A stretch of 64,000 nucleotides of DNA from Thozetella sp. PMI_491 (taxonomy: Eukaryota > Ascomycota > Sordariomycetes > Chaetosphaeriales > Chaetosphaeriaceae): NCBI GenBank assembly GCA_021432635.1, contig MU270076.1:159787-223786 (forward strand), read 5' to 3'. This document shows, in pieces, positions 1 to 64,000 of this stretch. The notes beneath the pieces are model-generated. The model did no database searches. It saw only the letters and a program-made list of their open reading frames with translations, and had not been told where the DNA came from. A program made the translations under genes and the position numbers. Each line of letters opens with the position of its first letter. Within the stretch, counting starts at the first letter, position 1.

Positions 1-401
1 AATTCTGACAAGCACGTAGTGATCCTGCTGTACAACGACAAAGAGAGGGAGTTGGCTGAAGATGTCGTCCACAAGATGGTCAAGAGGGCGGTGGAGCTGG
101 AGGGAACTGTCACGGTACGTCGATCCCACGAGAGAGGCATGGTGGACTTGGCTAACTGATGTGGCGCATAGGGCGAGCACGGCGTTGGGCTCGTCAAGCG
201 GGACTACCTCCCGCACGAGCTTGGTGAGACCACGGTGGATGCCATGCGCAAGGTTCGCAGACCCTTCCCCACCGCTGCATCCCCCAGGCCTGCTAACTTA
301 GGAACTAGATAAAAACTGCCTTTGACCCCCTCGGAATCCTCAACGTAGACAAGATCGTCCGGATAGAGAAGCCCAAGGCCGGGGAGGTCGCGGAATGGTG
401 A
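1..401 (+). CDS. dld1: D-lactate dehydrogenase (cytochrome), C-terminal part
   Basis: This is the 3' end of a gene that begins outside the window. Three exons can be read (1-114, 172-252, 309-401), separated by 57- and 56-nt introns with GT...AG ends; the first intron has a CTAAC branch site. They give the last 95 residues and a TGA stop at 399-401. The residues GEHGVGLVKRDYLP, followed by a KTAFDPLGILN block, are the C-terminal signature of FAD-linked oxidases of the D-lactate dehydrogenase/glycolate oxidase family, where the glycine-rich segment helps hold FAD. Members oxidise D-lactate to pyruvate and pass electrons to cytochrome c in mitochondria. The FAD-binding PCMH domain and any targeting peptide lie upstream and are not visible, so a related D-2-hydroxyacid oxidase is possible. 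Confidence 0.85.
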
Positions 402-674
402 GAGAAGCGCTAGACGGGGGGACGGCAGTTGTGATGATAGAGGATCCGATACCCTCCACTTGACGGGGGCGAACGCAGCGTACAGCTTGCTTCACGGTCC
501 AGCAGTTGGCAGCGTCGCTGTCTGGGCCATTCCCTCATTCAATCGATTGATTGTATTGCTAGCCTGCTGTTCTTATAGCGATAAATAAGTCTGCAGACTT
601 TTATTTTCCGATATGGGTATCGAGACTCCAGCTAGTAGCGAGATGCATATACACACGTAGGCGAGGGGTCCAGT

Positions 675-2891
675 CTAATCATCGAGGCCTTCCCATTCGC
701 CGTCATCCCCGGATCCATTCTCGGCCGCTTCCAACGCTTCCTTCTTTCGCCGCTTGCTAGCCTCGATCGCGCCTTTCAGGTTGTTTGCCTTCCGCTTCTC
801 CCACGAGCTCTTCGTGGAGATGGTGGCCTTGCCTCCGGCCCGCCTGGACTCGATGCCGCGAGCCTTCAGTTTCCTCCGATCCTCCTTCTTGACATCTGGC
901 AGCGCATCGAGCAGCCACTTCTGGACACCCCCGCCGTCTGCCTTCTTGCCGGCCTGCTTCTCGCTAGCCGCGATAACGTTGGCCACGCTCTTGATGAACG
1001 GGATGTCGTCCTTGGTATAGTACGTGACAGCCACGCCGCCCGCGCGACCTGCACGTCCGGTCCGCCCGGCCCGGTGCACATATGCGGCGGCCGAGGTCGG
1101 CACGTCGTAGTTGACGACGCCGTTAACCCCCACGAAGTCGACACCACGCGCGAGCACATCGGTCGTGATCAACACCCAGATCTCGCCAGCCCTAAACCGC
1201 GCCATGATCTTGCTGCGCACTGAGTCCGACAATGAGCTGTGGAGCACCGCAATCCGCGTTGAGCCACCGGCCTGCGCGGGGATGTCGTACTTTAGCTCGT
1301 CATGCAGGGACTGGGCACGCTCGATGGTCTGCGTGAAGACGAGGAACGGCGGTCGTAGTGGCGTGTCATTGTCTATCCGAGAAGTTGGATGGAGGAGCTG
1401 CCGAAGCCCTATGAGCTTGCCGGCCTCTGTCGCAGCATATATGAGCTTGTGTGTGATGTTAGGCACGGCGGCGTCCTTGAGGCCGACGACAAGTCGCACA
1501 AACGGTTTGGACTGCTTCTTGAATCGATACGCGCGCTTGGACAGCATGGTCGTGATTATAGCCTCGACGTTTGACGCCATGGTTGCGGACCAGCAGCTGA
1601 GGTGGAGGTCTGGGTTGGTGCAGGACTTCCAGATGCCCATAGTCTGCTTCCGGAACAGGGGATCCAGAAGGACATCGGCTTCATCGAGGATGAGGAACCG
1701 GACGCTTGGTAGTGTCTTTTTGACGCCGGGCTTGCCGTCTGTGAGAAAGTTGAGGAGCAGCTTCGGTGTCGTCACCAGTATATCTGCCTTGGTAGCAGGC
1801 CGAATCTCGTTCTTGGAATGACCATCGCTTTTGCCATCTTCATCAGAATCGTGCTGATCAGACTCGGCCGGCTCATCCTCATCCTCATCGTCGTTCTCGC
1901 CCTCACTCTCGCTCTCCTCCGCCAAGCTAACGCTGGGCCTCTTGGCTATCTTTTGTACCTGCTCCTCTGCGGGAACACGCATGCCTTTCTTCATCAAGGC
2001 CAGCCGTACTAAAGTAGACACGGCCAGTTTCCTCCCCTCGTTCACAATCTGGCCGGCCAATTCTCTCGTAGGGGCCAGCACGATGGCCTCCAGTGGGTGT
2101 TCGTCCTGGTCTGCCTGCACTGCCTTCCGCCGCACTAGGTCGCTGAGAACGGGAATTAGGAAGCTGATGGTTTTTCCGCTGCCGGTAGGTGCCACAGCCA
2201 TAAAGTCCACTCCTTGGGTGGTCTCGAGGTCATCGACACCGCTGGCGGCAGACAGCGCAGCGCTTGGCTTCAGAAGAAGCGGCAGACTGCCCATTTGAAC
2301 CTCTGTGGGGACTCGAAAGCCCTGGGCCGTAACATTCTCTGCGAGCTGGTCTGGAATATCGTAGTGGTATCGAAGTTCGGGGAACGAGTTCAGCGGTTGG
2401 GGGAAGAGCTGCTTCAAATCCTCCTTGGGCGGCACCACCGCAGCTTGCTCCTTGCCCGCCTTCTTCTCTTTCTTATTCTTCTTCCCCTTGCTAGCCGCTT
2501 CTGGCTTGCCCGACCGGCCAGAAAGAATGGTGAACTTCAATCTATGTGATTTGAGGATCTGCCGGCATTCGTCTTCGTCGAGCAGCTTTGCCTTCCGTTT
2601 TCGCTTCCGCTCCTTGGCCTCGTCGCGTGCCACCGGCGATGCCTGGACTGGCTGGGGTGCGTCCTCTTTCTTCGGCGCGAAGTAGTCGACGTCAATTTCT
2701 TCGTCTTCTTCGTCCTTTCTCTCTGATTCCTTGGCCCGTTTGCGCTTCTTGCTGCCAGAGCGGCCGGCATCGTCGTGGAAGAACTGGGGGTTTGGCAGCG
2801 TGCCTTCGGACGGAAGCTGGGATGTTGACGAGCGAGAGTTTGTCCGGTTCGCAGACTTGGTGCCTCGGGAGAGGACTTTGAGAATATCCAT
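675..2891 (-). CDS. rok1: ATP-dependent DEAD-box RNA helicase ROK1
   Basis: One uninterrupted 738-codon reading frame. The helicase motifs appear in order: Q-motif region PTEVQ (about 195-199), Walker A APTGSGKT (about 234-241), PTREL (274-278), DEAD (403-406), SAT (435-437), and HRAGRTGRAGRAG near residue 640. The first residues, MDILKVLSRG, resemble the N-terminus typical of ROK1/DDX52. That helicase works in the nucleolus on 18S rRNA maturation in the small-subunit processome. N-terminal Lys/Arg-rich stretches fit nucleolar targeting. Between PTREL and DEAD there is a strongly acidic Asp/Glu/Ser insert (about 325-355), and the C-terminus is again basic and then acidic. No intron is needed. 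The subfamily call rests on the N-terminus and overall layout. Confidence 0.9.
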   Translation of the reverse strand: MDILKVLSRGTKSANRTNSRSSTSQLPSEGTLPNPQFFHDDAGRSGSKKRKRAKESERKDEEDEEIDVDYFAPKKEDAPQPVQASPVARDEAKERKRKRKAKLLDEDECRQILKSHRLKFTILSGRSGKPEAASKGKKNKKEKKAGKEQAAVVPPKEDLKQLFPQPLNSFPELRYHYDIPDQLAENVTAQGFRVPTEVQMGSLPLLLKPSAALSAASGVDDLETTQGVDFMAVAPTGSGKTISFLIPVLSDLVRRKAVQADQDEHPLEAIVLAPTRELAGQIVNEGRKLAVSTLVRLALMKKGMRVPAEEQVQKIAKRPSVSLAEESESEGENDDEDEDEPAESDQHDSDEDGKSDGHSKNEIRPATKADILVTTPKLLLNFLTDGKPGVKKTLPSVRFLILDEADVLLDPLFRKQTMGIWKSCTNPDLHLSCWSATMASNVEAIITTMLSKRAYRFKKQSKPFVRLVVGLKDAAVPNITHKLIYAATEAGKLIGLRQLLHPTSRIDNDTPLRPPFLVFTQTIERAQSLHDELKYDIPAQAGGSTRIAVLHSSLSDSVRSKIMARFRAGEIWVLITTDVLARGVDFVGVNGVVNYDVPTSAAAYVHRAGRTGRAGRAGGVAVTYYTKDDIPFIKSVANVIAASEKQAGKKADGGGVQKWLLDALPDVKKEDRRKLKARGIESRRAGGKATISTKSSWEKRKANNLKGAIEASKRRKKEALEAAENGSGDDGEWEGLDD

Positions 2892-3460
2892 TGTTATGGT
2901 TCCTCACAATCGCGCGCCCTCACGTCGATTGTCGCCTTGGGCAAAGAATTGGTTGAAGCTCTTCCTTGCATGGACAAAATTTTTGGTGGGGTGAGCTTCC
3001 CAAAAAAAAAAAAAAAAAGTTCCGGCAGGCAGCGCGCCCCCCACATGGACCGGCGTTCCGCTTCGGTGAATAGACCCACTTATCCGGGTTGAGGATCGGC
3101 TCATGACTCCTTTGTTCACGGCGGACCAAGAAGCCAGACGGAATATCCCCAAATGGGGCATTAAGGGAACTAGATGTTTCCGGGATGTTTGGATATCATG
3201 CTTAGAAGAAGCGGGAGGCTTTTGGAGACGACGGCCATGCTCATAGTTGGATGAGTATAGCTACTCTTGAAACAACATGGTAGAGGAAGCTAAGGTAGAT
3301 ACCGATGCATACAGGACAGGCGCTGACAGCCCGTCTTATGTGGAATAGCTAGAAGTTCTATGCCCATCTCACCTGGTTCTTATTGTACATCCCAAACGTG
3401 CCTAGACGGCTTCTAGCAATAAATTCTTGGTCCTGCTTGCTCTCTTCTCGCACTCTCTCG
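2892..3460. other. Intergenic region, ROK1 promoter and SDR 3' flank
   Basis: No gene seen. It holds the upstream region of ROK1 (transcribed leftward) and the 3' flank of the SDR gene. A 17-base A run lies at 3002-3018. Short reading frames here are compositional. Confidence 0.6.
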
Positions 3461-4389
3461 CTAAAGCTTGCTCGGCATCCTCGTCGCACCGTCAAGTCGA
3501 ATGACCACACCGTTCAACATGGAGTTCTCGATAGCAGAGTGAACCATGGCAGAAAACTCCTCGGGCTTACCAGGCCGTAAGGGGAACTCCATCGCGTTGA
3601 GGAGGCTTTTCTTGACCTTGTCGGATAGCATCGCGGTCATGTTGCTGTCGAACATGCTGGGCGCGATGGTGACGACACGGATTCCGAACCGCGAGAGATC
3701 CCGGGCCATTGGGAGAGTCATTGACGCCACGGCACCCTTGCTCGCTGCGTAGGACACCTGCCCCATCTGACCCTCGAAGGCGGCGGCACTGGCAACCATA
3801 ATAATAATACCACGCTCGCCGTCCGGGCCGGTGGGCTCTACTTTGGCGAGATGGGGAAGAAACTGGCGTGTGAGATCCAGCGTTCCGCGTAAGTTGATGT
3901 TGAGTACGAAGTCTATGGATTCGATAGAGACCGGCTGGCCCTTCTTGTCGAGCATCTGAATACGTGTCAGGACACCGGGAGGACGGCCAGCGAGGCATAC
4001 CCAAGATATCGACAGGCACCTACCAACCCAGGGTTTCCTACTCCCGCGGCCGGGATGATGCCACCGAGTGGCTTCCCGGTCTGGTTGATCCACTCAACTG
4101 AGCTCTTGACTACAGAGGCGATGTTCTCCGTGTCCGTCACGTCGCAGGGGAAGAACTTGGCTGAAGGGCCGAGCTCCTTGACTAACTCGCCGCCGAGGTC
4201 CTCGTTCATGTCCAAAATGACGGCATTGCCACCGCTCCTGCAGACATCTCGGACGCAGGCCCTCCCTAAGCCGGAGGCGCTTCGATGTGTTAGATGAAAG
4301 TGCAGCAAGCCGGGAGAGGCCGGGCTTTTGGCATGTGATTGGACGACCTACCCTCCGGAAACAACAAATGTCCTCCCTTCGATCTTCAT
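3461..4389 (-). CDS. Short-chain dehydrogenase/reductase, HSD17B10-like (3-hydroxyacyl-CoA dehydrogenase type II)
   Basis: Three exons on the minus strand (4352-4389, 4024-4279, 3461-3955) joined across 72- and 68-nt introns give 262 residues, the normal size for this family. The start is the ATG at 4389, because the first 12 codons supply the beginning of the Rossmann fold. The cofactor motif GGASGLG (residues 12-18) is created by the first splice. Asp36 at the end of the second strand suggests NAD(H). Catalytic Ser154, Tyr167 and Lys171 (SYAASK) are present. Relatives oxidise short- and branched-chain 3-hydroxyacyl-CoA or hydroxysteroids in mitochondria. I see no obvious long targeting peptide. 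The exact substrate cannot be read from sequence. Confidence 0.85.
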
Positions 4390-5356
4390 TCTGAAGACAG
4401 CCCAAGCACCAGCAAGTTATGGAGGAAGTAGCCGTTTTGTATCAGTTGTTTTGTTTACCTAGGTTGTAGGAGGCAGGCAAGACAAGGTCGTGGTAAAGAG
4501 AAGTGGTGCGGGCAAGACGGAGTCGATCACAGCTAGTAAGCCGAGAGGAATGTGACTTAGCCGCGGGGCCCCGGAAGGAGCGAGGGACGTGGTCCCCACG
4601 CTCTGCCGCGGCACTACGAAGCCGATAGTGGGTAAGCACCGTGATTCCAGGCCCACCGCTATTACATGCGCGTACCTAAAGTAGGTACCTATTAATCCCC
4701 CAAATCGGGGTGTTTGAAACGAAGAAGTTTCCTCTTTAGCAGTCTCCCTTTGTTCTACTCGGATTCTTTCTGGAAGGATAGGCGGCCAGGGATCACCTTG
4801 CCGATGCAACGCGTGGCGTCTGTAATCCTGCCATCTGCCGGGGTTGGGATGGAAACACTACCGCCTTGGAAACGGACGGTGATGCAGGCACATGAAGTAT
4901 GAAATCATCCAAAGGCACTGGTCGGAGAGCTCGCCCAGTCGCATGGCTGGCATGGCCGATGCGTCGACCTTGCGCGGATGGAACCCTGAAATTGCGGGGT
5001 TCCACAACAGCCCGACGTCACGCGCGGCCCGTCCAGCTGGGCAGTGCGCAGCGGGCAGCGGGCAGCAGGCAGTGGGCGGTGGGCAGATAAGCAGGTGAAA
5101 CCTCATCTTCGACGGCTCGTGCGTCGAGTAGCGTCCTTCCTAGGCCATCAAGCGTTCTGGCGATTTTCCTCGAGTCCGCGAGAGCTTCTAGTTCGCTCCA
5201 CCGGAAAAGTTTTGCCCTCGGATCCCAAGGCATTTTCTCTCTGCTTGTTTTCTGTACTTTCATCTCCCTTGCTCGCCCCCTTTTCCCCGACCGACCCAAC
5301 CCTTCACGTGCCAATTTGAAGTATCCCTTGGCTCCCGCGATTGCCACCACGAAAAG
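4390..5356. other. Divergent intergenic region, SDR / Rab4-like GTPase
   Basis: No gene seen. This is the shared upstream region of the leftward SDR gene and the rightward Rab gene. A short imperfect repeat of about seven units of the form GCAGYGGG lies at 5041-5090. CT-rich stretches at about 5255-5300 precede the Rab start, as is common in fungal promoters. Confidence 0.55.
5041..5090. repeat. Imperfect GCAG(C/T)GGG tandem repeat
   Basis: Short units of about 7 bases (GCAGCGG, GCAGTGG, GCGGTGG) are repeated head to tail. They lie about 270 bases upstream of the Rab-like start codon. Confidence 0.6.
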
Positions 5357-6577
5357 ATGACGAGACCCCGGCGGTCCTCCGCCGCGAGCGAGGAGAGCAA
5401 CGGCACGGCCGGCGAGCAGGTACGACGCACACGGGATCGCGGAGATACAGGGCACCAATACTAACTACTCGGCGCAGGAGCTCGGGAGCATGTACGACTA
5501 TCTGGCGAAAATCATCCTGCTCGGACCCAGCGGAACCGGAAAGTATGTACGATCGCTCGATCAGAAGCCTCGCTCTCGGCCGGCCCATGTCCGAGGGGCA
5601 CTCCGGGAGCGTCCGGCCTCTGACCGACGACCCCTACCACTTCCATGGGCGCTACGCGCCGAGCTTACGCTGTGAAAGCTGCTAACCTCACACCTGCCGT
5701 CAGGTCCTGCCTCCTCCACCGCTTCGTCAAGAGCGAGTGGCGTGTCCTCTCATCCCAGACCATAGGCGTCGAGTTCGCCAGCAAGATCATCAAGGTCGGC
5801 ACCGGAGCGCGCCGGAAGCGGATAAAGCTTCAGCTCTGGGACACGGCGGGCACGGAGCGCTTCCGGTCCGTGTCGCGCTCCTACTACCGCGGCGCCGCCG
5901 GCGCCATCCTCGTCTACGACGTCACCTCGCACAACTCCTTCGCCGGTCTGCAGCCATTCCTCAACGACGCGCGGGCGCTCGCGTCCCCGAACCTCACGCT
6001 GCTCCTCGTCGGAAACAAGCTAGACCTCGCCTCAGACGAGCTCGTCGATACGAGCCTACCACCGCCGACCCCGAGCAGCATCTCAGCCGCCTCGATACCG
6101 TATACCAGCGCCGCAATCCCCCCCAACTCGTATTCATCCGCCTCCTCTACGGCGACGGTCCACCCCGGCCTGGGCACGCAGCAAAAGGCGACGATTGCGC
6201 CAGAGGGCCGGGAGGTGTCGGCCTTGGAGGCCAGCCGGTGGGCAAGCACCATCAACATTCCCGTCACCATGGAGGTCAGCGCATTCAGCGGCGAAGGCGT
6301 AGACGAAGTATTTGGGCGGCTCGCGCGCATGATCCTCACCAAGATCGAGCTAGGCGAAATCGACCCGGACGACCCGATGAGCGGCATCCAGTATGGCGAC
6401 GCGGGCGGCAGCTGGAACGCGGGTGCCAGCGACGGGGGCAGCATCAAGAGCTCCATGACGGCGGATGAGGCCGGCGTGCGCAGGAGACGGAAAAACAAGC
6501 GCACCGGCCAGGGTCTGAGGGAGTGGGAAGAAGTGTTCACTCTGAGCAACCGCCGGCGGAATAGAGCCTGCTGCTGA
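5357..6577 (+). CDS. rab4: Rab4/Ypt4-type small GTPase with long insert
   Basis: Three exons (5357-5419, 5478-5542, 5704-6577) encode 333 residues. P-loop GPSGTGKS is at 37-44 (Lys43 completed by splicing), switch I Thr62 in SQTIGVEF, switch II WDTAGTERF at 88-96, NKLD at 147-150, an SAF motif after it, and a C-terminal Cys-Cys for double prenylation. The switch sequences and YYRGAAGAILVYD place it with Rab4/Ypt4, which acts in endosomal recycling. Two oddities: the switch II glutamine (Ras Gln61) is Thr93, and about 60 Ser/Pro/Thr-rich residues are inserted between NKLD and the SAF motif, making the protein far longer than a usual Rab. The first ATG was chosen because it opens a spliced frame leading into the GTPase core. 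Confidence 0.88.
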
Positions 6578-8235
6578 GCCGGGGGACGGGGTGCTTCATG
6601 CGAGTACGGAGGGGTGCGGTGATGGACGGTGCGGACTTACCTATGATACCTCTTGTTCCTTTTTCTTTTGTTGGGGCATTCGGCCCTCTGATCCATGACG
6701 ACGCGACATCCAAGACATCTAATACTAGCAGTTCTAGCGCATATCTATTTAACTCGGGGAGGCTTATGGGGGCATTCGGTTCAGCGATGACACACTACAC
6801 ATAGCAGGAGCAGGCCTTTTCCGGCTCGGGAACCTGAAGAGGGAGTTCAGGGCGGGAGAGAGACAAGACATATATCTAGATCGCATTCATCCACACCTAA
6901 CCACTGCGCTGGCGCCTCGCCTACAGTGGAGAAAAGACCGCTGACAGACCCTGAAATCCTGCTGGAATGTGCCACTAGGTTGGGCCCTTGCGGGGGAGGA
7001 GTCAGGACGCACCGGTGACGGTGCCACAGCCACGAGCCCCATACGAGCTAGGGAAGCTCGGGCAGCTTTCCCGATACCAAGGCTGAGCAGCGCCCGCGCT
7101 AGACCTACGAAGTACTGGCCACGGGCAACCGGCTCTTACACCCGAAAACGGGGGGCTGTGATCCCAACGTAGCTTCTGCGTTTCTCGTCAGCGAAGCGCT
7201 GGTCGGGCGGTCCAACATACGAGACATAGGGCGGTATGTCTGTTTAGGGAGGGACTAGAGACAGGTAGTGGTGGGTTGGCTCATAAGCGGGTATGCGGCT
7301 GCATATACTTGGTATGGCGCAAGCCTTTTTTTCTTCGGTTTGGCGACCATAGGGCGACAGAGAGTGAGAGGTGGGAACAGCCGCATGCGGCGTCTTTGCC
7401 TTTAGCCGAAACGAGGTGCGGATATGTCCCCTCCGCCCTCGAGCTCCACCGAAAGGCAGAACGGCGCAGATGGTGCATCGCGCGTGCATGAGTTCGCGCG
7501 GATCGGGCTTTTAGTCCGTGCTCGGGGTGCCCGGGTTTGGGAGCAACGGTTCGGCACAGCTGGACGTCGCCTTACCAAGAGCTGGTCGTTAAGAGTGCAG
7601 TTAGGGTCACGGATCCACGAGCGAGGAGGCAGAAGAGGACAGGACACAAGGACGGATACTGCTCTCTACTTCCTCCGTACAGCAGAGAGATTTGTCTCGC
7701 CTGGGAGAATTTGTTGTTGGCTTGTCCTGTCTCTAAGCCCAATGGATATGCTATAGTACCGCTTGTGCGACAGTCGGAGTCGGCCACCCACCCACGGGCT
7801 GTCCGTCTCGACGGCATATGTCGTGTGATAATGGAGAATCGGGCATGCCTACAGCGCTTTCTTCCCTGAGTGGTGGCCTTTCCGGTGTTGTTGTTTTGCC
7901 ACCCCCTGGTCATTCCTGTGGTGGGGACGGAGGGGGGGGGCCACCGCTTCAGTAGAGCTGCCCCTCCACAGGGCCCCGGCCGGCCGTCATTTGCCATTCG
8001 GCCCTCGTTCCCCCGCTGTCATTAGTCGAGACAGATCACCGACGGATGGTGGTGGTGCGAGGAGGTCCAAGCCGCCATGGTTCGTGTGCCCTTAAATAAG
8101 ACGAGCCGCTCTGTGCCGCCGGCCTCGACAAGCCTGCGAGCCGACTTGACGAGCAGAGACTTCGCATCCTCGCCGGCCGCCGTGTCCCAACCCCGCGATA
8201 CCCCTCACCACACCGCTCGCACGGGGCTCACCACC
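6578..8235. other. Intergenic region upstream of beta-mannosidase
   Basis: No gene supported. It contains the Rab 3' flank and the beta-mannosidase promoter. Reading frames of about 60-140 codons on both strands lack family features. Confidence 0.55.
8091..8100 (+). promoter_or_regulatory. TATA-like box of the beta-mannosidase gene
   Basis: CTTAAATAAG lies 136-145 bases before the chosen start codon at 8236. It falls inside the only upstream in-frame extension (an ATG at 8077), which argues that the extension is promoter and leader rather than coding sequence. Confidence 0.45.
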
Positions 8236-10874
8236 ATGGCGCCACGCCTCGTGACGGCCCTCGATCAGGGCTGGGAGTTCAAGCAGGCCGACAAGGAAGA
8301 TGCCGCCTTCCTGCCCGTGGGCCAGTTTCCGACCATGGTCCACCTGGACCTGTTGCACCACAAGCTGATCCCGGACCCGTTCATCGGCAAGAACGAGCTG
8401 CAAGTGCAGTGGATAGGCGAGACCCAATGGGTCTACCGAACCTCCTTCGCGGCCCCCGCGGTCTCGGAGGGGTCCAAGGCGGTGCTGGCCTTTGCCGGGC
8501 TGGACACCTTTGCCACCGTCAAGCTCAATGGCGAGACGATTCTCGAGTCGGACAACATGTTCCTGTCCCACCGGGTCGACGTCACCAGCCTGCTCCGAGA
8601 GGAAGCCAACGAGCTTGTGATTCACTTTGACAGCGCCTACTTGAGGGGCTGGAAGTTGGTCGAGCAGTATCCTGGTCACAAGTGGTGCGTCTGGAATGGC
8701 GACAACTCAAGGCTCGCCGTGAGGAAATCGCAGTACCATTGGGTGAGTCCCCCTTAGCCTCTCTCGGCGGCTGTTCCCACGCTGTCAAACTTGAAGAAGG
8801 CAGGCGTATCTAACGTTCCCAGGGATGGGACTGGGGCCCGGAGCTCTTGACCTGTGGCCCGTGGCGCCCTGTCGAGCTCGAGATCTACGCGGCGCGCGTG
8901 TCGGACTTGCACTTTGACACCACTATCAGCGAGTCCCTCGACGCCGCCGACGTGGTCGCCCATGCGTCGGTGGAGGGCGCCACGGACAAGGTCCGCTTCG
9001 ATGTCTCGCTCGACGGCAAGCTCGTCGCGTCCGAGACGGTGGAGCCGAAATCCGGAGAAGCCTCCGTTACCTTCCACATCAAAAACCCGGCCCTGTGGTA
9101 TCCGGTTCGCTACGGCAAGCAGCCGCTCTACACCGTGCAGGCGACGCTCCTCAAAAGCGATGCCGAGATTGACTCCTTGGCCAAGAAGATCGGCCTCCGG
9201 CGGGCGGAGCTGATCCAGCGGCCGCTCAAGGAACAGCCTGGGACGTCCTTCTTCTTCCAGATCAATGGCATCCCCATCTTCTGCGGCGGTAGCGACTGGA
9301 TCCCGGCCGATAACTTCGTGCCACGCATCTCGCGGCAGCGCTACTACGACTGGGTCAAGCTCGTGGCGGACGGCAACCAGTTCATGATCCGCGTGTGGGG
9401 CGGCGGCATCTACGAGGAGGCGACCTTCTACGAGGCGTGCGACGAGCTGGGCATCCTGGTATGGCAGGACTTTATGTTCGGGTGCGGTAACTATCCTGCC
9501 TGGCCGGCCCTTCTGGATTCGATCCGACGCGAGGCCGAGGACAACGTTCGGCGGCTGCGGCACCACCCCAGCATCGTCATCTGGGCCGGCAACAACGAGG
9601 ACTACCAGATGGCCGAGAGCATCAACCTGACGTACGACTACGACAACAAGGACGCCGAGTCGTGGCTCCAGACCGACTTCCCCGCCCGCTACATCTACGA
9701 GAAGGTGCTTCCCGACGTGTGCGCCGCGCTCATCCCCCAGACCTACTACCACCCAGGCTCCCCCTGGGGCGGTGGCAAGGATACCCGTGACCCGACGGTC
9801 GGCGACATTCACCAGTGGAACGTCTGGCACGGCACGCAGGAGAAGTACCAGAACTTCGACAAGCTAGTCGGCCGCTTCGTGTCCGAGTTCGGCATGGAGG
9901 CGTTCCCCAGCGTCAAGACCATCGATGCCTACCTACCGCTTGGCAAGGACGATCCGGACCGGTACCCGCAGTCGTCGACGGTCGACTTCCACAACAAGGC
10001 CGACGGGCACGAGCGGCGCATCGCGCTGTACCTAGTCGAGAACATGCGCTACGCGCCGGACCCGCTCGAGCAGTTCGTCTACTCCACGCAGCTCATGCAG
10101 GCCGAGTGCCTGGCCAGCGCGTACCGCCTGTGGAAGCGCCAGTGGAAAGGCCCCGGCCGCGAGTACTGCGCCGGCGCCCTGGTGTGGCAGATCAACGACT
10201 GCTGGCCTGTGACGAGCTGGGCCATCGTCGACTACTACCTGCGGCCCAAGATGGCCTACTTCACCGTGAAGCGCGAGATGGCGCCCGTGAGCATCGGCAT
10301 CACCCGCCGCGAGCATCGCCACCCCCGGGACAAATACACGCGCGTACACGTCGACGTGCAGACGCAGATCGAGGTGTGGGGGAGCAACCTGACGCTCGAG
10401 GACCTAAAGGTGGACTGCGTTCTCAAGGCTTGGGACGTTGAGACGGGCGCCGAGACCTTCTCCAAGACGATGGCGGCAGGTCTTTTGCTGCCCGAGAACC
10501 GTTCGACTGAGATCACCGCCCTCGACGTCCCCGTGTCAACGTCTAACGCAGGCGAGGAAGCCCGGACCGTGGTCGCCGCCTACCTCATCCAAGACGGAAA
10601 GCAGATCGCTCGCTACGTCAATTGGCCCGAGCCGCTCAAGTATCTACACCTGCAGAAGCCCAAGGAGCTCAAGGCAGAGCTCTCGAGCGACGGGACGACC
10701 GTCAACATCAGCGCCGAGGTGCCCGTCAAGGGGGTCGCGCTGGAGTGCGAGGACGATGCGGTCAAGTTCCAGGACAACCTGGTAGACATCGTCCCCGGCG
10801 AGGTCGTCAGCATTGCGGTCACTGGCGCCACTGCGTCGTCCAGGATCGAGAAGAGATACTTGGGTATGCTGTGA
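8236..10874 (+). CDS. mndB: GH2 beta-mannosidase, intracellular B-type
   Basis: Two exons (8236-8742 and 8823-10874) around an 80-nt intron give 852 residues, the size of fungal beta-mannosidase B. It releases terminal beta-linked mannose from manno-oligosaccharides. The splice rebuilds QYHW-GWDWGPEL, typical of the N-terminal GH2 domains. Catalytic residues are visible: the acid/base Glu428 in VIWAGNNED and the nucleophile Glu524 in VSEFGMEAF. There is no signal peptide, which fits the intracellular class rather than secreted A-type enzymes. An in-frame ATG exists at 8077, but the ATG at 8236 has a better context (CACCATGG) and follows a TATA-like box. Xylitol dehydrogenase lies next door in convergent orientation. 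Confidence 0.92.
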
Positions 10875-11177
10875 GCGGAGGCGGCACGTACTACTACAAC
10901 TACTAGAAGGGGTCGGGCTGTGTGGCAGGCATAGAGTTCATTGCTAACCAAATAGCTAGAGTCCGTCGATAGCCACATCTGAAATTTGATCGTATTTCTC
11001 ATATACTTCAGCGAACCAACTAGCTGGAGCCATTCAAAATCTTGTCCAAAAGCAAAAAGAGGTCTTGCCAGGTCGACCCAACTTGTGCAACCTTGGCCCG
11101 CCGGTACGCCCGCCTTCCATGCATCAGCCGGTCCACCGATTACCACCCACTCCGGTAATAAACCAATGAAGGAGGCT
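10875..11177. other. Convergent 3' intergenic region
   Basis: This separates the stop codons of beta-mannosidase and xylitol dehydrogenase. No gene seen; it presumably carries both 3' UTRs. Confidence 0.6.
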
Positions 11178-12323
11178 TTAAACTGCCTCTGCCTTGGTGT
11201 TGGGGCCTGCGATCAAGATCTTGATTACCTGTCCCTCCTTGACCTCGTTGAATGCCTCCTCGGCCTGGGAGAACTCGACGACCTTGGTGATGAGCTTCTT
11301 CACGTCCACCTTGCCGCTCGACACCAGATCAAGAGCCAGCTTGTAGTCGCCGGCGCTGTAACGGAAGGAACCCTTGGCCGTGATTTCCTTCGCACACAGA
11401 GCCACGATGGGGAAGGTGATGTCAGGCTTGCCCATGCCGCCCTGCACATACGTGCCGCCACGCCTGACCAGATGCACCGCCGCCTGAATGCTGGGTTCGG
11501 CGCCCGAGGCGTCGATGACGGCATCGGCACCCTCACCGAGCCCAGCGGCCTCGATGATGTTCTTAGCGTTGTCGGCCGGGGACACGCGCTGCGAGAGGTA
11601 GGTGTGGGTGGCGCCGAAGGTGAGCGCGAAGTCGAGCTTGGACTGGACAATGTCCACTGACACAACCTTGGAGGCGCCATACGCCTTGGCAACGGCGGCG
11701 CAGAGCAGTCCCACTGGGCCGGCACCCATCACCACGACAGTCTGGCCCGGCGTGATGGAGGCTTGCTTGGTGATGTGCACACCCACGGCTAGAGGCTCGA
11801 AGAGCGCGCCCTCCTGCAGAGAAACGTGGTCAGGCAGCTTGTAGAGGAAGTCCTCGGGCGCCGTCCAGAATCCGGTCAGGGTGCCGTCGTACGGCGGAGT
11901 CGCGGCGAACTTCATGTCCGGGCAGAGGTTGTAGTGGCCGCTCATGCAGGGTCCGCACCGGCGGCAGGGGTACCCGGGCTCGATGGCAACACGGTCGCCG
12001 GGCTTGACAGCCGTGACGGCCGAGCCCACGGCAACGACGGTGCCGGCCGACTCGTGGCCCAGAACCATGGGGTCCTTCACCACGAAGTCGCCGATGGCGC
12101 CGTGGAGCAGGTAGTGCACATCCGAGCCGCAGATGCCCGTGTAGTTCACCGAGATGAGAGCATCGTGGGGGCTGGTGACGGACGGAGCAGGGCGCTCGGC
12201 GAAGACGACTTCGTGGGGCTTGTTGAGGATGAAGGAGAGGTTCTATGAAGCACGGTGAGCGGTACAGCGCGGTGTAAGAGGTTGTCTACGGCAGGTGCTC
12301 ACCGATTTGCCGTCGGTAGCCAT
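11178..12323 (-). CDS. xdhA: Xylitol dehydrogenase (D-xylulose reductase)
   Basis: Exon 1 (12303-12323) codes for seven residues, MATDGKS. After a 60-nt intron, exon 2 (11178-12242) codes for the rest, 361 residues in all. It is a zinc-dependent medium-chain dehydrogenase of the sorbitol/xylitol class. Catalytic zinc ligands are Cys45 (GICGSD), His70-Glu71 (LGHES) and Glu156 (FEPLAV). Structural zinc cysteines are Cys100, 103, 106 and 114. The NAD-binding GAGPVG is at 180-185, and the following strand ends in Asp, indicating NAD rather than NADP. The enzyme converts xylitol to D-xylulose in fungal pentose catabolism. L-arabinitol dehydrogenase and sorbitol dehydrogenase are close relatives; the xylitol call is by overall resemblance. 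A possible XlnR site lies upstream. Confidence 0.9.
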
Positions 12324-12922
12324 CCTAGGTGTCGAGGCTTGTGATGTCACTGTTGTGGTGAGGGGCTGAGAGGAGAGTTTTTCAAGGCTGGGACGGGGAG
12401 GGGACGTTCAACAGGGACGAGAACAGACGGCAGGACTTCTGACGACCACGAGGATGCAGATCAAAGACGAGGGACGAAGAGAAGAGAGAAGGAAAAAGAG
12501 GATCTTGAGCAGATTTTGTATGGCAGCTAGCTCGACCACCGTTTCTCGGAGGCGGTGGTGTACCACGGCGCCCCCCACGGGGACTAAGACGGGCTTGGTA
12601 GAGCTCTGCCCCTCCCAAGCTCCCAATTGCGGGGAGCTTTCCCCATGCGACATCAGACCGGCAAAGGCTGCCAGCCAGCCCATTTGCCTTCCCACGGGAG
12701 CTGCTCGACTCACCCAAACACAGAGCGACATCGCATCGAGGATGCGTGGGATCCAATTGCGCCCGGCATTGGGCGGTTGGAATCGGGCAAGCGCTCGGAG
12801 CGCTGTCAATCAAGAGATGCCGAGCACCATGAAAGACGAGCGAATGCTTCTTCGATTCTACCGTCGATAGCTCTCGTGGCGTCGTCTTAGACCAGACAGG
12901 CTTTGCGACTTTATCCAGCGCA

Positions 12923-12929
12923 TTTAGCC
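12923..12929 (-). promoter_or_regulatory. Possible XlnR/Xyr1 site (GGCTAAA)
   Basis: TTTAGCC on the plus strand reads GGCTAAA on the coding strand of xylitol dehydrogenase, 600 bases before its start. GGCTAAA is the established binding core of XlnR/Xyr1, the regulator of fungal xylan and pentose genes, and xylitol dehydrogenase is a known target in other species. A CCAAT pentamer follows at 12933-12937. Confidence 0.4.
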
Positions 12930-12932
12930 GGG

Positions 12933-12937
12933 CCAAT
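12933..12937 (+). promoter_or_regulatory. CCAAT box
   Basis: CCAAT lies four bases from the possible XlnR site. The fungal HAP complex binds CCAAT. A single pentamer is weak evidence; the pairing is what makes it worth noting. Confidence 0.3.
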
Positions 12938-13800
12938 CAGCACTGCCGCGCCAGCCCACTCTCTCTGTATCCGCTCCAGTGACATCGAGGCGAGGAGCAG
13001 CAGGAGTTTCACGATGGGCCACGAGCGTCAGCTGACGAGCAAAGTCTTACGGACAGAATGGGGCGCCACGAGCAGATTCCGGTGCCTGGAGGATCGAGAC
13101 ATGGACCATGGACCTTGGAGCCTTCAGCACCAAATCGAAGAGGGCGGAAAGGACCACCCACGCTTGGGCGGCCATCCCATTCGTAGAAGGAAGGTGGTCT
13201 AGCTCAGATAACTAGGGGGTTAGGGTTGGCTACCGCTCCCTCCCTTCTTTGCACAACAACGTCATCCGGTGCTCTCGAGCGATCAGTACCCAGGTCTTGG
13301 ATCGGAACCCGTTGCACATCGCACACGGCATCGAAACCAACGCGCCATTATCCTAAGGTATGCGCAGTATAAATATATTACGTTGCCACCCCGGAACCGG
13401 GAATCTAGTGTCACAGATCTCCAAACCGTTGTGCCAAATCTTGTTTGGTCCACTTTATATGCGGGACCCCTGAAGCAACCGAAGATGCAACCGGGCTCGC
13501 CGCCTTTAGGGCCCACTTGGGAACCGCCCCAACATGTGCGTACGGATCGAGGTACATGAGGCTTGATGGGCCAGGAACGCGTACACCACCAGCAAGGCCG
13601 GTTTAGGGATCCATACACGGCTCCGCTCCGTCTGCCGCTATGTCTCGACCGTTGCTCTTGTGGTATTTCACTTCGAGCGCCTTAGGGCGGAGAGGACACC
13701 CCGGATTATATCGTACTCACCTGTCAGAGTGAGAGAGGCATGCATGGGTTGTAATTGAAAATAACACAAAAAGAAGGGGGTATCAATTTCATCTAACTGT

Positions 13801-15282
13801 CTAAAGCAAATTCAAGTCCGAGTCTACTTGCTGTGCCAACGTCATTGCTTGCTCTAGTACCGTCGTTTCGTAGCCCGTCAGCGCCACCTGCTGGCCGCCG
13901 ACCATACAAGACGAATCCTCCTTACGAGCGCCCTTCTCCCACTTGCCATCCACCGCCCAGTGCGTCGGGATCTCGAACGTCGTGGGCAGCGCCAGCTTGT
14001 TCTTCAGCAGGCCGCCGTTGTACCAGAGAAGGCGCTCGTCGTCGTCGACGTGTGCAATCACGAAGCTGCACACCCTCTCGCCGGGGGTGTCGTCTCTGCC
14101 CGGCTTTGTTTGGTCCTTTTTCCAGCCCACGATACCGCCGTAGTGTTTCTCGAAGGCGTATGGGGCGCCTGCGAGCTCCAGCCCTAGCCACCAGCTCTCC
14201 TTGTCTCCGTAGGTCAGGCGGAAGGTGACCTCTTCGCGCACGGCGTACGTGTTCTGCCACGCCACGTGGAGCAGGCCCATGAAGATGTCCAGCTGCGACT
14301 TGTCAACCACCACCACGCCGGAGTCCTGCTCCTCGGCATACTGCTGGTTCCACACCCGGCTCTTGGCCAGGGCATCGCTCGGGCGAGTGATCTGCGAGTG
14401 CCACCACTCGTGCCTCTCGGGAAATCCGTTCTGCCAGAGCAGCCTGTCGTGGAAGAACAGAGCGCCCGTGTCGACGTATCCCTCTTGCTCAAACAGCACC
14501 TCAGGATCCCGGAGGAAGACTGCGTCGGCATCGAGGACGATCACCTCTTTGAAGGGGGCCGCCAGGGCGGCGAACGCCTTGATGGCCCACCCGCCAGTGG
14601 CAAGCTGTAGGGTCGAGTCGTCGAACACGGTGAGGATGTCGAGAAAGTCGATCGGGTCTTCTCGCGAGAGGATGGCAATGTCCTCTCGTCGCTGCGCTGG
14701 GAGGTCTTCGTCTCCGGCATATACGATCTGGATGGGGAGTTTCGACCCCAGCACCTGTCGCAATGTGACGACCAGGTGGCAGGCGTATCGAAAGGTCTTG
14801 ACCCCGGTCGGGATGACGATCCCCCGAGGGTTGGTGAAGCTCTGGCGGAGATCCTGGAGCGGCGTTGCCTTACGCCGGTTGGTTTTAAGGAAAGGGAATA
14901 GGGACGCGGCTAGCTGCTCGGCCGTCGCCATCAACGACTCGCGCTCCTTCTCGGACGCGGCCCGCTCTGCAAGTTGGATCCATTCGCGGAGGAGCTGCAC
15001 TCGACCGCCAAACTCTCCGAACTGGTCCTTGTATGGTGGTTCTATCGGGTGGGCAATGAAATGTTCCACCACCTCCTGGATAATGTCCACGTTACTGGGG
15101 CGGCTGTCGTACCCGGGCACTCCGGGCTGGATGTGGCTACTCTGGGTAGCAGGGGCCCATGTTAATTCGTTTCGCCGCAGCTTGACCAGACAGGTGAATA
15201 GCCAGAGGCAGAGAGTAAAGAGCGACCAGCCGAGGAGCGGTCTCGCTGGCCGTGTTGTTGCTCGAATCGTAGGAACTCCCAT
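13801..15282 (-). CDS. MNN1-like alpha-1,3-mannosyltransferase (GT71)
   Basis: A single 493-codon frame without introns. Residues 16-33 form one hydrophobic segment after a short basic N-terminus: a type II Golgi membrane anchor. The lumenal part begins with GIVIPTGVKTFRYACHL and carries the metal-binding motif LDADAVF (DAD at 251-253), followed by GALFFHDR and an EEQDSGVVVVDKSQ block. This is the pattern of the MNN1/MNT family that adds alpha-1,3-mannose to N- or O-linked glycans from GDP-mannose. The protein has family-typical length. A TATAA element lies about 80 bases upstream of the ATG. The exact acceptor is not deducible. Confidence 0.85.
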   Translation of the reverse strand: MGVPTIRATTRPARPLLGWSLFTLCLWLFTCLVKLRRNELTWAPATQSSHIQPGVPGYDSRPSNVDIIQEVVEHFIAHPIEPPYKDQFGEFGGRVQLLREWIQLAERAASEKERESLMATAEQLAASLFPFLKTNRRKATPLQDLRQSFTNPRGIVIPTGVKTFRYACHLVVTLRQVLGSKLPIQIVYAGDEDLPAQRREDIAILSREDPIDFLDILTVFDDSTLQLATGGWAIKAFAALAAPFKEVIVLDADAVFLRDPEVLFEQEGYVDTGALFFHDRLLWQNGFPERHEWWHSQITRPSDALAKSRVWNQQYAEEQDSGVVVVDKSQLDIFMGLLHVAWQNTYAVREEVTFRLTYGDKESWWLGLELAGAPYAFEKHYGGIVGWKKDQTKPGRDDTPGERVCSFVIAHVDDDERLLWYNGGLLKNKLALPTTFEIPTHWAVDGKWEKGARKEDSSCMVGGQQVALTGYETTVLEQAMTLAQQVDSDLNLL

Positions 15283-16689
15283 GGTGTTCTGGCCAGCGAT
15301 GGATGGTCGTCTGCCGCAGAGGCGCTCCCAATTGGCGGCGTCCGAGACCTGCGTTTTTGCTTTATATACTGTATCCCACAGTCCCGAGGCCGACGCGGCC
15401 TGCCCACATGCCCGGCCAGCCCTGAAACAGTTGAGCAGTGTTTAAGCTCCTAGTCCCGGGCGCCCTAGACAAAGTGCCCCCACTCCGTTGCGTAACACTC
15501 GGGACACTAGGTTTGGACATTGGACGAGGCTTGGCTTGCTCTGACGACGACTGGGGATATTCTTGGTCCAGTGGTCCTATGCCTGTTGCGCCACAGCGCC
15601 CAATGGGCGGGCTGGGTGCAGGGTTTTGCGAGTCAGGGGCCCGAGAGGGCTCGCCATTTTGATTGCATTCGTCAACATCGCGCGCTAAGGGCCGCCCCCC
15701 CGTCAGTATTCACCACATCCACCGTCGCTCGTTTCCGGCAGATCGCCGCGCGAATCTTTGTGCTGTTCCCCTGTGTGTCTTGGCTCAATTGCTTGTCGGC
15801 CTAGACCCCGGTCTGCCCTCATGTATTCGGACACCGCGCCACAGCTTCGAAATTGACTATACGCAATCTTGCTCACCTAGATAGGGCGGTTGTGGAGCGC
15901 GAGACAAGCGTTCGGGCAATCTCTTGGAGCCAAGAATTTACCGTGGAACGAAAGCCTGCATCAGCAGACCCGGACCTCCGGAGGCCACTCGACTGTTGGC
16001 TACCAACTCTGAAGCCCCTGATGACCACATGGACATCCCTCGGCCATTGTCTCTCTGTCTCAGCCAGAGTGCCACGTTTTCCGGGGCCTCGGGCAACCCG
16101 CCGGCTGTCGTGCTACTGCGGCGCCGCGCTACCGTCTATTCAGCGCCTAGAATTAGGTGCCCTCTCCTGTCCTTCGTTCAGATCTGAATCTGTGCTGTAA
16201 GGTAGTCTAGACTACTCTATTGAAACATTCCGTTTCTTCGAAGCATCGGAGCGCGCTTAAGCTTCGTTTGCCGTGCTTGGCGGTCGACCCACAACAATAT
16301 CATCCCCGGTTATACGCGCATACGTCACGTTCGCCAAGCCTCTGACTAGCCCCTCCTCGCTAGGAACAGTTTTTAGCTCAGGGTATGATGTTCAGCCACA
16401 GTTCCTGGTTAAGTATCTAAAGCACCCAAGATTTACTGAAAAAGTTAAATTATCGTATCTGACAGGGCCAACGACGAAGAGGCGCCGATCATTGGGAGGT
16501 CCTTGTACATCATGTTGGTATTTCAAAATGGGATGAACTAGCGCCTTACTATAGCCCCTATTCCGCCCCTCCCTCCATCTCTTCCTCTCTCTAACAAATG
16601 AGGGGCATTCTCGCCAAACCTGTATCTGTGCTCTAGAGCAGGTACCTAGACAGCTAAGGAGACCGGCCCCAAATCCGAGCCTCTTCTCT
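15283..16689. other. Intergenic region without intact gene
   Basis: Holds the mannosyltransferase promoter. From about 16200 the sequence becomes noticeably more AT-rich and leads into the decayed NACHT/ankyrin gene. No complete reading frame with family features was found. Confidence 0.5.
15360..15368 (-). promoter_or_regulatory. TATA box of the mannosyltransferase gene
   Basis: TATATAAAG on the minus strand, 78-86 bases before the start codon of the MNN1-like gene. Confidence 0.5.
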
Positions 16690-17495
16690 GTTTAGTAGGG
16701 CCAATCATATCGTCGGGACTGGGGATGTTGAAGAAATTGATATAGGCGTTCTTGAGTGGCGAACAGGCGCCGCACGAGATCTTTAAATCTTCTTGGCTCA
16801 AGTCATACTGGCCGCAAACTTGCGCCTGCCAGTGTGCCGACCAGAACTGCGCTGCGTAGCTGAGGAATAGAAAGATATTGAAGCACGGCGTGTCTACCCG
16901 CTGGCATGCGCGAAGTCCAGCAGATGCAAGAGATATGCACTTGTAATAGCGCGGCCATATCGTTTGTTGAAAACGAGAACTGCCAGGCTCGGCTTTGGGT
17001 AGCTAGCTCTGCGAGCATGTACTCCTTCACGCTAAAGTGCTAAAGTGCGCGAATTGCACGATTTGGAGCTTCAGCTCTGACGCCATCCGCGCGGTACCCC
17101 CGATTGTGGCCTTGATTCTGATTCAATCGATTTCCCGGATGCAATACTTGGTTATCGAAAGGGATATCAGGCTCGAGCATATTTACAGTACCTCGACAGT
17201 GTCTATCAGGCGCCGGTCTGTGGGATCAAACTTCTGTTCCTCTTTCTGTTCCTCTGTGTCGATCACCATAGCCTCGGCAAGCTCTTAGAGGGTGAGGGGG
17301 CCGGCAGGAGCACGTCAGTAGCATAAGGGCACGCCTGGCAAGTTCCTTTGCTGTTTTGGGATGCCGTCTAGAATCCTGTGGTATATCTCATCTAAATTGG
17401 CAGGAAATATTTTCAGGGCTCGCGAATATCCCGGGCTTGCTTGCACTTCTTGATGACGTCGAGCGGTCAGACGGCCCACCGGAACCTAGGCGAAT
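16690..17495 (-). pseudogene. Decayed NACHT-ankyrin (STAND / fungal NLR-like) gene fragment
   Basis: Reading leftward in shifting frames, blocks typical of the region between the NACHT ATPase and the ankyrin repeats appear in the right order. They are RWAV...LDVIKKCKQARDIRE (about 17420-17490), KIFPANLDEIYHRILDGIP (17347-17415), ARRALMLLTCSCRP and PLTL, ELAEAMVIDTEEQ (about 17245-17286), ICSSLISL (17160-17185), IVQFAHFS then VKEYML (17010-17060), and LFLSYAAQFWSAHW (16826-16870). They are interrupted by stop codons (for example within PLTL-*-ELAEA and before ICSSL) and by one-base shifts. Proteins of this class are fungal STAND receptors linked to vegetative incompatibility. Neither the N-terminal effector and NACHT P-loop nor the ankyrin repeats are recognisable nearby. 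The gene is clearly not functional. Confidence 0.75.
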
Positions 17496-19593
17496 TGAGG
17501 GAAATGTTAAAAATCGAATATCTTACTATTAGAAGAGATTGGTGAGGGAAGGGGTTAAGGAGAAAGCGTGGTATTTAAAACTTAACTACATTCCTTGAGA
17601 ACAAACCACAATGGCCTCTTCTGCTTCCTTCTTCAAACCAGCGGGCCATCGTTTCAGCTCCCTATTCGTAGCAATCGATCGATTAACATGGAGTCGACTA
17701 TCCGTATCAACATCCCCTGTTTTAATAGGGATGTTGTATACGGTCCGCGTCTTCCTCAAATCTTCCATGGCATCGTTGATACCCGCCTCCTTCCTACTCG
17801 TTCTATGATAAAACTCAGCCGCTTTCATGCCCTGCTTACTTGTCTACGCACTTCCTCATTCCGCCTGGCATCCAAGATACCGACATTCTTGATCTAAGAT
17901 TCTACCGACGGATTGAATCTCCGATAACGGTAGGGTTGAGCTTGGCAATGAAGAGGAATGGCGTAGGTACAACGAAGACCTGCACACAGAGGTGGAAATG
18001 GAGACGAAGGGAGGAGTGCTACCACCGGAGGAACGACTCTACAAACTACGAATGGCTGTTTCTCTGGTGTATAAACATCAGGCTGGCTAGGGTAGAATGG
18101 AGTCCCTGCAAGGGTACTTGCTGGTTGGTTGGCGTTCCGTTGCCGAATTTGCTGGCATAAATGCAATGCATAGAACATAAATGTGGCTATACATAGGACC
18201 GGGCGCTAGCTCGTCGAGCACGGCCGGCGCGGTGGCGCATCGCTCCCGAGCGGCGACCCGCTTCCCCGACACCCTGCACGCAGAGAGGGGCCGAAGAGAA
18301 CGGCATGGAGACGAAGCGGTATGCGGGGCACGAGACACGGAGCGCGGCCTCGTTCCACACCTACCGGCCTTCTCTTTGACATCCCCGGGCTTCACTGATT
18401 TGAGTGGCCCGCCACGACCTACTTTGGTACCAAGCATGCCGTCGGTTTCCAAGGCTCAGCCTGGACCCTAAAGCTGACTCACCGAGCCTTCTTTGCTTGC
18501 TTACTTGCTTGAGCGGGTTTCTCTTAGAATCCGCATTTACATTTGCAGCCGTCGGGAGCGTCTAGCTCATCCAGCCTGGGATTCAACAACGTACGATATG
18601 GCCAGTGTAGTCAGATGACAGTTTTCTATGACAGTGCGAAGACAAGGAGCCCATCCGACTTGGCCGGTCGGCATGAGTCGTGGAATGAATGAGTAGGGCC
18701 TTGTACGTAATGCAACAGGAGGAGGGTGTGGTCCTGGAAGTGATATGGATGCTATGGCTAATGCTATTGCTTGAGCGGACTGCCGAGTTGATGTTTAGTG
18801 CTCCCGAACGAAGCTGTACAAAGGTCCCGCCCAGCGTCGGCCCCCATCCGAACGTTAGTGGGCCTCTCTTCCGTCGGGAGCGGAAGCCGGTGCCGACCGC
18901 CACCCAGGGAAGGGGACCCACACCACCCCGGAAGGCTCCAAGGGGTTGTCTCCAACGATAAGCTCGCTTCTCCAAATGCCCGGCGCGGACCCCACCGATA
19001 ACTTGCCTTCTCCGCATGTTGGGATCTAGACCCCACCAAACCCGCCACGGCAAGCCTGCCATGGATGGGACGCACGTTTTCGGCAGGGGCCAAGTCGGGT
19101 CGACAAGAGCAGAAATGGTGTGAGGCGGCAGACTAGGACGGCCGCGGTGGTTCGACACCCCCCCACCCCCCTTCCAGCCACAGGCCTGGCTCCCCAGGGC
19201 TGCCAGGGACCAGGGCTAGCTACTATACGTTTGTGTGTGTATACTAGGATGGGATAGCCAGCCGCCCGTCGGAGGCCAAGGTGCACGAGCGGCAGCGCTG
19301 CACTGTGCGGGGTGCAGCTTGGAGAACCCTGGGGGCCAGCCCGGCAGACAGCCATCGGGAAGAATTGCCCAGCGCAGAGAGCTGCTTTGTGGCTTGTGAC
19401 CTCAAAACCACTGTCTCTTGGCTTGGGGCCGGGAGCTATGTATCGCTGCTCTCTCTAGTCCGTGCCGCTGCTTCCTGCCTCTGCTTCTGCTTCTGTTGCT
19501 GTCTACTATACCCTCCTCCATAGACGCCGCCGCTGGAATAGACGCAGACCAGAGCACGCAGACCAGAGCACATCTCCTTCGCACGCATTCAAC
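17496..19593. other. Intergenic region upstream of the FMN monooxygenase
   Basis: Apart from the possible relic at 17586-17895 and an odd plus-strand protein-like stretch at 17930-18092, no gene is supported. The part from 18600 to 19590 is GC-rich and contains the promoter and leader of the FMN monooxygenase. Confidence 0.5.
17586..17895 (-). pseudogene. Possible second coding relic, unrecognised
   Basis: The minus strand reads a charged, protein-like stretch: KNVGILDARRNEEVRRQVS in one frame, then, after a shift, KAAEFYHRTSRKEAGINDA and further Lys/Arg/Glu-rich sequence to a stop at 17586. The composition is more protein-like than surrounding DNA, but I do not recognise a family. It may be part of the same decayed locus as the NACHT relic or an old transposon piece. 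No function is assigned. Confidence 0.25.
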
Positions 19594-21311
19594 ATGGCTC
19601 CTCCGACCAAAGCCAAGAAGAGGGTCTACCTCAACTTCTTTGACCACGGCTGCGTGGGATCCCACATGAGCCCCGGCCAATGGCGGTATGTTGTTCTCCC
19701 CCAGAACCTATGGACAAAAGAGGAAAAGAAAAAAAAAAAAAAGCCCACCATCAAGTTCGTTGCTCTAATCATTCCTTCCTTGCCCCTCATAGAGACCCCA
19801 CGGACAAGGGCACAACAAAAGACACCCTAGAGTATTGGCTCAACCTGGCCCGCCTGGCCGAGCGCGGCAAGATCAGCTTCATCTTCTTCGCCGACAGCTA
19901 TGCGACGCACGAGATCTACGGCGGCACGCCCGATGCCATGATCCGCGCGGGCGCCCACTTCGCCACCATCGACCCCTTCACCGTGATCCCCGCCATGGCC
20001 GCCGTGACCAAGTCGCTCGGCTTCGGCGTGACCGCCTCGACGAGCTACCTGAATCCCTACACCCTCGCCCGCACCTTCTCCAGCCTCGACCATCTCACAA
20101 ACGGCCGCGTGGCCTGGAACGTCGTGACGAGCTGGAGCAAGAGCGCGGCCAAGGCCCTCGGCTATGAGGACGTCGTGCCCCACGACGAGCGCTACGCCGT
20201 GGCCGATGAGTACCTCGATGCCATGTACCAGATGTGGGAGAGCGGCTACGCCCCCGATGCCCGCGTGTTCGACCCCGAGACCCGGGTGGCTTTTGATCCC
20301 GAGAAGATCAAGAGGATCGAGTTCCACGGTAAGAAAGCTCCCTTGCTCCATTTTCCTCCTTGACAGGAGCTAAGACGAGACGATAAAGGAAAATACCACA
20401 ACGTATCAGGCGTCGCACCCCTTCACGCCTCCCCCCAGCGGACGCCCGTGCTCTTCCAGGCCGGCACGTCCAAGGCCGGCCGCGCCTTCGCCTCCAAGCA
20501 CGCCGAGGCCGTCTACGTCGGCGGCCTGATCCCCTCGCAGACCAAGGACTCGATCGCGCAGATCCGGGCCGACGCGGCGGCGCGCGGGCGCGACCCGGCC
20601 AGCCTCAAGTTCTTCGTCGGCATCTCGCCCATCCTGGGCCGGACGCTCGAGGAGGCCGAGGCCAAGTACGAGCGCGCGCGCGAGAACGCCAGCCCCATCG
20701 GCGGCCTGGCCCAGTTCTCGGGCTACACGGGCATCGACCTGTCGCGCTTCCCGCTGGACGAGCCGTTCGAGCTGACCGACAAGCCCGGCGACGCCGCCAC
20801 GCACACATTCCTCGAGAACTTCAACAAGGCCAGCGGCACCAACGAGAAGTGGACCCCGCGCAAGCTGGGCGAGAAGATGGCGCTCGGCGGCTTCCACCCC
20901 GCGCCTGTCGGCACCGCCGAGATGGTGGCCGACGTGTTCGAGCAGTGGGTGGACGAGGCCGACGTCGACGGCTTCAACATTGCCTACATCACGACGCCGG
21001 GCAGCCAGGAGGACATCGTCGACCTGCTCGTTCCCGAGCTCCAGAAGCGCGGCCTGATGTGGGAGGACTACGCCGTCCCCGGCGGCTCGCTGCGCGAGAA
21101 CCTGACGGGCGTCCCGGGCTGCAAGGAGCTCCCTGCCGACCACTACGGCCACAAGTTCAAGTGGGGCACCGGCTTCGAGGGCGACTCGGTCGAGGCTTTC
21201 CGGGCAGCGGAGGCAGAGAAGGAGAAGATGGATGTCGAGACCAACGGCGAGAAGACTAATGGCGCCAATGGCAGCAATGGCACCAACGGCACCAACGGTG
21301 CCAAGGCATGA
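19594..21311 (+). CDS. FMN-dependent monooxygenase, NtaA/SnaA/DszA family (bacterial luciferase-like)
   Basis: Three exons (19594-19685, 19793-20328, 20389-21311) with 107- and 60-nt introns give 516 residues. The spliced start MAPPTKAKKRVYLNFFDHG is typical of the NtaA/SnaA/DszA branch. It is followed by DPTDKGTTKDTLEYW, FIFFADSYATHEIYGGTPD, GFGVTASTSYLNPYTLART, NGRVAWNVVTSW and QRTPVLFQAGTSKAGRAFA, all landmark blocks of the TIM-barrel fold. These enzymes oxygenate N- or S-containing organic compounds using FMNH2 supplied by a separate reductase. The C-terminus ends in an Asn-Gly/Thr low-complexity tail. Intron 1 carries a long A run. A flavin-reductase-like gene lies 5.8 kb downstream, and the neighbouring gene is a convergent hydrolase. 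Confidence 0.9.
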
Positions 21312-21624
21312 AAGTACTTTGGCGGCGTTCGCGAGGGCCGGTTGTTTACTAGCAAGTAGATTGTACAAAGCATGATCCCGTCGTTTATAATACAGGCATG
21401 ACCCAGGCGTACACAAAAAATCACAAGTTCGAGCTTCCCAAATCGAGGCCATCTCTGCCCGAGAGCAGCACCCCTGGAGTGTAATGCGGTAAAAATGCGC
21501 CCAGGCCGAAGCTGGTGGGGGCCTCCCTTATTAGATCAGGCCCAGTCTCTCCGGAAGCGAGCCGAAATGTGCTTTCATTTGGATGCAAGAAGCTCATCTC
21601 CTCTGGTCTCTCGAGTTTGATTAT

Positions 21625-22557
21625 CTACAATGTGTTCTTGCCGATGTGTTCCGTCCAATGCTTTGCAATGCCCTCGACGTCGTGGTTCAGCGAGAAGTTG
21701 GCTCCTTTGACTTCCACCGCCGGGATGTCGGGACGAATCTTGGTCAGGTTCTCGAAGTGATCCCACTGCATTAAACGTTAGCCACGTCCAAGCGTCTGCT
21801 GCATGCCTGCTCGGTTTGATTTGGGGGGGGGGCGGAGGGGCTGCCTCACCAGGACATCGTCCCTTGCGCACATGGCCAACACGGGCGTCTTGATCTCCCG
21901 CATGAGTTGCTCTTTGTCCTGGTCCCAGATAGCCCCGTAGATCTGATTTCGCCCTTTCCACGCCCGCACGTGGTCAATGAGCTGCTCGTGATGGAGCTCG
22001 AGGTTTCCCACGCCCATGTTGCCGAGGTAGTCCCACGTCTTCTGGAGATGCGAGCCGTCTGGCACTGGTTGGTTGAAAGGGGCGAAGAAGCGCTCCTTCA
22101 TCTTCGCGCGCTCTTCCGCAGACATGACGCTAGGTCCGACTAGGGCGACGGAGGCAATGCGCTCGGGGTACAGGACGGCCATCTGCACTGCAAGCGACGC
22201 GCCGCTGTGGTGGCCGATGACGTGGAAACGCTTCTTCTCCGGGCCGGCGATCCCAACGGTCTCAAACGCAGCCATGAAGAGCTCGACGTACCATCTCGTA
22301 CCTTTGGAGAGTATCTCCTGGATGTCGGCCTCGGAAGGGTCAAAGGAACCGCCAAAACCCGGCATATCAGGCGCATAGCAGGTATATCCTCGAGAAGAGT
22401 AGTATTCTATGAGCGGGACGTACGACACGGATGAGGTAGCGGACTTATGTAGCATAACCAGAATTTCGCCATTCGGTGTCGCCGGGACGGCGCGGCGATA
22501 ATGAAGCTGGCCTGAAGCCGTGTCGACGTAGGCCTTTTGGATCGTGGGCGCAGACAT
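21625..22557 (-). CDS. Alpha/beta hydrolase with GHHSG elbow
   Basis: Two exons (21850-22557 and 21625-21765, 84-nt intron) give 282 residues. The alpha/beta hydrolase fold is clear: GEILVMLHKS at the oxyanion-hole strand, YAPDMPGFGGS, FHVIGHHSGASLA at 112-123, YPERIASVALVGPS, TPVLAMCARDD (candidate acid Asp233 or 234) and LNHD (candidate His264). At the nucleophile elbow the pattern G-x-Nu-x-G places His117, not Ser, at the catalytic position, with Ser118 beside it. Catalysis may therefore differ from a classic serine hydrolase. The gene is convergent with the FMN monooxygenase and lies downstream of the permease on the same strand, so it may act on a product of the oxygenase. The substrate is unknown. 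Confidence 0.82.
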
Positions 22558-22859
22558 AATGGGTTAACCGCTGGGCTAGCGCGATTCTGTGGGCGTGGAG
22601 GAGGGACAACAGACAAGATGCCATCAAGGAGACGCTGCAGGCCCTGTACATATATAGGCCACAACTAGCAAGGCATCGGGTCGGGACTCATTCCGTGCGG
22701 AGATACTGTCGAGGGCGGAAAACCAAGGAGACATGGGAAATTCATTATTTGGGATTATGAAGCTATCTACAAATGTCTATTGTGCTCCTTCCGTCTTGCG
22801 GCTAGGCAGATAATTAAAGATCAAGCAAGCCCAAACCTAAGCAGCCAAGTCCTCTATAT
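22558..22859. other. Hydrolase promoter region
   Basis: A short gap between the hydrolase start and the stop of the permease, both on the minus strand. A TATA element is present; no gene. Confidence 0.55.
22650..22656 (-). promoter_or_regulatory. TATA box of the alpha/beta hydrolase gene
   Basis: TATATAT on the minus strand about 95 bases before the start codon at 22557. Confidence 0.45.
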
Positions 22860-25254
22860 TCAGTGACCGCTCTTTTCGGCAACATCCGACGCAGCAGCCT
22901 TCGAGTCGGCTCCAGCAACCTCCTCGTCGACAGACTTCTCCGAGAAGCCCTCGACAACAGTGGTTGGCTCGTAACCCTCGAGATACTCTAGGATGTAGGG
23001 CTTGCCCGGGGGCGGGGAAATCAGGCAAATAAGATAGTACACGAGGGCACCGCCGCAGAAGCCGGTAATCCAGGTCTGCATTATCACCGCTGCATTAGCC
23101 ATACTGTTCGAGCACATCTAGTATCGGAAAGTTCTACTTACGACTTGGAAGGCGCGAGTCCAGCCAATGTCCAGGCCAGTAGCACCACCCATGGCCACAA
23201 CAAAACCGGCTAAGAATGTGTCAGTGGGAAAGGACTCCTGCGGCGCGCTATGCGGAGATTAAACTCACGGAAAGATGGCCAGACTACCAGGGCCCAGGCG
23301 CCGAGGGCACGCAAGTTCAAACCATAGGTGTACCAGTAAATGGAGCTGCGGTCTCCACGCTGCGATCATTTTTTGTCAGCAACTGCACATCTTTCTCAAT
23401 GCCGTAGCTAGGCGGTACTCACGTAGAGATCGGGGATCTTCCACTTCAACCGTCGGACAGCCCAGCTGCATTGTCGTTAGCGCACAGCCCGCATGATTGC
23501 TAAACAAGATGAATACTTACAAGTCAATAGCGTTGATTCCAGCTAGCGGGGCGACGAACATCTAGAGAAACAGCCGTCAGTCATCGAACTGAATTTCCTA
23601 AAGGGCGGTTACTTACTCCGAAGCTGTTGAGGACAGAGATGAAGAGACCGGGCTGGTTGACGAATCGCCACGGCTGGATTAGGTCTGTGTGGCCTGTAGT
23701 CAGCTCCTTTTTCTATCAGCCAGAGAATATGAGTTCGCTCACAGCCGACGAGGCACATAATCAAGGAACCACGAGTGACGTCGATGTACTTGGGATAAAA
23801 GGCCGCGAGATCCATTCCGCTAGAAATAAAATTAGATTGATTGTCTGAGGGCCCAGGTTAGGGGTACAATTGAGAACATACCAGCTGACGCTATTCTGAA
23901 CCAAGTTGATGACAACCTGGCTAGCGAAGAACCCGACACCAGCGAAGAAGCATCCCGCACGCGCAGAGGAGCTGTAGTTGCGCTGCAGGATGGTCTGTAG
24001 CAGGAGAATCGGGTTCCAGATCGGGGTGCCGTACATATCCTTGACGGCACTGGTGGTCGCAAAGCCCAGGGTGCAGAAGATGAGGCAGATAATGGGACCA
24101 GTAACGATCTGGTTCCACCAAACGACGCTCCGGCTGGTTTCAGTTAGCATTTTGATACCCACGATGGAGAAGCCGGCGAGAATAGAGCTAACCTCTTGCT
24201 GAACCTAGTCCAGTCGGACTGGCGAATGGCAGCGCCGGTCCAGCTTCCTGCGACACTTGACATGGCCTGGAGGATACGGAATGATCGCTCGCTACCCGAG
24301 ATCTCCTTGGACGGGGGCAGGAAGGTGACGCCGTGGTTGCTCGACAGAGCCCAGATGAATAGGCCAACCATGGTCACCATGGCCATGGCCTGTGTGATGT
24401 AGATGAAGGGCTGGAGGCGGTGGGGGTGGATGAACATCATGGACGTGAAGACGATGATGTAGCAGATAAACCCAATGAGCTGCTGGGTCGTGATGCCAGC
24501 CGAGGCAGGGAGCGTGTTGGCCATGCTCTGGAAGCTGGGGAAGATGCTAGACAAGATGACGCTGAAGGCGAGGCCACCCCAGTAGGACTGGATTCCGAAA
24601 CTGAAAGAGCGCGTGAGAAAGCGTTGGCGATTGCGGCCTAGGCGCAAGAGGGCTCCCTGTAGGTTCACTTACAAGATGAAGTTGACGAAGAGCTTCAGCA
24701 TGATGACAAAGTAGGCACCATACATTCCGAAGGTCGCACGGCTCATCAAGGGGAAACCGAGGTGGTAACGAATCTACGCGACACAACAGTTAGCAACCCG
24801 TCCGGTCTGCCCAAGACGGGGCATCTAGAGACTTACACCGGCCTCGCCAGAGAGGGTGGCGACGATGGCACAGAGAAGACTACCGACGAAGACACCGCCG
24901 ATGGTGCCGGCGGCGTCGAGGCCGTTGGCCAGGTTGGAACTTCCCAAGCTCCATGGGGTCACGTTGGCGCCCACAGCAGCCCAGTAGCCAAAGTAAGCCA
25001 TGAAGGAGTAGTTCTGGTGCTCCTTGGGGACGGGCAGGATATCACTATCGAGAAGCCAAAGTGTGAGCGCCTCGCAACGGACAAAGACACGCGGGTAGAA
25101 TGGGGGAGGGGGCTCAGCGCTAGGCCAGCAGGTGTTTGGAGGGGTGCACGAACGGGTTGGCCCATCTGTCGTCCTCGGCGCTATCCTTGTTCACCACCAG
25201 CGAACGGAAGGTTCGAGGAAGCCTGGGCTTCGGGAGGCTGTCGAAGAAACCCAT
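22860..25254 (-). CDS. NCS1-family nucleobase/allantoin-type permease
   Basis: Twelve exons on the minus strand: 25154-25254, 24837-25044, 24673-24773, 24193-24600, 23882-24133, 23743-23819, 23617-23693, 23521-23561, 23423-23465, 23269-23359, 23142-23209 and 22860-23075. Every junction keeps the frame and the product is 560 residues. The NCS1 pattern is clear: RWANPDILPVP before the first helix, WSLGSSNLANGLDAAGTI, GIRYHLGFPLMSRATFG, IRQSDWTRFSKSRSV, YIDVTRGSLIMCLVGC, VAPLAGINAID with FWAVRR, and about 12 hydrophobic segments. NCS1 carriers import purines, pyrimidines, allantoin, hydantoins or related vitamins with H+ or Na+. The 5' splice site GTTCGT of intron 1 is weak, and intron 6 is only 49 nt. 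The substrate cannot be fixed from sequence; the neighbours suggest it feeds the oxygenase. Confidence 0.88.
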
Positions 25255-27064
25255 GTTGCGCGAACTCGCAGTCAACGAGCAGCAATTTGGGAGAGCCAAA
25301 AAAAAAAAAGGTTTTGGGAACCCGGTGAGGATCGGCGAGGCGGGTGCAGGCGCGAGGGGAGCAGGCGAGAAAGAAGCAGAGGCTTTGTATACTTTCGCCG
25401 CCGAGTCAGGCGCGGGACAACTTCACCTAAACTCGAGTCGAAGGTGCTGGACCACAAGCGAGAAGTCGAGAGTGGGGGGAGAGGGCGGATTGCAGGGGAT
25501 AATAACTGATTTCATCCGTGGAAGGGCGGAAGGCACGACGAAGAACCACTCTACTGGGTCTCTTAGTCCCTGATGCAGCTGCACGCTGCCCAGCATTTTG
25601 GCATGGCTTACAGATTGCCTATTTTCCTCCATGTCGCGCCCCCCCGATGGAACCCTACCTAACATCCGGTCGTAGCTGATTGCGGCAGGGATCCCATCTT
25701 CCCGCAAGAGCCATGATCCCCGCGCTAGCGGGGGGCGAGATGGGCCCTCCGTGCTACCCATCAGAGGGGGAGCTGCTAGCTAGCATCATGGACAAAGCCC
25801 AGTCTGTGCTCTCTCCTTATCCCCTTCGTCTATTGTTCGCGTGGTTGGGGCCGCCTCTGCGTGTTGCCATTACGTTGCGGCAGCTTGAGCAGCTCGGCGC
25901 TAGCTCTGTCGTGATTGGGACTCGGCGTCAAGCTATCACAGCTGGCCTGAGTTATCAGTGGAGTTCCCCGGGTTTTGGGCTCTGGTTTACTCACGCCTCC
26001 ACCAATGCAGCGTCCGGACCTCTCTGGACCAGGGCCACCGGTGTTATCATAGGCCTGGGAGGGGCCACTAGCCTGGTCCCCTGCCAGGCGGTCGACCCTC
26101 CTTGTACACCCGCTAAGGCCACACCACCGCCGGCCCCCCCAAGCCTCCCTACGGAGCACTGATAGGGGCCTCCGAATAAGCCAGTTGGCGCTACGCCCGG
26201 GTGGACGGCTGTCACCCGTGCCTGCCGATTCTCCTATGATCCCAGCGCCATGCGTTCCAGAACAACGGGTCGCCATGCCCAGGCGCGGGAGCACTACAGA
26301 CCCCGATGAGAGCGTTCACCGACGCGGCCGGCACGCGCCAAGCATGCCTCAAGTGCCTTCTCTACCTTAGCTCGCTCCCTCCCCCGTAGAGCTCAGGGAC
26401 TCTTCAGCTCGAGTCTGGGGTCGGGGCGTTGGCGTGGCCGGGCCCTTGCCGCCACCCCACCCCGACTACCCGTCGGGAGGCGGCTAGGACACCATCACAC
26501 GTTGTTTGTGCACACACGACGGCTTCCGTACCTTTTCCCAGCACCGACCACCAGCAGCCGCCTGCCTTGCCTGCCAACCATGGTCCCCAGCACACGCTCT
26601 GCACGCTGCCGGCTGCATGCCGCACGGCCGGTTGACCAGAACTAGACACCTGCAGCTGATCAGGAAATGGCACACGCGCTTGAGAGCCCCGACTGCCGTC
26701 CGGTCTAAAGTCCCAACGTCGCACCCGCTTTATCGTATTGCCACACCATCGGGATCTGGCATCCGGGGCCAGAGAGGTGGGGAGGAGAGGGGGGCTTGCA
26801 CTCGTTGCATTGAACAATCTCATATCGACAAGACCGGCGGCCGCGGCGATAGATTAGAGCAAACACAAGCCAAGAGATGTGTGCATCGGCCCGGGCTCGC
26901 TGCAACATAGTACTATACTACTGGTAGCCCCTGTAAAGCCCACTGCCTAATAGCTGGTGGCCTGCCCGCGCGCTCCTAACGAGCCGGAATACCAGGCAAG
27001 TAGAACACAAGACCCAAAGAGGGACCAGACCACACACCACCTTCTGACGGCCCCCACGCGCATC
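25255..27064. other. Divergent intergenic region, permease / flavin reductase
   Basis: 1.8 kb between two divergent start codons. No gene supported: frames of 130-160 codons (for example 25680-26162) have no recognisable features. This is the likely shared control region of two cluster genes. Confidence 0.5.
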
Positions 27065-28235
27065 ATGACGACAGTAAAATCAGACCTGCCCGTCGAGGCA
27101 TTCGACAAGGAGGCGCTGGTACAACGTGAGCGCCTCCCCAGACTGCGTGGCGGTTCACCCAGTGCAGGTCGCTGATGGCCCCCTTCCAGGAAACCCGCAC
27201 ACGGACTTCGCAGCAACGGAGGCGAGCCGGCCGGACTACAGCCAGGAAATGAGCTGGACGCTGTCCAAGACACCTGCGCCCAAGTGGCAGGCCGGCGAGG
27301 GCGCCATTGACGAGCACTGGAAGGACCAGAAGTTCGTCACCATCGACCCGTTCGAGCCCGGCCGGCCATCGAACCTGAACTACAAGCTCTTCGTCTCGAC
27401 CACCGTGCCGCGGCCTATCGCCATCGTGAGCACCATCACCGCGGACGGGAAGACGAGGAACCTGGCCCCGTTCTCGTACTGGCAGAACGTCTGCTCCGAC
27501 GTAGGTTGCCGCTCCCTGTGTTCCTTCCTCGGGTGCGGGAGAGTGGAGAGGAGACGGGGTCAACGGAGGAACGGGGGGGCGTGGCCGTCGGGAAAAGTAT
27601 TGCTAACGGCAGGGTAGCCGCCGCTGTATAGTTTGTCATTATGCGGAGAGGAACCCAATGACACGCTCAAGAACATTCTGGAGACGAAGGAGTGCTGCAT
27701 CAGCATGACGAGCGACTGGCTGGTCGAGTGAGTTCTGCTACTTCCGATCCCGAAGGGAGCGGAACCCACGCCCGTCTCGCCTCCCGCTGACCCTGGCCCG
27801 CCCAGAGCCATGAACTTCACCTCCATCAACACGCCTCGCCACATCTCCGAGTGGGAGATCGCGGGTCTCACGCCGCGCCCCAGCGAGGTCGTGAAGCCGC
27901 CCTTCGTGGCCGAGTCTCCCTTTTCGGCCGAGTGCAAGCTCTACTCCCACCATGACGTGCACAGCCGTGTGCATGGCAGACGTACCGCGACTCTAGTGAT
28001 CATGGAGGTGCAGAGATTCCACATATGGGACGATGCGCTGCGAGCCGACAAGGCCACGGCGCTGATGGAGAAGTTGCGGCCTGTCTTTCGTTGCGGCGGC
28101 ATCACCTACGGGACCGCGTTCGACGGGTTCGAGCTTCCGCGGCCCGAGGCATTTAGAACCGTAAGGCTCGAAGAGAGAGTGAGCAAGATATTGGAAGGTG
28201 CATGCGAGAAGGAGCAGAGCGAGCCGACAGCCTGA
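27065..28235 (+). CDS. Flavin reductase-like protein (FMN-binding split barrel, RutF/NtaB type)
   Basis: Four exons (27065-27125, 27190-27500, 27618-27727, 27806-28235) give 303 residues. After an N-terminal VQRNPHTDF block, the flavin-binding domain starts with NYKLFVSTTVPRPIAIVST, then LAPFSYWQNVCSD, PPLYSLSLCG, KECCISMTSDWLVEAMNFT and ECKLYSHHDV, ending with LRPVFRCGGITYGTAFDGF. This is the fungal branch of the flavin-reductase-like domain (DIM6/NTAB). The class reduces FMN with NAD(P)H and hands FMNH2 to oxygenases, or binds flavin in other ways. The luciferase-like monooxygenase at 19.6-21.3 kb is an obvious candidate partner. The start ATG was chosen because its short exon splices in frame to the conserved block. 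Confidence 0.87.
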
Positions 28236-28681
28236 GACGATATAGAGGAGATATACGACAGGCTTCATAGAGCTAGACTTGTAATACACGTTATTGACCA
28301 AATCCTTGGGTAAAGCCGCGGCAGCGCTAATAGCCATCAGACCACTTTTCTCTGCACGCATCAGGCCATGGAGATTTCTGCCCATTTTTGGCGGTCTACA
28401 ATCATACCATCAAGATGGGACCCCTTAGGCTTATATGGCTGCAGTCTATTCGCCGCTGTCGATGTCTGTGTTGACTATATACTATTAGGACTCGCTGTCC
28501 AACTCTCCTCTGATATATCCGGATCTAGATGCCAAACCCCGCAATGCCCTTTAACGCCGAAGAAGAGAAAAAGGACCAAATATGCACCGCCCCATATGTT
28601 TGGTCTCGTCTCTATGACTCTATCATGCCAGCAGATCACTCATCATGTCATACCTTCATGCCCAGGCTCCAGCGCTGGCGC
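28236..28681. other. Convergent 3' intergenic region
   Basis: Lies between the stops of the flavin reductase and the MDR oxidoreductase. No gene seen. Confidence 0.55.
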
Positions 28682-30234
28682 TTACATCCTCACCACCAGC
28701 TTCTTTCCTTTGAGATCTCCTCGCTTGAGCATCTCTAGGCCCTCCTGGATGATCTCGAACCCGCCGTCGAGGAAGTGGATGTCCGGCAAGACGAGCATCT
28801 CGGCCTCGAGGAGCGCATTAAGCTCGTCTGCGTAAGACCGGCTGCTTTCGTCCAGGACGAACCTCTTCATCTCGACCGTGTGCGCCGTCACGTTCTCCGG
28901 GATAGCCTGCGACGATGACATGAAGGCGAGGGGGGCAAAGTGCACAGGCCGCTCGGCAGATACGGCCTGGAGCACGAGGGCCGCCGTCTTGGCGCCGACG
29001 AGGTCGATGGCCCGGGTGATGTGGCCGCCCTTGGTGGCCTCCTTGATAGCGTCGACAATCTCCGCGTCGGTCTTGCCATCACGGACGACGACATGGGAAG
29101 CGCCGAGCCTCTCGGACAGTGGCTTGGTGGAGGCCGAGTTGACGGTGATGACCTTGAGGCCAGCCTGGGACGCGACCTGTGTGGCGAACTGGCCCGTCGA
29201 CGTTGAGCCGCCCCAGATGAGCAGCCACTCTTCGTCCTCCGACTCAGAAGTAGGGTCAGCCGGCGTAGCCTTTGCCTTTGCCTCTGGCTTCTCCGTCTCG
29301 GCCGCCGCCTCCGACTTTTGTTCGGACGTTTCCTCCGACGTGGCCTTCGCTTCCGGCTCGGCAGCCTCAATGTCATCGACATCGGCCATCTCGAGGTCCT
29401 GAGAGGGCATGCGCACGTTGAGCCATTTCCAAAGAGTCATGCAGGCCGTCAAGGCGGGCACACCGAGGCAGGCAGCACTCTCAAAGGGGATGGTGTGAGG
29501 GATCTTGGCGACAGTGTGCGTCGGGACGACGACCAGTTCCTGAAAGCAGCCGGCGCGGACGTCCTTGTAGTAGGTGCTCGTCCAGACCTTGTCGCCGGGG
29601 GCGATGCCGGTAACATCTTTGCCGACCTTCTCGACGATCCCCGACATCTCGCGGCCAGTGACCTGCAGGAAGCATTAGTAATCAGGTAGACGAAGCAAGC
29701 CCGGAGGGGTGAGCGGGGGGATTACAAACTTACCCAGGGAAAGGCAGGAAGACAAAAGTTGTAGTCCACCGACTTCCAGTCGATGGGGTTGAGGCCGACG
29801 TAGCGGCTGCGGATCATTACCTCGTTGTCTCCCAAGGCAGGTATCGGAAAGTCGGTTCGGATTTCGTACTCTCCTTTGCTGGCCACGACAAACGCCTTCT
29901 GGGCGGTTGGCTCGGGCACTTCGACCGGGATCTCCTCGACAGTCAGCCGGAGCTTCTTCTCGGGGGTCGAGATGGTGACCAGCTCCGGACGGAGGCCGGC
30001 GTCGATGACGCTGGCGCGACGCTTCTTGGGGGTCGGCTTTGCCGCCGTCTTCGTAACCGAGCCGCTGCGTATCCTCTTGAGAATGACTCGGAGGGCGTCG
30101 AGGTTCGCATGCTGGCGCATCCTGACGGGCCCAGAGGCCGTCTGCGTGCGCACGTCGCCACTGCCCATCTTGATTTTGGGCTTGGAGACTGCTGGTTGCA
30201 GCGAAGGGGGCGGAACGGAGGCTATCTCGGCCAT
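28682..30234 (-). CDS. Zinc-free MDR oxidoreductase (quinone/enoyl-reductase-like) with acidic insert
   Basis: Two exons (29734-30234 and 28682-29662, 71-nt intron) give 493 residues. The catalytic domain reads KAFVVASKGEYEIR, GLNPIDWKSVDYNF, PWVTGREMSGIVEKVG, GDKVWTSTYYKD and HTIPFESAACLGVPALTA; the cofactor site is WGGSTSTGQFATQVA (GGSTSTG at about 318-324). No zinc-binding cysteines are seen, so it belongs with NADPH-dependent quinone or enoyl reductases such as ToxD/LovC relatives. Two oddities: about 100 Lys/Arg-rich residues precede the domain, and an Ala/Glu/Lys-rich insert of about 50 residues (260-312) sits between the substrate and cofactor domains, making it much longer than the usual 340-370. 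It diverges from the AtuA-like gene. Substrate unknown. Confidence 0.83.
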
Positions 30235-31571
30235 GGTTGTGGTGGGCGCTGCGGCGGCTTTTAGGGACCGATAAGGATGTCGGGTACGGGCGAGACAAGG
30301 GTTTTAGGTCGCAGTCACCACTGCTAGGCCCAAGATATCTATGGCGCCGCGGACAAGGAGATCAAGGGAAATCCCAAGAGAGACAGGAGATAGGAAAGCT
30401 AGAGACAAAGGCTTCCTGGGTAAGGTATGCAGCACGTAACAATGCACCGGAAGGGGGGGCGGAGGAAGGGGTGAGGCTCTTTTGAACAATCATCAAGCGG
30501 CGACATCGAACCCGGATCGACGGTGATGTAGCGCAGATGCAGGCAGGGCACACAATCGGGACCAGGGGAAGCGCCGCCGACGACAGGAGGGAAAGCGCAA
30601 CCGTCTCCGGTGGATGGCCGGCCGCGTCTCGCTGGCTTCCTACGAAACAGCTCCAGATAGGGCGAGGGAAGGGTAAGGGGAGTGCGTGCCGCTTCCGCAT
30701 TTCGCGCTGAGCTCCATCGCAGACCATAGCATTTCGCCATCGGCTTGCTATTGCGTGTGGTCGGTAGCTCTTGCGTGATTCCGATCCATATTCACCACAT
30801 CCGTCCGAGTGGGGGGCGCATGCCCAGAGCCCCTCCAAGGCTGGCTGCGACGGCCAATGAGCCACGCCGCCCGTCTGCTGGCTCCGCTCGTACGGTAAGC
30901 TATCACCGACGAAGGCTTGACCCGCGGGCAACTGCGCTGCCAGCGCTGTGCCGGTCTGCCTCCGACGCTCCCGGCGGGTCGAGGACCCACACGCCTGCCA
31001 GAAGTGTCGGGAACCAGGCCGCCTTCCGACGAGGGAGGCACACACGAACCGCTCACTAACACGCCCTCAGCCTCACCCACCAATCAGCGTTCGTCTCCCG
31101 TTCCCCGCAGATAGAGGCGTCCACCCCTGGCCGCTCTCCAACTCCCAGCGGCGTGCGTGAGGAGACAGGGGCGCGCAAGAATCGGGGATGCCTTTGGTTG
31201 GTGTCGAGCCTCGATGCGCTGCCGAGCAAGGCGTCGGAAGCCGGCTCGAGGTGCTGTATAACCCTCTACGGCAGGCCACCCCTCCAAAACCAAGGGATAG
31301 GGAAAGAGGAGAGTCCTGGTTATTTCTACTTCGCTGTACATCGTCAACTGTCTACATTCCTAAAGAGGAACAGAAGCCAAGGAGCAGAGCCTAAGACGGA
31401 CAGACAGAAAGAAAAGAAGAAAACAAAGAATAATAGGGGAACTAGCATCGATCTCTGCAACTCACCCCTCCGTCTCCAACAGATCCTGTCTGTCTGCCTC
31501 GAACCAGTATCAAGGCCGGAACCGCTCCCACGGCCCGTGAGCTCGCTTCGTAGTTTCGTCACGCCGGAACC
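30235..31571. other. Divergent intergenic region, MDR oxidoreductase / AtuA-like
   Basis: 1.3 kb control region between divergent starts. No gene supported; overlapping frames on both strands are compositional. Confidence 0.5.
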
Positions 31572-33512
31572 ATGGCCCCCGTCGCCAACCGCCCGGCGCG
31601 CATCCAGAACATCTCGGGCTCGCCCGTGGACCGCCGCGATGCCCTCGCCAAGGCGGTCGTCCGAGACGAGCCCGTCGACGTCTTCGTCGGCGACTGGATG
31701 TCGGAGCTCAACATGCCCAAGCGCGCCTACGACGTAGCCAACGGCCTGGGCATCGGCTACGAGCCGACCTGGCTCGAGGCCCTGGAGCCGGCGCTCGAGA
31801 ACATCGCCAAGAAGAAGGTCAAGGTCGCGGGCAACGCCGGCACAGTCGCCACGAAGGAGCTCTTCGACCTGACGGTAGAGCTCGTCAAGAGCAAGGGGCT
31901 TGACCTGACGGTCGCCTGGGTGGAGGGCGACGCTGTGCTCGACCAGGTGAAGCTGATGCGCGGGGAGGGTCACAAGTTCACCAACCTCACCACCGGCCAG
32001 GCCCTCGACGACTGGGGCTACGAGCCGCTCTTTGCCCAATGCTACCTGGGCAGTTGGGGCATCGTGCAGGCCTTCCGGGCCGGCGCCGACATTGTCGTGT
32101 GCGGCCGGGTCGCCGACGCCGCTCCCATCGTCGGTGCGGCTGCGTGGTTCCACGACTGGGCGCGCACCGACTTCGACCGGCTGGCCCGGTCGCTGATAGC
32201 CGGCCACCTGATTGAGTGCTCGACGTACGTGACGGGCGGCGACTTCTCGGGCTTCAAGAGCCTGGACTGGGACAAGATCCATGACCTCGGCTACCCCATT
32301 GCCGAGATCGACATGGAGGGCGACGTCGTCATCACCAAGCCCGAGGGCACCGGCGGCATCGTGAGCGTCGAGACGTGCACGGAGCAGCTGCTGTACGAGA
32401 TCCAGGGCATGTACTACATGAACTCGGACGTGACGGCCGTCATCGACCAGGCCAAGTTTGAGCAGATCGGGCCCGACCGCGTCCGGCTGTCGGGCGTCAC
32501 GGGAAGGCCGCCGCCGCGGACGACCAAGGTCGGCCTCACGGCACCCGGCGGCTTCAAGGCCGAGGTGCACTGGTCTCTCGTCGGCCTGGACATCGAGGAG
32601 AAGGTCAAGATGGTAGAGAAGCAGATCATCGCCAGCTTCGGCCCGGAACGCATGAAGCGCTTCACCAACTTTAGCCTCAAGGTCTACGGCTCCGTGCCCG
32701 AGGACCCGCGGAACCAGGATTCGGCCACCGTCGACCTGCGTTTCCTCGCCGAGGCCAAGGAGGAGGAGGCATTCGCGGCCAAGGAGTTCATCCGCCCAGC
32801 GCTGGATTTCATCATGCAGAGCTTCCCTGCCGGCACCGTGAACCTGGGCGGCGGCGCCCACACTCCCGTAAGCATCTCCCTCGCCTTCCCCCCCCCCCTT
32901 TCGTTTCTCTTTATTTATTTCTCTCTTCCCTCTCTCTACCCCGCCACATCTGCTTTTCTTCAATACTCACCGCTAACCTGCTTATTTCTTTAGTTCCAAG
33001 AGTACTTCCCGACCATCATCCCGCAGCCGACCGTCACGGTGCACTTCTCGAAGCCAGAGCTCCAGGACATCGTGGTACCGCCACCCGAGGAGACCATCGA
33101 GCACGTCTTCGACCAGCCTTCGTACGAGACCAAGGACGCCGTCCCGCTGCACACGTTCCGGCCGACCACGCGCGCCCCTCTCGGCCACGTCGTACTAGCA
33201 CGAGCCGGCGACAAGGGCTCCAACTGCAACGTCGGCTTCTTCGTCCGCCACGACGACGAGTGGGACTGGCTGCGGTCCTTCCTCAGCACGCAAAAGCTCG
33301 CCGAGCTGATGGGCGAGGACTACATTGGCCAGAACATCGACCGCATGGAGTTCCCCAACCTGCGGGCCGTGCACTTCCTGCTGCACAACCACCTCGACCG
33401 CGGCGTCACGGCCAACGCCACGCTCGACACGCTCGGCAAGTTCATTGCCGAGTACATTCGCTGCAAGCCCGTCGAGGTCCCCAAGGCGTACCTGGCCAAG
33501 GGCAAGGTGTAA
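31572..33512 (+). CDS. AtuA-like protein, DUF1446 plus DUF4387
   Basis: Two exons (31572-32867 and 32994-33512; 126-nt CT-rich intron) encode 604 residues. The N-terminal part carries VFVGDWMSELNMPKRAYDV, KVAGNAGTVATKELFDL, GQALDDWGYEPLFAQCYLG, DIVVCGRVADAAPIVGAAA and IECSTYVTGGDFSGFK, the DUF1446 (AtuA) pattern. The C-terminal part holds LARAGDKGSNCNVGFFV (about 500-515), the DUF4387 signature. In bacteria AtuA belongs to acyclic terpene utilisation, but the chemistry of this family is not established, and fungal copies are uncharacterised. In bacteria the two domains are often separate proteins; here they are fused. The position inside a catabolic gene set suggests a role with CoA- or acid-linked intermediates, which is inference only. 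Confidence 0.88.
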
Positions 33513-34843
33513 GCCAGATGGGATGTAGATTTACCCCTTAGACTCTGACGAGGACCTTGTCGCCGCTCCAAGGTACTCGCTCGTGGCGGAGGGCTTGCCT
33601 GGCTCTCCCTGTACTTTACCAGGTCAACTGAGACTGCGACTTAGCCACGGGCCAGGTCAACTGGACTATGAATAGCATCCGCGTATCTAAGGCAGTTGAA
33701 TTAAACAGTTAAACTCGTCTATGCCCACGCAGACAAACGTGGTCTTTCTTCCTGGCGATATAGGCTACTTGCCGGGGCACTCCGGTCCCCCCTACATCGG
33801 CCTACGTGCAGCACTTTGCAACTCCACTCTCATGGAGTCCTTTATCTTCCCGAGTACGAATCCACTTTGTGCTTAGCACCGGTTCGAGGCGATAAATGCC
33901 GTTACCTCTGTAAATATCTACGCGCGGAAGTCCGCATCTGGTTCGATTAAGTTCTCGAGTGAGAACAGTGCGTGCGAGGTCTGCAGGTGGCGAGAAAGCA
34001 ATTGCTGCGCAAGCCAAAAGGAGCATTATAGATTTGATTTGATAGGCCTTGTACAGTATTAAGTACCTAGGCAAGCTAAGTAAATATTAGATAGAAAGAA
34101 ATGGCCCCTGTGCTAGCTCGTGGCACTGTGTGAAAATTACCTTGACAGCATCGATCGCCAAGCGTCCAGTGCTTCTCGAGCCATGGCTTAGTGAGTCAGA
34201 TGACCCGAGCCGTTTTCAGTTAGGCGGTGTGGGCGCCTAAAAATGGCCCGCGGCGTGGCTGGGCCAGCGCGGTATATAGGGGAATGTCAAGTACTGCAGG
34301 TGCTGGAGCGTGTGACTGTGGTTGGTCCTCCTTTCGCCACGGGCGTGGAAATCGCCGCCGGGGAGCACGCCCCGAACTGGCTCACCCAACGGCGAGCGGC
34401 GTTGGGCAGGCCATGTCATAACTACTACCACATACCCTTGATACCGTATCTCATTACCTACCGGGCCGGGGAAACCCGTCCAGATAAGAAGATTTGCGGA
34501 CACGAAATTCGCAACCTCGTGGGTGCGAAATGCGAGTGGAGTCGGGTTGGAGGCGCCGATGACCGGGCGTCCCCTCCCGCCTCTGACCCTTTTTGGCACG
34601 CGTGCACAAATGTGGTACAATTGGGGGTGACTAGCAAAGTGGTACGGCATGTCGACGAGCGCGTCATCCACTCATGGCTCCCCGCAGCACCCCGCGTTCA
34701 CTAAAAGGCGACCCTGTCAGGCCCAATGAGGCGCACTCCCTTTGTATTTCCGGAAGCCTGGTTGCCCCTACCTTCACCCCACCGCTCGTCTTATCGAGCT
34801 ATCGCTCATTTCGCCGCTGTATCCCGCTCAAGGTCTAGCTCCC

Positions 34844-34866
34844 GGGGGGGGGGGGGGGGGGGGGGG
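34844..34866 (+). repeat. 23-base poly-G tract
   Basis: Twenty-three consecutive G residues. The tract could form G-quadruplex structures and is a likely site of length variation or assembly error. Confidence 0.85.
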
Positions 34867-35004
34867 TGTGCTCCATAGATAAGGAGTCAGGCTAGGCGAT
34901 CCGTCTCAAGATAGCGGCTAGATCTCGACTCAAGGTGGCAAAGGCTCCAGCGGGCGGTGGTGCTGTAGCGGCTTTCAGAGCAGCCCTGTGGTTTTGGTGC
35001 CTGC

Positions 35005-35039
35005 CCTATCCGCCGTGCCTGCCCCTATCCGCCGTGCCT
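35005..35039 (+). repeat. 16-bp direct repeat, two copies
   Basis: CCTATCCGCCGTGCCT occurs at 35005-35020 and again at 35024-35039, spacing 19 bases. It lies about 280 bases upstream of the Zn2Cys6 gene and contains CCG triplets, the half-site recognised by many Zn2Cys6 regulators. Whether it is a binding site is unknown. Confidence 0.6.
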
Positions 35040-35316
35040 ACTATGTACCCTGCCCGCCCTGCTCTGCCTGCCGGTCTTGCCTGCCCCCCTCCCCCCGCCG
35101 TGCTGTTCTGTTTGGGTTAGCAAAGACTAAGACGAAGGGGGGGTTCCCTCCCCCAGCCAAGGTCCCGGCCAAGGTCCTCTCAGTGCCGGCAGATGGCGCA
35201 CCAGAAACCCTTTCCTTCCTTCCACACCCCTCCTCTCTCCGATACCTCACCTCTGTGCCCCTGTACTGCTGGATGAAAATCCCAATTGCCGTGCCGCCAG
35301 TGCCCTCCCCGAGATC

Positions 35317-38089
35317 ATGAGTGCTGTGAGCGCTGTCACGCCGGCCTCGACCATCGTCGAGGCTCCTCCGTCGGCCGTCACGGCCGTGTCCCCGCCCGAG
35401 AAGGCGCGGCCGGCGAAGCGGTACGTTCAAAAAAAAAATTACCCCAGCCCATCTCCCCCGCGTCGCACCGCAGCCGTCGAACGGCAGAACTCGGCATCGG
35501 CCTCCCCCTCCCCCGCCATGCTCGATCGCGACGGGCCTCAACGCCCCGGCGCCTGCGGTGACTGCTGGCGCCCACGGGCACGAGCTCTACGCACATCCAT
35601 GCCTCCAATGCCGTGCAGACGATACTGACCCGTCTCTGCAGGGCCCGCGTTGCCGTCGCCTGCCAGCGGTGCAAGAGCCGCAAGCAAAAGTGCGATGGCC
35701 GGCAGCCATGCTCCAACTGCCGGGACTTCCAGGCCAACTGCCAGTACATCTCGTCCAATCCCAAGTCGATGATCCTGCACCGGGAGCAGCAGTCAGTCCG
35801 GGCGGTTGAGGAGCGTGTGGCGGAGCTGGAGTCTATCTTGCTCAGTGGAGGTATCAACGCACTCAAGGACCGGAGGCAGTCCTTAAATGCCGGGCTTGAA
35901 GGTGTGACTTACCAATCAGATCTCCGTCCAGACTCACCCCGCGATGCGCGCCCTAAGGCCATCTCCAGCCCGCGAACCCGCATGGAGCGGATGGCCGAGC
36001 CTGGCAACTCGCCCCACGCCGCCCTCACCACCGTGGTGGAGATCCTGCGCGACCTGTCCCTGGAGGCGTCGGGTGGCTACATCGGGGCCTCGTCCCAGAT
36101 TACCATGGGCCGCATGATCAGCTCCATCGTCCAGGCCAAGTCCTGCGCCTCCGAGGCGTCTAAGAGCGAGGATGAGGAGCACCTCAGCCCCAAGTCCGCG
36201 TCGAACCCGCCGCCTTCTCTAGATGGGGGCATTGAGCTATCTCAGATGCCGGCCGACATCGCCGAGAAGCTCTTCCGTGCATATATCCGGCACATCTCCA
36301 CGAGGTGGCCGCTCCTGCAGACGCCCTTCATCGGCCGGCTGCACAATGAGCGGCTAAGCGTAGAGGACACCTTCCTGTGAGCTCTTCTGCCCTCCCCTTC
36401 CTCGGGACTAACCTCTTATCCGGAGGCGCTGACCTCTGGTAGTGTGACGGTCCTGCATCTGGTCTATGCCATCGGTGGTCGCTTCCTGGAGACAACGGGA
36501 GAGACGGGCAACTTCTATCCCGAGCAGCACTACGAACAGGCACTACGCCATCTGGACGAGATATGCAGATATCACGACATGAGGACGGTCCAGGTCCTCC
36601 TTCTGTTTTCAATATACAGTCTGCGTTCGCCGCGCGGACCCGGCGCCTGGACCTACGTTGGCCTGGCCATGAGGAACTGCATCGAGATGGGGCTCCACCG
36701 GAAGACGGGCAAGAAGAGGTCAATTTTGGAGAACGAGATGCGAAAGCGGATATTCTGGGTGTGCTACTGCCTTGACAGGCAAATCTCCATCATCCTAGGG
36801 CGGCCATTTGCCATTTCAGACAGGGACATTGACGTTGAGGTGAGCAGTCCTCCGCAGCCGCTTTGCTATTTTACAGGGCGCGAGAGGCGGGCTAACAGCG
36901 CATAACTAGCTGCCGCTAGACGTTGACGAAGCACTCGAAGATACCGTCGTGCTAGAGTCACTACAGGAAAGTGCAAGGACGCCGCCGTTCGGGTCGAAAC
37001 CTCGCGACAAGTCGACATCAATGACTGGATTCATCTACATCTGCCGGCTGAGGATGATCGAGTCCAGGATACAGCAGAGCATCTATCGTGTGGACCACAG
37101 TTCGCCCGCGACAAAGGACGACGTCGAGAAGTTCATTCAGCAGCTGGACGAGTGGAGGGAAAGCATGCCTATCGATGCTAGGAACGGAGAGGTGCCGCGG
37201 CTCGAAACCATGATTATGGATGGTTATGACCACTACGTGAGTTCCATCTCGCAACTACAGTTCCTGAGAAACGGAGATACTGACTCGATAAACAGATGGT
37301 CTACTACTACAAGTGTATGCGGTTCCTTCTTCACCCCGTGATTCTGTCCGGGGACCTGGCGGACACCCGGTTCCTCAAGACGTGCGCAGCTGCCTGCGGT
37401 GGAGTCTGCCAGACCTACAAGAAACTCCACCAGATCGTCCCTGTTGGATTCTCAGTGATGGCCCTCTATTCGGTCTTCCTTGCGGGTGAGTCATTTTCTA
37501 GCTCGTGCCCTACAGCGCCGCGATGGCGAGGCTGACGACGTCTACAGGACTCACTCTTCTCTACTGCACCTGGGCGTCGCCCAAGGAGGTGTTCAGCATC
37601 AGCACGTCCAACGACATGAATGCCTGCAGCATCGTGCTCTACATCATCACGGAGCGGTGGACGGGCGCCAAGAAATACCGGGACGTCTTTGAGACTATCA
37701 AGCAGGCCGTGCTTGACTCGATCGAGGAGGGCGAGTACGAGCCGCGGCGGGTCATCAAGAACTTGCGTCCGGGGCTCGAGGCTGCCTTCTCGACATTGGA
37801 CCCGACCGAGGAGGGCCAGGGCGAGTTCTCGGCACTGGTTACCGACATGGCGGGTGGGCCGAGCATCGTGGTGGCTGACGGTACGACGCCTGGAGGGGGG
37901 CCAATATCTGGGGGCGAATACGACGGCCACGGAGGAGGCTTCACCTTTTCGATGCCCCTGGATGGCATGCCATTTGACTTCCACGATCCGGACACGTTCG
38001 GACCTGTGGATATGGCCTTGGGAACGCCGAGCAATGACTGGATGGTGCGTTCAGGGCTGGAGGGATATGGAGATCATTTGTCGACTTGA
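35317..38089 (+). CDS. Zn2Cys6 fungal transcription factor
   Basis: Six exons (35317-35420, 35642-36376, 36443-36839, 36910-37236, 37296-37485, 37548-38089) encode 764 residues. The zinc cluster has Cys42, 45, 52, 58, 61 and 68 (C-x2-C-x6-C-x5-C-x2-C-x6-C), followed by a leucine-rich coiled-coil linker (VRAVEERVAELESILL). The middle region reads FRAYIRHISTRWPLLQTPF, LLFSIYSLRSPRGPGAWTYVG and RIFWVCYCLDRQISIILGRP, the fungal-specific transcription factor domain. The first intron, 221 nt, lies just before the zinc cluster; reading through it gives a stop, so splicing is required. The C-terminus is Gly/Asp/Phe-rich and could be an activation region. Its place among catabolic genes suggests it is their pathway-specific regulator. 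Confidence 0.88.
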
Positions 38090-38278
38090 GACGCGAGGGA
38101 CCAACGGGTGTTCAGGAAAAGGGCGTCGCCTAATGAGTTACGAGACCGCAAAGTGGGCTGCAAGTTTCCGGTGTTAATGTGCATATGAGGTCGGCCATAT
38201 GGCGTGGGTTGGGGGCTTGGTTTTCAAGGAGGCCAACGCTTTGTATTTTATATCATTTGGGAGCGTATCAACACCTAC

Positions 38279-39429
38279 CTAGTTGAACTGGAGAAACAAC
38301 GGCTCGCCCTTCTCCCATCGTAGGATATTGTCTACCTGGATTCCATACCACCCAGGCAAGACGTCTTTCTCGACGTAGCCCATGTGTGGGGACAAGAGCA
38401 CTTGGCTCCTCCCCTCGACGCCCCATTTGGTGGTCCGCCACCTGCTCTGCGCCGGCAACGGCTCCAGCTCGAAGACGTCCACGGCCGCCGAGCGGATCTT
38501 TCCCTGCTCCAGCACGGCTAGCAAGTCTTCTTCCACAACCAGGGGCGCGCGCGACGTGTTCACGAAGATGGCGTCCGGCTTGAGCAGGGCGAGGTCCGCG
38601 GCCGAGATGATGCCGCGCGACCGGGCCGACAGGACCAGGTGCACGCTGACGATGTCGGCAGTCCGGAACAGCTCCTCCTTGCTCACTGCCTTGAACGTCT
38701 TCTCGCCGTCGGGGCCGTCGGCAGGCAGCCCCAGGTTCTGGGCCGCCTTGTCGGCCAGCTCCTGCGTGAGGTTGGTGCTCCACGCCACGATCTTGACGCC
38801 AAAGGCCAGGTGAAGAATGCGCGCGACGCGCGCGCCGAGGCGCCCGAGCCCCAGGACGCCGACCGTCTTGCCGGCGAGGCCGAAGGCCGTCGTCGTCTGC
38901 CACTTGCCGGCCTTGACCTCGGCGTCGTCCCAGGCGATGTTGCGCGCCGCGCCCATGATGAGGGCGATAGCGTGCTCCGTCGTGCTGTCGGACCCGGACT
39001 GCGTCGGCCGGCCGGGGTCGGTGGCACCCGCTACAGGAATGCCGCGCTCCTTGAGGGCCGGCAGGTCAAGGGACGCGTTGCGCGTGCCCGTGGTCAGCAG
39101 GAGCTTGAGGTTGGGGAGCCGGCCGATGAGCTCCGCCGGGAAGGGCGTGCGCTCGCGCATTGTGCCTGGGAACGCGTCAGCGAGTATGTCACAGGGAAAG
39201 CGAGAGGGGCAGGTGGCAAGGAGCTGGCCGGCGCACATATGATATCGAACGGCTCGAGGCGCTTCACTAGCTGGTCTTTGACATCCTGGGGGGTGTCGGG
39301 GTGGTTATACGGGAGGAGGGTGTCCCTGAAAATGGTCACCTCATAGGTCGCCGGATCTAGTCTCTTGTAGGCAGATTCTGAGAGGTTCTGGTAGTCGTCG
39401 AGGACAGCTACCTTGCGCGAGCCGGGCAT
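38279..39429 (-). CDS. D-isomer-specific 2-hydroxyacid dehydrogenase
   Basis: Two exons (39237-39429 and 38279-39165; 71-nt intron with GTGCGC donor) give 359 residues. The N-terminus MPGSRKVAVLDDYQN and the TMRERTPFP, LLLTTGTRNASLD blocks are typical of a fungal branch of the family. The NAD-binding motif GLGRLG is at 170-175. Catalytic Arg270 (NTSRAPLV), Glu299 (DVFELEP) and His325 (LSPHMGYV) are all present, so the enzyme should be active. It would reduce a 2-keto acid to a D-2-hydroxyacid or the reverse. It ends 189 bases from the stop of the Zn2Cys6 gene in convergent orientation and shares a strand with the amidase. Substrate unknown. Confidence 0.9.
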
Positions 39430-39972
39430 CTTGTCTAAGCTTCTCGAGTCGCCTATGAGAGGAAAATGAGAATCGCTCCTTGAGCGGGCACAGAAGGTCC
39501 AGCGAGCGGCCGGCCAGAGTTATAGGACAAGCCGAAGGGTCTAGGAGAAACCTCAAGGTCCTGAGATGGAGGGGATCGATAATCAATGCGGTGCCGACTT
39601 GGCCGGCAATGCTTTCATCCGATGCAAAAGCTCCCTGGGCGCTAGTTTACCCGTGGCAGGACACTCGCACACGAGACACATGAGTCAAGCGACTTCGCTG
39701 CGTGGTGTGTAAGCCAGGACTGCCGCAAATCGGCGCGCAACTGAGGTCATTACCCCGCAATATGCCATGATGGAGACAGGCTTTAGCCCCCCCCCTTTCC
39801 CCCTTTTCTAAACTCCATAACAAACCTCCGCACGTAAACACTAGAACCTCAGGAGTATAACACGTCTCATTTTGTACATCCCCTTTGGTACGGAAAAGAT
39901 TATCTAAACAAAAGGCCCGGGACATTCTCTGCTATACAAGCCTAGGTTGCAACTCTATGGGGCCGGCCCGGT
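39430..39972. other. Intergenic region, dehydrogenase promoter
   Basis: No gene seen. It contains the upstream region of the 2-hydroxyacid dehydrogenase and the 3' flank of the amidase. Confidence 0.55.
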
Positions 39973-42173
39973 TCAGTTTCCGGCAGCCGCTTGCGCCTCT
40001 CCTTGGGCCGTAGCAATGACATCCAGCCATTCCTCCGGCCGCAGGCGCCCTCCGGGGTAGACATCGTTGAGGTATGTCTCTGTCTCACGCGCGAAGCTCA
40101 GAAGCTGCTCCTCGGCTCCCCACTCGCCTGTAGCCATGGCCGCGATCGGAATCTTGCCCTTCCCCTGCACAGGGTCGATGTAGCCGGCAGGGCATGTCAC
40201 AGCCGGAAGACCAGTGACGTTGGCGACCCACACATCTGCGGTGTTTTTTGTTAGCTATAGCACCCAGAAGCACCAGGAGGATAGGCAATATTGGGCGGGT
40301 AGCCTACAGGTCATGTTCATCATGGTCTTGTTCCCATCCGTGAACCCATGCGCCTGATCGCCCGGAGAGATCGGCCAGCCTGGCATAGGCGTTGTCGGCG
40401 TGAAAATGAGCAGGCCTGGATACTTCTTGAACAGGAAGGCGAGGTGGGACATCATGACCTGCCGCAGCTGCCCATACTTGAGAAAGTCGGTAGCGGGGGT
40501 TTGCGAACCAACAGCGACTAAGATTCGGTTGGGCGCGTTCATCAGCGAGAGCCAGCTGCTGGGGTCCTTGCTACGTGTCTTGGCCATATCGGCGACCTCA
40601 GTGAGGCACGTGGCGCTGTGGGCCAGAGCGCTCTCGCGCATATGTGGTAGAGAGATGTCGACAACCTCATACCCACCCTTGGAGGTAAGATGCGAGAGAG
40701 CTTTGTCGTAGACCTCTCGCACTTTGGGATCAGTCTTGGCGAGCCATTCCTTCCAGACGCCGAGATACTTCTTTGCGGACGGATCAGGAGGGGTGGAGAT
40801 GGCAAAAAGACCCTGCGTGCTGTCCTCCGGGTCAGGCTGGGACATGGTGCGGTACGCAATGGTCAGGTCAGACACGGTTGAAGCCATGGGCCCTATGGTC
40901 ATCACCGACGAGCCTGTGACGACGGTCCGACTGTGGCTGGTCTTAAGGCCATAGACCCCGCAGAAGGCTGGCGGAAGGCGAGTGCTACCACCTAAAAACA
41001 TTCACGGTTCAGTACCGTCTGAGTTGCGCCGGGTAGCAGCGTCTATGAGATTGTGCCAGACTGACCTCCATCTGTCCCTACCGCAATGGGAACAACGCCG
41101 CCGCACAGAGCGGAGGCCGCACCGGAGGAAGACCCTCCTGGATAGTACGACTTGTTATACCAGTTCGTTGGGGTTCCTGTACTTGGCTTCAAGGCATCGT
41201 CAGTTCTTGCCACCAACGTACAACCTGGCCCGCCTACAACTCACATTGCAGCCCGTAGTATCTGCGCGACGTCAGCAAGGCCCGAATATACATCACTTGG
41301 TCTCAGACACTTACCCATGCCGACCTCGTGCTGGTTCATCTTGCCTATCATGATGGCGCCGGCCTCTTCCAGCTTCTGGACCGGCCAAGTCGTAACCTCC
41401 TTGCTCGTCGTGAAGAACGGTTCCGACTTGTTCAGTTTCATGCCAGAGCTCGTCACATATCCCTTGACGTCCGTATCGTCCTTGACGCCAAAGGGAACGC
41501 CGTCCAACAGACCTAGTGGCTTCCCGGCGGCCCATCGCTCCGTGGAGGCCTTCGCAGCCGCCAGGACCTTCTCCGGATGGATGTGGATCCAGGCCACAGC
41601 ATACTTAGAGGGCTTGCTGATATCTCTCCGGACCAACGCTAGCAGCGCCTCGGTTACCTGGGAAGGCGTCACCTTGCCCCCCTTGTAGAGCTCATGGTAG
41701 TCGGCAACTGAGTGGAAGCGGCCACCAAGATCTGCAGGTTGGGGCGTTGTAAGCTCCGGGCCAAACTCCAGCATGCTATCAGAGCCATCTGACAGAGGAA
41801 TCACGGTGGGCTACCCGTGGATTAGCACCATTGAGTTAACCTGGAAATAGACAATGAAGCGAGCGAGCCTACATCTAGCCTCGGCAACTCCTTTTCGAGT
41901 CCGGGGACCGTTGCTGGCTTTCCGAATTTCGCATTGCTCCAGAGGAACTTTTGCAGAGACCCTAGACCAGTAACGCTAAGGAAACACAAGGTCAGTGGTC
42001 GTGTGCTGTGCCGCGACGCGTCCTGGAGTCGGCACTTACAGAGAGGCCGCAAGCACAAGAGGGTATCCCCGTATAGCCGGATTCTTGTCTTCCTCACCTG
42101 CGCTCAGCACCAGAGATGAGGCAGCAGCTTCCTTCGGAGTCGGGTAGTTTGCATAGCGACGCGAGCGAACCAT
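39973..42173 (-). CDS. Amidase-signature hydrolase
   Basis: Seven exons on the minus strand (42040-42173, 41873-41975, 41315-41810, 41245-41261, 41066-41186, 40308-40991, 39973-40235) keep frame at every junction and give 605 residues. The Lys-Ser-Ser triad is visible: Lys189 (GVPFGVKDD), the cis-Ser in GGSSSGAAS (about 270), and nucleophile Ser293 (TDGGGSTR), the last rebuilt by splicing. IMIGKMNQHEVGMD precedes the triad serines as in the family. Exon 4 is only 17 nt; without it DTTGCN is lost and the frame breaks. The class hydrolyses amide bonds of small molecules and related C-N compounds. No signal peptide. It is the last of the nine neighbouring catabolic genes. Confidence 0.88.
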
Positions 42174-43889
42174 GGTTTATTTACGCGCCCGACGATCACG
42201 TCGAGAAGGAAAGCCCGTTGCGATGCCTTGCGGTAGGGATCCACGGAACAAGAAAGGAGACAATTAGGTTATGAAGCACAAGAGGATGTATATCCCGTGT
42301 AGTTGAAGGCTAAAGGAATACTGAGGCTTCTTCAATGGCAAGCACTGGTCTTACGGCCGTCAAGATCTAGGTAGCTATGAAGTCGTCGTGTGCGGCAGCC
42401 GAGGCTGACAGCTGATCGACACATGTGGTTGGTCCAATGTCGGGGGGTGGAAACCCGATCTAACCCAATCAGAGGCTTCGAGACGGCGGGTCCCCACACT
42501 ACCTTCCCCTTTCCTTCCTTTTGCTAACTTGTGTACTCGCACACCGAGGTGGGAAAGTGCGAGGGGATGTCAATCTATCAAAGAGAAGAAGGAAAATGGC
42601 AGATGAGGAGCGGCCGGGCTTGCATCTGCGTAGGTATTGTATTTTTGTGTCCTAGGTACCTACCTATTCAGGATTGCTCGCGACGGCTTCCTGAGTTCCC
42701 CCCCAATCGTAGGCCAGTGTAATGACCCGACAGACAAGCCACTCATATAACTTTAACACGGGATATGGATACACTTCAGGACACAGGTGGCGGCTACCAA
42801 AATGGAGCGTGATTGGCAGGACCGGAAAACAAAAGATGACCGAAACGTCAGCTTTGGTGCCGGCTTCCCGAGCCTGCTGATCCATCTAGCCGGCCTCGCT
42901 GCCGTTCAACCCGTTCTAGCACGGGCGCTTTCCGGAACGTAGTGACGCACCGTTTGCAAAGCCATGGAAAGAGGGGAAGGAGGGTAACGGGTGGCTGGGG
43001 GGCCACTGTCGCTGGATCATACATGTCTGAGGTGTATTGATCCGCCCCAGCGGATGGGGTCGAACAGCTCCACATGGTGATATCAGAGCAGCGTCACAGC
43101 GGAGTCTGTTCTCGAATTTTGCATGGGATTTTCCGGGCTACACTGGGCCAAAATGCTACCGAGGTATCTGCCGGCTCCGTTCCATGTCTCTCTCTGCCTT
43201 TCCGATGTCCGCATCGAAGCCAAAACTGCAACGAGCCCTGCCCTGCCTTGTTTGCATAGATGAGATGGCCAGCCGTACCATAAACGCCAAAGACAAAAAT
43301 TCTGTCTGCAGAATGCCCTACCCTTTACTTCCCTGACGAGACCCTGACGTGCAAAAAGAAGCCCTGCCCTGTCGTCCCTGCCTCGGCCGCCTTCGACGAA
43401 GGCGAGATATCATGTCCCCTTCCACTATGCCATCCGAGAACCGAAAACAAGCTGTTTGCCATCGTGCCATGTGTTGCGAAGACGGGAGAGAAGGAAAAAG
43501 AAGGAGAAAAAAAAATGCCCATAACAATCCTAAGCAGTGATTCCATCTTGTTGCCTGGAAATTGTGCGGTATCGTAGAGAGAGAGAAAGAAAATTCGAAA
43601 ACATTTCGCCAGTTGCCAGGAAACAAGTGCCGGAAAGAAAACAAAACGCCTGTGCCGTTGCCCTAGCCTCGCCCGAGGCCGCAATGTTCATCCATCCGTG
43701 AAGTCGGGTCCGCAGACCGAGACAGAGAATGCCGGTATGTATGGGATTTGCGTAATGGTCGTTAAGTCGTAGCCGCGGCGGTTGGTTCGTTGGTCGATAG
43801 CAGACCATCGCTCTCCCAACCTCTCCGCGCGTTGTCTGGTGTTCTTTGCCGAGGATTGTCGGAGGCCGCGTCCTGTGTCGGGGGACCGG
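42174..43889. other. Intergenic region upstream of amidase
   Basis: About 1.7 kb with the amidase promoter and the 3' flank of the next gene. No coding features recognised. Confidence 0.5.
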
Positions 43890-45558
43890 CTAGTAAAAGG
43901 GATATTCCATCTGAATACGGTTCTTGTAGGGGTATGGAGTCTCTGACGCAGTGCGCTGCGAGGCTTCCGCCACATAGGGGTACCACACATCGGGCTCCTC
44001 CTTCTTGCCAAATACCTTCTCCTTCTGCAGAGAAACCCTATGGAAGAAGAAAGAAAAACAGGTCAGCCTCTACGAGATCTTCGCACAAAAAATCTCAGAC
44101 CGCCCGCCGATGTTCGATTTACCGTCCTCCGAATCTCAGCAACTTCGTGCGTAGCCACAGGATGAACCCGTGCCAATAGCTCTGAGTGCGCTTTTTGGCC
44201 GAGCTTCCACGGCGTGGCCGGGCTTCCGTCGGCATGGCGTCGTCCACGCGGGCGCCGAATGCCGGAGGTGCCTGACCGGGCACGCTGTCGTAATTGTGGC
44301 TGATGAAGGTCATCTCCTTTTCGGGGTGGCCTTCTTCAGCTGCCTGCTTGCCTAGTCGGCAGTCCTTGTTGGTGCTGGTTGCTGCCGTAGTGCCCATGCT
44401 GAAGAACTTCCCGGAGCCGGCGTCGTTCTTCGACGAGTCCGAGGCCGCCAGGAAACCCGGGGCGCTGGGAGTGCCGCTACCAGGAGTCGACGCGGTCGAG
44501 AGGTTAGTGGGAGTGGACTTGCGGGATGCGGCGGGGCGCACCGCTTCTTTCTTCCACTGAGCAGCTTCCTTCTCGATGCGGTGCGCTTCCTTGGTGTCAC
44601 GGCGCTCCCGCTTCTTGATGGCCTCCCGGGCGTACTTCTCCTCTTTGGCACGCTCCCTCTCCTCGAACTTGCGACGAGCCTCCCGGATGTTGTCGGCGTG
44701 CGAGCCCGTGTCGACCTCGGAGCGGCTGCGGAGACGCGGGAAGCCCGCGGCCTCGAGCGAGCTACGAATGGGCGACATGGGGGCGACTGAGACGGGTGAG
44801 GACGGGGCGGCAAGCGATGCAGGAAGAAGGCCCCCGAGGCTGCCGGTGGGAGATTCAACACTTCCGGAACCAGCGGTCAAATGGAGGTCGGATTGGCTCT
44901 TGCTCAGGCTGCCGAGGGCGAGACGAGAGGAGATGGCGGGGTTAGATCGGTTCGTGTTGAGGCGTAGTTGAGGGGTGGTGGAGGTGATATCGGAGAAAGA
45001 AGCAGTCCTCTGACTGGCAAGTGAGGGGCGGCGAAGCGAGGACTGCGAAATATGGGGAGGGTGGTGTGAATGATGGGGTTGTGAGTAGCCGCCGTTGCTA
45101 TTGTGGTGCGAGCGTGAATAGGCTTCGGGCTCGTCGTCCTCGTTCTCGGTGATGGTGGGGGAGTAGTCCCGCGAGTTGTCGAACGACGCCAGCGAATTGG
45201 CGTACGACAGCGGCGGGGTCGAGGTCCTCGGTGTCTGCTGGAAGGGATGGACGAAGCCGCCGCGCGGATTGCTGCCGTTGGACGTCTGCGACGTCGACCG
45301 CACATGGAACTTGCGCGAGCCGCCACCTACGGAGCCGACGACCTCGTCCGGCCCGAAGGCCACCGAGGGCCCGGCGTTGGAATCATAGCCACCCGCCCAC
45401 GCATTCGTCTGCTCGTCCCAGGGCCGGTCGAGATCGAGCGAGTTCTTCTCGGATGAGGCAAGCTTCTTCAAAATCGGCTTCACTGCGGCCGGCACCTTGG
45501 GCCGGGATTTCGTGATCTTGTGCGGCCCCCCGCCGCCCGAGCCATGATGCGACGCCAT
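43890..45558 (-). CDS. Fungal protein of unknown function, disordered with basic coiled coil
   Basis: Two exons (44123-45558 and 43890-44037; 85-nt intron) give 527 residues. The frame could be extended to 45609 only by a GTG codon, so the ATG at 45558 (MASHHGSG) is taken. I do not recognise a named family. The N-terminal two thirds are rich in Ser, Pro, His and Gly with many possible phosphorylation sites (SLRRPS, SPTITENEDDEPE). A highly charged helix, EARRKFEERERAKEEKYA, continues for about 50 residues and should form a coiled coil. Near the C-terminus SYWHGFILWLRTKLLRF is an amphipathic or membrane-proximal segment, followed in exon 2 by EEPDVWYPYVAEASQ. The final exon gives a conserved-looking end, PYPYKNRIQMEYPFY. 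No function is proposed. Confidence 0.75.
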
Positions 45559-48500
45559 GGCCAAACGTCTCTCTGGCTCGGATGCGGACTTGGCCTCGAC
45601 CGCCGGCACGCAAGACGATCAATCAATGGATATGAGCAGGCACGGAGGACACGAGAGAGAAGGGGAGAGAGAGGAGAGAGGCGACCGAACGCCTTGAAGA
45701 GGAGGGAGGGGCTCCGAGGCAGATGTCGCCTGCTCGCAGGGATGCCTGTCTGTGGCTGGAGCGGGGAAGACCGACAGCCTATCGCCGTATCACCCGCGAC
45801 GACAGGGGCCGAGATAGCAAGCGGCCCAGGAGGAATCGCATTTGGTCTTGCGGTGTGCAATCACGATCACCACATGACGGGGAGGACAAAAAGAGAGGTG
45901 GAACGCGCAAGACACAGGACGCGAAAGAAGGCCGTTTGGATGCCGGGCACAGAATGGACGACGGTGGACGAGGGACACGCAGCGGGCGGTGTTGTGCGTG
46001 TGTCTGTGTGTGGCAGGATCCGGGAGAGCGGCGTCGTAGCGTGGAGCTGACGAATGGGCGGCGGCGAAGCCTGTTTTGTTGTTGGTCAGGCCTGGGCCGA
46101 CCGCCAAACAGTGGGAACAGCAGCCCCGTCCGCCAAGCACTAGGTGGCCCAGCTATCCCTCCCCTCCTCTCCTTGTGATTCAGCCTCATTCCTCCTCTTG
46201 CTCTCGCTCATTGGCATGTGCACGTGGGGGATGGCGAACTCCCAGTGGGGCCTAGGCTCTGTGACAGGACAAACCGCGCAGGTTCCCCCCCGCCGACTGG
46301 CCGGCTTCCGCGTGCGCGCGCGCTGGGAACCAGCTTGCCGGCCTACCTTGGCCTTGCTATTGCGACTAACTAGGGTCGTTCCATCGCTGGCGATCGCCCC
46401 TTCCCCCCCCCCCCCGCGCGTCGGTATCGGGGACGGGCGAACTTGGCCCCAGCTGGGACCAGCGAGCAAACAAAGCGGGCAAACAAGCGGGCAGACTCGA
46501 GTCGCGCGGCCCGTGGCGGGTCCGCATCCTCGAGGCACTCAACATCCAACGCAGGCACCGATCAAGCCCGTAAAAGGAAGAATGCCTTGAGCTAGTCGGG
46601 GCTCAACCTGCGACAAGGCATTGATCCCTTTGATCCCTTTCAGAGATCTAAGATTCGCGACTTGCTTTGCCGCCTTATGTCGCCTTGCTGTCCGTCTCCT
46701 TGTTTTCGAAAGAGCTCCCTCCTCCTCCCCCCTCTGAGTGAATATTCCTACGCCCCGGGCTCCATTTTGGCCCGTGCCTCTTTGCCCGTCGCACCCTCCC
46801 CATTTTGTCAATTCCACCTCTCACCTTGGAGAGAGCTCATTCCGGCCAGCCGGGTCCTCGCTAGCCTTTCATTTCTCACCTTCCATCGCACAGATAGCTC
46901 ATCCGAGAACTAAGGCTACCACACTACCCCAGTAGTGTACCCACTGGGGGTTTTTTTTAACCTCTTCTCTAATCATCCCGCCCGCCTCTGCCAGACAGCC
47001 AGATAGCCAGAGAGGCATATCCTCCCTTTGTCTGCTCCCTATACGCCGCCCTGCTGCTTTGGTTAGTCTGGGGGAGTATCTTTTCTCCTAACTCTCCCAC
47101 CTCCCAGGTAAGTGAGGTTTGTTTTCTGCAGCCTCCTCCCCTCCCCTCCCGGGAGAGAGACGCTCCAGGCCGTTGCTCGCCATCTTTTCCTTGATTCAAG
47201 GTGCTAGCGTCCGCCACAGACGCACACCGAGCGCTAGGACAGAGCTCCCTCACCGCGCCAATTACGCCCCCCTTAACCCCTCACCCCCTCACCTACTCGG
47301 TCGGCCAACCCCTCCCCCATCCCCGCCCTCTTGCTTTCTCGCCCACCTCCCGAGTCGGTCGAGACACTGGCACCACACGTTGCTTGACCGAGACTCGGCC
47401 GGACTATCGAATGTGACCCTGGCGGCCTACCCAGCGGGAGCGGCACAGATGGGATTGGATCTTCGCGACGAGCGCATCAAAGTATCTTCCCGTGGCCGAT
47501 TTTAGTAGATTAGGTTGACTCCGAGTGCTACACATTGTGCCGTACGGTGCCGTACGTGAGCCACAGATAGCAGCTGCTGCGCTGCTATACTGGGACCGTC
47601 CAATCCTCCTTCCTCCTGCTTGATCGGTAAGGAGGTACTGTGTCTTCCTCTCTCTCCTTATCCACGCCGCCGGCCGCCCTTCCCAATCAGGGCAAAAGGA
47701 CTCGCCGGAAGGGCACGCGGAAGGGCTCCGCGGTATCAGCCATCCATACTCCTTGGCTGGGTCCGAAACCACACACCACCAGCTCATGAGAAGGACCAAA
47801 AGGAACGAAAGCACCCGCTCGGCGTCGTGGTGTCCATAAGCCAGCGAGGTCGTACAAGCTCTGGACATTCTAGATGCATTTGGGGTTTGAAACCCGGGCC
47901 GGAAGCTGCAAAACTGTCTGTCGGCTATTTGGCTGCATCGCTTGGTCGCTCTCTTCCCAAGTGGTTGGTCAATGCCCTGTGCTGGTTCCGGGCTAAGATG
48001 TCACATAGATTGAGAGATATCGCGGCCGGCGGCGTGGGTCTCTGAGCTACTCCAACTCTTCCCGCCTCGCTCAAACCACTACATATAGCTGTTTGGCCTG
48101 TACCTTGACTATTACGCACCCCTATAGCCTAACTAGAGATGCTTAACGACAAGGCGGAGGCGGGACGCATAGGCGCCATGGCGATCTTACCAGAATCTCC
48201 TTTGTCCCAGCCGCAAGCCCGCACGGACTGGCGCGCTCAAGGCCGGTATTGACACCACTCCTGGATTAGCCGCCAGGAGCTTGTGCCTTGCGTCTCACCA
48301 GCAAGATGGGGAAGCCTGGCGGGTGCGAAGTGGGTGAGGGGTGGCGCGCCTACTGTCCCTCGTGCACGCGAGATAATGAAGTGCACACCGTCTCGGATGA
48401 AAGCTTTCGACCACCCAGCCTGACTACATTAGCACCGGAAAGCCTCGCCTATTATCACCCTTGGCCAGGTTTTGGCGAGACGGGACGGCGCTTATCAGAT

Positions 48501-49268
48501 GAACTTATCCTAGGCGGCAATGTCTGCCCCCCCCCTAGCGGGTTAGGACGAAGGGAGCAGCGATGGGAAGCAGCTTGCATGCAAGGTGCGGACTCGTTCC
48601 CCGGCGGCGACTGGAGCTTGCTCTGTCTCGGCCCCAATCGCTTCGTGATGTTAATGCTGAGTTTTAGGACCAGACACGCCTTGACAGAAATGCCAATATC
48701 GGCCACGGGAGCCGCAGCCACCGCGCCGCGAATAACGCTCCCACTGGCTCGCTCTTTCTCGCGTCCGTCCTTGTGCTCTATGTCCTGCGAATCCCAGCAG
48801 GTCGGCGGGGCCCAAGCAGTCAGGAGGGCCGAGGCCGAGCTCAGAGGCAGCTGCTCTCTCTTGCGATTGGCTTCGGGGCAACTTTGCCACGGCGATCTCT
48901 GTCCCTGCTCGTCGCCTAAGCCAAAGAGGCAGGGCTGGACCGCGGTACATTGGAATCACTTGTATCTCCTTGTACCGTGAAGTCCCCATGAGGCAGGGGG
49001 TGGGAAAGAAGGGGGCTTCTTGTCCACACTCCCCCTCGATGGCGTTGACCTCAGCCCACACGCCAATCAAGGGTACCAGCTCTCGTCCACGTCTGGATCC
49101 CTTAGCCGATGCTGAACCTCCGTATGCACCAAAAGAAGCGATCGGGGGGGCCCCAGGCGGTGGCGATAGTGGCACTGCAGCTCTTGCGCTCGATGAGCTC
49201 GGGCCAGGAGAGGTTGATGAAAGAGGGGCCTTTGCCGATCGGCCCCGAGCGGCCCCAGCCCACTAGGT

Positions 49269-49320
49269 GGTCATGAGAGAGAGGGAGAGGGAGAGAGAGA
49301 GGGAGAGAGAGGGAGTGAGG
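49269..49320 (+). repeat. GA-rich microsatellite
   Basis: GAGAGAGGGAGAGG-type units run for about 50 bases. The minus strand reads as an artificial Ser-Leu polymer, which explains the long spurious frame there. Confidence 0.75.
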
Positions 49321-51054
49321 GAAAGAGGGAAAGGCAGGAGCGCTGTCGCTCTGTCGCTGCATATACGGCTGCCCCCGCCAGGCAGTGCTGCGACGACGTC
49401 AGGACGGCCGGCAAAGCTGCAAGTCCTTGCAGGTCTGCCCCAGCAGCGGAGATGCCCTCTAGGCAGGAGAAAGACGGAGACAGAAGGCCATAGAGTTTCG
49501 AAAAGCCTGGCTCTGCTCGACGCGAAGACGCCAATGCACATCTTGGACCAGATCCAATGAGATATCTCAAACGACCGGGGAACATCGTCATCAAGAACAG
49601 GGACAGTCAGGCAGGTTTCTAGGACATGGGACCCCGCGCCGTCGGGCCTTGCTGGCTGTCCGTGGAACAAAAAACCGATTCTCCGGAGCGGCCATGTTTC
49701 GGCATGGATGCAGGCTGGGTTCCCCGAGGCCCTGCCGGGTCTGGCCGCGCTCTGGCTGTGGGCAAGGCGGGCTCGGAATGGAGAGCAAAGCCGGCATCCA
49801 GCTCGTGCTGGGAGGGTACGTTTCATTGCTTGGGACAGGTCATCGCGCATTAGGTTAAACAAGCAGAGGCTTCGAAATATGTCGTCAGTGATTTGCGAGT
49901 CAAGCGGTGAGTTGAGCGGAAGGCTTGATATCCCGGCATGCCAGTGCAGCGGGTGTGGTCGAGCCCAGGCGGCGGCAATATGACATAGGCAGTCCGCCTA
50001 TCTCGAGATTCAGAGCCCACGGCAGACGAGCAGGGATGGCTGCTTGGGAGGCAACCCACCCGGCATCCGAGTCCCCGGCCAAACAAGAAAAGCAAAGGGA
50101 AGACGGCCTCAAGGACCGAGGGTGGTCTCCATGATGCGGTGTGGCTTTCTGAAAGCGGGACGCCGGCGCCGCCAACCCTGCGATGCCTGCATTAGAGACG
50201 CCGAACAACTCACAGTACTGCGGACAGAGTGCATAGTATGCAACCCAAGGCCCTAGCCCTCTGCAGGAGGAAGGCGTCATAAGTCGAGAGGCAGCGGGCG
50301 GGGGTAGAGGATTTCCTCTCACTTGCGACCAGTCTGTCGACCTGTACGGTTTCGTGCTGGACCCGCCCGGTCCAGGGGTGCATTTTATCCAGAAACACTA
50401 CAATCAGGCCGCCGCCAGACGCTCCTGATGCGAATCACTCAGATCGTTTCCATGCCGGAAGCTCCTTCCTGCTTCCCCGGTGGCCTGGCGTTCCCGTGCT
50501 GGACCGCCCCTCCCCCTTCTAAGAATTGCTCTGCTTCCGTGGTGAGGTTCCATCACTGCAAACCAATGCGCCTCTGGCGCCCCCAATGCGGAAGCGAGCC
50601 TTGTGCTGCCTTCTCAATTTTTTTTTCCTTTTTTTCTTCTCTCTTGACTCTTCTCCCCTCCCTACCCCATGTGCCTTTCGTTTCTTCCCTCCTTCCGTCG
50701 CTCCGCGTCCCGCACCACGTTGACACGCACGACACAAGGATGTCATCCCGCAGCCAGCCGACCGGGGGCCTTGACTGTGGCTCCTGTCCCGCCCAGCCCG
50801 CTGAGACTCGACGAGAATCGTTGGGCCGTGCAGACGGCATTGCCTGCAGCCAAAACGGTGCCATGCCTTCCTGCAGTGGTACGGCTACAAAACAAAGTCT
50901 ACCGAGCGGTGAAGACGACATATCCGTCCGGGGCTTTGTGGGCTGCCGGCATAAAAAGCAAAGAAAAGAAGAAGAAAAAAAAAAGCCAAGCACAAGCCCA
51001 CGAGGAATACAGGCCTGCATCCGCCAGGCCAGGGAAAGCCAAATCCCCTGCACA

Positions 51055-51072
51055 GTACAGTACGTACTGTAC
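51055..51072. repeat. 18-bp perfect palindrome
   Basis: GTACAGTACGTACTGTAC equals its own reverse complement, with no spacer. It sits in the gene-poor gap with no gene within 5 kb. Confidence 0.85.
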
Positions 51073-51873
51073 ATTGCTTGCCGTACTCGGGTCCAGTAGG
51101 CGGGGTTTTATTTGTCCAAATTGGGACGCTCCAGGCCACACACAGTAACCCTCCACATCTGCAGGTCCAACGCTCGGCCAGTGCTGCCTGAATGTCGTCG
51201 CTATCCTGCAGAGACGACGGGCAAGCGAGCAGAATGGCATCCCAAGGGTTCTGGCCCGTTCGGCAATCGACCAGATGGTGTGGTTCGACGGCCGATGGGC
51301 GAAGACGAGGCGGCTCACGACCTGGCTGTCCCGGAGAGTTGCGGTCCTTGTGGGACCACGGCCTGTCCTCTCTTCCACCCACCTGCCTACCTTAGTCTCC
51401 ACCCAGCTCGAAAGCTTGGGGCTCTTCCCGCCTGGTCAGCCGTCGTTTAATGTTGGGGAACGGCTAAGGCGACTGCTCCTGACGGGGAAGTGACCGGCAA
51501 GGAACTTGGAAGATTCGAAGGAAGTAGCACGGGAAAGAAGCGAGCTGGTTCAACTCGTGGGGCCGCATCGCCCTGCCCGAGAATGCATGGGAGCGAGCAG
51601 GGGAGGGTTCCTCTGAATTGTACCACGTGATGCCTTTAACAGACTACCACGGCTGCCACGGCCGCGCCGAGTGTCAGACGTCGCTGGTATCCGCTCATAA
51701 GGAACCATGTTTGGCTTCTGTTTGGACCTGCAGCTGCCGCCTCGAGCTCGTGCGGTCTCCGGGAGTCTCCCCCTGCTTGCTGGCCTGGTCGAAATGGATG
51801 GTTAAGCGCCCGAGCACAGTCGCTAAATCCGGACCACTCTCCAACCGCTTGATAGTGACCGAGGCTGCTACCT

Positions 51874-51886
51874 CCCCCCCCCCCCC
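51874..51886 (+). repeat. Poly-C tract
   Basis: Thirteen consecutive C residues followed by T and six more C. Confidence 0.8.
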
Positions 51887-54800
51887 TCCCCCCGTGAGTG
51901 CTGCGGTAGGGGAACATCCCGGCCGAGCCGCCTGGGCCCGTTCGTGAGAACCGTGTTCCTACTGCAACCCAGATGTGGTCCACGGAGGATAATTTGCGCT
52001 TCGCGGCATCATGGAGTAGGTGCGTGCGGCGTGCGACGGCCGCCTGTACGTGGTGTCAAAAAGGGTATAATCTGGTTTCTACGTTGCACTCCCGTAGTGA
52101 CGGCTTCTCCCGCCCTGGGAGTGGCCTGATTCGTCCCATACCTGCAGATCCTGCTGCCAAGTCTTCCAGACTTCAGTGGTCGTTGCCTTTTCCTCTCCCT
52201 ATCTCGACCATGTATTTTCTAGGGTGGCTGGCAGCGTGCCGGCCACCTAACTAGTCGTCTCGATACCTACGCAGCATGTGCCCCTGCGCTGTACCACTGC
52301 GTTTAGGTGCCTATTTGGAAAACGGTGGGAGGCTGCAGGGCTGGGCCGTCTATTTCAAGACAAGTATGTATGTACCTGCCGATTGCGTACACGGTAGGAA
52401 GGGTATTATCGTGTAGAAAAAAGTACGGCACCCCGGAACTCGCTGTTGACGATCGCGCGCCCATGTCGGCGATCGCTAGTTCGAGGTCTGTGGGTGCTGC
52501 TCCCACAATTGAGCTATCATACGCCAGCCATCCTTTTCGGATCAGGATCAGGACACCCCGGCCACCCATCCAGCGCCGTTGGCTCGCAAGCCATACTTAA
52601 ATTTGCGTGCATGGGTGCTTGTACGGAGTACGGCCGTGTTCGTTCTCACCGAGAATGAAAGCGGTGAGGCGCCCAGCATGGATGGCATCACATACCGGCC
52701 TCGAAGGAGAGACGGCAGCCAGCCTTTGCTCGTCGAATGTAATCTACGGGCGCATCTAGCCGTCCTCTAAGCCAAACCTAGCGCCGAATATTTCGTCCAA
52801 GCGGGCATGTCGAGATGCGATCAGACCAGGGATCGGGGGTGGTTTGGGAGATCATCGTGCCATCGAAGTTGAGTGATGGCAACCAAGATCCCGCTGTGCC
52901 CGCCAGGGCTAAGTAGCCCTGAACCCCCTCGCGGACTTTGCATGGGTGCAAGGCTGGATCGGTGCTACGACAAGGTAATTTCGTCCAGACCCCTGCTCGT
53001 CCGGGGCGCCCCCCAAGGTTGAGCTCTTGCGCGCCCCGACGAGATGCATCCCGCCGGAATTGGGGTGTCCACCAGCAGGGAAGCTGTGCCCTGGCCGCTA
53101 AATGACTCGCCGACTTTCAAAGTTACTATGGCCTGGCTTTTCTCTTGTGAAAAGGCACAAATCCTGTACGTAGGTAGTGTTGCAGGTAATGCGTTCTTGT
53201 TGACCATAGTTGCTGTTGGGGTGGTAGAGTCGCTCGGCCCTGGTTGGAGCGTCTATCAATCAACCGACTTCCCAATGGGTACCGCGATGCATGGCGGCAT
53301 GCTACGTATGGTAGCGCCTTGGACCCTTCTGTCGGCCGACCGTCGAGGTAGTGCCGGGAACCAATATGTCGCCAAAGGACACAGGGGGGCTTGTCTAGTG
53401 CCGTAGACGGCCAGCCATCCATCAAGCCATTTCCATGCTTGGGGTGGATAGTCTAGGAAGAAGGAGAGGTAGCGCTCCGGAACGGGGCCTGTTACAGCAC
53501 ATTGGCGATGGGGAGTACTGTGCTATGTAGCAACTTAGCCGATGCAGCTATTTGGCATGCACCAGCATGTTGATTATAGCCCTGAGCCTGTTGGGCTGAG
53601 GTATATAGACTGAATAGAGAGGAGACCGCCCCCACGAACAGACTAGTCAGTGGGAGTGGCGCTCATGTAGAATGGGTGCTGAGAAAACGGAGGATAAACG
53701 GGCAAGCGCACACGCTCTAGGGGGGAGGGGATAGAGAGACGCCTAAATCGCACTGTAGTGCTGATCCTAGCACCTGCCACCCGAGTTGGGCAAGTCCAGC
53801 GCAATGAGCCCTCACGAAGCACGGGTTGGCCCTCCCCGAGCCCCCACACTCCGGAGCCGAGATTGGCTGGGCTCCGCCTCGAGGGGTCGGGTCTCCTCCG
53901 GCGACGACTGAAGGGTTGCAGCCGGCGTTCAGGCTACCAGGAACATACAACTCCTACGGGCCATCTACGCCGTCGCGAACGCCTCTCTCAAATTCCAGTG
54001 AGAGCGCAACGGACTGCATCCTTCATGACAGCCACGACCCGGTAGAACCCCTCTCCCCCCTCTAGGCGTCGATGCAGATGGGAACGAACAGGACGGGAGA
54101 CGGACCGAGTCCGGGCAAGCTGCGTGCAAGAGGTCCGTTCCAAATTGCCCGGCATATAAAAAGCTCGCGCACGCGCGCTGCCGGGATGTCTTTCCCACAG
54201 GGCCGATGGTGCGCTATCCATATTCGGCTCACCAACGGTGGTTCGCTGCCGCCCGAAGGGGCGTGCAAGCTGGGGGTTCATCCGTTCCTTACTGTGGACG
54301 GCTCGCTGCAACGGCAAGGCAATATGTGCGTGATTGCTTGGTCGTCATGTAGGACGTCGCCCAGCCCTAGGCCGTAGGAGGAAGAGGGACGCGGCCTGCA
54401 GCGCAGCCTGGTTTCAGGGCATCCGGCATCAAATACGCGTCGATTGAAACCCTAGCTGCCGCCCCGGTTGAGAATATCTACGACGTCCAGGACACTTTTG
54501 CCCTTTGGGGGAATGGGAGAAGGGGGGTTAGGCGTTAGATGATCACTGTCCGCCGCGGGACGGAACAGTGACTGTTCTGCCGCCCACCCTGCTTCGGCTG
54601 CCAGCAACACGTTCGAACTTCGTCTGGTCCTAGACCACACCCCTGGCTTCTCCGCATATGTATAGGGGAAAAGGCGTTGCACCTGGTCACTTGGCTAGCC
54701 GTTCTCGCTCTTATGCCCGCTTCCGAGCAAGGATCTGAACGTCATGACAAGCATTGCACGTACATGACAGATATGCACACGACACCGGATCGTTGGTCGA

Positions 54801-57512
54801 TATTCGGCAGGTCATCGGGCTCCAAGCGCGAGTGGCTTCTTCGGTCTCTGCTGTATTATGTATGACCTGTCATGAATAATCTTGAGTCGGCAGCGCGAAA
54901 GCGAAGAGCTTTTCCCAGCCGAGGGGGGGCATGATAACCGTAGGCAGAGTTGCAGTGCAAGGGACTTGTGCTTGTGTCGGTGAAGGGGTTGGAGCACGCC
55001 TCTCACCGGTCGGTGCCCGCATGCCGTAGAGCGACTCGTTCTCTGACAGTCGTCAGGGACGGTGAGTCCGCAATCCCGTAGACGCCATAGTCTGTGGGTG
55101 TTAGATGCTAGCGCGCTGTCGCCAGGGCTTCCAATTCACACGCCTCCGCTGGACGGACCCCTCTCCGACTCTTCCCCGGGCCAAGGCTGCCTGGTCCCAG
55201 TGAACGGGGATGTAAGCCTGTTCGTCAGGGCTCGGCGCCTCGAGGATCGGGTTCGTGGGAAAAGAAGATTAGCAAAAATCGGGGGTTCATTCGCTTGGTA
55301 ACCTGATCGGCTACCTGGTGTCGATTGTCCCTACCTGTCAATGCGAAATCGAAACAGCAGCAGGACCTTCTCCAACAGTCATGTTTGCTCATCCGCCTTG
55401 GCCGCCTAGCCACGGGCCCGAGTTTCCCCAACATGGAAAAGCATCTGATGGGGGGGGGGCAGGGGTAATCTCGGGAGGTCTCCAATGGCCACAAGCTGGA
55501 CGTCCAGTCATATCCCGGGATCACCACTGAAGCTCTCTGATGGCGCCTCCGTTGCTCCGTCAGACTCACCAGTCACACCAGCCGCCTGGCGGACCCACGT
55601 TATCTTTTTTAGCAATCGCCTGGCGCTCGAGTCGACTCGGGCCCAGGCTCGAGCCAAGGTAGGCAATTCGGACAGAATTGTGTGGGGTTGGCCGTAGTCT
55701 TAGGCGCCGCTGGGGGTTAGAGAGTAACGGCGTCAAGACGGCTCCACTGCTGTGCTGCCGCCCCGTCAACTGAGGGGTTTGAGAGGCTGCGATAACCGAC
55801 CACGACCTGAAGGGACCAGGTGGATGTGACCGGGCCGGGACGACGTGAGTGGACGTGGCAGCTCGGCAGACGAAAGCCATTTGGACTGCGCAGGAAGTAA
55901 AGCTGCATACCCCGGCTTGCCTCCAGCGTGGGAGGTTGTTGTAAGTTGAACGCTATGGGTTACTGGCTCTCCTGAAGGTTGCTAGGTGCGCCGTCCATGT
56001 AGCTCAAGGTGACGGACGAATCCACAGCGAGCAGCGCGCCCCCATCCACATACTACTATTGGGATAGTTAACGCCACCATCCTCGTTCCCACCCAATTGC
56101 TACGCCAGGTGCTTCGCCGTCCCTCCGGGTACCTAGTCCTTTCGTAAGAGCGGGCAGCCAAGGCAGCTTGAACCGCTCGACCTGCTGGTCACGAGATGGG
56201 CTGTTTCTCAGTCCTTCATCATATTCCATGTTCTCGCCTGTTGGGAGGCATCCTCAGGATGAAAGAGCAGACGAGGGACTGGCCAGGCTGTGGGAGGGAG
56301 GGAAAACGGGCACCCGGCGCTACTACTGGTGCATTCTCGCAGAAGTGGGCGTGGTTCTCCAAGGTACCCCCAAAGTACCTGCATCGTCGAGGATGGCGTG
56401 TGTGGATATTCGATTCGACTCCGCATGCCACCCCCCGCTCCCCCCTCTCTCACTCTTTTCCGCGCACACTCCAGGTTTGCCGGGGTCACCGGGATATCTT
56501 GCGATCTGTGTGGGTAGAAAGTCGCGCTGATTATGGTGCCGGGGTGCAATGGGTTCCAGCGTCCCCGTAACAGAGCCTGCCTTGAAAGCCCTGAGAAGAC
56601 AAGGAAGGACCTAGTTCACACAGCCTGAGACGAGTTCAACCGCACATATTGGGGGTTTCGCAAAGGAGCCACGGAAAACAAGAGAGCTTGCGTAAAACAT
56701 AGAATAAAAGAGACATGGCCAAGGGGGATAGAGAAAAACAGAGAGAATGGCCGGCCCTCTCTGCTCGGCAGCAATGCCATCGTTCGTGACGAGGACACCA
56801 AGTTTGGAGGAAAGCACTCTGCTGCTATGTACGGAGGTACCGCACACACTGGAGGGGGGGGAGGGGAGGAATTGACGTACTTCGTACCTTCCTCACACCC
56901 CCCTCTCCCGATGCACCCGCCCCCAGGCGGTCCCGGCTTAGCAATAGCGCTGGACCCCTGCCGCGCCAAATTACGGCCACCCCCTCTTTCGATTTCTAGT
57001 TCTGAAATCTTCAGCAGCCGCACACGCCCTTCTGGAGCCAGAACAGCAGCTTTTTTTGGGGCTGCTCTGTCCCCGGCTAGCATCCACACCAGCGCGCGCG
57101 CGAGCGACGTTTGTACAGTCGGCCATCCACACACACTACCGGAGCTGCGCTCTTCCCTCTACCCACTCCCCTCGCGAGTCGTCCTTCCTCGCGGGGGCCT
57201 CGAGCCAGCCAGGGAAGAGGCAGGCTAGTGCGGTTCATGTACGTACCTCATGGATGCTGCATTACACTTCGATCTGTGTACACAGCCCGCTTTCGTACAG
57301 TACTTGGCGATGGTCCAAGGCTACAACAGGTACATCGGCGCGAGACGCCCTTTCTTCCCCTTTCCATGCTTCTCCCATCTAGTCTACCCGGCTTTGCCCT
57401 ATCATTCGTCCCTTCATGTTTCCTCTGGGCCCTCTCTTTGCAATGCATGGATACTACGCAATTCGCGCAGTAGCACCGTCTTGGTCCCCATCCGCGATTT
57501 ATCTGGCCAAGG

Positions 57513-57519
57513 TATATAT
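57513..57519 (+). promoter_or_regulatory. TATA-like element upstream of GT2
   Basis: TATATAT lies about 850 bases before the GT2 start codon. It is followed by CT-rich DNA. If used, the transcript would have an unusually long 5' leader. Confidence 0.3.
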
Positions 57520-58366
57520 CCCGGCGGCACGCTCCTAGAGAGCCTGCACGTCGACCTTCCTCCCCCTCCTCTCTCCTACTCTTCCTCCTCCTCGCCGCCA
57601 TCCCACACCAGGGTTTCCTTTTCCTTGTCCTTGTTGTCTTGCGAGGCCAATTGGTGCCCCAATGGCCTGGGTTTTTCCTTGACCTCTGTTCCTCTGTGTA
57701 TATCTACTCCCGAGGCCCTCGTCTCGCATCGGGTGTCTCTTCCGGTCGTTTGTTCTTGCGGCTTGTTCTTTCCTCTAACTCCCCTCCCCTCACTGCCTCC
57801 CCCCTCCCCACCACCACCTTCAACACGAGACCTAGACCACAAGAGTCTCGTGCCTCCGCCTGCCGCCTTTTTTGCCACGGATAGCCAAGGCTCAATAAAC
57901 ACTATCGGCTGCTGTGGTCCTCTAGAGGCCAGAGCCCGTCGGTCCCTCCTTCAAAAGCGGACAACTCGCCCACCATCCTCCGCTAGCCCTCCCCCTCCCG
58001 TCTTCCAGGATCATCTGCCACTAGTGCTATCTAAGAAGCTTTCGCTCGTAGCATGCGTGCTTCCAAGTGACAACCCAAACATCATTCATCATTCCCTTCC
58101 GGGTCTCAGCGAGCACGGCCAGCCGGTACCCTTCACCAACAACACGCATCCGCTTCGACGCCCTAGTCCTTGCACAGCACCTGCTGCCAGGACTTAGCCT
58201 GCCATCTACGCCTTCCGGGACCTTGTGACACCTGCTCTCCCCGGTTCTCTCGGCTACTCTCTGTTGTCGGGGCGTCTTTTTTGGCGCCTATCTCCACTTA
58301 AGAGCTGTTAAGCCGCAATAGGCCGCCGAACCACTTGTGCTTTATAACAAACCTCTGTGGATCACC

Positions 58367-60121
58367 ATGGCTCAGATAGTAGATCTCTTAGCCCCGGACC
58401 TGGGCTTACTCGTCGGGTTCCTGTGGTCCATCTCGTTTTGGAGATGGTTTCACTGCATATTGTTGTGAGTTGCCCATGCCCTGGCTGCTTCTAGGTCTAC
58501 GAACGCGCGGCTAATGGTTTGCCGCAGCCTCTGGCGCTATGTGCGGACTGCTGTCCATTGCGTTGCCCATTGGACTTACAAGTCGAAGCCTATCCCGGAA
58601 CACCCGACTTACACGTCGGCTGACGTGACGGTTGTTATACCTACCATCCATAATGCCTTCGAGGAGCTACGGCCATCCCTTTTGAGCATCCTAGCATGCC
58701 GCCCTTCCATGCTTATCCTGGTCACCACCTGGAACAAATTCGAAGCTCTAGGCAGGCTTGCCGAGAGTCTGAGGACCGAGGATACCAAGGCCACAACTAT
58801 CGAGGTTCTGCACGTGGACAAGGCCAACAAGCGGCTCCAGGTCTGCGAGGCGCTGAGGGGAAATTTAGTACAGACTCCGATTACCATCATGGCGGACGAC
58901 GACGTTGAGTGGCCGTCAACCCTGATGCCTTGGCTGCTTGCCCCTTTCGAGGACTCTAAGATCGGCGGCGTGGGAACATGCCAGAGGGTGAAGCGCATCC
59001 GGACTGGTCCGATGTCCACCCGCATTTGGAACTGGCTAGGAGCGGCATACATCGAGCGGAGGAACTTTGAAATCTCAGCCACCCATCACATGGACGGTGG
59101 AACCTCTTGCATGTCTGGCCGAACCGGCGCTTACCGCTCCGAGATTTTGAAGAGCCACGACTTCCTAGAAGGCTTCCAGACCGAGCGCTGGGGGAAGTAC
59201 ATTCTAAACGCCGATGACGACAATTTCGTTACCCGATGGCTCGTGGCCCGCCAATGGAAGACATGGATCCAGTACGAATCAGAATGCGAGATCGAGACAA
59301 CGCTGGAGAACGGGCCCAAGTTCCTCTACCAGTGCTCCCGTTGGGCGAGGAGCAACTGGAGGAGCAACTGGACAAGCCTTTTCCGCGAGAGATATGTGCT
59401 GACGTGAGTGGTTTTGCCTTCGCCCTTGGCTCGCAGTTTCCATGACTCAGCCCCGCTCGAAAGATGCTAACGTTGGTCACGTAGTCAACAACCCTGGTCC
59501 ACCTACGCGCTGCACTTTGCCACATTCACATCCCTGGCATTTGTCACAGATCCGCTTATACTGTATTCATGCTGGTGGGCGACCGAGGGCCTTGACCTAG
59601 AACTTCGATACACCATCCTGGGCAGTGAGATTGCATGGATGTCCTTCACAAAGGTCGTGAAACTTGTGGGCCTGTTCCGGCGAGATCCGCGGGACATCTT
59701 GTTTCTACCTGTCTCCATTGTGTTTGGCTGGTTCCACGGCTTCATTAAGCTGTACGCGCTCTTCACGCTGAAGATGGTGAGTTGTTTCCTGGCAGTTTTG
59801 CCCTCTCCCCCCTAGATTTCACATGTGCTCTCTGCTAACACGGTGCAGACGTCTTGGGGAAGCCGCGCAGATGGTGATGAGCACAACAACTTCCGCCTGC
59901 AGGAGAGGCCGAAGCGCAGCCAGAGCATGACGATGCCACCCGGGCCAGACTTGGATCCGATCCCGAACAAGCCGCAGAGGCGAGTCGGCGCCGCGAACCA
60001 CGAGCGAGCCGCTCAGGCGAAATCCGATGGCGAATCAGTGGCGACGGAAAGCACGGTGTCTGAGAAGAGCATCTTCCCCGACCACCTGTGGAAACACAAG
60101 CACAGTCGCATAATGAGATGA
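58367..60121 (+). CDS. gt2: Fungal type-2 glycosyltransferase (GT2, CPS1/ZtGT2-like)
   Basis: Four exons (58367-58464, 58528-59403, 59485-59776, 59849-60121; introns 63, 81 and 72 nt) encode 512 residues. An N-terminal membrane segment (LGLLVGFLWSISFWRWFHC) precedes the catalytic domain: VTVVIPTIHNAFEELRPS, TIMADDDVEWP (156-158), GGTSCMSGRTGAYRSE, NADDDNFVTRW (262-264) and QCSRWARSNW (Q-x-x-R-W at 301-305). These are the D, DxD, D, QxxRW signatures of processive GT2 synthases. Two or three further hydrophobic segments follow (for example DILFLPVSIVFGWFHGF), then a charged cytoplasmic tail. Relatives in plant-pathogenic fungi are reported to be needed for normal hyphal extension and probably make a cell-surface polysaccharide. 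Product and sugar donor are unknown. Confidence 0.9.
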
Positions 60122-61216
60122 CCTGGCGAGGGCCTCGTCACTAACGAGGCTACGAATCTACGACGGCGATCGAGACTACGAATATAGTACAACTCCTGGT
60201 TTTGGAGGGCTCAAGGGTACAGGGCGGCAGGGTCTTTGGTAAAACGGTACAACTCGCCCGGGCAGTTCTGCTTTGGATGGTCACGGACGAGACTTTGTTC
60301 TTTTCTTTTACTTTTTTTTTCTTTTGCTTTCTCCTATTGGTCTATGAATATCGCCGTCAAACGGGACGCTAGGGCTGGGATTTCTTGCTTCGCTTCTATT
60401 CGCTCCAAAATCGGTGGCATTTGGGGAGTCAAAAGTTTCGTTTCTCTGGGGGCCATTTGCATTGGGAGGGCCACTCGCCCTATTGCTAGTGTAATCATTC
60501 ATGAAGGATTGGTGGAGGAGACCTGGGGATGAAGAAGCGCTCTACCCCTCAGGGAGCCTCCCCGGCGCGTTGCTTCGCAGTCCCGGTGGGCGCTGGCTTT
60601 GGTCCAGGTCGGCCGTGGGGCCAAGGAAAGCCTCCAAAATTGGCGAAGACGGCAGCGAAGAGGACGACACTATAGATTAGGATCCGTTAGACCCGATAGA
60701 CTGACGGAGACGCCTGAATCGAATACATGCCGACTCGTTCTCGCTGGTTCCGCAAACCCCACTTGCACAAAGATGGTTCGGCGATGCAGTGATGTGGTAT
60801 TCCGCGACCTGTCACTGGTAGATGACAAGACCTCTAGAGGATGCCGCACCGGCGGCCTAGTAAGCCAGCCACTGCTGCTATGCGTGCGTAGGACACGAGC
60901 CACTCTTCTATCTGCCGTTCTACGTTACACAGCAGCCTGCTGCATAGTTGGCCATGGCAATTCCTCCCCGCCCGCGTCGAAGCCGCTCGAGAATGAACGG
61001 GGCGCCTGGAGACGAGGAAGCTCGGCCGTCTTGTTTCAAAAAAAGGAATGTCCAAGCAAAAGCCTATTCGCTTGACCGGAACGACTGCTTGGATCTGCCA
61101 TGGAAGCCGATAGGCCCAAGCTTGGGTCTTCCGGGCACATGCACCAGATGCCAGAGAGCTCCTTCGCTGCGACTCTCCATCGCCGGGCCAATTCTTCATA
61201 TGCTTTGCTTGGCGGG

Positions 61217-61231
61217 CCCCCCCCCCCCCCC
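61217..61231 (+). repeat. Poly-C tract
   Basis: Fifteen consecutive C residues, continuing into a CT-rich stretch. Confidence 0.8.
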
Positions 61232-63520
61232 TCCCTCTCCCCAGTTCGCTATCCGCAGAAACAAGCGAGCATTGACCCGACCCAGTGGGATTCCTTTCTT
61301 GTTTTTCTTTTTCTAAACCAAGAACGCCACCGTGTCGTGCATGCGCAGCCCTTTCCCGACGATACCTTCGAAGACGAGCCTACTCGGCAGCCATCGCTTA
61401 GGCACGCACCGGACTGTGGCCGTGGATGGAGCGATCTTGGCTCGCAGCCCTGCGCTATGTCCTTGACCACACCACTTGTCTTACGCACATGTGCCCAGTG
61501 AGAGTGCCCAGAGCAGAGGGTAGTGTACCAGGATGTACTCGGCTAGCTGCTTCGTACAAGGTGCCTGGCCCCAGCAAGCTAGCACACGATCTTCGATAGC
61601 GGCGTGGGGACGCTAAAGAGTAATACCTTCACCCCGCAAACACAGGCGATACGATGCTACCAGACAGGCCGCGGTACCGTATCAGAAACGTACATATGTA
61701 CCCTAGCACTTGCAATGTCTGTCATTTGTGGAGAGGGTAAGGTAGGCGAAAAGGGAAAGAGGGGGGGGGGGGGGGTGGTAGTTAGGTATGAGCATGTGTG
61801 GTCCTTTTATAACTTCCGCAACGGCCATACAGTGCGTATGGGCAAAGAACCCTGATCGCTGCGCGTGCCGATAAGGCCTCTTTTTTTTTCTGCTTAGCCC
61901 CCCGGCTACAAGTGGGCTTATGGCATTGGACAGACTTAACATGCAGGCTCGTTTGTTGATTCGGACCGTGGCCGTCCACCCTTTCCCGCTCCTGACTGCC
62001 AACCTCCCGAGCACATTTTCACAGCCATCGCTCGACAGCCAGCGCCATAGTGACACAACGGTTCCCACCATGCGAGGCAGCTGCTACGACTCTCGAGTCA
62101 AGAACATGCATGGCAGGGTTGCGGCTACCAAAAGTAGGGCCTGCTGCATCGAAACTCGATTCGGCAGCCAATGTTTCGCTGGGGTGCGGCCGGCATTGGG
62201 TCGTCGTCTTGTTGAGGTGGTCCTCATTGGTCCGCGCTGCCTTACGGATGTTATGGAACTGCACGAAAGCTGGCGTGCGGGATCCAGAACTAGACAGTAG
62301 GCTCGTACTACGCAGGCGTAGTGCCACACCCCACAGGAAACCCGGGAATCCTTGGACCCGGGCAGCTCTTTGTCGCCTTGTATGCCCAGTCGCAACTTTC
62401 CCGAGCAGGCCGACTGAAGGCACATGGAGCATGGCCAACGGCTTCCCCGGTGCAGGTGCGATGCGCAGGGCCATAGGGCCGGCCGGAGAGTCGCTATCGA
62501 GAAGGAAGCAGGCCCCATGAGGATCGTGAGGCCACGCCTGTACTGTACGAGCAGGCCGAGGGTACGGGCTGCGCAGTCCCCGATGTGCCTGTTGCGAAAC
62601 CACATATGACGACGCTAGTCATCCTAGCACGCTAATGTCATGCGTCGATCTCTTCACTAGCCCATATCACTAGCTAGTTTATCCACCGATTGCTGCGTCT
62701 CCAGCTCCGGCGTCCCATCGCGATTGTGCCCTGGTACGGAGTCCGGCGCTCGTCTCCCAAGACGACGAAGCACGAGGCCTCGCCTCCGTGGCGACCTAGG
62801 ATATTCTCGGCAGACGGACGAGCCAGGTTGTTGGGAGGACGATGCGTGTCTCTGGCCCTGTGGAACACAAGGCAGCGGAGCTCCCCTCAACAGCGGCATG
62901 TCGCACGCCATCATAGCGTTCTGGGTTACCCACAGACAGCCGAGGACGGAGCCTCCCACCCCTCCCCTCACCTTTCCCAGCCGCCAGCTACTGAGTTCAC
63001 CCTCGGGTGTCCCAAGCAAGCCGTATCCACAGACGTATCTCCGTCCACATTGGAGGTAGAGCCATGTACAGCAGCATCGCAGTGCGCGCTTAACCGCATC
63101 CTCTCGGACCTGCGTCAGCGAGCTGCAAGCCCGCCAGCCAGGTGGTGGGGTGGCTCGACGGCCCAGTGGTGGGTAACCCTCTGCCGGCCGCAACTTATTC
63201 AGTAAACATGACCTATCTCCTGCGTGCCTGGGCAGGCACAGGCCGGCATGAGCACGCGCCTCGTCCGCTGCGAAGTGCAAATGCTCGACAGGACTTTGAG
63301 CATTGATGAAATGGGCAGATGCCCCCCTATTCCTTCCTCTTCCTCTTCACTTCAATCCAAACCTGCCGCTGCGCTATAGAAGGAGCGGGGGAAGAGCGGG
63401 GAGGAGCAGGGGGACGGACGAGGGGTTGCAGTCGTGAAGTACGTGCAGCATGAAATCGTGGGAAGTGCAGTCAAGCGCAAGCAAGGCAGCATGCTGTCAG
63501 AGACTTCGGAGAGTTTCCGC

Positions 63521-63615
63521 CCACCACCACCACCACTACCACCACTACCCACCACCTCCTGTTGCTTCTGCTGCTGCTGCTGCTGCTGCGTGCTGCTTGC
63601 TGCGTGCTGCGTGCT
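63521..63615 (+). repeat. CAC and CTG trinucleotide-rich tract
   Basis: A (CAC/TAC)n stretch of about 40 bases is followed by CTG repeats (about 63560-63590) and degenerate CTGCGTG units. All frames through it give artificial Pro, Cys or Ala polymers. Confidence 0.75.
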
Positions 63616-64000
63616 GCGTGCTTGCTACTGGTGGTGTTGGTGCGTGCTCCTGTCGTTTGTTCTCCGATGCAGGGGGGCAGTGGGTGGCCCAGGTCCCAAC
63701 AGGGCCCAAAATAGGCCACCAGCGTGTGGATGGGACGAAAAGGTGACAGAGGTGACGAGGAGGGGGGTTGGCGCAAGCTGACATACCCTCGATCGGATCG
63801 CCCTTTTGGGAGGCCACTTTACCCATCTGGCTGCTTATTTCGGGTAGCCACATGAGGTCGAGGTCATCAGTCCGGTCACTGACCACTTAGAGGGCGAGGT
63901 TTGACCGTTTGTTTCCAGTCTTATCGTGCCTTTCTATTCCCTCCCATTACTCAGGAGGGGAAGGGGTAGGGGGAACGAGGCACAAGCGTGGCGGGGGGGG

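What the first reader, a model, noticed from the sequence alone, without database searches (positions are those of the whole stretch)
19594..42173. Nine-gene candidate catabolic cluster resembling a fungal analogue of the Rut pathway
Nine consecutive genes encode an FMN-dependent monooxygenase, alpha/beta hydrolase, NCS1 permease, flavin-reductase-like protein, MDR oxidoreductase, AtuA-like protein, Zn2Cys6 regulator, D-2-hydroxyacid dehydrogenase and amidase. Role by role this parallels the bacterial Rut uracil operon: RutA luciferase-like oxygenase, RutF flavin reductase, RutD alpha/beta hydrolase, RutB amidohydrolase, a reductase and the RutG permease. Most families differ, though (NtaA/DszA oxygenase, NCS1 instead of NCS2, amidase-signature enzyme), and a dedicated regulator is added. 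A pathway opening an N-heterocycle or amide by flavin-dependent oxygenation would be new for fungi as far as I know. Adjacency and complementary chemistry are seen; substrate and co-regulation are inferred.
Basis: partly seen in the sequence, partly recalled or inferred. Interest (0 to 1): 0.82.

Follow-up and report, generated by a model that had tools for sequence, protein, structure and literature searches.

The report
Conserved fungal flavin-oxygenase and lyase cluster
A fungus carries a run of nine genes, at least six of which turn up together in other fungi, that looks like an uncharacterised degradation pathway in which a flavin enzyme oxidises a small imported molecule and an unusual lyase splits the product.

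The parts
19594..21311 (+). G1: NtaA/DmoA-family FMN-dependent monooxygenase, 516 aa, exons 19594-19685, 19793-20328, 20389-21311
   Evidence: TIGR03860 459.6 bits, cut-off 279.7; PF00296; contains deposited P0001; dioxygen motif F62-T111-N140xV142-A234-Y252
21625..22557 (-). G2: alpha/beta-hydrolase-fold protein, 282 aa, exons 22557-21850, 21765-21625; elbow GHHSG with His where the nucleophile Ser is expected
   Evidence: PF00561; identical to P0245; elbow GHH[S/T]G in the three sequences aligned, this one included
22860..25254 (-). G3: NCS1-family permease, 557 aa, 12 exons
   Evidence: PF02133 233 bits; TIGR00800 296 bits, below its cut-off of 353; identical to P0244
27065..28235 (+). G4: flavin-reductase-like FMN-binding protein, 303 aa, 4 exons
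   Evidence: PF01613 90.8 bits; identical to P0241
28682..30234 (-). G5: medium-chain dehydrogenase/reductase (quinone or trans-enoyl reductase type), 493 aa, exons 30234-29734, 29662-28682
   Evidence: PF08240 and PF00107 in the exon-2 frame and in the deposited protein; GGSTSTG; deposited model is shorter (303 aa)
31572..33512 (+). G6: AtuA-family protein with C-terminal AtuA ferredoxin-like domain, 604 aa, exons 31572-32867, 32994-33512; proposed retro-aldol lyase
35317..38089 (+). G7: Zn2Cys6 transcription factor, 764 aa, 6 exons
   Evidence: PF00172 and PF04082; six-cysteine motif complete
38279..39429 (-). G8: D-2-hydroxyacid dehydrogenase, 359 aa, exons 39429-39237, 39165-38279
   Evidence: PF02826 153.5 bits; GLGRLG, NTSR, DVFELE and SPH stretches present
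39973..42173 (-). G9: amidase-signature hydrolase, 605 aa, 7 exons
   Evidence: PF01425 224 bits; GVKD, SSSG and GGGSTR stretches present, read as the Lys-Ser-Ser triad from general knowledge of the family

Best explanation
The locus is a fungal catabolic gene cluster whose conserved core is G1-G6. Shown: gene content, linkage of the six families in other Pezizomycotina, the dioxygen motif of G1, and the predicted fold of G6. Inferred: the NCS1 permease (G3) imports a small polar, probably nitrogen-containing compound. The flavin reductase (G4) supplies FMNH2 to G1, which oxygenates it, most likely through an N5-(hydro)peroxyflavin of the RutA/DszA type, cleaving a C-N, C-S or similar bond or hydroxylating next to it. 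G5 reduces an unsaturated product and G2 carries out a hydrolysis or hydration not needing a serine nucleophile. G6 then splits a beta-hydroxy acid by retro-aldol reaction, releasing acetate and an oxo-compound, as proposed for AtuA and named for citramalate lyase. In Thozetella the amidase (G9) may release ammonia, G8 may interconvert the 2-oxo and D-2-hydroxy acid, and G7 would be the regulator.
Against: The dioxygen motif and the oxygenase family are shared by enzymes acting on sulfides, sulfones, alkanes, chlorinated aromatics and riboflavin, so they do not fix the substrate. G6 has only 14% identity to 9evf_A over the structural alignment, a sequence profile finds that chain only at E 0.34, and active-site residues were not compared. 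G2 lacks the canonical nucleophile and may not be a hydrolase. No AtuA of PMI_506 is among the 120 listed. Linkage is patchy: several species appear in only one of the two clades. Same-contig evidence on megabase contigs is weak without locus tags. No regulatory motif was found. Linkage of G7, G8 and G9 in other species was not established.
Confidence: 0.5

Rival explanations
1. Detoxification or use of a sulfur-containing, halogenated or alkane-like compound: G1 works as a DmoA, DszA, HcbA1 or LadA-type oxygenase, and the permease imports something other than an N-heterocycle.
For: Best solved relatives of G1 are DmoA 371 bits, alkane monooxygenase 326, HcbA1 266, riboflavin lyase 264 and DszA 257, against 45 for RutA.
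Against: An NCS1 permease shares a contig with other core genes in three genomes including this one, and an NCS1 gene lies beside G1 relatives in C96. NCS1 carriers of known substrate take nucleobases and similar N-compounds (general knowledge, no call).
Confidence: 0.25
2. Terpenoid or branched-acid catabolism of the Atu/Liu kind, with G1 as an entry oxygenase and G6 acting on a CoA ester.
For: G6 is an AtuA-family protein. Around 22 bacterial AtuA relatives I scanned 46 of 124 neighbour ORFs; acyl-CoA dehydrogenase (6), enoyl-CoA hydratase (5) and carboxyltransferase (4) families recur.
Against: No acyl-CoA synthetase, dehydrogenase, hydratase or biotin carboxylase appeared among the window ORFs scanned, and in none of the 22 bacterial loci, some cut short by contig ends, did G1 match at E 1e-3.
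Confidence: 0.12
3. A true fungal counterpart of the Rut pathway: a pyrimidine opened by G1, with homologous downstream steps.
For: Role-by-role parallel; G1 shares 26% over 230 residues with RutA and its T105, N134 and V136 equivalents. RutD and G2 both lack Ser at the elbow, GHALG against GHHSG.
Against: Far below the RutA and RutD model cut-offs (55 against 498 bits, 25 against 239). No match to RutB, RutC, RutE, RutF or RutG better than E 0.08.
Confidence: 0.06
4. A biosynthetic cluster for a secondary metabolite.
For: Clustered genes with a Zn2Cys6 regulator; G5 resembles trans-enoyl reductases (listed relatives include ones named eqxC and TOXD).
Against: No polyketide synthase, peptide synthetase or terpene synthase domain among the ORFs scanned; permease, lyase and hydrolases suggest uptake and breakdown.
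Confidence: 0.07

Closest known systems
Bacterial Rut operon (E. coli rutABCDEFG, L020)
   Same: Two-component FMN oxygenase and flavin reductase beside an alpha/beta-hydrolase-fold protein, an amide-cleaving enzyme and a permease; T and NxV of the dioxygen motif shared with RutA
   Different: Oxygenase in another family (NtaA/DmoA), NCS1 rather than NCS2 permease (NCS2 recalled), amidase-signature rather than isochorismatase-like hydrolase, no RutC or RutE, AtuA-type protein and MDR added, fungal regulator
NtaA/DmoA/DszA oxygenases (DmoA 6ak1, HcbA1 6lr1, DszA 5tlc)
   Same: Family and dioxygen motif; G1 is over the TIGR03860 cut-off
   Different: The solved relatives have other named substrates; G1 sits with AtuA, MDR and NCS1
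Citramalate lyase subunits A and B (9erq, 9evf)
   Same: Fold of the main domain of G6; the PDB name of subunit A includes AtuA family protein
   Different: Two chains there, one fused protein here; 14% identity; substrate of G6 unknown
Atu pathway AtuA of Pseudomonas and Thauera
   Same: AtuA name and Pfam family; proposed acetate-releasing lyase (PMC9973270, PMC4847356, passages read)
   Different: No carboxylase, hydratase or acyl-CoA synthetase seen among the ORFs scanned here
Fusarium FDB1/FDB2 benzoxazolinone clusters (PMC4726666, PMC10512309, passages read)
   Same: Fungal clusters with amidase, hydrolase, transporter and Zn2Cys6 regulator that act on an N-heterocycle
   Different: There only the mbl1 (metallo-beta-lactamase) mutant of three deletions failed to hydrolyse the ring; the words flavin, permease, monooxygenase and DUF1446 do not occur in the 2016 paper's text

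Membership tests
Rut pathway | RutA-family monooxygenase | tested here: not met
   TIGR03612 55.4 bits, cut-off 498.3; 26% over 230 residues
Rut pathway | RutB, RutC, RutF, RutG homologues | tested here: not met
   No blastp match among G1-G9 better than E 0.08, no phmmer match listed
Rut pathway | RutD aminoacrylate hydrolase | tested here: not met
   TIGR03611 24.6 bits, cut-off 238.5; 22.6% over 133 residues, E 0.002
Rut pathway | Opens uracil or thymine | not testable with these tools
   Needs enzyme assay
NtaA/DmoA FMN monooxygenase | Score over the TIGR03860 cut-off | tested here: met
   459.6 bits, cut-off 279.7
N5-(hydro)peroxyflavin monooxygenases | Dioxygen motif F/L-T/S-NxV-A-F/L/Y (PMC8234197, passage read) | tested here: met
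   F62, T111, N140-V-V142, A234, Y252: T and NxV by alignment with RutA, the rest placed by the DszA residues of PMC11134501 and the alignment; conservation
N5-(hydro)peroxyflavin monooxygenases | Flavin-N5-oxide formed in turnover | not testable with these tools
   Needs spectroscopy
AtuA family | PF07287 over cut-off | tested here: met
   521.5 bits, cut-off 22.8
Citramalate lyase (CmlAB) | Fold of subunit A | tested here: met
Citramalate lyase (CmlAB) | Fold of subunit B | tested here: inconclusive
   9evf_B Foldseek prob 0.98, E 0.09, rmsd 3.0 over 107 columns
Citramalate lyase (CmlAB) | Recognisable sequence relation | tested here: inconclusive
   Profile E 0.34 for 9erq_A, no better than an unrelated designed protein; C-terminal domain alone found nothing at E 1
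Citramalate lyase (CmlAB) | Active-site residues and citramalate cleavage | not tested
   Coordinates not available to me
FDB1/FDB2 clusters | Metallo-beta-lactamase MBL1 or NAT1 acyltransferase | tested here: not met
   Neither family among the Pfam matches of G1-G9 and the flanking ORFs scanned

The most novel reading that the evidence does not exclude
A previously undescribed fungal pathway, spread over several classes of Pezizomycotina, in which an imported N-heterocycle or imide is opened by an N5-peroxyflavin oxygenase of the DszA/DmoA family and the carbon skeleton is finished by an AtuA-type retro-aldol lyase giving acetate and an oxo-acid: RutA-like chemistry reached from another branch of the oxygenases and joined to a lyase family not known to me in such a pathway.
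Probability: 0.25. Interest if true: 0.75.

Novelty: new variant of a known kind. Interest (0 to 1): 0.52.

Why it matters
To my knowledge most fungal DszA/DmoA-type monooxygenases have no known role, yet this 72-Mb genome alone holds about two dozen loci with the Pfam domain (my merging of the 38 exon-level matches; some may belong to other branches of the family). Tying one clade to an AtuA protein, an MDR reductase, a flavin reductase and an NCS1 permease gives a testable pathway. It also gives the fungal DUF1446/AtuA proteins, for which no solved relative reaches significance by sequence, a proposed reaction from the citramalate lyase fold.

Full report
What is there. The window lies in Thozetella sp. 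PMI_491 (genus in Sordariomycetes, Chaetosphaeriales), G000 contig C62, 159787-223786. I rebuilt all nine genes. Every model is open. Four are identical to the deposited proteins, G1 contains its deposited protein, and G5 differs from the deposited model. Pfam scans give the expected families for all nine (for G1-G6 I scanned the deposited proteins, for G7-G9 my models). Of ten long flanking ORFs, eight match unrelated families: DEAD helicase, SDR, Ras-type GTPase, beta-mannosidase (two ORFs), zinc dehydrogenase, mannosyltransferase, and a glycosyltransferase on the right; two have no match.

Is it a conserved cluster? I could not read other fungal genomes directly, so I used the organism name, the longest-contig length and, where given, the locus tag attached to each homologue; three of the contigs are unnamed and rest on equal length alone. 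The lists hold the best 120 of 6332 matches for the monooxygenase, 120 of 5160 for AtuA, and 120 of 264 for the joined query. 29 contigs, the window's own included, carry two or more of the six families. Counts by pair, own contig included: FMN+AtuA 11, FMN+MDR 17, AtuA+MDR 9, AtuA+flavin reductase 4, FMN+flavin reductase 3, NCS1+flavin reductase 3, hydrolase+NCS1 2. The 11 FMN+AtuA contigs are this one, eight named species and two unnamed contigs of 13.7 and 27.7 kb. Two species have consecutive locus tags: Verruconis gallopava PV09_08008/08009, with the flavin reductase at PV09_08012, and Elasticomyces elasticus LTR10_003225/003224. Looked-up linked species fall in Dothideomycetes (Verruconis, Elasticomyces) and Leotiomycetes (Coleophoma cylindrospora), beside the window's Sordariomycetes; in the eurotiomycete Penicillium taxi AtuA and MDR share a contig.

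The linkage is clade-specific. In trees of 120 sequences each, all 11 AtuA-linked monooxygenases fall in one clade of 34 (support 0.91), and all 15 AtuA proteins linked to a core gene in one clade of 44 (0.99). Eight non-self species are named in both clades, and in 8 of 8 both genes share a contig. Against this, several species are named in only one clade. Xylariales sp. PMI_506 has G1-G4 on one 4-Mb contig but no AtuA in the list, and Lophium, Amniculicola, Neoarthrinium, Periconia and others have a clade AtuA but, in the list, only monooxygenases outside the clade, on other contigs. The cluster is thus patchy. The monooxygenase-MDR pairing is wider: neighbouring locus tags (within 6) occur for monooxygenases outside the clade in Coleophoma crateriformis, Sporothrix thermara, Sporothrix stenoceras, Meristemomyces frigidus, Arachnomyces and at three loci of Capronia coronata, and for a clade member in Cylindrodendrum hubeiense.

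Own genome. The domains occur at many places: 38 exon-level matches for PF00296, 20 for PF07287, 8 for PF01613, 102 for PF02133, 105 for PF01425. An amidase or NCS1 gene next to something is therefore weak evidence alone. A second locus on contig C96 carries an NCS1 gene (40% to G3), two G1 relatives (42 and 50% over the longest pieces) and a Zn2Cys6-type gene related to G7. Weaker G7 matches (23-24%) also lie beside two AtuA paralogues, L005 and L006, so the C96 match cannot be ranked without a genome-wide search, which did not complete. Another locus, on C36, has an MDR gene only 27% alike to G5 and two G1 relatives.

The oxygenase. G1 belongs to the NtaA/DmoA family (459.6 bits, cut-off 279.7) and not to RutA (55.4, cut-off 498.3). 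The best solved relative is DmoA. [quoted passage not shown] PMC7662398 (passage read) says changes at RutA T105, N134 and V136 abolished activity, T105S excepted. G1 has F62, T111, N140-V-V142, A234 and Y252, kept in 114, 118, 118, 119, 120 and 120 of 120 relatives, T/S and Y/F counted together; most departures are gaps. This supports, but does not prove, N5-(hydro)peroxyflavin chemistry; the substrate stays open because the motif is shared across substrates.

The alpha/beta-hydrolase-fold protein. The nucleophile elbow is GHHSG in Thozetella and PMI_506 and GHHTG in Pleurostoma, and the His near the C-terminal end is not conserved. E. coli RutD has GHALG at the same place. Both lack the serine, which fits chemistry without an acyl-enzyme, but three sequences are a small sample and the alignment to RutD is distant.

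Comparison with Rut. Role by role the analogy holds for oxygenase, reductase, hydrolase-fold protein, amide hydrolase and permease, but only G1 is clearly related to its Rut counterpart (26% over 230 residues); G2 and RutD match at E 0.002, and nothing else comes below E 0.08. It may work partly like Rut; it is not a member.

Verdict. Real and conserved for six genes, plausible for the regulator, untested for the last two. Function of the whole is inferred. The class, a fungal catabolic gene cluster, is known; the combination was not found in the ten literature searches made.

Noticed in passing
G000:C96, L001 7499 to L002 6556: A second cluster in the same genome: NCS1 permease, two divergent FMN monooxygenases (42-50% to G1) and a Zn2Cys6-type gene related to G7, followed by ORFs of a berberine-bridge-type FAD oxidase.
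   Followed up: partly
G000:C36, L003-L004: Two FMN monooxygenases with an MDR gene, a TPP enzyme, a methyltransferase, a sugar-type transporter and an X-Pro-peptidase-like hydrolase within 20 kb.
   Followed up: partly
window 21625-22557: Alpha/beta-hydrolase-fold protein with His at the nucleophile position (GHH[S/T]G), the same in the two other sequences aligned; chemistry unknown.
   Followed up: partly
Capronia coronata A1O1_03360/03363, A1O1_08118/08115, A1O1_05058/05057: Three separate monooxygenase-MDR neighbour pairs in one species, suggesting repeated duplication of a two-gene module.
   Followed up: no
L036-L040: Bacterial AtuA relatives also in Chlamydiota and Neomarinimicrobiota assemblies; acyl-CoA enzymes recur among the neighbour ORFs scanned across the bacterial loci.
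   Followed up: no
G000:C19:872055-873051: A G4 paralogue (56-61%) near MFS transporter and multicopper oxidase ORFs, without a G1 match in the 20 kb fetched.
   Followed up: partly
window 28682-30234: Deposited model of the MDR gene lacks my N-terminal part and differs inside (303 against 493 aa; 51 gap positions in the alignment); one of the two models is wrong.
   Followed up: no
Fusarium verticillioides FVEG_05486 (PMC10512309, passage read): A flavin-reductase-like gene induced by benzoxazolinone and two other ring compounds; whether it is an orthologue of G4 was not tested.
   Followed up: no
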